A program made the translations under genes and the position numbers. Under the pieces are notes generated by a model. It did no database searches, was not told where the DNA came from, and saw only the letters and a program-made list of their open reading frames with translations. From Perkinsus chesapeaki (lineage: Eukaryota > Perkinsozoa > Perkinsida > Perkinsidae), in the NCBI GenBank assembly GCA_013115145.1, contig JAAPAO010000259.1:1-46069 (forward strand): 46,069 nucleotides of DNA. Direction: 5' to 3'. Below, piece after piece: positions 1-46,069 of this stretch (position 1 is its first letter; every line of letters begins with the position of its first letter).

Positions 1-83
1 CTCGAGGGAGTCGGCGGCCCCGTATTTGTTTTTGTTGTGGTCGTTGAAGTTTTTGTTGTTATGGGTGTAGTGGTTTTAAGTTG
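1..83 (-). CDS. Partial Thr/Pro-rich low-complexity coding stretch at left edge
   Basis: On the minus strand the frame opens near base 83 and runs off the left edge, reading Thr/Lys/Pro-rich sequence (residues such as LKTTTPITTKTSTTTT). This resembles the mucin-like linker of the secreted protein at 16402-17895. A stop lies just upstream of a C9 and A9 run, so the frame would start at a splice acceptor (AACAG) or be broken by homopolymer error. Only 27 residues are visible, so this is tentative. Confidence 0.28.
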
Positions 84-896
84 GGGGGGGGCTGTTTTTT
101 TTTAAACCCCCCCGGGGCGACCTGCCGTCCCTGTCGTCGTCGACGCCTCGAAAGTTTCAAGGCTCACAGATGACGCTCGATCGCGAGGGACTTCAAAAGA
201 TTCTCGGGAACGTTTTGATCACAATATGACTTGTATTAAAAACATCTCCAACTCTCCCTATGACACGTATTCCTTAATAACGGAGTCGTCCGTAAAACTC
301 CGTAAAATTCCGCGAAAAGGGATAACCTGGAAACGCCAATTCAGGAAGTTGCGCCTGGCACGGTCGGCTAAGTCGGACACCCCCCTCCCTGGGAGTCCAG
401 TACTGCATATTCCCTGGGTGAAATCAGGAATTTTCCCTGCTTTGTTCGAATTTTTCCGAAATTTTCCCCAATTTTCCCGAAATCTTTCCTGTCACTTAAC
501 AGCCTTTTCAACACGCAGATATGAAATCCACGGGCCTACCTCAGATTCCTCTTCCTTTCCAACAGAATTATCTTCTTTAACACGACTTCGCGGAGGCATT
601 GAGAAATATAGATCACTTGCGATTGAGGAACCCACTCACCGAAAGACAGAGGAAAATTCCGGGAAAAAAGCGCAAGATTCTTCATCCAGAACGCACGCTT
701 CTTAACAACTCAGTCATTCACTAAGTACAACGAGTTTTCGATTAATTTCTTCACTATATACCTTAGAAATGCCCCTAATACCAAAAAAGAAATTTCCTAT
801 TGTGCACTTAATGGATTTTATTACGTGGAATCACCGACTCCGGTCCCGTACTCGGTTTAAACGGATAAATCTATCCTTATCCAGAATATGACTTAC
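84..896. other. No firm gene; possible short terminal exon near 540-705
   Basis: The stretch has homopolymers (G9, T9, C7 near 80-115) and intron-like runs of TTTTCC/AATTTTCCC at 430-490. Between about 540 and 705 plus, two overlapping frames stay open and read charged, Lys/Arg-rich sequence, one ending with a stop at 703-705. A CAG acceptor precedes them at about 516-518. I cannot choose a frame, so no gene is called. Confidence 0.3.
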
Positions 897-1047
897 AACC
901 CTTGCCACTGTATTTCGAGCATTAACTCAATAACAGTATTAATTACTAAATTACACCACACAAATTCTGTCTCTTTGAAACTCCCCTTCGATACATGCTT
1001 ACCACACCTCACTGAAATCGTACATGTTACTACCCAAGGAAAAGTCA
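897..1047 (-). CDS. Unrecognised internal exon
   Basis: The minus strand reads about 50 well-mixed residues (includes ETEFVWCNLVINTVIELM) between a GCGCAG acceptor at 1048-1053 and a GTAAGT donor at 891-896. The acceptor lies inside a copy of the recurrent AATTTCGTGGCGC motif also seen in the TARBP1 gene. No family is recognised. It may belong with the exons at 1128-1450 or with the gene at 1607-2705. Confidence 0.35.
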
Positions 1048-1127
1048 CTGCGCCACGAAATTCTTCGGGGAAAAACAAAAAACCGAACAAGAATACTCAT
1101 TCGGGATTATCAAAAAAATAACATCAA

Positions 1128-1450
1128 TCAGTCGCGTTCACTTTTATACGCTAATTCGTGGCGCGTGACATAAATCAAGAATGAACAGTTTATAGTGGCT
1201 CCGTGAATAATAGAATCTTGCAATCTTGACAAATCTTGCAATTCCTCAATTATTTCTACACTTATTGTCCATGCAGCTCTAAACATGTTTAACCGATACA
1301 GGCGGGGCATAGCAATCCATTCTAGCCTCCGAAAGAACCTATGTAAATCGATTACCATGGCGCGCGCTTTTTACACAATTACAAATCTGATTCCCGGTCA
1401 CTTGCTGAATAAGTGGCTGTGAAGCTTCACCACCTCGAAGCTGAAAAAGT
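1128..1450 (-). CDS. Possible minus-strand exons, frames unresolved
   Basis: Two stretches look coding. About 1360-1443 follows a TTTTTCAG acceptor and reads LRGGEASQPLIQQ. About 1128-1350 reads amphipathic sequence (RLNMFRAAWTISVEIIEELQ). They are in different frames and I could not find a junction joining them cleanly. A copy of the TTCGTGGCGCGTGAC motif sits on the plus strand near 1157-1171. No family is recognised. Confidence 0.25.
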
Positions 1451-1606
1451 TGAAAAAATAATCGCAAAGCTAAGAAATTCATCGTGAACAAAAATTTTCG
1501 TCGGTTGATAACTTTTCGGGGAATCGAAAAATTCCGGGGTTTTAGGCTGTTTTCATCAACTCGCGGTCTGCCCGAAAAGCTGATTCCGATGTGGAGTGGT
1601 TCCGGA

Positions 1607-2705
1607 TTAACCATCGAAGTTCATGATCTTCTTAATCCGTCTCCAGATTGTTCGATGTGGCAACTTTGCTTTCTGTCAGGGAAAAAGAGGAAAAGGCAAA
1701 ACTTTTTTTCATGACGATTATTCCGGCAATTCACCGATTTGGAAGAATTCGGCCTAGTCGGCAAAATATTTTTACCAGTCCAAATCTTTTTGAAGCATAA
1801 TTTCCGAAAAGGAAAAAATCGGAAAAATGAGACCTCACCTCACTGCCAAGATTCTTTTTACCAACCCCCTCAGGGCTCGGCTTCGGGCACACCGTGCCGG
1901 ACTTCAACCGCCCAGTTGGTCTAGCGGGCGAGGGATAAACCATGGCTCCTCGCTGAACCAAAAGGTATCCGGTTCTATTCCCAGCGATGACACTCACTCT
2001 CGACGGCAGGGGCACTTGTACATTCATTCTGTCGGACCGTTTCGGACGGCTACTTCGCCCGTAACGCTTCTTTGAGCTGCTCACCGGGAGGCCACTGTAC
2101 GCGGGCGGTGACGAACCTACGAGCAATGCTTCGAGCTCGGATTCTGTTGGTAATTTCAGCATCTAAATGCTGCTAATAAACTTCCTGTCAGGTGGACCAC
2201 TGACATCCCCGCGGCGGTTAGTGAACAACTTAATGTGAGCATAAAGCCGGGTAGAGCTTCCCTCCATGCGCGGTGGCCTCACAGCAGATGGGAGTTCGGT
2301 GGTATAACTGGTATCACTCGAGAGCTCTCGACATGGCCTTGCTGGTTTCCTACAAAATATCTCGAAAAGATTGAACTCCGAATCATGGTTGAGCTAAAAA
2401 ACGGTTACATGGTTTGATTTCACCAACTGTGATATGTACGGAAGATTTCGCCTGCCAGCGGAAATTATCGCGAAGTTACTCGAGAAGAGTGTCAGTTTTC
2501 AAAGCCAAAAATTTCCGGAAAAAAACAGCATTTTCCCAGCCAAGGTCCTCACGCTCACCTAGACCAGGCGCCATCGGCCGCACCAATTTCTTTCCCAGCG
2601 TTGGCGTTGACAGTCGGCTCGAACCCATACTGCCAACGTTCAAGTCACTACAAGGGGATGTGCCACTCATCGGAGGCGATGCGGCAGTCAACAGTGTATC
2701 GAAGG
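1607..2705 (-). CDS. Multi-exon gene, Ser/Pro/Arg-rich, unrecognised
   Basis: Exons (minus, in reading order): 2559-2705, 1998-2143 and 1607-1672. Junctions are GTGAGC donor to AACAG acceptor, then GTGAGT donor to CTGACAG acceptor, and the phases agree. The product reads Ser/Pro-rich sequence (SSRLSTPTLGKKLVRPM), then SELEALLVGSSPPAYSGLP, a basic stretch (KKRYGRSSRPKRSDRM), and ends RRIKKIMNFDG-stop. The 5' end is missing: 2705 is a TTTTCAG acceptor, not a start codon. The low-complexity basic make-up suggests a regulatory or nucleic-acid-associated protein, but no domain is recognised. The last intron begins with an antisense tRNA T-arm-like sequence (see 1904-1990). Confidence 0.5.
1904..1990 (+). 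repeat. tRNA-like element inside intron (antisense to gene)
   Basis: A Pol III A box matching TRGYNNARNNG (TGGTCTAGCGG, 1917-1927) sits in a perfect D-arm: GCCC at 1910-1913 pairs with GGGC at 1926-1929. A near-perfect B box, GGTTCTATTCC, is at 1971-1981. The anticodon and T stems are degenerate, so this is not a working tRNA gene. On the minus strand the host intron starts GTGAGTGTCATCGC and runs straight into the antisense T-arm. Confidence 0.5.
2144..2558. other. Intron of the 1607-2705 gene
   Basis: This is the gap between two exons whose phases agree. It holds no tRNA-like segment and no convincing internal exon. Confidence 0.45.
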
Positions 2706-2959
2706 CTGAAAAGATACAACAATAAAGCCCCTTCAGTTGTATATCTCAATAGTTACAAATATCACTTTGCACGCCTACTTCATAAATTTTGTGTAAATGC
2801 ACTTGTCTTCTTTGGTCTGTGAATGTACTCGTTCAATTATTAGCTTAATCGTATGGATCGTAATTATACTGTATATAATTGTATCTCCGAACTCAATCAA
2901 AATCTTAATTCGTATTCAGCTCTGATACTCAACCCTACAGCCAGGCCGATTTCCGAGCG

Positions 2960-3429
2960 CTAGATTAGTCCGAGGCTCTCGAGCTGCTCGAGTATCGTTT
3001 GCTTGGATTGCGTCGCAATCAATGCGATCCCCCGATTCTCACTTTGTCTTTCGTCGGCAGGAATGACGTGTCGTTGAACTCGACTGGCACTTGGGCGAAT
3101 GGGCGATTTTGAAATCTGAGAAAATCCGAAAATGAAGAAACAGCATCTTCGACCCAGCAGAAAAAAAATCAACTTTCTGCTGAAAAAACGAAAATCAGAT
3201 TTTTTCCATTAACAATAAATTAACGATATAGTCTGCGGGCGGCGAGAGAGATCTGCCACACAGTATAGAATGTCTCCCGCTCGAACCGTAGTAGTCTCCC
3301 TTACATGGCTGCCCACTGAGAGCCTCATCGCCGAGGAGCCTCCTGACGGTCGACGGTCTCCGCTGCTGCAACTCCGACCAAACAGCATGTCCATATCCTC
3401 GTACTCCTCCGCACAGAGCTCGAATGTGC
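2960..3429 (-). CDS. Two-exon 3' part of an unrecognised gene
   Basis: Exon 3305-3429 (after a TTTTTTAAG acceptor) reads ELCAEEYEDMDMLFG and then a Ser/Arg/Gly-rich stretch, ending at a GTAAGG donor. Exon 2960-3115 follows a TTTTCTCAG acceptor in matching phase 0. It reads PIRPSASRVQRHVIPADERQ and ends QTILEQLESLGLI-stop, a probable short amphipathic helix. The start codon is upstream and not placed; it may lie in 3430-3866. No domain is recognised. Confidence 0.52.
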
Positions 3430-3866
3430 CTTAAAAAATACTACTTCCTGAAGGAATGTTCATGCAGTGAAGTTTGGCCAGCGATATGTCAAGCGTTATA
3501 GAGAGGAGAATAATCTACATATCGGACTTCGTATTGAGTAATTAGCAAAGTGCAGTCCCAAAGTCCCGCGTATCTAGAATTTCGCGTATACCCGCTCACG
3601 AAATACACAAAGTCTTCCTATAGAAGTGTGGCCGATAAAGGAATTCTGGTCGATTTCAGGGCGCCCAGTGTTTCTGTGATACCTATTGTTGAAAAGTTCA
3701 CCTAAGCTGACAAGCTTCCTTTTTCAAACTATTCTCGAATGGGAAATTATTCGCAATTATCGAGCTTAACTCACTCAACTCTGTAAAACGCAGAGCTTGC
3801 TAGTTTGTAAACATACCATCAACTCAACTACCGAGACACAGTTACCAAAATCACTTGAAAAGCAAA
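3430..3866. other. No feature recognised
   Basis: No frame of convincing composition and no repeat is seen. It could be an intron or 5' region of the gene at 2960-3429. Confidence 0.4.
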
Positions 3867-4237
3867 CTAATCAGTTGACCTGCCTGAGTTATTGTTAAAG
3901 TCACCAGCAGTCGCCTCCTTCCGCCGACCAAGCTGAGCATCAGCATCATCATCTTCACCAATCTCGCCTTCCTGCAGGACTGCATCGCCCTCGAGTAAAA
4001 TAGGCGACGATTGCAGCCTTCTCACATCCGCGAGGGAACGGGATTCTTCGAACAAAAATCGTCCATTGTCACGAAGCGTGTGTAAATACCTCGGAACGGG
4101 TTTTCCTTTTCCGATCTTCGAAGTGCGGCTTGATCCCGGAGCTGGCCGCGGGCTTGCCGAATCAACGCTGCAGCTGTATCAGCCGAAAGTCTGATCAATC
4201 GAGCGAGCTGCTTTAGATAATCTGCACGCATGCACAT
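3867..4237 (-). CDS. Two-exon gene with a 44-base intron, unrecognised
   Basis: Exon 4090-4237 starts at an ATG (4235-4237; a second in-frame ATG is two codons on) and reads a basic helix (DYLKQLARLIRLSADTAAAL), then SEKENPFR. A 44-base intron (4046-4089, GTATTT...GAAG) leads in phase to exon 3867-4045, which reads SLADVRRLQSSPILLEG and an acidic segment (EGEIGEDDDADAQ), ending NNNSGRSTD-stop. The product is about 108 residues with a helical basic N-terminus and an acidic, disordered C-terminus. The start could instead be spliced from upstream. No family is recognised. Confidence 0.58.
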
Positions 4238-4614
4238 GCCTTAGGTTATTTTGCTGCGAAGTCGGTGGGGGCGGTGTGTCTGCACTATCCATCGAAAGTT
4301 GAGAGTAGTTGCCATCTTGCAGTGTCGTGAGACCTGAATCGGAAATATATGCGAGATACTCAGAAATGGAGTTATAAAAGGTCCATCACCTGACATTGGT
4401 ATTCCCTGAATTTTCGATAGGGTTGGCGATCAAAGCCACGCTACAACACCACCAGTGATTGACAAACGGAAACTGTTAAGTCTAGATGACGACGCTACCG
4501 AATCCTCGAGGATACGCTTCCTTATGAGACTTTCTGAATTCTCAAAGCGTGTAGTGATAACCAAGCACCAATGATGCTCGACAGGAGGCTATCCAAAGTC
4601 CCACGTACTAGGTC
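4238..4614. other. No feature recognised
   Basis: Upstream of the gene at 3867-4237. No coding frame, repeat or motif could be supported. Confidence 0.4.
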
Positions 4615-4618
4615 TTGG

Positions 4619-4698
4619 CCTCTCAGACTTTGCATACTATACGTAGTATAGTATGTAGTACGTAGTACTATAGTATACTACGTCAGCCTCTCAGACTT
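4619..4698. repeat. Nested palindromes flanked by a 12-base direct repeat
   Basis: CATACTATACGTAGTATAGT-type palindromic sequence at about 4632-4655 is followed by TAGTACGTAGTACTATAGTATACTA. Together they give several overlapping hairpins rich in TAGTA/TACTA. The string CCTCTCAGACTT occurs on both sides (near 4619 and 4687), as if flanking an inserted foldback. Confidence 0.5.
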
Positions 4699-4728
4699 AC
4701 GAGTAGTATAGACTTTGCACGATATGAC

Positions 4729-4863
4729 TTAAAGCGTGGCACCTTCCTCCAACTGGCGACATCTTAGCTGGGCACCGATGAAGTCGTCGCCCAGCAGGAT
4801 TAACTCGCGTAACTTGTAGCATGTGAGCATTTGTGCCAGCAACGTTGCCAAGCCTAGAGTAGC
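4729..4863 (-). CDS. Probable terminal exon, unrecognised
   Basis: After an AACATAG acceptor the minus strand reads 44 residues to a stop at 4729-4731. It is Leu-rich (ATLGLATLLAQMLTCYKLRE, then LILLGDDFIGAQLRCRQLEEG) and consistent with helices. The length fits phase 0. Upstream exons (4,900-5,500) were not resolved. Confidence 0.42.
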   Translation of the reverse strand, partial: ATLGLATLLAQMLTCYKLRELILLGDDFIGAQLRCRQLEEGATL

Positions 4864-5589
4864 CTATGTTCAGTACGGTGTTGAATAAATCGGTGAACCT
4901 CATGCCGGTGCAGAAGCCCGTGGTCAATCTGAACCCTCTTCTCTACTTGCTATGCCTGGCGTATAGCGAATGATTGAGTGGCGAATAACCATCACAATAC
5001 GCCACAAGATGATAAGTGCTGTGTGTTGGAGTCGTCGTAGTCTAAACAAACCCCTCTATTAAATAGCCCAAATTATCGGATTGAAGCTACTACGTAGACA
5101 TCTTCAGTGAAGATATGAAGATTCTTCAGAGGTGTCCTTTTGTCCGAAGCCCAATGAGATTATCATTGGCCTCGCACGCCAATGAGGTAACCGTAGCGTT
5201 GTCGAAACAGCTGCTATCTCGACAGCTATGACAGCTACGCTTGCTGTCAGACAGCCCTCAAGTTGAACACCTTAACTAAGTCATACTATCACTCAAGTTG
5301 AACCGTAATAATATAACAGCCTAATACTATATAACGAAGCATAACCGCTACAGTTATTTTAGATGCATATGGGCATCATGCTCGACTGTAACGAAATGCA
5401 GCACGTGCGGCGCCAATCATTCTACGTACACGATAACCTTCTGCCTCAGGAAAGTTACAGCCGGGCTGTAGTGCTCTGAGCTAGCTCGGAGACTGTGGAA
5501 GAAACGAATCCGGTTCGTCGAACCGGCGGTTACCGGGGCAGCTTTCAATTTCGACAGAGAGGTGTGGGCTAATAGGGGACCGCCTTCGG
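4864..5589. other. Non-coding or unresolved; short direct repeats
   Basis: No convincing exon. CTCAAGTTGAAC occurs twice, near 5257 and 5293, with TAACTAAGTCATACTA between. This resembles the AGTTGAG/CTCAACT hairpin motif at 20,280-20,320 and 25,650-25,672. Confidence 0.35.
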
Positions 5590-7127
5590 TCATGCCATGG
5601 CCGGCATGGAGGGATTTCCGGAATTTGAGATCCGAAGAGGCCGAAGAGGCCGAGGAGGCATGGGGTGTGAGATCCCACCTGGAACTCTCAAGCAATTTGC
5701 TTGAAGCAAAACTGAGTGGACGTCCAAAGCGTCCAAATGTAGGGCTACTCACCTCGCGGCGGGGCCAATATTCTGCCGCTAACCGACAGAACCTTGCCAG
5801 GTGCCGACGCCCGCAGCGCATTGCTATTTTCATTGCTGGTGCTCTGAGGCAAATCCGATGAGAGAGCTTGCAGCAGCCCGCCCGGCATAGCAGTCGACAA
5901 CGAAAGTGATTTCGTATTAGACGGTATTGAGGTCTTCAACAGCTCAGCCAGGGCCGCCTGTGAAGGGGAAACTTGCAACCGAAAGGTCTTGCGTTCGAAC
6001 CAGCCTACATTCTTTTTCTCCAAGTCTCGCGCTGTACTCCAAAGCTCAGCGTAGTCGCGCTCGAGGTCCTTTAATTTCGACACTACTTCGTCCTTCTCAT
6101 GCAGCGCTCTCGTTAACTGCAGCAACACGGCCACCATCCGAACACTCCTTCCCACGATAATCCGACTAACTATCCGAATCGGCTACATAATCACAACACT
6201 TCGATCAGGACTATAACGTACAACGCAGGTTCGATCCCGAGTACAAGCTCACTTGTTGCTTAATTTTTGCAGTCTCTTCCGCCTTTTCTTGTATCCAAAA
6301 CTCTCTCTCCAGGGACTGATCATCAACCTGCACACTGTCAAATCTCATACCACTCATTCCTCAAATCGCCCACCTGTCGCTGTATTAACGCACGCGCTGC
6401 CTTCTCCTTTTCAACTGCGTGCCGTAGCCGAGTAACCTACGCCACGCCTCCAATTCGCACTTCCCAGTGATCCCCTCCTGTCTGCGCACTGTGAGTATTG
6501 CGTTTTCTTAAACCGTTTCGCGTTTCTCCACAAGACAAAGAGCGTTCCTTCTATATGATATAAGCTGCTCTTGTCGAGGCGTAAACCGATATGCGTATAT
6601 GAGCACTAGAGCATTGGAGGAGAGCACTAGGAAGAGCTGTAGATTCAACGCCACATGCGCGCCTCTCGGAGCCAATCTTGCCACGCTCAGTATCGATTTC
6701 TCGTCCGGCTTTCTCCACCACCATCCCTAGTCCGTCTCAGCATTGTGTATTTTCGTAACGGTATTCACACCGATTTCAATTTTGGCCGAGTGTGAGCATC
6801 ATCATCATTATCATCATCCGGCCGGCGCCAGAGACTGGGGGTCAAGACTGTACTAGAATTCCGCCAATAATCTTTAACTCTTGTTCTGTTCCGCTCCCAG
6901 CTAGCCTCCGAAATTTTGAAGCTATCGGTGAACACATCGAAAACATCACGAAAAATCGCGCAGCATACCAGCTCGGAAACGGCACAAGTTCTGTCTCCCC
7001 AGCAGCCCACCTCCTGCCGTAGTAATTCCCTATCGCCAACTTTATCATTCGATGCACTCCGAGAACTCACAGAGAGATTCCGAGCACGAGCTGGGGAGGA
7101 GACAGCAGACAGGCTTGCCCGGGGCAT
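5590..7127 (-). CDS. Coiled-coil protein with Ser-rich N-terminus, multi-exon
   Basis: Exons with consistent phase: 6374-6436, 6253-6327, 5753-6116, 5590-5678 (minus). They read VTRLRHAVEKEKAARALIQR, then SLEREFWIQEKAEETAKIKQ, then LHEKDEVVSKLKDLERDYAE and a Ser/Ala-rich tail, ending PSMPAMA-stop. The Glu/Lys/Arg/Leu pattern over the first three exons predicts a coiled coil of about 90 residues, so a structural or scaffold role is likely. A Ser-rich first exon is likely at 7011-7127 (ATG at 7125-7127; PRASLSAVSSPARARN), ending at a GTGGGC donor. The exons between 6437 and 7010 were not resolved. The intron after 6253 begins with an antisense tRNA T-arm. Confidence 0.58.
6216..6252 (+). repeat. 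tRNA T-arm-like segment abutting a splice donor
   Basis: A perfect B box, GGTTCGATCCC (6229-6239), is followed by GAGTACAAGCTCAC, whose complement is the GTGAGC donor of the minus-strand intron starting at 6252. No clear A box is present, so only a 3'-half fragment is claimed. Confidence 0.42.
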
Positions 7128-7181
7128 CAGGCAAGGATAAAAAACTGTCAAATCAAACTCTACTATCAGTAGTGTCGAATT

Positions 7182-7316
7182 GGTGGTGACTAATCAGTAC
7201 TCTACTGATTAGTCACCACCTATTTGCGAGTGTTAGAACTTCAATTGGGTCTACTAAGTAGACACTCGACTCTGCACTCGGAAAACCGTGTGAAGTAGAC
7301 TCTACTTTTTCGAGTG
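7182..7316. repeat. Cluster of near-perfect hairpins
   Basis: GGTGGTGACTAATCAGTA (7182-7199), loop CTC, then its exact complement (7203-7220): an 18-bp stem. Close by are GTCTACTAAGTAGAC, AGTAGACTCTACT, and a 9-bp pair CTGCACTCG/CGAGTGCAG enclosing about 30 bases. All lie just upstream of the Ser-rich first exon at 7011-7127. They could be cruciforms, small-RNA precursors or foldback insertions. Confidence 0.7.
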
Positions 7317-7700
7317 CAGCTCTTCATCAGGCTTCACGAGGCATGCCAACGCAACGCATTCGTCCAACACAAATTTACGCTGCTCGTCACAGTAGCAGAT
7401 TCTCCAACGACTCCTGTTATTTCTCCTTCCGGCTTCTTCGCAGAAATCATTTATTCACTTTTTATTTATCATTCAATTAAAGTATGGTGAAGACGACGTA
7501 AGTGATCCATTCTAAAGTTTGGAATTTGAAAAGCCTCATCCTCGCAACTTCTCAACGATGATGTATTATACGCCGATCGAAAGCCCTTATCAAGATCTAC
7601 ACAGAGATGGTTTACTGTGCATGATTCATATTAGCATTCCTCGAGTCGAGACCCCGATCTACGCCGCTCAAACTCGGGTTCATATTTCCCGAGGAATGCA

Positions 7701-7930
7701 ATAGGATAGGCCACTCTCAAAACTGCCGTGGCATTACTAAATCGAAATAGGATAGGCCACTCACAAAACTGCCGTGGCATTACTAAATCGAAATAGGATA
7801 GGCCACTCACAAAACTGCCGTGGCATTACTAAATCGAAATAGGATAGGCCACTCACAAAACTGCCGTAGCATTACTAAATCGAAATAGGATAGACCACTC
7901 TCAAAACTGCCGTAGCATTACTAGATCGTT
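7701..7930. repeat. 46-bp tandem repeat, five copies
   Basis: The unit starts ATAGGATAGGCCACTC and contains AAAACTGCCGTGGCATT. Copies start at 7701, 7747, 7793, 7839 and 7885. The middle copies are nearly identical and the last two carry shared changes (GCCGTAGC), as expected from unequal exchange. It is not coding: the unit length is not a multiple of three and stops occur. Confidence 0.9.
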
Positions 7931-9090
7931 TTTATGAAAAGTCGGCAAAACACAATCGTTGCCAATTATCCCCTCCCCTCCAATTTAAAATGGACTAACT
8001 CTCAACAACGCCACTCAACAACGACTTTCATCGAACATGCCAATAATAACAATAGTGAGCTTACCTCACATTATTAGTAATCGATCATCTGGGCGAGCGC
8101 TACTTACAATCATGTATCTGTCGATATATGCTTGATGTTAATGCATAGCTGATCTTTGCAGGTCTGACAGAAGACGAAAACGTAAATCGTGCAACACTTC
8201 GCTCCGCTCAAATATTCAGTATACATAATGCTTTCACCGAACAGCTCTGATGAGACAATTCCCTCCGCACGGCAGTTTCTCAAGTTTCAATGCCCACCAA
8301 CCGTTCCCTCACTTCTCAAATGCCGACCGCAGCAAGCGTTGATAAGGCAACATTCAATAGCGGGGATGTATATCATTAACTATATTATCACCAGGCATAC
8401 ACAAATTAACACACACAACCTTGTTATAGTTTGGTAATGTTATTTATATGCCAGAACATGTAGAGACGAGCTCATCTCACAAAACGAGCGAGACCATCTA
8501 GTGTCCCCAGCAGTGGCGATGAGAAGGACTAATTTTGAGAGAGTGATTCACTCAACACTACGTGTAGCTATCAGTAACTGTCACACATTTTCTCGATCAT
8601 TAATGTGACATTATACCAAAGTTATCATTTGCATCCAGTCCGCTAAACCAGCATGCCCCCTCGATGCCCGTAATTCCACTCATCTGCACTATTTCAGTGC
8701 CTGCGGCACGGCTGCTGTATGCAACATAATGATTGTTCCACAATTACGGCGACACAAAGTGTTGTCCCGTTTTCACTGTATTTCCGTTGCCTAATACTTT
8801 CGGATTTCCTCTTGTTGGAAAAGATCCTTTTCGTTGACTTTATTACAGCACATTCCAAGTTCCTCCCCCCCTCACCATTTTAAATGCAACCTTCGGCAAC
8901 TGTAACAGCCTCTCGAAGCTCTTCGTATTTGCAAACATAAAAGCAAGTAGTCGATTCACAAATGTCTCTGTCTGATGTTCCTGATGATAAATCTCCCATT
9001 AGCAGCGGTCCAACGATATTAATTTGATTAATGCACATTAATCATATCAATATAAATATTACAGCATGACCCAATGAAATAGAATAATTC
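7931..9090. other. No gene recognised
   Basis: AT-rich sequence with short frames of unconvincing composition and no clear splice-bounded exon on either strand. Confidence 0.4.
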
Positions 9091-9139
9091 TTATTTTTCA
9101 ATTTCTCGCTCGGCGTTCACACAATTATACAGGTGAAGA

Positions 9140-9320
9140 GGTATCCCACGTCGGTTCGAATCCCAGCGAGGGCACCAATGAACTACCGCAAATGTTAGCA
9201 GTGGAAAAATACCATTACAGACGTTCTGTATAAAAGCAATGCACACCCGCACGAGTAACATTTGCTGTCGCTCGAAGACCACATTCCCCCCAAATTGTCC
9301 CACGCCGGTTCGAATCCCCC
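9140..9320 (+). repeat. Two related tRNA T-arm-like segments
   Basis: TCCCACGTCGGTTCGAATCC (ends 9163) and TCCCACGCCGGTTCGAATCC (ends 9317) share 19 of 20 bases, each with a perfect B box (GGTTCGAATCC). The first continues CAGCGAGGGCACCA, like an acceptor end with CCA, and matches CAGCGATGACAC after the element at 1904-1990. This suggests one repeat family. They lie on the opposite strand to the exons around them. Confidence 0.5.
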
Positions 9321-9990
9321 CCCCCGCCATTTTACCTCTCCTGGCTTCACAAACCGTATCACCGCTTGTTCCACCGACCCCACATCCCTACTCGCTTCAC
9401 CATACCAATACACACAGTCGCTTCCTCCCTATTGTGAAAAGCGCTCGCCCGATTGATCGATTTATAACTCACCAGAACCGGGTCGGAATTCTTGTCGATA
9501 TTCCCGCCAATTAATCGGAGAATTTCCGCCACTTTCTCATCACTTTTAAACATGTCTATTGCACGCGGATGAAGATGCTCCTTCCAACGACTGATCGGAA
9601 ACCACTTGAACTCACTAGCGAACACTGAGTGTGACTTCTGAAGGTGTACCGTTCCTTCACGCCGTACGCCAGGAGCAGATCACCTGGCTACCCTGTTGAG
9701 ATAGAACTGCCTTTTCACAATCGTTTTCCCGTACGGAAGCCTAGCCTTGCAGAAAAGTATTGGGAAAAACAATTTGTGACTAAATCTAAAGTGTTTGTGA
9801 ACACTCTGTTATTCACCCAAATCAACAGCTCCGAATACCGAAGAGACGGCAACCCAGCCAAGTAAGCCAAATACATCACCCGGCGAGACACGTAGCCTAC
9901 CCAACTAAATCATCCAAATCCGCGCCTCGCCTTGGATGATACCCTCCAGAAGCCTCTTCCCTGTCCCGTGATACACCACCACGATTCCGC
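9208..9990 (-). CDS. Probable exons of an unrecognised gene
   Basis: Exon 9901-9990 (after TTCATTACAG) reads Arg/Gly-rich RNRGGVSRDREEASGGYHPR to a GTAGGC donor. Exon 9473 to about 9637 (possibly extending further upstream) reads SEFKWFPISRWKEHLHPRA and then EKVAEILRLIGGNIDKN, ending at a GTGAGT donor. A third stretch, about 9208-9290, reads ERQQMLLVRVCIAFIQNV. Their phases do not all join directly, so at least one exon is missing. No family is assigned. Confidence 0.38.
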
Positions 9991-10285
9991 CTGTAATGAA
10001 AATAAGAACACTTCATAAAGTGACGGAAAGCTTATACAGGCAATTAGTATAACTTAAAAAACAATATGTACCAACGACACCTAAACGTCGATACACATTT
10101 TCCACAAGAGCCATCTCAAAGCAGAAAAATGAGGCTAGTGGCGAGCAGTACCCCTGCCATGCCCTTACAGGCCCTTTCGACCCTAGTAAGCTGTACCAAT
10201 GAAAGTCTGCTCCCTTCTAGGACCTTAGGGAATTATTCATTTCTCGTCGTGGTTCCCCCCCACTCATTGAGTGCCAAAATGCCCA

Positions 10286-10810
10286 CCGCTATTTTTCGCC
10301 TCTATCTCTCGTACGATCCTCCTCCCCTTGAGTTGAAGCAAGGAAACATACCCCTTCTAAGGTATTGATTCATACTCATTATTTTCTAGTATTTTTCCGT
10401 CCATTCGATGCATTTTCCATTTCAATAAAACCTAGCGATACCATTAATATAATAATATTAGTAATATAATGATAATAGTAATATAATAATAATAGTAATA
10501 TAATAATAATAGTAATATAATAATAACAGTAATATAATAATAGTAATATAATAATAATAGTAATATAATAATATTAGTAATATAATAAAATAAGTAATAG
10601 AATACTATTAGTAATATATTATAACACTATTAATGGCAATATATTAATATGTTATCTGGTATTAATATAATTATGATATTGCACATCTTCAACAAGATAA
10701 CTCGGGGATCCAGAGGTAGGCATAATTTACCATACGAATGGTATTCGATTTATAACAGAGCTATTTTCCACCTCTATCTCTCATCTGATCCTCCTCCCCC
10801 CTCTAATCTA
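10286..10810. repeat. AT minisatellite flanked by a 45-base duplicated segment
   Basis: Bases about 10440-10645 are an imperfect (TAATAATAGTAATA) array. On each side is a copy of a segment with CCTCTATCTCTC and GATCCTCCTCCCC: 10296-10336 and 10770-10812, about 85% alike. The array therefore sits between direct repeats, as if a segment duplicated around it. Confidence 0.7.
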
Positions 10811-11714
10811 GTACCCCCTGGAATGCCTGCTGCTGCTGCCTCGATGATCTTCACTCCCAAACAACATACCAAGCGGATCCTCAACGCACCGTCTACATCG
10901 GAACATTCGTTACTACTGTAAAAACTGAAACCGAAAGCGGTAAGTAATCGATCAGCTGATCGATTGCTCTGAGAGATCCAGACTGAATCACTCAGTATCC
11001 CACCGAAAGTTATGGTCTTCGGACACAAGATGATAATCAAATGAAATCGATCACGTAATCGATATGGATTTTGAAAAAATTGCAGAAGCCTTCGACTTAA
11101 CTTCGAGAACATTTCACCAACTACAGCGATCCCGTCTGGAAATACATTCTTTGCCTCCCAGCATGCCCCCAGCAAACACTCCTTCCCCATCAAAAGATCA
11201 AAAAAGTTTCGGAAAATTTCATTTGGGTACTCATCGAGGACCCATTGCGATGACTCTCCTTTGAGGTTCTAATAACGACGTCAATTAACGGTGCAGTTCT
11301 CCTTCTAAGGATCCTACTAACCTTCACAATTGTGATATTGATGATGAGAATGATAATAGGTATCGTTACGATACTATCGCATGGATCTGATGTCCCTTCA
11401 CGACTCAAGCTACCCCCCGTTTTTTAATACCTTCTAAAATACCCCCGCATCCTCATTTAATCAACCCAACGCTTGCTCTCCTCACACAGAGACGACAATA
11501 GGAACAGGAACGGTCTCTTGGTATTTAACAAAATAAAAATGATCGCCAGTTGATCAAGCATTATCGAGAACTCCTTAGTTTTCCTGAGGAAAGCAGTATC
11601 CGAAAATAAATGAAAATATGTTCCTTCAGGTGCATGAAATTTGATAGGGAAACCCGTGACGACCGACACAATAGCTGTCCCATAACCCCTCCATACCTTA
11701 TACCACTCCCACAT
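10774..11714 (-). CDS. Scattered possible exons, unrecognised
   Basis: The minus strand shows two plausible coding stretches. About 11590-11700 reads GYGTAIVSVVTGFPIKFHAP then EGTYFHLFSDTAFL. About 11095-11190 reads MGKECLLGACWEAKNVFPDG. Splice sites joining them were not settled, and the stretch near 10774-10900 overlaps the duplicated segment above. I do not recognise a family. Confidence 0.25.
10946..10965. repeat. Perfect 20-bp palindrome
   Basis: AATCGATCAGCTGATCGATT reads the same on both strands with no spacer. A related 24-bp palindrome lies at 42160-42183. Confidence 0.85.
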
Positions 11715-11908
11715 CTACTGGAGTTCCAAAAACATATGCAAAGCAAGAAAAAGTATAGTATGAACAGAATTAGGGAGAACTCTAAATCTAATTAAGTTGG
11801 GAACTTAAACTCATATGCCTTTAGATCCCTCTCAAAAACTCCCTCCCGCAGACGACTCAAGATCCAACCGGGCAGCTGGCAGTAGTGCACTGCTAACTGG
11901 CTGGTTGG

Positions 11909-14900
11909 TTAGCCCAGCCCCGGTACTAGTCGGCTGATTAATACTCTGGCCGAAATAAAACGAAGCCAAGATACCTCCCGTATTACCTCGTAATCGTCCA
12001 ATGGGAATGAATCTACCTCCACCTTCCCCTTTACCCAGCTCTTTAGCGAGCTGACCAGCTGCGATTCGATCGGATGCTCTACCACGACAACTTCACCATT
12101 CTCGTTGAACTCACCAGGAATAATTAAACGCTCTACAGAAAGAACCTGAAAGAAAGAAGATAAAAAAGTACCCACCCGGGATTGAACCCACGACCTTTCG
12201 CAAGCGAAGTGGATGATCATTATGATATTATAGGCAGCGAAGTCGAGTACGACTTGAACTGGGAACCATTTTATTATCAGGCACCATTGGCATTTTCGTA
12301 ACTAATCGAGAGTCTATGATTTGGTGAAGTTGTCGCGATTAAGTTCCCGGCTCTCAACAGGAACTCACTTTTACTTTATTCAATCCTATAGTTGATTATT
12401 ATACTTTACTACCAATTCTATTGTGCGTCCTCCAAGACAATCGACCGAATCGGCAATCTGTTAATACATTATTAGCTCTACACACCATGTACTCATATCC
12501 AACCGTCTACTAGAGAGTGTTAAATCATCACATTTCTTGGACCCGCAGTATGTCCGTAAAGCTGCAGCCGAGGATCGAACCCAGGACCTCTTGCTTACCA
12601 GTCGACTAGTACTCATAATGAGCATCTCCGCATCCGCTCTCCTCGCCATCTCCACTGGCATCGCCTCGTAAACTACCTCAACATCATGGTCTCGACACGC
12701 CTCCAGTAACAACTCCCTAATAGTGCCACTTAACACCTGACAATTCGCCATATAGGGACAGTTGGGATCTCGCTAATCCTTTCATGCACGTCACCAGTTA
12801 GATGACGAGGCGTTTGGCAACCTTAAGAGAGTCATAGTTACCCCGCTGATAAACCGCGCTTGCTTGAATTTCATCACTTTGACAATCAGATTACTGGACA
12901 TGATTCACATTGTGTCAACACCTTTTGAGGTCAAACACACTTCACGCAAAGGAACAATCCTTCTCCCAAACTGAAGCCTTAGGGCTCCCACTATTATGCA
13001 TACACTACTACATATCAGACACTTCAAATTTCGAGCACTGCAACTCGTTTAGGATCGTCAAGCTTCCAATTCGGGTATACCAAATCCTCAAAAGTTCAAC
13101 TTCAATTTCATGGAGAGCTCAGGCCTATCCGATCTTCCAGCTCAGCTCCGGCGTGGAGATGAATGATACAATGTTCATGTAGTGCTCCACAAATTCCCAC
13201 CAACTCCCGCTTTTCACCATTCACTAAAACAAATGGTGGAGTTCGCCGATTTTCATATAAATTATTCCGCGCAATGAATCGAACCCACGCCCTCCCGAAT
13301 GCCGAACCACTACCTTATCCGCTCCCGCTGTGTAGACCTTCCCATCAACAACTATTGCCACATTAGAGCTCAGTCCCTCTGTAACTCGATCGTCACGTCC
13401 AACCATCACCAGCTCCTCAACACCCTGCGGGATACCGCCTCCTATCGACTTCCTTTTTTCTGTCCAACTGACGTCTTTAACGCGGACGTCACCTAAAATC
13501 GGCCAACTAATGAAATAATATTTGCCATGTTAACCATCGAATGTTAACCACGAACGAATCTACCGAAATTTGTATACTATTTGCCCAGTGAACTCGGCAT
13601 CCCAATCCGGTCGTCATTCCGTATTACTACCATTTCTCTCCCCCCTAATAAGCTCCGCCACACATCTGATATTCTTATGTACAGGCAAAGGGCATAAGAA
13701 CATCCACATATCCTTAACCCTGTATGTGATACCAATCGTCACTTGCGCCTCGAAACTATCCGATTGAGCTTCACCATTGAGCGCACAGATGCCTTCGATG
13801 CACATTTTCTTGACCGCGCGCCCCAGAGTGTCAATGTCGGGGGCCTGAGAAATGCCAAATCAACAAAACGAACGAATTTTTATTATATGGTATCTTCACT
13901 ATTAAAAATATGATACTAAGTTCACCCCGAAAAATTGACTGCAATGAAAATCCATTACACAAGATACGGTAATTAGAAAGGATACTTTTGATCGGGAGAT
14001 ATAAAACAAAGCATTGGTGAAAGGAATTCCACCACTCCAGAGAACCGGGCGGAAAGTACACTGTCAACCCCTCTTTAGGCCACGACAACGATTCGTTTTG
14101 ATTAGCAATCGGATACACCTTATTCGGCCATTCTCTGAGTTGAATCTTAAGCCAATGTACAGCAACACTGCAGTGTTTAATATAACTAACGCTTAGAGCT
14201 AATACCGCAGTTTGTTACGCAATGAATCGCAGACGTCTGTCAACCTCACGGCAGCCCACACAGATGGTAATAGGATTGGAACGTTAAATGCTCCCAGGAG
14301 GAATACGTCCTATCATTACTTGCCCTGACGGAGACACTTCCTTGTAAAATTCATATAATACATTCTCCGAACCTCGAAGAGAATATATTCGAGACTACGC
14401 ACGATAGAAGATTAGAAATAATCCCAGACAATCATTCCCCTTACTACATCATTAGTATCATCATAAGCTGCACTCAAGCGTTTAATATGTCTATCAAGAG
14501 ACAGTATTCGAGTGCCGTTGAATGTGGTACGCATAGTGGTGAAGACGCCTCCCTCTAGGGCTAGTGCATGCAGGAAAGAGGACTTGTCGAGGCCTGGTGG
14601 GGATACCTGAGAGGATTCGGATATTAAAGAGAAGTAATAATAAAGGTTATTAAAGAGAAGTAATAATGAAGGTTATTAAAGAGAAGTAATAATAAAGGTT
14701 ATTAAAGAGAAGTAATAATAAAGGTTATTAAAGAGAAGTAATAATAAAGGTTATTAAAGAGGAGTAATAATAAAGGTTATTAAAGAGAAGTAATAATAAA
14801 GGTTATTAATGAGGCCTGATAGTGGATCTTGAGAGCACTAACAACGATATATTAAAGAAAAATGAGCGAGATTGAATTAATATATTAATGGTTGGAATAA

Positions 14901-15103
14901 TTACCATATTAACGAGGCCTAATAGTGGACCTTAAAAGCGAAAGGAAATAAATGTCAATCTAAAGTCTTACCATTAATCTTCCATTTCGCAATAAAGCTT
15001 GTTTATGGTTGCTCACAGTGTTTGAGACTTCCGGATGATCCTGCACTAGTTGATCGTTGAAGTCTATTATTTCATCCAATGTTATTGGTGACGATGATGA
15101 CAT
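11909..15103 (-). CDS. Class IV (BCAT/ADCL fold) PLP-dependent aminotransferase
   Basis: Six exons with fully consistent phases: 15017-15103, 14445-14606, 13631-13844, 13314-13492, 12599-12736, 11909-12145 (minus); 338 residues. The ATG at 15101-15103 opens MSSSSPITLDEIID. Exon 2 has the class IV N-terminal signature (GVFTTMRTTFNGTRILSLD, then HIKRL). Exon 4 has VKDVSWTEKRK, where the Lys is the expected PLP Schiff-base residue, then VTEGLSSNVAIVVDGKVYT. Exon 5 has VLSGTIRELLLEAC and ADAEMLIMSTSRL. The family moves amino groups between amino acids and 2-oxo acids (BCAT, D-amino acid) or cleaves aminodeoxychorismate. The pattern is closest to the plant BCAT-like group, so the substrate is uncertain. 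Introns 4 and 5 carry tRNA-like sequences, and intron 1 carries a tandem repeat. Confidence 0.88.
12160..12240 (-). repeat. tRNA-like 3' half with T-run, at intron 3' end
   Basis: In the sense of the aminotransferase gene: TATCATAATGA (A-box-like), an anticodon-arm-like ACTTCGCTTGCGAAAGG, a B box GGTTCAATCCC, then GGGTGGGTAC and TTTTTT, a Pol III-style terminator. The T-run merges into the polypyrimidine tract of the intron 5 acceptor (TTTCTTTCAG at 12146). Confidence 0.55.
12550..12625 (-). repeat. tRNA-like element spanning a splice donor
   Basis: Minus strand: ATGCTCATTATGAG (D-arm-like; GCTC pairs with GAGT), CGACTGGTAAGCAAGAGG, then CCTGGGTTCGATCCTCGG with a perfect B box. The intron 5 donor GTAAGC (12598) falls inside the anticodon-arm-like part, so the 5' half of the resemblance is exon and the 3' half intron. 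Confidence 0.55.
13262..13335 (-). repeat. tRNA-like element spanning a splice donor
   Basis: Minus strand: GCGGATAAGGTAGTGG (A-box-like), TTCGGCATTCGGGAGGG, then CGTGGGTTCGATTC (B box). Intron 4 of the aminotransferase begins at GTAGTGG inside the A-box-like part (13313). Confidence 0.5.
14621..14815. repeat. 26-bp tandem repeat in aminotransferase intron 1
   Basis: About seven copies of TTAAAGAGAAGTAATAATAA plus AGGTTA, nearly identical, with one GAAGG and one GAGGAG variant. It lies wholly within the intron between exons 1 and 2, so it is spliced out. Confidence 0.9.
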
Positions 15104-15405
15104 TATTTTATACCAAATACACTGCAACCAGCAATTTCACTTTTCATAGTGCCCTCTGACACTCGAATGCTAAAAAGTTCCCAAACGCCAAACTACATTA
15201 CATAACTTTAAGAAATGAGTAACTGGGCATCAAACGGGGGCATATAGGTCATTACCCGAAGCCCGAATTGGACTCTGGCGCATAATCGCTGGATGAATAA
15301 TATCCACTCACGAAATAAATCACTCATTTATAATCGTTCAATGTACGCAGGTACATATACCGTTACAGAATTACTGTCTTGGCTTTCCCAAAGCGCTTTA
15401 ACTAA

Positions 15406-15672
15406 ATGCAACTGCTCGGAGTCATCGATCTACTTCTATCCACTTTTATCCTCGGACATCACTCACAACCAGAACGCCCACCTTGTAGTGTTCGTCGATG
15501 TACTGCTGGTTCACAAGCAAGCGACTGCGGCAGAGGTGACGATTGGTGCGAATATGAGATAGAACAGCTCACTGGAAGGAATGACGGTTACTGTGATGTC
15601 GCTAAGAATCTATGTGCCTACGGTGACAGGAAGCATCCCAGCCATGGATTCGACGCATGCCAGTGTCATTAG
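15406..15672 (+). CDS. Small secreted Cys-rich protein
   Basis: Single exon, 88 residues. It starts MQLLGVIDLLLSTFIL, a likely signal peptide cleaved near HHSQ. The mature part has eight Cys (CSVRRC, SDC, DDWC, DGYC, NLC, ACQC), an even number that suits four disulphides in an extracellular peptide. It ends GFDACQCH-stop. No known toxin or defensin pattern is recognised. It sits at the left end of the secretome island. Confidence 0.6.
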   Translation: MQLLGVIDLLLSTFILGHHSQPERPPCSVRRCTAGSQASDCGRGDDWCEYEIEQLTGRNDGYCDVAKNLCAYGDRKHPSHGFDACQCH

Positions 15673-15970
15673 CAGCCTTTTGTTAACAGTGCCATTTTAG
15701 CACTTCATTTTGAGCGGTTGTAAAAACCCCCTTGACAACTTTACTAAGAGTTACGGTATCCCTCCTAATCTGGAGTATTATCCTTTAGTGGTGCCGGCCT
15801 CCAGTCACCGGCTGGTATGATCTCTCAGATGCTACAAATATCACCCTAATAAACGTGTGGGTGTATTTATCACGTTTTGTAGTATCTTAAGTTCTCTATG
15901 TTAGCCGTCTATACAAGCTCCTGTAGGTTGGTAACGAAAGCCATGCAACTTGGCTCGCATAGAGCACTGT
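15673..15970. other. No feature recognised
   Basis: Probable 3' flank of the small secreted gene. No coding frame or repeat is supported. Confidence 0.4.
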
Positions 15971-16231
15971 TTAGTAACACGGATCTATTATAAGGGGCAT
16001 ATCATTCGTGCTTACCCATTCATCTTTTTGGTATAACTTACACATCATCAACCAGCGGTGACTGCTCGTATCACAACCTCTGTGCTTGAGAGGCATCCTT
16101 TTCATGTTTGCTTCAACGGCAGACTTAATCTTTTTGGATTTACCTATCACACTATCAGAATCTGTACCCGAGCAGGGCCCGGTTATGGTCAGGAATGTTG
16201 TCTTGGGTTCATGAAGTAGTGGCAGCACCAC
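15971..16231 (-). CDS. Possible terminal exon, unrecognised
   Basis: The minus strand reads up to 86 residues (LLHEPKTTFLTITGPCSG; KKIKSAVEANMKRMPLKH) to a stop at 15971. No ATG lies near the 5' side of the open stretch, so if real it is spliced to an upstream exon. It has four to five Cys and a basic composition. Confidence 0.32.
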   Translation of the reverse strand: MVLPLLHEPKTTFLTITGPCSGTDSDSVIGKSKKIKSAVEANMKRMPLKHRGCDTSSHRWLMMCKLYQKDEWVSTNDMPLIIDPCY

Positions 16232-16401
16232 GAGCCTATAACGGTCTCATTTAGGCCGCCCAACGCAAGGGATCGCATTATCAAGAAAAGCTACCAAATA
16301 CTGCCGGATTCCGGCTTAGAGACTAACTATGAATATGCACGCCACAACAGTGGAGGCGATGATGTATGAATGAGAATGAATTAATTACGGATAATCGTAG
16401 A

Positions 16402-17895
16402 TCAACAGTCCACTGGAGCACACGGTTGATTCCCTCCATGACAGACGGGCTGCGGACGCCACCATTTACAGTACGAGCTGCCGCCATTGAGCGTCTGACA
16501 CATAGCATCGCATCCAGCATCCTGCCCTTGGTGAGGACCGACAGGCGTTGGAGACGGCCATTGTTGCGATGTGCACACACCAACATCACCACAGGGCTGA
16601 TTGCCCCCCTGGCAGGTTGGGACCGATAACCAATACTTGCAGTATGAATCGACGCCATTAAGACTTCGGCACATTGTATCACAAGCTGGGTGGCCTACAC
16701 GCTCAGTTGTAACAGGCGTTGACGGTACCACACAAGCGTTGTAGTCTCCGCAAGGTTGGTTGCCCCCATAACACACTGGAGGATTAGCCCATGTTTTACA
16801 GTATGACCCGACCCCATTCAGATGGACGCAGTATCGATTACAATGCTCAGGATCAATTGTGGTAGTCGTAGGTGTAGTGCTGCCAATAGTGGACGGCACC
16901 GTAGTAGCTGTAGTGCTCCTAGTTGTGGAAGGTACTGTAGTAGCTGTAGTCCTGCTAGTAGTGGAAGGTACTGTAGTAGCTGTAGTCCTGCTAGTTGTGG
17001 AAGGTACTGTAGTAGCTGTAGTGCTGCTAGTTGTGGAAGGTACTGTAGTAGCTGTAGTCCTGCTAGTTGTGGAAGGTACTGTAGTAGCTGTAGTCCTGCT
17101 AGTTGTGGAAGGTACTGTAGTAGCTGTAGTCCTGCTAGTAGTGGAAGGTACTGTAGTAGCTGTAGTCCTGCTAGTAGTGGAAGGTACTGTAGTAGCTGTA
17201 GTCCTGCTAGGTGTGGACGGCACTGTAGTAGCTGTAGTCCTGCTAGTTGTGGAAGGTACTGTAGTAGCTGTAGTCCTGCTAGTTGTGGAAGGTACTGTAG
17301 TAGCTGTAGTCCTGCTAGTTGTGGAAGGTACTGTAGGGTCAGCAGTCCTGCTAGTAGAGGATACTGTTATGGGAGTAGTCCTGGCGGTTGTAGCCATTAT
17401 CGTGGTGAATGTAGGAGAGCTACCTGTCTGCGATGTACGGATAACACTTGTGGAGGATGCATCGGGTCCAAAAGCGGTGGAATCTCCCGAGGTCGATGAA
17501 GGAGGCATTATCGTTGTCGAGGCAACCGAGGTAAGGCCAGTCGTAGTTGGGGTTGCAGTGACCGTCGAAGTTTGCGTTGTAGTCGTCCCCGAGCAACTGC
17601 ATGGGACGCCGACCGGAAGGAATTCCATGAGCATGCACTGGGCTCCACCACAACTGAAGTTGAGATCAGATCCCATCGTAGCATAGCAGAACGCATTGCC
17701 TTCAACACAGTTGCAGCTACATGGTACAGCAGTTAGCGATCCTTGGATCTGACAATAACCCTGACCGTTGTTGCATATTGCAAGAGAGTTGCCAGTGATC
17801 GTTTTGCAGAGGTCGTGAGCGTCGCTGCAGCCTTGTCCGGAGACCCTCCTCGAAGTTGACACGCAGTAGAGGGAGAGGAGAGCGAAAATATGCAT
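16402..17895 (-). CDS. Secreted mucin-like protein with N- and C-terminal Cys-rich modules
   Basis: One exon, 497 residues; the ATG at 17893-17895 opens MHIFALLSLYCVS, a signal peptide. Order: two N-terminal Cys modules of form C..C....G....C..G.G.C....PCSC (about residues 23-90); a Thr/Ser/Pro linker (about 95-390) with 12-13 repeats of the 12-residue unit TTSRTTATTVPS; then three six-Cys modules with consensus C-x3-C-x2-LNG-x2-SYCK-x-W, ending C-x-GGNQPC. The repeat linker should be heavily O-glycosylated and extended, holding Cys heads apart, as in wall, mucus or adhesion proteins. The N-terminus is paralogous to the gene at 27403. I do not know a named domain for the GGNQPC module. Confidence 0.85.
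   Translation of the reverse strand: MHIFALLSLYCVSTSRRVSGQGCSDAHDLCKTITGNSLAICNNGQGYCQIQGSLTAVPCSCNCVEGNAFCYATMGSDLNFSCGGAQCMLMEFLPVGVPCSCSGTTTTQTSTVTATPTTTGLTSVASTTIMPPSSTSGDSTAFGPDASSTSVIRTSQTGSSPTFTTIMATTARTTPITVSSTSRTADPTVPSTTSRTTATTVPSTTSRTTATTVPSTTSRTTATTVPSTPSRTTATTVPSTTSRTTATTVPSTTSRTTATTVPSTTSRTTATTVPSTTSRTTATTVPSTTSSTTATTVPSTTSRTTATTVPSTTSRTTATTVPSTTRSTTATTVPSTIGSTTPTTTTIDPEHCNRYCVHLNGVGSYCKTWANPPVCYGGNQPCGDYNACVVPSTPVTTERVGHPACDTMCRSLNGVDSYCKYWLSVPTCQGGNQPCGDVGVCTSQQWPSPTPVGPHQGQDAGCDAMCQTLNGGSSYCKWWRPQPVCHGGNQPCAPVDC
16885..17335. repeat. 36-bp coding tandem repeat
   Basis: The unit ACTGTAGTAGCTGTAGTCCT plus GCTAGTTGTGGAAGGT recurs about 12 times. It is in frame (12 residues) inside the mucin-like gene. 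The near identity of copies implies recent expansion or conversion. The repeat leaves other frames open, creating long false reading frames on the plus strand. Confidence 0.92.
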
Positions 17896-18336
17896 GTTTG
17901 ACGGATAGAAACAAGCTGAAGAAAGCACTAGCTCAATCCTACTCGTAAAAGTTGGACAGCGCTCGATCCACCCCTGTCATGACAGCTCTGAGTGGCTGTT
18001 GGATGTAGGTTTGATTTCCGTATGCCCGCTCAAAAGAATCTGAAACGGTCGAATCCTGTATGGTGCAAAAGATACGCGATGTATGATTCGGACAAAGGGC
18101 AGCAAATCGCGGGTTGTATGATACTGCTATAAATCTTGTTGGTTAGAACGAGGGTTGAGCCGTAAGCCGTGTATCGTTGTAAGCCCCAGCGATCCCGGTT
18201 TGCGATACCAAGCTTGAGTTTTAAGCGTTAGTTACCTTAGGGTAACTCGAGTGTGTCAGGGGGTCCAATATGCGACCTCAACCGTCTGCTCGAGGCCTCT
18301 TCACGTCGAGTCCCAGTAACAATAGGGAGACTTCAT
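17896..18336. other. Upstream region of the mucin-like gene
   Basis: No coding frame or clear regulatory motif is recognised. Confidence 0.4.
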
Positions 18337-18538
18337 TCAAACAAAGACAGGAAAAGCGCTTGAGAAACCGACATGAGTACAGTAGCCGTACTCCGCCGCA
18401 GTGACTGCGGCTGTACTGATAGACTGTGAGAATATGTTGTTTCCGTGGAGCTCCATCGTGAGGCCCACTGTGCCTGCGACGCACTTCACCCCGTTGAAGG
18501 TATACGCAAGAAAACAAAAGGCAGCTACAAGTTGTAGC
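18337..18538 (-). CDS. Probable exon of a small secreted protein
   Basis: After a GAGTTGTAG acceptor the minus strand reads LQLVAAFCFLAYTFNGVKC, a signal-peptide-like segment, then GTVGLTMELHGNNIFSQSIS and EYGYCTHVGF, to a stop at 18337. The initiator ATG is missing and would have to be in an upstream exon (18,540-18,660). No family is recognised. Confidence 0.4.
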
Positions 18539-18944
18539 CTACAACTCAATAGAGGAGGGAAGGAAATTTTAGTTGCTCTGGGATACAGAGTCTGCGTTGT
18601 CTTGTGTAACTGGTCATAATGGACGCGCTCTGGAACTGTCCAGTAAGTATGGTCGCAAAGAGCTTACTGCGGATTATTGCCTGGACGCAACACTATACTG
18701 GCAGGAGCCGTGCGGAAGGACTGTTCTATCAGAATGACTCCCAGAAGAGCCGCTCATATGGAGCACTACATATGAATGGTATGATACGACAATGAATTCA
18801 TCAATATGCGATCATATATGCAAGACACAAAGGCGTCGCAATTTCACTAGGTCTCGCTCTCGGCAGCTCGGCACCGCAGATCTCGGGCCTCTTATTTTTA
18901 AACAAGGGCCGTGGCATATGAGCGAGGGTCGTTTTAGGCTGGAG

Positions 18945-18992
18945 GATCACGAGTCGTGACTCGTAGTCTACGAGTCGTAGATCGTGAGTCCC
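18945..18992. repeat. Compound hairpin
   Basis: ACTCGTAGTCTACGAGT forms a 7-bp stem with a 3-base loop, inside an outer imperfect pair GGATCACGA / TCGTGAGTCC. It is repeated GAGTCGT/ACGACTC-type sequence with no coding content. Confidence 0.6.
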
Positions 18993-20235
18993 TGACGGAT
19001 CCGGGTAGAAGTGATTATCCGTGGGGATGGGTTAGTTAAATATAAGGGGATCCTATAGGGAGCTCGGAACTTCCGAGTCGGAAGAGCCGTTGATAGAATC
19101 ACGAAGAAGTAGAAGAGCATATCCCCGGGATATTATCCCGCTCTTTCCATTCCCGGAACGAATGGAGTCGTTTACGACGGACATTAGTGATGATAAATGC
19201 GGAAATTTTCATCTCAATGAATGTAAATTACATAATATGATTGGTGAATGCCGGTAGCCTACCAAAATAAGTCTTGCATACACTCTGCTCGTTTCCGCGC
19301 CTGCAGGCTTCGGTAGGAGTGTGCTCGCCGATGTGAGTCGCACTTTGTGACACATTGAATGTGTGCGCACACATTCCAGGAGTGAGGTACGACCATATTC
19401 TAATGCCGCTACTCTACCGTAGACTAGTCCATAGTTAGCTCGCATCAAACAGAGCCGGGGGGGCGTTTTGCTGACAGAAGCACATTACTCTAACTACTTG
19501 TTAACAGCGATTCGTTACTCTGATTTCAACTTCAAGTTTTGTACTATAACGCAACACTGCGTGCGTGATGACAATATTGACGAGATGAATGTCAACTACT
19601 CACTCGCTTGAGGAATATCAAGCTACAATAAAATTTTCGTCAAGGGAGTTGCCAACCGCGGGTTGGATCACGATGCTATGTTGATAGCCGACTTGAAGAC
19701 CTGCACAAATACGATACCGGAGATACCGACCACTTGTCGGGGGCAAGTATCGGCTCACGTGCTACTAAATTCTACTCAAAGTTAGCTGTCTTGACTCTTC
19801 AATTACTGTCAACTTTGTGCCAGTAGCAGTGATCTTAAACTTAGAGAAGTCAGCCTCAGTGAAATCACGGGCACAGAACGTACACAGGTCCCTGACTCAC
19901 TTTTGAAAGTTTTAGCGTTGGAGCGTCACGCAGAGAAATGCGCCGTAAGTACATTTTATCCTTACGTGTCGGTGGCCAATCTGAAGAGATTTCCTGAAGA
20001 AAAAGGGAGTAATCTGCATGCTGTCGTCATTGAGTTCTGTATATCGATCGACAGTACGGATTGTCGGTGCGCACAACAGTTTTCCTTTCCAGAGCGAGGC
20101 GCTTGGCCCAGGGTCAGTAGCCCTCCCGTGGCGCGTTAGAGCAGGAGCTCGGCTAATAGCGATTCACCATTTGTTAAATACACGAGTTGGTATCAGGCAG
20201 CTTCTGCGCCTCCCTGCATATACTCCTTGGCACCG
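18993..20235. other. No gene recognised
   Basis: Frames of up to about 80 residues are open on both strands, but none has splice-bounded or family-like character. CCGGGATATTATCCCG (near 19126-19141) is a small near-palindrome. Confidence 0.4.
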
Positions 20236-20243
20236 CGAGGAAT

Positions 20244-20420
20244 AGATGAGCTCATTGAGACTCAATAAGTATAAACTGAGTATAAACTTAGTTGAGCACT
20301 CAACTCAAGCACTCAACTCAAATTGAGACTCAAATGAGTATAAAACTATATTAGTGATAAACAAATATAATATATAATATATTAATAATAATATATAAAC
20401 TATATTATATAACTTAATAG
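20244..20420. repeat. TTGAG/CTCAA hairpin cluster and AT-rich tract
   Basis: TTGAGACTCAA occurs twice and AGTTGAGCACTCAACT (7-bp stem, 2-base loop) once between 20250 and 20335. TAAGTATAAACTGAGTATAAAC is internally repeated. The stretch 20360-20420 is almost all A/T. Confidence 0.65.
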
Positions 20421-21299
20421 TATCGACTATTAACATATCCTGGATTCGGATCCATAACAGATTCGAGCCTCCGAGGTATGAAGGCCGACGCATCACAATA
20501 TCTTGCAGATAGACTCTGTTTATACTTCGCGTGTACACACGTTAATGAACTCGCCATCGCTCGTCAGCCGTTGTGTTACGCGTACCTTCAGAATGAGTTG
20601 AGTAAACCCTTCTTGTAGGATTTTGCTTCTTTGTCCAGGCCAGCTGCAGTAAGAGGATTCCAACTAGCAGTCTAGTGGGAACTCGACGTGACTTTCCATG
20701 TATGTGATGACGAGTTTCTGGGGCAGTAGGTCGTGCTCCTCCGAAAATTCAGGCCCTTTTGTATAGCCAATAACAAGCTTCGACGCATAGCCTTTTTCGT
20801 TGTAGGCCCATAATTGCGAGTCCTAACGAACATCTCAAAAGCTTATGAATAGCTCCCGGTGAGTTGCCAGGCAACTGTTGCCTCACGTCCATGCTCTGCA
20901 GTGAGTTGTCGTGCATTAGAGTACGTACCACGGAAGAGAACCCGACTGGGGTTCTCACAACGAACGTGTACATTCGCAATTGGAGCCCGCCCTTTCCTAA
21001 TCACCTAAGCGCGGGGCCGTTTCATGAGCTGCGTGAAACTAGCCAAACCTGATAAATTGTGCTTGACAGTCGAGTCTCGGACTTCAGGCCGGACAGAGGG
21101 TTTTGCGATATTGTGGGTTGATCTTATCTTTGGCTGCGTCGTCTCCCACTCGTGTTCGAGCAGTGACTCCTATCCACCCCAAATTAGGGGTACATCTTCT
21201 CTAGCTTTGAGCTTGAGTTTTATGACGGTAACTACAACGCATCCAATCTAGGACAAGAGTTGATGAATTCTTCAGACTTCTCCCTTCCCTTTTCGACCA
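20421..21299. other. No gene recognised
   Basis: One minus-strand frame at 20749-20979 has natural-looking composition but no start, splice context or family. The 3' part is presumed promoter of the gene at 21300. Confidence 0.35.
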
Positions 21300-22096
21300 T
21301 GGCTGCTACTCGTATCATCATCTTTGGTTCACTATTCGTTGCTTTGCAAGCATCCTCACCATTTGGGTTGCGAGGCATGTATTGCACTGATGACTTCACC
21401 TCCCCTGGAGGAATGAGACTGGTCATGTCGTTTACAGAGTATAGTTATGAGCCTGGCTCAGAGGCCCAACCTAGAACGTTTGCAATTGGAGACGTACTTC
21501 TTTACGGGCTTGGAAAGAACATGTCTGTTGTTAGCCACAAGACTCATTACTCTACCACGACCCCACAAGGGCCTAATGAGCCTAACCTAGGCTTATCGGC
21601 TGATGTTAGGAGCTTTTCTGATGCTATTGGAGCTGATGAAACCTTTCTACAACCTGGAGGAATATATGAGTATTCGACCGACGTTGCGACATTCGGTATT
21701 GGGTCGACGAAGGAGACTAAGCTCGACTATGAGTCCTGCTACATTATCTTGGGGAACGAGAATTTCTGCTCCTCTTCCAGGAAGCTAAAGTTGAGGTTCG
21801 GCGTTAATCCCGCGGGTGACATAGTAGAGAGGAGGCTGACCATCCTTCATAATGATGAAGTTCTGACTACTCTCGAGTATGGGTTCAATGGTACGTCATA
21901 TCCATTTCGACTCTCACTCGTTAAAAATAAACCCCGACAGTTCGATAAGCTACTCACGCTCATGGATAGAGGCACACCAGCTTCCACTGAGAACTTCTGG
22001 ATGAATGGTGAAGCACTTGCTTACGATCCCATTAGGTCGGAAGTAAAGCTCTCTATTGGAGGTGGAATGAAGGACGATGTTTTTACTCTATGTTGA
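21300..22096 (+). CDS. Secreted protein, about 265 residues, unrecognised
   Basis: Single exon. I choose the ATG at 21300 (MAATRIIIFGSLFVALQASS), which gives a classic signal peptide; an upstream in-frame ATG at 21260 would only add a hydrophilic leader. The mature protein reads FGLRGMYCTDDFTSPGGMRL, has few Cys, many beta-prone alternations, a GVNPAGDI motif near residue 178, and two possible N-glycosylation sites. It ends MKDDVFTLC-stop. It looks like a lineage-specific secreted beta-rich protein; no domain is named. AATAAA follows at 22195. Confidence 0.8.
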
Positions 22097-22194
22097 TTTT
22101 TACAAGTTGGATGGAGGTGTTGTATGTTGGCGAATATCCAGAGGGACTCTCACAACTTTTTTCTCATAAATTACATGTGTGGGTTCTGAAGACT

Positions 22195-22200
22195 AATAAA
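22195..22200 (+). terminator. Possible poly(A) signal
   Basis: AATAAA lies 99 bases after the stop of the secreted protein gene at 21300-22096. Whether this organism uses the hexamer is not known from the sequence. Confidence 0.35.
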
Positions 22201-22324
22201 TCTATTGGTTCAAAGCTAAGTTGCCTTAGCTAACCCCTCCCACTACTGAGGCTTATTATTATATCCCGATAGTACGAATGAAGATGCTATCTCCCAGACA
22301 AGTGTTTGACTTTAGTTTTGAGTT

Positions 22325-22440
22325 CACACGAGTAGTTATTGTCCATTAGTAATGTACAGTAAATCCCGAAGGATCCCCTCTTGCTGGAGTCTTTCGACAA
22401 CGAGCTAGATCAAGACTTACTATTCCGGCTTCCAGAGTTA
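22325..22440 (+). repeat. Dispersed repeat, copy 1
   Basis: It shares GGAGTCTTTCGACAAC, ACTATTCCGG, GTAATGTA and TTCACACG in the same order and spacing with 28003-28115. Both copies lie 3' of a secreted-protein gene on the same strand. Confidence 0.65.
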
Positions 22441-23139
22441 TGTTTTCTAGATAGCCGATCACACTGCCGAAGACTGCCAACACGAGCTCATAAAGGCTTG
22501 CATCTTCAACGAAGATCTACCTTTTTCCTGACGTTTGAGCCTGATTCGAAACTCACGAACTTGTCAGTTGTTCGATTCCCCCTGGATAAGTTGGCCTCGT
22601 AAGTGAATTTTCCATCTGCAAGTTCGTTCTATTCAAAAAAGAGAATTACGGAAGCTTCAATATCCCCTCTGACAGGAGGCCTCTGTACTAAAAGTGCTCA
22701 CAGGACTCCGTAATAGACTCAACTAGAGTCCCTAGTCTAGGGGGGCATCATCGCCTGTGCCGCGGGGAGAAGACAAAAGCAGCCGCCACGCAGAGCGATC
22801 GAGCGCTCTCCTGGCGAACGTGTCGAAACGCGTATGTAGCAAGTTCTCTGTTGTAGGGTTGCAACACAAGTAGACAGGTAGGGATCCGAGTCCCACTCGA
22901 ACTGTACTTCCAAACACTTGTGCTCTACAATCCAGTTTGTACTTCATACAACCAAACGCGACAGACAGTAATGAAAAAGGACTGAAATACTCACGGTTCG
23001 ATCCGCACTGAGGAGGTTTACTACTAAAACTATATATGGAGCAATAAAGCACTCCTTATATGGCGGCACCGACTATACGATTCGTGATCTATAGATCTAT
23101 TGTGAGTCATGGATTTCTCGTGACATAGAGTGGAGCCCA
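22441..23139. other. No gene recognised
   Basis: No convincing exon. The minus strand at 22732-23052 has an open frame of ordinary composition but no start, family or splice support. Confidence 0.35.
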
Positions 23140-23222
23140 TGTCGCATAACGGTAAAGTGGTGGCATCAAAGAGATCACAGCAGAATCCGCGGTCTGGCAA
23201 TGCCAGGTTCGGAACCCAACGT
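23140..23222 (+). repeat. tRNA-like element
   Basis: A-box-like TCGCATAACGG (23142-23152) and B-box-like GGTTCGGAACCC (23206-23217) are spaced as in a tRNA with a long variable arm. Their stems are imperfect. It lies in the 3' flank of the S28 peptidase gene. Confidence 0.4.
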
Positions 23223-23321
23223 GGTATCAGTAGCTTTAAGCCATGACTGCACAGTTACCACTGTCTTAGTAAGCACTTCCCTGAAGTAGCAGTAGAAGGT
23301 GGAAGGTTGGAGAAAGAAAAC

Positions 23322-25411
23322 TCACTTCACTCCTGGAAGTTCCGTTGACCCACGCTTTGTCCAAAAACAATGGCTTGCTTTAGGAACCTGAACGATATTA
23401 AATATATTCACAGTAATTTTCATTTTTTTATTCTTTGAATTTTCATGATAAGCTGTATCGCTTACGACGGCTAAGAGCTAAAAGCAATAACATAACATCT
23501 CATATGTGTTTCTCACCTCATATTTTATAACACCCACCACAGAAGTGTCAACTTCACCTGCGGCCTTCCAAGGATCCATTTGTCCAAGAATGACGACAAT
23601 ATTTCCAGTCTTCTTCAAACTCCTGCCGCCGAAATCTTTCATCGTCTCAGCTATCTTCTTCTTAATCTGAAACGACAGCTTCTTTCATTGCCACAAAAAA
23701 CGCGTGTCACATCAGATTGGGACAATCCGAATGCATCTTGACAAAGTGCTTGCTTGATCGCCAGTAGCGCTGGGCTTTGTACAAATGGGCAGTTGCTACC
23801 GAGGTTACATGAGATAAAAAGAACCCATTGTGTACAAATCTGAAACTCCTGAAATCTTCTCTGATCGATATTAGACCTCTCCTTCAACCTAGAATAAGAA
23901 TAGATGGTCTGCTATGCCGGCAACTCGTCATTTGATAGCTCTTACCATGATATGTACGTGCTGTAGCTTTGCAGCTTCTTGGGTTGTTCTAGCTGGGTAC
24001 CAATGCGAGTGAAAACTTTTAGGGCATTTTCCCTACAAGTAGTCCGAGTGTAAAATCCTATTCGAGCTGGTGACGTGTGTTTACTCCGATGATACATCAC
24101 TGCTGGCAACAAACTTGCATTTCTTCTCGATGTTGCATAGGTCCTTCGAACAAAATGGATTATTAGACTGAGTCCCGTTTAAATCTGTAGATCGATCTAA
24201 CCTGAATAACGAAAAATCGAGACTAACAATCAGATAGATACCGTCGAGGTTGGTGAATGGATGGCTTAAAGCTTACCAGAGCTGCCTTGTCCTAGCATCT
24301 TCCAAGTAGTTTCCTCGGAGACCAAAAACTGTTTCAAGTTCACGCCGTCCAGCAAGAGTGGATAGCTTTGCTTTTATAATACCGCTTGCTCTCTTTATCT
24401 GGTAGTGAATGTGGAAAACGCAGAAATAGGTCTGTAGACCTATTACGAATGCAAGACATGCTGGACTGCCTCCGACGCTTGGCTGAGCAAACGCAGCTCC
24501 GACCGCATCTTGATATCTACAAAAAGTGATCCAGCAAATGGAAGTGTGTTGTTAGAGTTACTCAGGGAAATCATATTTAAGATCTATCACGGGGCAGCTT
24601 GCTATAGCACCTAGGAAGAGATCAGGGTGTTGAACACGCGCCCATGCTGCAAGGCTCTGAGGGAAGGGACAAGCGCTTGACTTGCTGGCATACGATAGTA
24701 GAGAATACCCCGGCATAGCTGCAGCCCATCAAAACAAACTTGGGGCCCGTTAGAGCATACTTCTTGACTAGATACTCTCGAAACGTAACGATATCAGCGA
24801 TCGACTGTTTGATCGTGAGGAGTTTATTAAGATCACTTGTTGTTGGGGAGGTTGATGGCAAAGATTGTCCATAGAACCTGCAATAACGACGATGAAACAG
24901 GATGATAGAGTGCAATAACGACGATGATAACGGCGAGGAAAAGTTGCAAAAGCTAGCGTCGTCGACTTGTACGATGGGATTCCCACCTGTGCTCCAGAGA
25001 AGCTACAATGCTTTTAGTGTTGAATCCGAGATGGAATACATCCAAAGGAAAGTCGGACATCTCTTTTTCACCGGCTTCACCTCGTATGTGTATGATGACT
25101 AGCTAAAACACTAACAGTAAGACCGTTGCTGTAGATCATAAGCTGTATGCCGCCTCATGCCATTCTATAGTTTGCCACACACCTGGGATTTCGCAGTCGT
25201 CACGAATTTATCGGAGTAGATGTATCGTTGTTTGAAAGTACCTGTGCAAAGGCGGGAATATAGGATATCTCATTCGAGTCAGCAAAGGAGTGAAGTTACC
25301 AGATCCTCCGAAATGGTCGACAAGCTGGTCGAAGACTAGCGATGGAACTCCCGAGCAATATGGGAGTAAAAGCAAGGACAGGAGCACATGAGAAGCGTGG
25401 ATATGGATCAT
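23322..25411 (-). CDS. Secreted serine carboxypeptidase, family S28 (Pro-X carboxypeptidase type)
   Basis: Twelve exons, consistent phase, 449 residues: 25300-25411, 25183-25241, 24987-25102, 24709-24877, 24562-24656, 24447-24516, 24277-24398, 24085-24201, 23946-24032, about 23702-23888, 23517-23666, 23322-23387. The ATG at 25409-25411 opens MIHIHASHVLLSLLLLPYCS (signal peptide). Family landmarks in order: FDQLVDHFGGSGTFKQRYIY, EHRFYGQSLP, LTIKQSIADI, the nucleophile GCSYAGSLAAW, FLGAIASCPV, NNPFC..LCNIEKKC, QMDPW (catalytic Asp) and ASHC (catalytic His). S28 enzymes cleave after Pro or act as lysosomal/extracellular dipeptidyl peptidases. The usual GGSYAG is GCSYAG here. The exon 10 donor is the least certain junction. 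Confidence 0.9.
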
Positions 25412-25811
25412 TTTATAGAGGTAAAGACTCCGAAACAAAATAGATATAAATTTGCATATGCATCGGAGATGGAGACGCTCCGTCTACAGATTCCTGCGGG
25501 ACCGTGGCTCGCGCGGGATCTCGTATTCCATCTCTTCTCATCCGACAACCGTCGTTGGTCGGGTGTGTTCAGAGCAGTCTCGGTGATCAAGTGAGATCGT
25601 CCAGAACTGAGTTCCGAGAACTCTTACCTTCAACAGAGAAATGTAGACGAGTTGAGTCACTCAACTTGAGTGCGCCATGAAGGATGCAGTCACGGGCCAT
25701 GACTCCATACATGATGCTGTGCGGGTGGCGCAAGTTGGCATGAAACGACAGTGTGTGTGCAGCACAAGGTGTCCTGCACAACAGTAGTTGTGATGCGCTC
25801 GGAACTCGAAG
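25412..25811. other. Upstream of S28 gene; one hairpin
   Basis: AGTTGAGTCACTCAACT (7-bp stem, 3-base loop) at about 25651-25667 matches the hairpins at 20,280-20,320. Nothing else is supported. Confidence 0.5.
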
Positions 25812-26330
25812 GTGACAATTAAAGATAAAGACTGTATACTGTATATCAAAAGGATAATCCAAAAGGCGGCAAAACGAGTTCGAGCCCAAGAATACCAACG
25901 ATCGCGTTGGAGCGCTAGAGGTCTCGTCGGTTTTTATGTGTTACAGGTATTCTGTTTGTTCGTGGATCGTCTATTCGATACCCCGTATTTCCGCGAGCAA
26001 GGCCCCTCGGCCTTACGTGCAGTGTGAATGCTTGAGAGTGCTTGCAGTGCGTTGTGTGGACCATCAAGAGCGGTGCTTTTTTACAACTCTTATCTGGGCA
26101 CTCTCCTCTGTTAAACGCCTATGGGTATCTGCCCAGCATCAATGTCGCGGTTCATGATTTGAACTGTAACCACTGTGGAGTAAAAGATGATAGCTCACAC
26201 TTACTGCTCGATTGTAAGCGACCGGACCGGTCACGTTTTGTGGACGAGAACGGAACTCGAGCAGATAACAATCTGTGTGAAGCGATGTGCAGCGGTTGCC
26301 AGCTTTTGTGAGAAAATATTTTTAGACACT
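25812..26330 (+). mobile_element. Degenerate non-LTR retrotransposon fragment (3' end of RT ORF)
   Basis: The plus-strand frame at 26042-26311 reads AFLQLLSGHSPLLNAYGYLP and then CNHCGVKDDSSHLLLDC. This is the typical C-terminus of non-LTR reverse-transcriptase polyproteins, with a GHSPL-type motif and a C-x2-C-x7-H-x4-C knuckle. An upstream frame from 25812 is Lys/Arg-rich and may be an earlier, shifted part. Stops between them and the absence of the RT core show a dead, 5'-truncated copy. Confidence 0.62.
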
Positions 26331-26614
26331 TGCAGGATGGAGGTTGAGAGCATTGAACAGCCTTACTGAGCTCATTGCTCAGCCTAATCGAGTGAAGCTG
26401 TGTGGCAAGACTGAATACTTCGAGTCCTAGAGATGAAGCTTGTGGTCTCGCACCTTGGGAGCCATTGTGTTATGGTAGTTGTACACAGGCCCTTGGATGC
26501 GTAAGTGAATTCTGCTAGGAGGAGTAGGATCTCTTGAGACTAGCTACATTCGTTTTTGGTAAACCCTACAGTGACAATAACAGTATAAGTATTAAACTGT
26601 TGCTCGTAAGCTGC
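26331..26614. other. No feature recognised
   Basis: No coding frame or repeat. It may be the 3' UTR of the retroelement remnant. Confidence 0.35.
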
Positions 26615-26668
26615 ACATAGAATGGATAGTCTAACTAAGCCAATTTCGGCGTTGGACTATGAACTCAC
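26615..26668 (+). repeat. Foldback element, copy 1
   Basis: ATAGTCTAAC (26626-26635) pairs with GTTGGACTAT (26651-26660) across a 15-base loop, with one T-G wobble. The flanks GCACATAGAATGG and GAACTC are shared with the copy at 40811-40868. Confidence 0.8.
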
Positions 26669-27120
26669 GTACACGACCCTCGGCCAACGGCGCGATGTAC
26701 GGCTCCAAGGCCGCTCTGCGGATAGCCCAGGCGATGTGTGTAGAAACACTCTGTCATCATCCATAGTTCGTCCAGTTGTAGGCGCTGTGCCTGATATCTG
26801 TGCTCGCATTAGTCGTTATTCCTCCCATTTCCTAATCAGTAACCAAAACATCCCCGAAGCGCTAGAGTTGTCACTGGGAAGTCACTTGTAGCATCTTGTG
26901 GCTCTAAGCCCAGTATCACTTTTAACAAGCAAAAACTTGTTAAGACTCTAACACTTTAAACCCGAATGATACCCCATCACATCGCAGGATGAAGCGCATG
27001 TATCGTCAGTTAAGGTTCTCCTAGAGGTTTGCTCTGCCATGGTTTACTCATCAGGAGATCAGGAGAATAGTAACTTATATACGCTTTTGTTCAGTAGAGT
27101 CTCAGCTAATGTGTGAGTGA

Positions 27121-27163
27121 GTGTATAGTCCAACGCCGGATATGACATAGTCGGACTATGCAT
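27121..27163 (-). repeat. Foldback element, copy 2 (inverted)
   Basis: On the plus strand ATAGTCCAAC (27125-27134) and GTCGGACTAT (27150-27159); read on the minus strand it matches the other copies, with one G-T wobble at a different stem position. Confidence 0.75.
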
Positions 27164-27180
27164 GCTCCATTATAGCGATT

Positions 27181-27223
27181 TGTCCTCAATTGCAGTCGGG
27201 AATCCCGACTGCAATTGAGGACA
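27181..27223. repeat. Perfect 20-bp inverted repeat, 3-base loop
   Basis: TGTCCTCAATTGCAGTCGGG, loop AAT, then the exact complement. A partial third arm (AATCCCGACT) follows at 27228. It lies about 180 bases upstream of the secreted gene at 27403. Confidence 0.9.
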
Positions 27224-27402
27224 ATTGAATCCCGACTCGGGATGTTTTGCACAATGATTGTTCCACCGTTTCAGACTCTCTATGGCGTGCGTTAAGAATC
27301 CAGTGGCATGGAGGCGTAACTATCAAATCAATGAAGAGGCCAAAGTAAATTAGTCGGCTTGACTGAATTGCTACAATCGATTTATTTCTCAGCTTCTTCA
27401 TC

Positions 27403-27774
27403 ATGCGCATTCTCGCTCTCATCTTCCTCTATTGCGTGTCGACTACAACAGTCTATGGCCAAGGCTGCAAGTATTCCCATGAGTACTGCAAGACTATGAC
27501 TGGAGACTCCAAAGCCATTTGTAACAATGGGCATGGGACTTGTCAAATTCAAGGCCTCCAAGTCCCTGTGCCCTGTAGCTGCTCACAAAGCTCGGCTCCG
27601 CCTACCACTGCTCCTCCACCACCTACTACTACTGCCCCCCCCACCGCCTACCACTGCACCTCCACCACCACCACCTACTACTGCCCCCCCACCGCCTACC
27701 ACTGCTGCTCCTCCTACGACTGGTCCTACCCCTCCACCTCCAACATTCACCCCTCCATAGATCGACAGATATGA
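27403..27774 (+). CDS. Secreted Cys-module/Pro-rich protein, frameshifted
   Basis: The ATG at 27403 opens MRILALIFLYCVST (signal peptide), then one Cys module closely matching the mucin-like protein at 16402-17895 (GQGC, LC/YCKT, T/MTGD, ICNNG, GTCQIQG, VPCSC). After PCSCSQSS comes a (P)n-TT-A repeat. In the start frame this breaks after a C8 run (27635-27642) into Cys/Tyr/Ser-rich sequence ending at 27774. Dropping one C would keep the Pro/Thr repeat through to a stop at 27758-27760, and the second copy of the unit has C7 (27684-27690). Either a real slippage variant or a base-call error; the intact form would be about 118 residues. Confidence 0.72.
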   Translation: MRILALIFLYCVSTTTVYGQGCKYSHEYCKTMTGDSKAICNNGHGTCQIQGLQVPVPCSCSQSSAPPTTAPPPPTTTAPPTAYHCTSTTTTYYCPPTAYHCCSSYDWSYPSTSNIHPSIDRQI

Positions 27775-28002
27775 TGATATGACAATGACAGTAGAAGTGT
27801 TTTGATAGTCTTCATTATAACTTATCTGACGTGTTGTGTATCAAGTTATGATATCGGAGATCTTCCCTAGATCCACAATTCGAACAGCGTCCTCCCTAAC
27901 ACGCACAAAAAGCAAGTTATCATTGTATGTCGACAGAACGAGTGAATATGGAAATTCAAGGAAATCTCAAGTGAATTAAATTCCTCAGTTGGACTTCAGT
28001 TC
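27775..28002. other. 3' flank of the secreted gene, no feature
   Basis: No coding frame or repeat is recognised in this short gap. Confidence 0.4.
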
Positions 28003-28115
28003 TGACTTCACACGGCTGATCATAGTTTTTGGTAATGTATAGTAGATTCCAATGCATCCTTTCCAGATGGAGTCTTTCGACAACAAATTAGCGATTACTA
28101 TTCCGGGCCGGAATT
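28003..28115 (+). repeat. Dispersed repeat, copy 2
   Basis: See 22325-22440. Shared blocks TTCACACG, GTAATGTA, GGAGTCTTTCGACAAC and TACTATTCCGG occur in the same order. It lies 3' of the secreted gene at 27403. Confidence 0.65.
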
Positions 28116-28669
28116 TGCGGCTTCCCAGTGGTCATTTTTTAAATAGCTGAATACGCGATTGGAAAGACATTGATTCGATCAATTCATCCACTTGTACATC
28201 AAGTTGTACAGTACAATTGTACATCAATTTATCCACTTGTGGTTTTTCTCTGCCGATGGATAGTGTCTTCGGCAGTTGTCTCAAGAACAAGAAAAATGCA
28301 ATGACAAGTGTTATACCGCATTCACGAGAATCTCGCCTGGGAGGATTCAATGAGGTGAAGCTCCGAGAATATGACTGATTCACACACTGCTGAATCAGAA
28401 CATTGTGGACTCGAGTGCTGGTATTGTGCGAACAGAGCCTGATTCTCGTCAGCGAATGCTTAAACGAGCTAACACAGACGTGCAGCTCCGACGAAGAGTT
28501 GTTCGAGTCCAGCGTTTAGGGATTTCTTTCTTGAGCCTGCATAATTTCACATTCACGGGCTCACTGTATCAAGTTGATGCTGTCGCCTAGTTCCGGTGGG
28601 CCTCATTTACTGGCTTGAAATTGGAAATTTTTCCGTGAGAAGCTCGATGAGAAAAGAGCTTTAGAGAAG
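28116..28669. other. No gene recognised
   Basis: TTGTACATCAA-type sequence is repeated in both orientations near 28192-28228. Open frames on both strands lack supporting features. Confidence 0.35.
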
Positions 28670-28710
28670 ATTAACAATCCCACGTGTAATAGGAGCGTGA
28701 GATTGTTAAT
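28670..28710. repeat. 15-bp inverted repeat
   Basis: ATTAACAATCCCACG (28670-28684) against CGTGAGATTGTTAAT (28696-28710), one mismatched or wobble pair, 11-base loop. Confidence 0.7.
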
Positions 28711-29267
28711 TATCGCCCTTTTAGTCTTATTAGTGGTAGTAGGTACGACCGAAGCCAGATGATGTCAAGAATAATCGAAAATTAGAACACTCCTCCCTCT
28801 ACATGAGGAGACAAGCGTCAATGAAGAATCGACAAGAGAGGAAAGGAAAGCCCCAATTTATTGAATTCTTTTCTGTCCCATAAACTAACTACTTAGACTA
28901 ACTACCATATGCACTCCACGAACAATGTTGCTTTGCTTGCATGTCATATCACTGCTTCATATTCCTTTGATATTGGACTGCATTCTACTCTAGCAACTGC
29001 ATTACTGTACTCTGCTCGCCACTTGCGAGTTTTCACTTAACCCCACAAACCATTGAAATTCGCAAGTGGGCTCACATAAGATTTTCCTAAGCAGTAATTT
29101 GGATCTCTCTTTACCGCGGTTACGTGGTATGAAGACTTGATACTCTCCAACGTAATATTTGATACTCTTCACTTAGCATACTTTTTATTTGTTATTTTTT
29201 GATAGAGTTCATCGTTAGTTATCTCATCACTGTCCATTAATAATCCGTCTTCGTACTTTTCAATTCC
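28711..29267. other. No gene; one inverted repeat
   Basis: CCACTTGCGA (29019-29028) and TCGCAAGTGG (29060-29069) form a 10-bp pair across 31 bases. No coding frame is supported. Confidence 0.45.
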
Positions 29268-29635
29268 CTATGCTTGTATATTTTTATAATGTAGTGCTTG
29301 TAAGCTGCTAGAATCTTTCAGTGCCCGATAGTCACGACCTTGCAAGTTGCGCGAGATAAGTCTTAAGTGCTCTTGTATTTGCGGAACATTACGATTTCTT
29401 ACCTCAACCGGACTAGTTACCCCCTCCACCCCGATTACGGTCTTCACGTTTCCCCGGAATGCCGCAAACGCGCGCATACCTGAGTCACGTGAGGTGACCA
29501 TCTGTAAGCGCGTGCCCTCCAATACAATACGTTGATTGCTGCGTGCGTTCGAAAACGGTGCGAATAGTTCGCCACAAGGTTCCTGACGCAGTACTTTCCA
29601 TCGTTCGCTGGTTTTAGCAAATGCAATAATGCTTT
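29268..29635 (-). CDS. Possible single-exon protein of about 120 residues
   Basis: The minus strand is open from about 29635 to a stop at 29268. It reads WKVLRQEPCGELFAPFSNAR, RIVLEGTRLQMVTSRDSG, FAAFRGNVKTVIGVEGVTSP and RNRNVPQIQEHLRLISRNLQ. Composition is even and protein-like. There is no obvious ATG at the 5' side, so it is a terminal exon or a fragment. A GTAAGA in the middle (29398-29403) could be a donor. No family is recognised. Confidence 0.42.
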
Positions 29636-29788
29636 CTCAGTCGTGACTCACTCCCTATTTCTGTTAGTCGTGTCTCTATGCTGTTGAAACGGGCGATAGT
29701 GCCTATAAAATCTATAGGCTCGACTCGGCTCTCATATATCATAACGAGCTAGTCTATTTCGTAAACCTTACATATATGAGATGAGTAG

Positions 29789-30019
29789 ATGGCAGCTACT
29801 ACCTCTCAGACCAACGTGTGGAGACTAATGATGGGGCATTTGCTCTATTACATGCATAAACAAAGGGCGTACGTACAGAACTGTGACAGCAGAATTGTCT
29901 ACTTTTCTATTCATGTGGGAATGACTGCCCAGACTATTAGGAGACTATATCAGGACAATCCCCAAGGAGGATTCCCCATGGTGTACTGTAACTGTTCGCG
30001 GATATGCTTGCGAACATGA
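29789..30019 (+). CDS. Possible small protein, 76 residues
   Basis: The ATG at 29789 opens MAATTSQTNVWRLMMGHLLY; later residues include FSIHVGMTAQTIRRLYQD. Composition is plausible and it ends in a Cys-containing tail. No homology or splice evidence supports it. Confidence 0.3.
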   Translation: MAATTSQTNVWRLMMGHLLYYMHKQRAYVQNCDSRIVYFSIHVGMTAQTIRRLYQDNPQGGFPMVYCNCSRICLRT

Positions 30020-30056
30020 CAAGAGTCCGCGATCGTCTTTTGATTTTGTAACTTTT

Positions 30057-30112
30057 TAGCTCAGCACGTTAGGACCCCTGTTTTTCACTCATCTGACCCA
30101 GGTTCGAATACC
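30057..30112 (+). repeat. tRNA-like element upstream of the PP1 inhibitor gene
   Basis: TAGCTCAGCACGTTAGGACC matches a tRNA D-arm and A box closely. AGGTTCGAATACC is a B box with one extra-loop change (30100-30112). The anticodon region (CCTGTTTTTCACTCATCTGA) could form a weak stem. It ends 68 bases before the ATG at 30180, so it lies in a 5' UTR, a 5' intron or the promoter. Confidence 0.5.
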
Positions 30113-30179
30113 AGAAAATGACATTTTTGAAGCATTTTTAATTCTTATAACTCCAGTTTCTCCCGCCTTATCAATTTTA

Positions 30180-31220
30180 ATGGATGATATTCCCAACGCC
30201 ACCGAGAGACCTCGACGAGATTCTAAAGTTAAATTCGATGAGCATGTCCTTGCCGAACACGACAAGCTGAGGTACTAAATCGGTCATCCTTTCGACTCGT
30301 CTTCGGGCATTAGAATTTTCTCAACAGGGAGGCATTCGAGGCTGATTCTAGAACACAAAATCGATTCTGGAAAATGTTCTCATTTAGCATTCTCCCATGC
30401 AAGGCTCCTCTTCGAGCTGCTCCGTACTACCATTGACTGGTAGGGAGATCTAAGAAAGTGTACTCTTCACAAAAGTGGCGGCCCGTCAATTCTTCGTGAC
30501 CGAATCCTCTGGTATTATATTCCTTCTCGATTCGGGTATTGTTTTCGCGGAAATAATTTCTCCCTAGTCTATCTTCCGGGCGGTTCGAAAGAGAGACCCA
30601 CAAACGAGCGGCGCCCGTGCCGATGGTCTTAATCAAACCAGAGCGACGTATCGGGCATTGTCGAACCTATACTATTGGTGCCGCTGGCGAATCTGACAAT
30701 CTCGGTTTCGGTATTTCTCGAGGGAATTTTCAGAAGTAGAAATCTTTATATCAAGAAATATAATTATTATGTAATTAAAGTATCACAACTAGGCCTTCTC
30801 GAAGAAGGTGCTGAGATCTCGCGCTCCTGACGAGTACGTGGAGAGTAATTTTATTATTTCGCCTATCGTAACTAAGTTATTGATTATCAACTATATCCAC
30901 TACAGTATACTGTTGAGGTTGAAATAATAATAGAAGTCAATTTAAGTTATTTGATTACAACTTGTAAATCTATCAGAACTGGTTTCCTACTGTCTGACAT
31001 TTCTCGTCTCAGAGGTACTCGAATGACGATAAACGAGCCGGATACCCCCTTCATAAAGGAAGTGCTGCACGATAGCGAGGAGGAAGATACGCCTGCGCAC
31101 TGTGAAGAATTTGGGGATGCCCTGGCCGATAAGCTAACAAAGCTGAATGTTAATGAAGATGGCACGGTAGCAGCGGGGAATCAAAGGCACCACGGGGCGG
31201 GTTTAATGGGACTTCACTAA
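30180..31220 (+). CDS. PPP1R2: Protein phosphatase 1 inhibitor-2 (IPP-2/GLC8 family), short form
   Basis: Exon 1 30180-30271 (MDDIPNATERPRRDSKVKFD, then EHVLAEHDKL). A 741-base intron (GTACTA...GTCTCAG). Exon 2 31013-31220 reads RGTRMTINEPDTPFIKEVLH, then an acidic stretch and ADKLTKLNVNEDG, ending GAGLMGLH-stop. Phase 2 joins cleanly (AG|A). The family core is K-x-DE-x2-L/I-x2-(N/H)D then RG-x3-KI-x-EP-x-TP(Y/F), and both blocks are present in order; the Thr of EPDTPF matches the GSK3/proline-directed site. At 99 residues it is much shorter than animal IPP-2 (about 200). It lacks an obvious N-terminal KGILK motif and a clear C-terminal HYNE-type motif. It should bind and restrain PP1 catalytic subunit. 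Confidence 0.8.
30427..30640 (-). other. Antisense open frame inside the inhibitor-2 intron
   Basis: The minus strand reads natural-looking sequence (TIGTGAARLWVSLSNRPEDR, GRNYFRENNTRIEKEYN) to a stop at 30427. There is no ATG at a sensible place. It may be a relic exon or nested gene. Confidence 0.25.
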
Positions 31221-31794
31221 ACTACATCGTTTATTAATCGATCATCGGTAAAGGTGAAAATTTCTATCGAAGGTGGATTCCTTGAAGTTTGGTAATAGTT
31301 TGGCCCTGAACCCCTAGAAATATATAGGTCTGGGCGCTGCTTCCGAATGTCGCCTGATGGAGTGATATTGAAACCTGCAACTGTTTCGGTTTTTTGAAAT
31401 CGCTCGTTCAGGCTGCTCGAGGTGATAATGAAAATGATGGGGAGAAGTCTCGGAAGGCATTCGAACAGAAGAGGAAGAATCACTATAATGAGTTCAAGGT
31501 GGCGATCGGACAGTTTCAAAATCGATCGGTTTGTATAATAATGCATTGTCAAGTCATTGGGAACCGCTAGCCGACCTCTTCCTTATCAAGCTTGTCTGGC
31601 AGTGCATCTGGGGGGTGTCGTAGAGGAAAGGCAAATGCTAGGTGCAGAAGGAGTGCGTTTAATTTGTAATTTTGGGTTTGTTACTGAAGTTAGAAGGTTA
31701 CCTTCCAAGGTAGTTGGGAATATATCTTCCATACTAGATCATCACCGGATTATGTTTTGGTTAAGCTAGAGTGATTCCTGTCGGAGCAAGACTT
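31221..31794. other. No firm gene
   Basis: A minus-strand frame at 31217-31552 carries a hydrophobic run and FNITPSGDI, faintly like GVNPAGDI of the secreted protein at 21300. The start and splice sites are not evident, so it is left uncalled. Confidence 0.3.
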
Positions 31795-32097
31795 CTATCT
31801 CTTTGGGAAATTTCCAGTCTCTGGTCGATGCCCAGTGGGCTGCTTAAAATCCCGACAACTTGGGAGATTGAGCGGAGTGTGAGGCAGGCACTTTGATGTA
31901 CGGTCATCGCAGGAGATAGCTAAAACTATACTGTCACAGTGCTTCTGTGGTCCACAGTCGGTGGAATATTTCGCAGCTTCCTGGAGCCTAGGGAGTTGAT
32001 GATCAATACGGTATTTTATCAGGCAATGAAGGCACTTGGAGACGGCAGCGTCGAGGTTGAAGAAGACGACGAGTGAAATTAATGATAGTATTTTCAT
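31795..32097 (-). CDS. Small secreted Cys-containing protein, 100 residues
   Basis: Single exon; the ATG at 32095-32097 opens MKILSLISLVVFFNLDAAVS (signal peptide), then KCLHCLIKYRIDHQLPRLQE. The mature part has eight Cys (KCLHC, DCGPQKHC, SC, KC, SC) and ends TGNFPKR-stop. No family is recognised. It is divergent with the TARBP1 gene, about 400 bases apart, so the two may share a bidirectional promoter region. Confidence 0.72.
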   Translation of the reverse strand: MKILSLISLVVFFNLDAAVSKCLHCLIKYRIDHQLPRLQEAAKYSTDCGPQKHCDSIVLAISCDDRTSKCLPHTPLNLPSCRDFKQPTGHRPETGNFPKR

Positions 32098-32504
32098 GTA
32101 GCATGCTCACGTAGCTTGTCGTCGTTACCGATACGATTGTGTTGGACAGTATGAATTGGTTCAGTCTTGGATGTGCTCACGGAGGCAGCACTGTGCCTCT
32201 GGGAGATTGATCATGACTTAGGGAGTTAGTAAACGGTGAAATCGGCTTGACTGTTTCTGTGATCATTGAAAAAAACGAATAAAGAATTAAAACAGGAAAA
32301 AATAATTTTCATATCACTCGTGGCGATTTTTATGGCTTTAAAGGTGCCACGTTTCTGGTGTTTCAGAATAATCAATTTGCCAATCGGGAAAAGACCGATC
32401 TCAGAGCCAGGTCATCCAAAATCCCTGGTGAAACCTGATTGTTGTACTTCAACGAAAAAGCGCATTTTCGAATGTTCCTTTCCAGCTTGAGTTCGTTATC
32501 TAGG
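32098..32504. other. Intergenic region between divergent genes
   Basis: It contains a small hairpin, GAGGCA...TGCCTC, near 32183-32202 and an A/T-rich tract at 32265-32330. The TARBP1 start may be at 32472 (in-frame ATG) rather than 32505. Confidence 0.4.
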
Positions 32505-35500
32505 ATGATATCGACCCTCTCTTCCGTCACGGAGCTCTCGCAGAATCTTCAACCCAATTCATCCGAGGCTCGAGAAAATGTGGCAAAAATTATCGTTAGC
32601 GGGATGACAGTTTTACACAAGGAAGCGTTCGTGGATGAAATCGCCGCTGCTGTTTTGAGTGAAGAAGTTAAACTGGTCAACGAACTCACAGCGACGATCG
32701 CCGCGCGTATCTTGGACGAGTTGCGCACTGCGAAGATTTTGGATATCTTTGGGGTTTGCGGGAAATTACAGGTCATGGCGAGCAGACGACCAGAATGCCA
32801 GGTGCCGTTCAGCTCGCTCTACTCCAGATTAGTTTGCTTCGGAGAGACTGTCGATTGGGGGAAAGTTGTGGAAAGTTTGGTATCAGAAAACTCACTAACA
32901 GACGTGCAGGAAGCCCAATTCGCTAGCGCGGCGATTGTTGAAATATTTCGGCTTTGCGGCGATGGGAGAAGGGAGATTGTCGAGAAGTTGAGGAGGAGGA
33001 TAATCGCGAGCTTGCCGGACACTTCTGGGGAGGTGAGAGAAGTCATTTACTGTCGGATTCTGCCGTTGATTTCGGATGGAGAATTTATGCGGGAAATCTT
33101 GGAATTCACCGAGGGCAATCACGAGGAGCGCATGATACTGTATTGTCAAGTTCCAGAAATAATCGATCACGCGATCGATTGGGATGATGTGCGTGCGTGC
33201 ATATCAAGAAGCGTTGCAGTGATTCATAGAAAGCGAGCTCGATGGCTGGTCGAGCGCCTCGGTGGGGCGGAGGCTCTTGGCAGCACTACCTGGCAGTGGT
33301 ATTGGGCTCTGGTGGAATCCTTGGACGAGTTCGCGTGTCATATGTAAGCGGTTGGTCGATTGGATGAGGAGCTTACGAGCTTTACCGCGCAGGATTGTAT
33401 GCACCGTTTCGAGATTCAATTAGTAAAAACCTGATCATCAGAGATCTAATTAGATTATGAGCCGCTTGAATTGTTGTTGGGGGAGTGGATTTGTGCGCAT
33501 CTCCGCACCGTGAAGAATATTTTGAAATGTAACTTGCTGTGACAGAGTAGCTCGCTCGGCTGTTTTTCGGATGTCGCTACGACTTTGGCGCCAGTGAGAT
33601 CCCGACGCTCTCGGTCTCATCTGCCCAGCTGATCGTCCTGCTCGTGAGCTCATCATACTCCCCATGATGGCAACGAAGAATCACGATATGGAGAGCAATA
33701 TAAGACAACTAGTGCCGTAGGAGCCTATGTGGAGCGGAAAGGTTCCATTGGATGTGGATAGCCCGGATAGTTAGCTCCAACTGGATGACAAAAATTCAAC
33801 CACTGGGGAGGGTTTCGATCATAAAAACTGCTGCCCAAGGTTTGGTCCCTTTTAAGGTTCAAAGAACTCTTCACACCGAAGCTGCGACGGGTAGCCATCG
33901 AAGCGGCCAAGGTCGATAGGGACGCAGCTAAGGGATGGGAGATGTCACCAAAGTGGATTGAAGCGCTGCTTGATGCATGCCTTAGTCGACATGACAATGA
34001 AGCTATACCAAAGTAAGAGATATTCTTGCGCGCCGTAAAACTAGTGATTTATAGAAGACCTGCGATGTGTGCAGAAGACCTAAAGCCTTGAGTGCTAACA
34101 ATCCGCTTTTTTCCTGGCGGAAAAATTACACACAATTGCGCAGCACATCCTTTCCATAAATTTTTCCATATTTTCTGGGTAATAACAGAGATACTCAGGC
34201 ACGTCCTGACGGAGTTAGGCGCTCATCCGGACCTCGCCCAGGCTGTCCTCAAGGCTGTGGATCCGGAATTTTTCTGTCACAAAATCGTCCGAGGCTTCGA
34301 TGAGAATCTCACGGTGTTCTGCAATCAACTTGGATGGTATGCCCGGCCAGAGAAAGCGGTTACAAGCCATGGGGGTGCGGAAGGTGAGCTAAGAAATATC
34401 TTTTCGAACAATCTTTGACGGTTTCCTAAAAGTTGACCTGTTGGTCGAGATATTCACTAGTGGCACTTAGATGGCCCAGAGGGGAAAATAACGAGAAGTT
34501 TTTGTCAAACTTTTCGTACTCAAGAATCGAAAGAACCTAATAATTCCTAGTATCTTTTGTACCACAAATGGACTTTATAGAATTTCCTCTATAATTTTCG
34601 TCTTACCGTTTTTTTTCGCGATTTCGTCAATCATTTGCCACTTCCTGGTCACTTTTGATCTCGATGGTTTAGGTCCGGAGGCACCAGCTGGCACAGTGGA
34701 GGACTCTCGAGCTTGTCAGGACTTGGTTAATTCTTACGTCACCTCGGGAGGGAAGATCAGCATGCTTCTGAAGGAGGTTCTTGAAGGTAAGTTTGCAGAG
34801 CATTCGCCTGGTGCTTGTTGCACACTGATGATATAAAACCACAACAAATCGAGTCGATAATCAATTATCATTATCACTACTGAATATATTAGCGTCTAAA
34901 GCCTTCCTGCGTCTTGGCGGCGCAATGGGCAGCGTATCTTTTGTGCTTGATGTCTCCTTTTGTGTGAAGGTGCGCACTGTGAAGGTTTTTTGTCAGGGTT
35001 GGTGAATTACACTTCGACACGAGTTTTCTTGGAGGCCATCGGAAATGCTGCAAATGTCCGGAAGGAAATATTCGATGAAAATATCTTGATGGTCTGCTTA
35101 CGGTTCGCAACAACTCGGGTTAAATACTTCAAAACCGCGCTTCGGCCTAAGATACTCTCCTTGTTCACGTCAGCCATCTCACGGTAAGTGGGGTGAGTCT
35201 AGCGAGCGCGCTGGGAATATCCTGATTTAGCTGAGAAACGATAAGTTCTTCGGGGACTAGCTGTTATTGAAATTACAACAATTTCTCATGATTGCGGAAA
35301 TGTACGCCCCAACTTAGCTGTTTCATACATCAACCTTTCAAATACTATATGTGGAGAATTTTTTAAACCTCCTCCTTGGACGGTAATACACTACCTTTTA
35401 TCGGTCGGCCTTCTTATGTGAAAATGCTGCTTGATATTCCTCCTGCGTCGATTGTGGTGAGACTGAAATTGTCTCATTCGTGGTTCGGTAAAGTTTGATT

Positions 35501-38500
35501 CCAAATCGATTACATGATCGATTATCATTTCAGGTCGTTTGAGCTGCCTTCGGAAAGTGTCCTCAGTATTCCCAAGTACCAGGACAATCTTATCAGATTT
35601 TACTCTGTCCTTTGCGCGTTCACCACTCCGGTGCCCCCGAGTCTCATCTGGGATCAAATTCATGGCATCTATCTCCCCAAGGTAAGAATAATTTCGTGGC
35701 GCGTGAACTTTATTCGTTGTAAGATACTTTCTGACACCGCTAGCGAAGCGCTAACCGTCGAGATGATATCTGGTTTGGTTTGGACGCTCCCCGCAAACTC
35801 CGCGGAGCTCGAAGATACCCTTCGGGATCTCGAATCCAACCTCCAATCGATTCCAGCTCGAGCGTATCTTCCTGAATCGGCGATCATTCGTTGGTTGGCT
35901 CTGACCTTGTTTTTGGACCAATACCACGGTGTCAAGATCTGCAGTGAAGCCCTCGCTAGGGGCTTGCCCGAGTTAACCTCTGAAGAATCTTTCCCGCGTA
36001 TGGGTTGGTTGGTGGCTAGCTTGACAGAAAGATATCAGATAAAATGTAAGGATAATTTCGTGGCGAAAGTGACGAAATTGTCGGATCCGAGAACACCGTT
36101 GCTGGAGCAAGTGCACTTGGTTCAAATGCTGGCGGCCGAGTCGAGCTTCAACAAGATTCCCGAGAAGCTTGCAAAGATTCTCTTTCGGATGCGCCCGCGC
36201 TCGACCTCTGATCGGTCCCATACATACGCACTTGGGATCTGCGACACATTTTCGTGGCGCGTGACGGATTTGTTCCATCCGTGGCGAGTTTGCGATGATG
36301 TCATTGATGTATTTTATCGCTGTAAATGGATCGCTATACGCAGCATAATTTCGTGGCGCAGTGACGATTTCATCTCCGTGGACGACGCCAAAACACTCAT
36401 GGAAGAACTGGAAATCGCAGATCCTGCGGTGCTTGTCGATCTTTGCGAGGTTATTAAGACTGTGGCAATTCCAGCAGTCGCCACGAAATTAGACAAAGAT
36501 TTGGCCGTCCAGACGGTCGCCGAGCTTGCAAGATACGCGGGAGGTTACATTTATGGCACTGGAAATCAATACGTGACCGAACAAGCGATGGCCAGCTTGA
36601 TGGGCTTGGTTATGGATGCGAAGTTGATCGAGATTGGGGGGCCAGAAGCTGTGAGCGAAGTGAAACGGCTGATGAAACGGTTGATCGATATTGGGAATGG
36701 TGGGCAGAAAAATGTATTAAGAAGCGGATTGAGTAAGCCGTTAGTGGCAATGCTCAGAAGCGTCAGAAGTAAGTAAAAACTTTCCGATATTTTTGGAAAA
36801 TCTGCGCAATTTTGGTATAATTTTTCCAAAAAATCAGCTCAAGATCAGCTCGTTTGAATACAAATTAATAGGCATGCGGCATTCGATGGTTATAAGCTAT
36901 CCAGCTCGAACTCATACTTCCGGCGTTCTCTTCGTTATTTTATCAAATTCTCAGGAGGCGAAGTCGGCGAGTCGCTCCGTCTCGACTTTATAGAGATTCT
37001 GGCTGCCCTCTGTGTGTGCTCCGACTCCACCAGTAGAACGGAAACCCTGACGTTCATCAGCGCCGTCGGTGGAAAACTCGCCGAAGAAGTAAAAAATGCC
37101 CTACAAGGAATCGAACCAGGGACCTTTCGATTGCGCAATAGGTGCTCCTCGCAACCCTTGCTCATCTGGAGAAGACGCGTGTTTCAATCTACACGACCGA
37201 GTCGGGTGCTAAAGGTCCAGCCACACCAATGCCATTCAGTGGCCATCACAGAGCTCAACTAAGAGGCTGGCAGGTGGAAATCGATCACTCGGACGCGCTT
37301 TTTGCAATCGACTTTCAGGTTGTCATGTGCTTGGTCGAGAATTTGAGGGAGGAGGCGTATAGGGATGAAGTGGCTCCGATACTTTATAAGCATCTTATGT
37401 GGCCGCATCTACCGGATATTAGGGATTATCAAGTAAGATGAAATTTTACGAAAAATTTCGCCGAAATGCAGTTTGGTTTTTTTCAGAAAGGGGGTAGATT
37501 TCAGGAACTTTGTGGAACTTTTTACGCGGGAAAAATTAATTCCTCTCACTTTTTAAGAAACTAAGTTGACTCCGCGGAGAAAGTTCCAAAACTGAAAGAG
37601 TGAAATAGGGGAAGTGGAAATTTGCGGTGCAAACAAAATTACAAGTTGATCGAAAATTAAATTTAATTTTAAATAATCAATTTATCCTGTTTTTTCCGGC
37701 AAAAAAAGTTATCGTTTGACTTCCATCAGGAGACCGTGGCGTGTTATCTGGCTGGTAAGTTCAAAACCGAAACGCTGGACCGTTACCTTCTGCCTGCACT
37801 TGAGCAGTACGATGCCACACCGCAATGCATTGCTAGTGTCTTGCTGGTAGCCACTTATCTGTAAGGGGGGCTTCGCGGGACTTTTGTGACGAGTGATTGA
37901 TTAGTAATACCCAACACCTGCACTAAACTTATTACTTTTATACTGTTTTTCAAGAAATGATTTTCCAATAGATGGTCTTTAATGAACAGTCTGTCTTTTT
38001 AATAGACGTCGATAATGATAACGATTCGGTCCTGCTATCTGAGGAATGGTTGCAATCATCATCATCGTCGCATTTCAGATACTCCATCGATCGTGGTAAC
38101 TCCAAAGTATTCAATCACTTAGTACCGTATCTTTCCTGTAACACAGCTTATATCAGGGGGATTGCTCAATACGCGATTCACACTTTCGGTTTGCCAACTG
38201 ACGGGTCTGATTACTCGGAGATCAAAGGTAGGCGGCTCGTGCATTGGCGAGGGGTCACCGGAACGTCTAGAAATGTCTCTCGGAAAGGTACGCCCGTTTC
38301 ATTTTCGTCGTCTATTTCTGAGTGGAAAAATCTAAACGTCGGGTTTAGATTCTCACTGCAATTTCACATTTGAACCGTTTCATGATTCTCACTTTTGGCA
38401 GTGACATTCTCACTGCTAAGAAAATCAAAAGGCTTCTCCGCCTAAGTGGATGATCTGGCGATCTGTTTGGTACCGCAAAACAACTCTGTATGATATAGCT

Positions 38501-41500
38501 AAGCGTCACATAATCTGATTTCACGACTAAATTCGCTCTGTTATGAGCATGGACAATTTTTGGTTATGTTCCAAGTTAACTTGGTACACTGTACTGCCCT
38601 CCGGTTTATGTCTATCGAATCAATACAGCTTCATGATCGAGGCGTTCTCCTACAGACTGGGTATCTTTCAATTCGCCGCCATAATGAACGGAACACACTC
38701 CTCCAAGTTCAAGAAAAACATCAAATTTTTCTGCTTGCTCGATTTTTCTCATTATTTTTTTATTTTGCGGAATTTTTTTAATAGTTGTTCAATTTTGTCG
38801 TTTGCTCAACATCATTGTTGGGCATACGAATTCTTTGCCATTCAGGGTGCTCCTTCACTCTTCCATTGTTTTAGGTTTGTTCGACTTCATGGCAAAGAAT
38901 CGCGAATGTGTCAAGTTGCGTAGCAGACAAGTGCCGGTTTATGACAAATGGAACATTAATCGTTTGGTTGGCGTTCAAGGACTGCACGCGCAGATATGCA
39001 AGACTAGCGTGGAGGAGATGCTACCGAACCAGATACTTATGCAGGTAGGAATGTGCTTTGAACAACTGTAGATAGATTTAAGAATAAATAATATATATAT
39101 TAGAAAGTTATTATTAAGACTACTACTAAACTATACTTAACTGACGTAAAATCGTTCATCTCGTTATATTGAAAAAATGGGTTGGTCGTATAATTCTGTA
39201 AGGCGGTTCATATATTCCACCTGCAATCACTATTTACTAGTATTAATATAAATAATTACTTTTGACACATCACATACGCGCACTTCGTATCACCATGTCC
39301 CTCAATTCCACTCGGTCTCGTAATCGCTGTTTGATACCAAGCATTGCTTGGCAAGCAGCACGGAAACCAAGGTGATCTCGGCAAGACCTCAGATATCGGT
39401 TGAAGGTTATTTTCCAATATTCGCATTCGTGAAGGAACTCGTGAGAGTTACACCATGAAAGCTGCAATGGATGCAATGGATGGAATAATTATGAAAATGC
39501 CAAGACTTGTTCATTACTGTTATTGTAACGAGACTTTGATCATTGAGTCGACTATGAACCTTATCTAACCTGAAATCGTAGAACCAGAACTGCAGCGTGA
39601 ACCATGTAGCATGACCAAGCTTCGGATGTGTCTTCAAGTATGCGGCAGGCGTATCGAAATTGGAAACGGATAGATTCAGAAAATGTGAACAAAACGTGAA
39701 ATGGGAAATCAGTGTTAAAATATGACTCTGTGACTGAGAAAGCTCGCCGTTTGATACCAAAGCGGGGCTGCGTGATGTTCGTTGGTCCACCAGGTGGATC
39801 AGATTTCACGGTTAGTCTTCCGTAGGACCTTCGGGAGGCAGTGGCCACTGCGATGGCTGAGGAGTGGCATTATACCCCAGACCTCGAAGTAGCACATATG
39901 TTCAACGAAGGAATAGATCCACTGAAGATTCCAAAGTCCAGCGCATCACAGATGGAGGTGAGTTCATCTCGTAGTGGTAGTTGCGAATCAGAGTCGGTTA
40001 TCAGGTTAGCAGTGACGACGAGACCGCTGCCGGGCATCAGAGGAAATATGTGCCTCTGATGGCTACCGAGTTGTTCCCTAAGCTTCACAATAAATCAGTC
40101 CCTCCCAGGTGAATCTGCATTCATCTTTGGCTGGTATAATTAGTTTTTTTCCGGTGAATTTCGGTATTCTTAATTGTTACTAACCCCTTGAGTCTCGAAC
40201 GGCGGTATGTACTTGTTCGGTTTCAATTCGAAATGAAGTACAGATTGATTGCTAGCGTTTTCTCGTCATACCAGTCATCGTCTAGCAGAGGAGAGCTGAA
40301 CAGCTTCTCGCGCGGCGGCCAACGCATTTGACTATGCTACGACTCACGTTCAGGTCCGATCTTATAATTGTGGCTTCTTTCGTCGATAAAGCGCCGAATC
40401 TCGCCGGTCTTTGTCGGACTGCAGAGGTGAGGTGTACGGGAACTTTGCTGATTTAGATTGGGGTGGCTCTACGGCGCAGTTTTTCAAGGGCGTGAATTGT
40501 GGAAGAAACTAGCCGCATAGGAAAACGCGAAATGGGAGGAACATTGCAGAACCATCAGCGTGTTTGGAACACACAGTTTGCGGCACGCTCCTGTGCAGGT
40601 GTTCGGTGCATCGAGACTCGTTGTTGCTAACAAACTGAGAGTCCTTCGTGACCAGACATTCAAATCGGTGGCAGTGACATCTGAAAAGTGGATGCCGATC
40701 GAAGAGGTTCAACCGGAAGATTTGCCCGAATGGTTAGGGAAACAGAAGGACAACGGGTAGGTCACAGCGGGATATTATCACTTCGACCATCACAGTATGA
40801 TAAATAAAGTTGCACATAGGATGGATAGTCCAACTAAGCCACATTCAGCGTTGGACTATAAACTCATAAAGTTCTTACGTCTGCAATATATAACTCAACA
40901 AAAGGGTCCCTTATGACGGGGAGGGAATCCAAGATTTATAGGCCAAGGCAATATAATGGAACGGGACAACACTTTGGGACTAACAAATTCTGCCATACAG
41001 ATAAGCCTGGGATAGTCCACGTTATCAGATCCTCGTTGGTGGGTGTTGAACAAACGACTACAAGCAAGCAGATGGAGCGCTTTGCTTTCCCAAAGAAGAC
41101 TGTGTTGGTTCTTGGAGCAGAGAAAGAAGGTGGGCAGTGAGATATCTTTAAGCGCACTGGGGAGATTTTCTCCGCTCTCCTATTTAACATTTTCCCTCCG
41201 ATTTCAATCTTTATCTCATCGAGTCCTGTGGACTGCACAGTTTTGTGAATGCGAGAAATAAACCTGACCTCACTGGCTGGAATCGACAAGAACCGTTGTT
41301 GCATTGAGAACTGCTCAGTGTCACCAATGGACGGTGGAATCGTACACATGGGGGAATATAAAATCTTATCAGTGCGAAGGCATGAGGGCGACTTGTTGAA
41401 GAACCATTCTCCTTCACTCTCTACGAACACACTTCTCGAGCCTACAGGGAATACTGTAGGTTTTCAGCAAAGCCTTGACCCATGGCTGTGCTGAAAACCT

Positions 41501-41856
41501 ATTTCCTAAGCATCTGAGGTAAATCCCTCAGATGCGACGGAGCACTATCTGAAGCACTACCTAGATCCCTCCTGATATGAGGAATATCCCTACTGGAGGG
41601 TCTTCAATGACACGAAGTGAGATACGTTATTTTCAGGCCTTCCCACATCGTTGATTCCTTTACTGGACAACTGCGTGGAGATTCCCCAGTTTGGTGTGAT
41701 ACGGTCGCTCAATGTCCACGTCACGGGAGCGTTGTGTATTTGGGAGTAAGTGATTCGGGAGTTGATAGAAGAGGCGAAAAAAAGCAGAACAACTGTTTTT
41801 TAAAGTGTGCATTTTTCTCAAGCAAATCAACAATTATTAGTTATCTCCCGAAGTAG
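32505..41856 (+). CDS. TARBP1: tRNA (guanosine(18)-2'-O)-methyltransferase, TARBP1/Trm3 type
   Basis: Eighteen exons in agreeing phase, 1,409 residues (yeast Trm3 is 1,436): 32505-33343, 33857-34012, 34199-34383, 34673-34786, 34970-35183, 35534-35681, 35724-36768, 36955-37088, 37142-37432, 37730-37860, 38079-38227, 38875-39044, 39826-39957, 40289-40426, 40599-40756, 41029-41129, 41637-41745, 41841-41856. The large N-terminal part is helical-repeat (HEAT-like). The last exons carry the SPOUT/SpoU fold: [69 protein letters not shown] and [20 protein letters not shown] (knotted SAM site). It methylates ribose of G18 in the D-loop of tRNAs. The start at 32505 is preceded by an in-frame ATG at 32472. 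Confidence 0.93.
35682..36360 (+). repeat. Four copies of an AATTTCGTGGCG motif in and next to one exon
   Basis: ATTTCGTGGCGCGTGA-type sequence occurs at about 35689-35705 (in a 42-base putative intron), 36051-36070 (GCGAAAGTGAC), 36246-36261 and 36344-36360 (GCGCAGTGAC). Three copies are in the same frame and give (I/F)SWR in the protein or intron. Further copies lie at 1047-1059 (minus), 1155-1171, and 36478-36490 (minus). Confidence 0.75.
37089..37141 (-). repeat. 53-base intron made of an antisense tRNA 3' half
   Basis: Intron 8 of TARBP1. Its complement reads CTATTGCGCAATCGAAAGG (anticodon-arm-like), TCCCTGGTTCGATTCC (T-arm with perfect B box), TTGTAGGGCA (acceptor-like) and TTTTTT (Pol III terminator), then AC of the donor. 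Removing it joins KLAEE to [11 protein letters not shown] in phase 0. Confidence 0.65.
40811..40868 (+). repeat. Foldback element, copy 3
   Basis: ATAGTCCAAC (40825-40834) and GTTGGACTAT (40850-40859) form a perfect 10-bp stem with a 15-base loop. It lies in TARBP1 intron 15. Flanking GCACATAGGATGG and AAACTCA match copy 1. Confidence 0.85.
41441..41535. repeat. Three consecutive hairpins in a TARBP1 intron
   Basis: CCTACAG/CTGTAGG (41441-41460), TAGGTTTTCAGCA/TGCTGAAAACCTA (41457-41501) and GCATCTGAGG/CCTCAGATGC (41510-41535). All stems are perfect (7, 13 and 10 bp); the first two share bases and so are alternative folds. Confidence 0.75.
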
Positions 41857-43308
41857 TTTGCCTTGCGGTGCCGAAATTGAAGGGTATATGTGTTTTTGCT
41901 AGAGTAGCTCAATAAGATATCGATCAACCGTTTCATTGGCCGTTAATATCTTCAATGCAAAAGATTTACTAGTACAAAGTTGAGGTTAATGAGTACGATA
42001 GATCAGTGGTGACACCGAGGTATCCCATGTAACCATGTATACGAGCTGAGGTTGCCGATGATAATAGGCGGAAGGCGTTGCAGTTGGTCTGTTCAGATAC
42101 ACCCGACAGATCCGTTGTGGCTGCTCCGTACCAACTGATAGTAGTTGTTAGATATAACAGAAATCGATTAGCTAATCGATTTCGAAAACGTTCCTTGTTT
42201 CTTACTCGCAGTAGGCTTGTGCTGAGTTGTGGCAGGTAAATATCCTCACTTTGATGGGAGTTGATACTTAACGACTACTCTAAAGGGAGTTTTAGTAACG
42301 CCTCCTCGGCCCGCCGTATTAGAGGATGAATCACAGGCCTCTTCAATGTTATAATATCGAGAGACGATCGACTGTCACTGATGGAACAAAGACGATGCCT
42401 TATAAGAGGAAAACATAATACAAAGTATATAACTTCCCGTGACTTGAGACGACGACGGCTTTGCCTTTATGGCACGTCACCTTGTATGATTCCCTATGGG
42501 AGTCTGTGTCTCCTCGGCTGTCTAGTGGTCCTTGTAGCCGGGGCTCTTTGGCGGCGAGCTTAACATGCGATGGTTCATACCAGAGCCATCTCGGGTCGTC
42601 GCCCATGGGTGGCCCCAGAGACTCGCGAAACATTGACGAGGGATTGGAAGATTGAGGATCTTTCGACTTGAATCAGAGAAAGCACTGATCCTACTTGGAT
42701 CGTCTCGGCCGTGGAGATTTCCAAGACCAATGGCGGGAAGGCAACGAATGAAAAGCGGCAAAGTCTAGGCATCTGACTCTAACAGTCGAGGCCTCAGGGA
42801 CCCTGAGGTCGCCTTGAACCGCTAGAGACTTGGATCGAAGTGGCTTGGAACGATTCGTTCGGGGCGAGCCACTAGTATTCTTGCTCACAGTCCAAGATGC
42901 GAAGAAAAAGCGCAGGCAGAATGGTCAGAGGATGCCGTCTATTGTTCAATCGGTTAATATATGGAATCTACATGCCGCCTATGTCGATTGATCCGAGCTA
43001 TAATCGAACATGATACACGTATTATTAATTATGGGCCTTTCCTTATCGATCGTGACCAAGTATACGGGCAGCGTCTGTTCTCGATAGCATGTTTATAATG
43101 TCTTATATATCCTTCACAGCATCCTTCTGCCACATCCCATCGGTGACGAACGCAACCTCATTCCATCTCCGCTGGAGTGCGAGAAAGATTTGTACGTTAC
43201 TACTCAGATGACTTCTACGAATTAACGGCGTTGCCGTGACGACCAGACTTGAAAGGAAAAACATTAACATTATTTCTTCATTCCACTATGCACACAAACT
43301 CTTCCTCA
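41857..43308. other. Intergenic or unresolved; 24-bp palindrome
   Basis: 42160-42183 is a perfect palindrome (GAAATCGATTAG and complement). CCTCAGGG/CCCTGAGG forms a 1-base-loop hairpin near 42790-42806. On the minus strand 42690-42888 reads basic Ser/Arg/Lys-rich sequence, and an ATG at 42770-42772 opens MPRLCRFSFVAFPPLVLEIS to a GTAGGA donor. These could be exons, but no model holds. Confidence 0.4.
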
Positions 43309-44560
43309 TCACGCAAGAGCGCCTAAGAGCTCGTCATCAGAATCATCACTCACTCTGCCCGCATCCGCCGCCTCCTCTTTCCATTGGCGCCGGTGCCGAT
43401 CATACGCTTCTGCATCAGCTGCATCTTGAGCAGCGTTGTAGTCATCAACAACGGTCTCCGACTCGGCCGTTGTCCAACTGCGATAGCTCTTCCAGCTGTC
43501 TTGAGATTCCCACTTGTTATTATTCCATCTTCCTTGGCCGTTTCCCCACCTGAGATCAATCTTGGACAATCTTGCATTTCCTCAACGCCTACCAGGATTT
43601 CTGTCTATAAGTGTTGTTGTTGTTCCACGAATGGCCGTTACTTTCGGGTCTGCTCCATTTCCTATCACTTTGCCATCCTTGGCGAGAATACCCAGGATAC
43701 CTAAGCGGACTCCATACCGCTCTCGCCTCCAGCAAAGGGATATCCGCAGACACACCATGAAGTTTCTTCGCTGAAAGTGTAAAGTGGAGATTGGACATTT
43801 CTTAAGTTTCATTTCCTGTTCAACATGCGTTTCCACAACTTCCAAGGTTTGCCGGGACTGCTGACCACTAAGCCTTTTGCCTATGATGGAATGGCGGTCC
43901 TTTAATGGGGCATCTTAATATCAAAGGATATCGGCAGCTGTATCAAAAACACCTATCATTCACTCGGCGCAGCGACAGAGTCATTTGTCACCAGTGCTGT
44001 GTTTTTATTCTTTCTAGAGCACACATCAGCCATATGCGCCCGGGCGAAACACTATTCTTGTCTCCCCAAGCACACTCTGTCGGAAGCGTGGAGAGCCTAA
44101 TGAGTGTCTCAGCCAGCTCTGGGCGGTCGGCTGCACTAACCTAAGATATGCCCTCCCCTCGAAATGCGAGCGGAGCGATGTTCCTTTGTCCCCGGCTTAC
44201 GCATTATAATCGCTCCGCTGCCTCTTCATGTCCTGAAAACACACAAGTCCGTCAACATTTCTATCCTCTTCACCATTCACCTCATCTTTGGATTCGTTCG
44301 CCGGAGTCATTGTAACACTCCGGGGCGTGTCCACCGTCGATGCCTCCGACACACGACGCTTTCGGCCACTCCATGACTCGCTGGTCATCGCCGAATTGCC
44401 ACCGAAATGCTTCCTACGATGGAACAAGTCTTCGTACAAGTCGGGAAATCCTCACCGCTCAAGAACACCGCAATTCACTGAAATTTCCTAAGTCTTCCAT
44501 TTCTGCGGAATTTCCGAATCGCGTAGCCATTTGCCATATGACACTGTCGAGATAGGTTTC
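43309..44560 (-). CDS. Multi-exon basic, Trp/Asn-rich protein, unrecognised
   Basis: Well-supported pieces (minus): about 44202-44445 (SESWSGRKRRVSEASTVDTP; NESKDEVNGEEDRNVDG; MKRQRSDYN) to a GTAAGC donor; about 43990-44132 (ADRPELAETLIRLSTLPTEC; SPGRIWLMCALERIKT); 43800-43900 (SIIGKRLSGQQSRQTLEVVE); 43606-43785 (SADIPLLEARAVWSPLRYPG; NGHSWNNNNTYRQKSW); a 43-base intron (GTAGGC...ATCTCAG); 43309-43554 (WGNGQGRWNNNKWESQDSWK; acidic end DDSDDELLGALA-stop). The regular Trp spacing with Asn/Gln/Arg suggests a disordered RNA-binding or nuclear protein. The start and two junctions are unresolved. Confidence 0.55.
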
Positions 44561-45150
44561 ACCACTGCCGAATACGCAGCAAAGTTCTAACACGCGATTT
44601 CACCACACTCCCGTTCACTCAAAGAAAAAAGTAAAAGCTGTGCAACTGTATACAAAACAACGTTAAAAAACTATTGTTCTATCTCCACGAGTCTACAAGT
44701 CAACCCGACTAGCGTACTCTTATATCCAAAAAACATTAAATTCTCCCAGCGGCAGTCGATTATGCGCATCGACCACCTACAAGATCCGAAACGCTGCATC
44801 CTGCAAGTATCCGCGAAAGCGCCGCCGTGCATTCGTATTGAAGAGCCGAAAGCCTATAGTATGCAGTTCTTACTCTAGTCTATGTCTTCGGCCTTTTATA
44901 TGAATGCTGATCTTCTCTGGAGTTTCCATTGAAACTTTGCAAGTTGTACAGTAGTACCAACCAGCTGTCACCCCAGGGACATTCTGACCTGCAGAAAATC
45001 AGCTTTTCTTCAAAAATGCCCAAACCACTTGTTAGGAAGTTTCCTCTTGAGATTCCTTACCAAATTATTATTGCGCGATTATAAAACCAAGGGTAAGTTG
45101 CAGAGATCGATCACAATAAATGTGCGAGTGCGAACATCAGATCTGAGTTA
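44561..45150. other. No feature recognised
   Basis: Intergenic between two minus-strand genes. No coding frame or repeat is supported. Confidence 0.4.
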
Positions 45151-46010
45151 TCATTGATTCTCGTCATCGTGCGGATTAGCACCGGCTAGCTCGGTCAGGG
45201 AAGGTTGAGGTGCAATTCCACTGTGCTTTATTTTTTCGTTTAACACATGGGCCGGATCAACAGCTCGATTTTCATTTTTCCATCGATACTGAAACCCACC
45301 ATCGGTGCGGATTATCCGTTCCTGTCGAAGTTGATGCTTGGAAGGCAAATGGCTGATATCCGGTGCTGTAGGCCAATCCAAGTCCTCAGTGTAGTCAGCC
45401 AGTAGACCTGATTAAGATCAAACCATCCAGAAGCAGATTCCAAGAGCAGATGAGGTTTATCTTACTACTAGGAAATTGAGCACCTCCTAAAAAACTAGCT
45501 TACTATTATATCTTCTCACTAGAAGCAAATTTTGTTTAGTTTATTTTTGCAACTACGGATAATCTGAGAGAATGCGTCACAAGTGTCGTTTGGACTGGAA
45601 GATGGCAAGCTCATACAGATAATCGATCGGCCGATCTATTTGTGAGCGAATATTCTCACTTCCGAATTCCTCCTGTTCCCAGCGCCTTCTAGTGGCATTC
45701 TCCTTGTGACGGTGAGTTCCACAATGATCACGCGCCTGAAAATGCTCGGTATCTTAGCTCGAAGCGTGCAAGATACTAGATAGGTCAATACCTCAGATAC
45801 AAGCTTAAAATAGTCTTGGCACCATTCACAATGATATCTCCTCCATGTGCCAGCCTCCTTCACACGTATTCCCATATCCTTCAAATAATCGAGTCCATAC
45901 CTACAGCAATATAAAGGGCGCTCGAAAGCTGTCGATTAGTATGCGAGAAAGGACGTACCGGCAAAGCACACAAACGATTGATACTGGGATGTGATCAAAT
46001 GTTATTATAT
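45151..46010 (-). CDS. C2H2/U1-type zinc-finger protein, 5' partial
   Basis: Exons (minus): 45959 to about 46010 (IPVSIVCVLCR), 45792-45900, 45660-45735, 45151-45407; donors GTACGT, GTATTG, GTGAGA. The joined reading has YGLDYLKDMGIRVKEAG, then YHCEWCQDYFKL...ARDHCGTHRHKENATRR. This fits a C-x2-C-(about 12)-H-x2/4-H finger followed by basic residues, as in U1-type or matrin-type fingers that bind double-stranded RNA or U snRNA partners. The C-terminal 80 residues (LDWPTAPDISHLPSKHQLRQ; GGFQYRWKNENRAVDPAHVL) are unassigned. The gene runs toward the right edge; the first exon boundary is uncertain. Confidence 0.65.
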
Positions 46011-46063
46011 AATGTTGTTCGATTGTCCTTTATTTTTACACTAGTAAAATGTTATTATATAAT
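45998..46063 (+). repeat. 16-base direct repeat near the right edge
   Basis: AATGTTATTATATAAT occurs at 45998-46013 and 46048-46063. It is a simple A/T duplication and may be intronic to the zinc-finger gene. Confidence 0.7.
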
Positions 46064-46069
46064 ATTGTT

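Follow-up and report, generated by a model that had tools for sequence, protein, structure and literature searches.

How introns are gained is a long-standing question, and many of the introners identified to date resemble DNA transposons. The tRNA-derived SINEs usually carry both an A box and a B box, a LINE-like or A-rich tail and target-site duplications (TSDs). An intron of rice catalase reportedly arose from a SINE-like insertion; a catalase study by Iwamoto (1998) is cited in PMC3443670. The introner families of Gozashti et al. (2022, PMC9860276) are identified through intron-intron similarity, which has to extend close to both splice boundaries, with insertion in the opposite orientation allowed. 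Many of these families bear marks of DNA transposons, and some lack TSDs and TIRs. Neither tRNA nor SINE nor Perkinsus is mentioned in the main text of that paper. The introner elements of Amoebophrya are defined by inverted repeats of 8-20 nt and direct repeats of 3-5 nt and are mostly non-canonical introns (Farhat et al. 2021, PMC7789003).

We analysed a 46,069-nt stretch of DNA from the clam parasite Perkinsus chesapeaki (contig JAAPAO010000259.1; hereafter the window), together with genome-wide matches, for tRNA-3'-half-like units (TLUs) of about 42-55 nt. On either strand, some TLUs seem to make up an entire intron of about 50 nt, and this suggests that an intron-generating element has so far gone unrecognised.

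Results

B-box units in the window

The window holds 31 matches to GGTTCRANNCC with at most one mismatch, against 15.7 expected, and a count of 31 was reached in 0 of 100 shuffles. Our TLU profile, which spans 26 nt (B box, 10 nt, A and TTTT), recovered nine units, the coordinates of several of which are given in Table 1 with the other features. No tRNA was found in the window by ARAGORN, nor by Rfam, whether at the gathering score or up to E=5. The first-pass annotation had described about ten B-box units with T-arm context; the B-box excess bears this out, but the T arm is not confirmed as a structure, its outer stem pairing no better than shuffled sequence.

Table 1. Positions of TLUs, introns and other features in the window
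Feature	Position	Strand	Remarks
Candidate mini-intron, 45 nt, antisense TLU, GTGAGTGTC..GGTTCAG	1953..1997	-	GT..AG, in-frame
B box of TLU, exact	6228..6238	+	Antisense to predicted minus-strand gene
Candidate donor GTGAGC	6252	-	Predicted
B box of TLU	9153..9163	+	Profile score 19.7
B box of TLU	9307..9317	+	CATTTT at fixed distance
Intron, 453 nt, sense TLU at each end	12146..12598	-	P. olseni P0002 uninterrupted at SRL|VLSV
Intron, 577 nt	12737..13313	-	P. olseni P0002 uninterrupted at DK|VLSG
Eukaryotic LSU rRNA-like fragment, 131 bits	12765..12960	-	Inside the 577-nt intron; same strand as gene
B box of TLU, one mismatch	22995..23005	+	B-box scan and profile
TLU with A-box match TAGCTCAG.., one mismatch	30101..30111	+	Canonical tRNA spacing of 44
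SpoU-type methyltransferase gene (PF00588)	32505..41746	+	Annotated protein FOL47_004552
Intron, 42 nt, with second dispersed motif ATAATTTCGTGGCGCGTGA	35682..35723	+	Protein mapping
GT-AG intron, 53 nt, wholly antisense TLU	37089..37141	+	Exact protein mapping; B box 37107-37117 minus

Splice junctions and whole-unit introns

Six splice junctions had been proposed to touch tRNA-like units. Four of them are exact. The plus-strand donor at 37089 is fixed by the protein annotated in P. chesapeaki and by the ortholog of that protein in P. olseni, and the minus-strand donors at 13313 and 12598 with the acceptor at 12146 by the P. olseni ortholog of a second gene. Those at 1997 and 6252 remain predictions. 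The candidate intron beginning at 1997 contains a B box with one mismatch (1971-1981, plus) and has an A-box match 54 nt upstream; its frame is open for 90 nt on both sides, yet the coding score is negative (-4.0).

Exact spliced mapping of FOL47_004552 onto the window implies 18 introns in the SpoU-type methyltransferase gene, which we label TARBP1-like in this analysis, and four of these introns measure only 42, 53, 45 and 47 nt. The donor of the 53-nt intron, GTAAAAAAT, is the reverse complement of the TLU T-run TTTTTTAC, and the P. olseni ortholog is contiguous across the position of this intron. A longer version, 37089-37318, was rejected, as the annotated protein has a conserved exon inside it and the true end is 37141.

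The class IV aminotransferase-like gene is 75% identical to P. olseni P0002. The donor of its 453-nt intron lies 2 nt from the 5' edge of a TLU (B box 12571-12581) and the acceptor 16 nt past the 3' edge of another (B box 12178-12188), while the donor end of the 577-nt intron has a sense B-box unit (13275-13285) without a T-run, under the profile threshold. Near the acceptor end of the latter intron there is an LSU rRNA-like fragment. Of the four TLUs located in verified introns, three mark an end of an intron of 453-577 nt and do not make up the whole of it. Both verified genes together have four intronic B-box sites (at most one mismatch), with edges 2, 2, 13 and 16 nt away from a splice site, a closeness that has P=1.2e-4 under random placement.

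TLU-bearing introns occur in four unrelated genes (TARBP1-like, DnaJ, CCT-delta and aminotransferase-like), and in the first three they are whole-TLU introns of 47-53 nt, all antisense. Similarity extends up to both splice boundaries in the 47-53 nt introns, not in those of 453 and 577 nt; a wider reach is suggested by the pairing of donor and acceptor motifs on the same units, and acceptors are not enriched in the set of 51 units (see below). At locus L041, which encodes a DnaJ domain, the antisense TLU intron is 48 nt long, and once it is removed the protein aligns with PF00226 through the junction at 6e-26. The 47-nt antisense TLU intron in CCT-delta (L061) is accompanied by a PDB match of 1.7e-9 and a PF00118 match of 3e-7 that is below the Pfam cut-off; the alignment has two single-residue gaps, one of them at the junction. 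The units of both loci have a degenerate T-run. Weaker cases in sense orientation, both under the Pfam cut-off, are L047 (Ltn1_1st, 6e-4) and the second of two introns in L084 (DUF900, 0.004).

A dispersed family in the genome

The genome contains 1877 occurrences of GGTTCGANNCC, against 287 of the reversed pattern. True tRNA genes (at least 62 tRNA matches) account for part of the B-box matches. The pattern B box+N6-14+ATTTT was found 446 times, against once in the reversed control. The first-pass annotation had raised the question of a genome-wide excess; one is present both for the units and for the donors next to them. The genome also encodes reverse-transcriptase domains (56 RVT_1 matches).

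Within 126.8 kb the profile detected 37 TLUs; Markov-shuffled sequence yielded 1.3 and reversed sequence 0. By extrapolation there would be roughly 10^4 TLUs per genome, or about 7,000 from the window alone. The estimate comes from a "neutral" sample that combines the window with 27 loci of the set L031-L060 (30 loci, three overlaps dropped), and it is rough because these were chosen for carrying ATAATTTCG, which could make them unusually rich in mini-introns. Degenerate copies are few, with 33 units at a score of at least 14 and 43 at a score of at least 8, 5.7 of the latter expected by chance. Conservation of the B box and T-run is far above that of the remainder of the unit.

Subfamily structure was assessed on 87 distinct strings, namely the 89 with exact spacing among 100 matches listed (of 446), minus two identical copies. 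There were 42 pairs within two mismatches, against 11.7 after column shuffling (maximum 24), and the mutual information was 7.5 against 4.4 (sd 0.21). A second set, from which loci L001-L030 and seven matches at tRNA genes were excluded (58 to 51), comprised 51 units; the window supplied 9 of them, motif loci 24, and loci chosen for their B box 18. Outside the core, no close pair was found among these 51; the best reached 65%, against a column-shuffled best of 61% on average and at most 71%. Rfam returned one tRNA and two weak miRNA-family matches, and no rRNA fragment, in 20 of the 30 motif loci.

Splice motifs beside the units

Just upstream of the unit, GTAAG occurs 125 times genome-wide against 21 for the permuted GAATG; the GTAAG count is to be discounted for one identical tRNA-Thr-like string that makes up 14 of the 100 GTAAG matches listed. 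In the 51 units, GTRRG at -30..-5 was seen 17 times, against 4.6 expected (P=7e-6). Among the matches listed, restricted to the contigs covered and with duplicate places entered once, an upstream GTAAG accompanied 24 of 88 units with CAG after the T-run. The share was 1 of 40 where CAC followed instead (P=0.0006), and 8 of 81 for units lacking CAG (P=0.005). Measured genome-wide against 952 other ATTTT sites, the antisense donor CTYAC after the T-run was enriched (26 vs 9.8, P=1e-5); with the same control, CAG showed a small, 1.25-fold excess (117 vs 93, P=0.01) and CAC stood at 66 vs 74. The 51 units showed no enrichment of sense acceptors (35 vs 36.0 expected), antisense donors (5 vs 4.8) or antisense acceptors (43 vs 49.0).

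Mini-introns with open, coding-like flanks were in bare excess in sense orientation (9 vs 4.2 in the control, P=0.02), an excess that vanished at a coding score of at least 3 (1 vs 0.73). In antisense orientation the numbers were 9 vs 4.8 (P=0.05) and, at a coding score of at least 3, 4 vs 0.78 (P=0.008). Coding scores and candidates, and these only, came from a custom HMM gene finder at intermediate penalty, since weak penalties turned the window into one gene and strong ones left only three introns; a wide-range best-intron scan was too noisy and was discarded. Exact B boxes in the "neutral" loci number 25; by the HMM gene calls, 16 fall outside genes, 8 in introns and 1 in CDS, on a base of 89.7 kb outside genes, 21.4 kb of introns and 15.6 kb of CDS.

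tRNA descent and mobility

The outer T stem of TLUs pairs at 1.25 of 3 positions, against 1.35 in shuffled sequence and 3.0 in 21 real genomic tRNAs; the anticodon stem pairs at 1.88 of 5 (4.0 in the same tRNAs), and acceptor and D stem pairing is at the shuffled level. On this lack of pairing we reject the view that every TLU arose recently from a real tRNA. Pure convergence, on the other side, is weakened by the subfamily structure. An A box (at most one mismatch) at the tRNA spacing of 44 is present in 4 of 51 units, including the window unit at 30101, which is above chance (P=4e-4) and a minority. For target-site duplication, we detected no excess of direct repeats around the units (longest repeat 4.82 vs 4.79 shuffled). 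Of the initial idea of tRNA-derived introners, what holds is a dispersed unit with Pol III signals, donors at its edges and some introns that are whole TLUs; descent from tRNA, with unpaired stems and rare A boxes, is not supported, nor, with no TSD detected, is the creation of introns by insertion.

Discussion

TLUs form a dispersed family of rigid geometry, with edge donors that co-occur with acceptors, in both orientations, and with whole-TLU introns in three genes. We lean towards the interpretation that they are a large, old and strongly diverged introner-like family with the sequence of a tRNA gene 3' half and Pol III signals, whose insertion would have created introns. The layout may be read as A37A38, G46, C48, the B box GGTTCGAWYCC, 10 nt, a discriminator-like A and the T-run, and one copy could hold splice sites in both directions. 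In sense orientation, a GTRRG donor would be found a short way upstream of the B box, with the T-run also serving as polypyrimidine tract ahead of YAG. In antisense orientation, the donor would come from the inverted T-run region, as with GTAAAAAAT in TARBP1, and the inverted AAAGGTC would supply CCTTT ahead of AG. With splice sites both ways, a unit that inserted into an exon could be removed by splicing whichever way round it lay. That B box and terminator have been kept may be due to transcription by Pol III and subsequent retroposition, with many diverse copies acting as sources.

The most serious competitor, though in our opinion an unlikely one, is that tRNA-like mobile or pseudogene sequences entered pre-existing introns, their contact with splice sites being an effect of short introns and splice use secondary. 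The two verified introns of 453 and 577 nt, which hold TLUs only at their ends, fit this well, as do the lack of TSDs, the unenriched acceptors in the 51 units and the presence of both splice motifs on only a fraction of the TLUs listed genome-wide. It is less easily reconciled with whole-TLU introns of 47-53 nt in three genes, with the co-occurrence of donor and acceptor (24/88 vs 1/40 among the matches listed), and with four B-box sites at most 16 nt from splice sites (P=1.2e-4). We give still less weight to host-maintained B-box elements under purifying selection that are in introns by chance, for which the yeast ETC loci, TFIIIC-binding sites, provide a model. Such elements would be in keeping with a B box and T-run far more conserved than the rest, with few degenerate copies and with both orientations, but neither edge donors co-occurring with acceptors nor subfamily structure produced by copying is predicted by them.

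It is very improbable that the motif is no element at all and acts in short introns as a splicing signal in the RNA: sense units do sit between donor and acceptor motifs, but antisense units form introns (TARBP1-like, DnaJ, CCT-delta), for which reason we reject it, and antisense donors are enriched genome-wide. Equally implausible are chance B boxes together with decayed ordinary tRNA genes. True tRNA genes do yield some of the B-box matches, yet the counts of 446 vs 1 and 37 vs 0-1.3 in controls speak against this, and the T stems are unpaired, contrary to what recently decayed tRNAs would be expected to show.

A broader version of the introner-like interpretation, which we regard as no better than a tentative possibility, is that at least two Pol III-based introner families, the TLUs and ATAATTTCGTGGCGC(A)GYG, spread in both orientations by reverse transcription of Pol III transcripts and gave rise to much of the genome's complement of 42-58 nt introns. 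We know of no earlier introners based on RNA polymerase III, and these, if the two-family reading is true, would be the first. The core of the ATAATTTCGTGGCGC(A)GYG family resembles an A box, the other half of the Pol III tRNA promoter relative to the TLU B box and terminator.

If an orientation-independent, tRNA-end-like cassette does exist in many diverged copies, Pol III signals can become splice sites, and this would explain how similarity-based screens could overlook old introner families. With a small, sequenced genome and sister species, the TLUs of P. chesapeaki are a testable system.

Comparison with known systems

TLUs share with tRNA-derived SINEs and tRNA retropseudogenes the B box, a tRNA-like 3' profile, abundance and a genome with reverse transcriptase. 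Unlike such SINEs, they mostly consist of B box and terminator only, without a detectable TSD or a cloverleaf. The rice catalase intron is likewise a short retroelement-like insertion serving as an intron, a single case against the large dispersed family of TLUs. Amoebophrya, an alveolate relative, likewise has short repeated introns, for which transposon-like spread is proposed (PMC7789003); in contrast to those elements, TLU introns are GT-AG and direct repeats were not detected. Like the introners of PMC9860276, TLUs are a dispersed sequence family common to introns of unrelated genes. They differ from those introners in having diverged past intron-intron similarity outside an 11-nt core and the T-run, and in carrying the Pol III signals of a tRNA end.

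Introns verified in the window

A 425-aa open reading frame at 35499-36776 has a single database match, from Perkinsus olseni, and a query joined from exons in the window matched P. chesapeaki FOL47_004552 (P0009) and P. olseni FOL46_008314 (P0010). P0009, whose gene we label TARBP1-like, contains the SpoU methyltransferase domain PF00588 and maps exactly onto the window with 18 GT-AG introns, four of them of 42, 53, 45 and 47 nt. The P. olseni protein is contiguous across the position of the 53-nt intron, which consists of a tRNA-3'-half-like unit (TLU: a B box, 10 nt, an A and a T-run). On the minus strand, an exon-joined class IV aminotransferase-like protein matches Pfam Aminotran_4 (4e-18) and aligns at 75% with P. 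olseni P0002, named Quiescin Q6 sulfhydryl oxidase by its source and carrying domain PF01063; two junctions are ungapped, which fixes two introns.

Introns associated with B-box units in the two genes of the window
Feature	Position	Strand	Basis
TARBP1-like intron, 53 nt	37089-37141	+	antisense TLU and nothing else; P0009 mapping
aminotransferase-like intron	13313-12737	-	ungapped junction vs P. olseni P0002
aminotransferase-like intron	12598-12146	-	ungapped junction vs P. olseni P0002

The first-pass annotation had placed tRNA-like elements at junction 37089 (plus), donors 13313 and 12598 and acceptor 12146 (minus), all of which coincide exactly with these introns. It had also held such proximity to be unlikely by chance, as is borne out here: the introns of the two genes contain four B-box sites, whose edges are 2, 2, 13 and 16 nt away from the nearest splice site. 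Random placement in 20 introns would bring all of them this close with P=1.2e-4, leaving out the remaining aminotransferase-like introns, which hold no B box at ≤1 mismatch.

Other elements occur nearby. An LSU rRNA-like fragment (12765-12960 minus, 131 bits) shares an aminotransferase-like intron with a B-box unit. The TARBP1-like mini-introns of 45 nt (37274-37318) and 47 nt (39958-40004) hold no recognised motif; the former, inverted, contains GCGCGTCCGAGTGATCGA, by eye like a tRNA-Ser A-box region. A dispersed repeat of ~50-60 nt (26608-26674, 27111-27166, 40807-40866; 88% direct, 77-82% inverted copies) has one copy inside a TARBP1-like intron. Of the tandem repeats (16757-17469, 7700-7975, 14593-14865, 10404-10646), one has a 36-bp unit and falls in an open reading frame rich in Thr/Ser; the others are arrays with units of 46, 26 and 17 bp.

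A dispersed family with the geometry of a tRNA 3' half

The genome-wide scan that the same annotation had proposed as a check reveals an excess of B-box units in the P. chesapeaki assembly (35.39 Mb, 884 contigs). The window holds 31 matches to GGTTCRANNCC (≤1 mismatch) where 15.7 would be expected, and genome-wide GGTTCGANNCC has 1877 matches, compared with 287 for the backwards control pattern and at least 62 tRNAs in a tRNA family search. The B-box pattern with ATTTT 6-14 nt downstream gives 446 matches against 1 for the control; among those listed, 89 of 100 are exactly 26 letters long, a length equal to the tRNA spacing from T loop through acceptor strand and discriminator to terminator. 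Scanned over 126.8 kb (the window and 27 loci chosen for a second motif), a profile made from these matches found 37 TLUs, compared with 1.3 when the sequence was Markov-shuffled and 0 when it was reversed. Conservation falls on the columns expected of the 3' half of a generic tRNA: besides the B box itself, A at -15/-14, G at -6 and C at -4 upstream, and A at +21 with T from +22 downstream.

Among the matches listed, 87 distinct strings with 13 variable positions form 42 pairs with ≤2 mismatches (11.7 when column-shuffled), and mutual information over these positions is 7.5 against 4.4. This linkage makes the units seem descended from one another. In a set of 51 units (9 from the window, 24 from the motif loci, 18 from loci chosen for a B box) no close pair extends outside the core, as expected if the pool is old and of the order of 10^4 units, although other histories would fit this too. 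What these data show is a family of copied units, dispersed through the genome, that share the B box, a constant spacing and the T-run.

The proposed T-arm does not hold as a structure: the outer T stem pairs at 1.25 of 3 positions, against 1.35 in shuffled units and 3.0 in 21 real P. chesapeaki tRNAs, and anticodon, D and acceptor stems pair no more than the shuffled level. The proposed A boxes (≤1 mismatch) are present at the exact tRNA spacing of 44 above chance (4/51; mean at other spacings 0.34, P=4e-4), in a minority of units only. A few units are accordingly full-length tRNA-like, and most have a 3'-half profile that lacks a cloverleaf. TLUs may derive from tRNA by descent.

Splice motifs beside the units

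The excess of donor motifs beside B-box units extends genome-wide: the pattern GTAAG-N3-15-B box has 125 matches and its permuted counterpart with GAATG 21, with 14 of 100 GTAAG matches listed to be discounted as one identical tRNA-Thr-like string. In the 51 units, GTRRG lies at -30..-5 of the B box 17 times (4.6 expected), and sense acceptors (35, 36.0 expected), antisense donors (5, 4.8) and antisense acceptors (43, 49.0) are not enriched. Relative to 952 other ATTTT sites, the TLU T-run is followed by the antisense donor CTYAC 26 times (9.8 expected), by CAG 117 times (93) and by CAC 66 times (74). The test that we rate most telling is co-occurrence: among the matches listed, GTAAG lies upstream in 24/88 CAG-followed units, against 1/40 CAC-followed (Fisher P=0.0006) and 8/81 without CAG (P=0.005), so donor and acceptor motifs are coupled on a subset of units.

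The second dispersed motif, ATAATTTCGTGGCGC(A)GYG/CGTGAC, has 94 exact 14-mer matches genome-wide (reversed 0). It lies within the 42-nt TARBP1-like intron (35682-35723), and inspection by eye also places it in candidate introns of 42-58 nt at L052, L041, L044, L038, L054 and L040. Across 46 sites, GTRRG occurs ≤20 nt upstream 11 times (3.4 expected) and acceptors show no enrichment; its core is similar to the A box of tRNA genes, with TGGCGCAGYG in 6/46. Near-copies lie in TARBP1-like coding sequence (36249-36265, 36345-36358), and the P. olseni protein likewise has FSWR / ISWRSD at these places.

Units as introns in other conserved genes

At locus L041, a 48-nt antisense unit lies inside a J domain, between HPDKN and ADNKEE, and the joined protein gives a junction-spanning DnaJ match (6e-26) and matches DNAJB-type chains in PDB. 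A 47-nt antisense unit interrupts the CCT-delta gene at L061; once joined, the protein piece aligns with CCT-delta chains (1.7e-9), with two gaps of one residue each, of which one falls at the junction, and it matches PF00118 under cut-off. In the L041 and L061 units, which have profile scores of 13.2 and 26.2, the T-run is degenerate. Junction-spanning Pfam matches for L047 (listerin, 6e-4) and the second intron of L084 (DUF900, 0.004) fall under curated cut-offs, the domain match of the EF-hand protein at L046 stops short of the junction with the donor not fixed, and candidate introns at L035, L053 and L079 have no usable Pfam match. When candidates were counted automatically, requiring flanks open for 90 nt, there were 9 sense mini-introns (4.2 expected, P=0.02) and 9 antisense (4.8, P=0.05); a further requirement of coding score ≥3 left 4 antisense ones (0.78, P=0.008) and 1 sense one (0.73, no excess).

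Discussion

At the level of sequence, our results show that donor motifs at the TLU edge go with acceptor motifs, that donors also occur in antisense, and that the TARBP1-like, DnaJ and CCT-delta genes each have an intron made of a TLU alone. The three genes and the genome-wide motif statistics support the reading that TLUs carry their own splice sites in both directions. Since a TLU can do so, its insertion into an exon would create an intron. In sense, a GTRRG donor would lie ahead of the variable-loop-like AAAGGTC and the T-run ahead of YAG; in antisense, the inverted T-run region would supply the donor and inverted AAAGGTC the CCTTT..AG. TLUs could plausibly have spread by reverse transcription of Pol III transcripts, since the parts they retain are exactly the B box and the terminator, and the genome encodes RVT_1 domains (56 matches). 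No intermediate, empty site or target-site duplication was seen at TLUs. The first-pass annotation had suggested that introner and tRNA-derived element may here be one thing. TLUs are probably introner-like; their stems are unpaired, and A boxes at tRNA spacing are confined to 4/51 units.

Searches of open full-text literature yielded no report of tRNA-like introns of the TLU kind. Introners have been described as introns of similar sequence, some with target-site duplications or terminal inverted repeats (Gozashti et al. 2022, PMC9860276; Farhat et al. 2021, on Amoebophrya, PMC7789003). A palindromic candidate intron at L034 (~1443-1513), with a ATAATTTC..GGCGCGC motif inverted at both ends by eye, is reminiscent of TIR-bearing introners.
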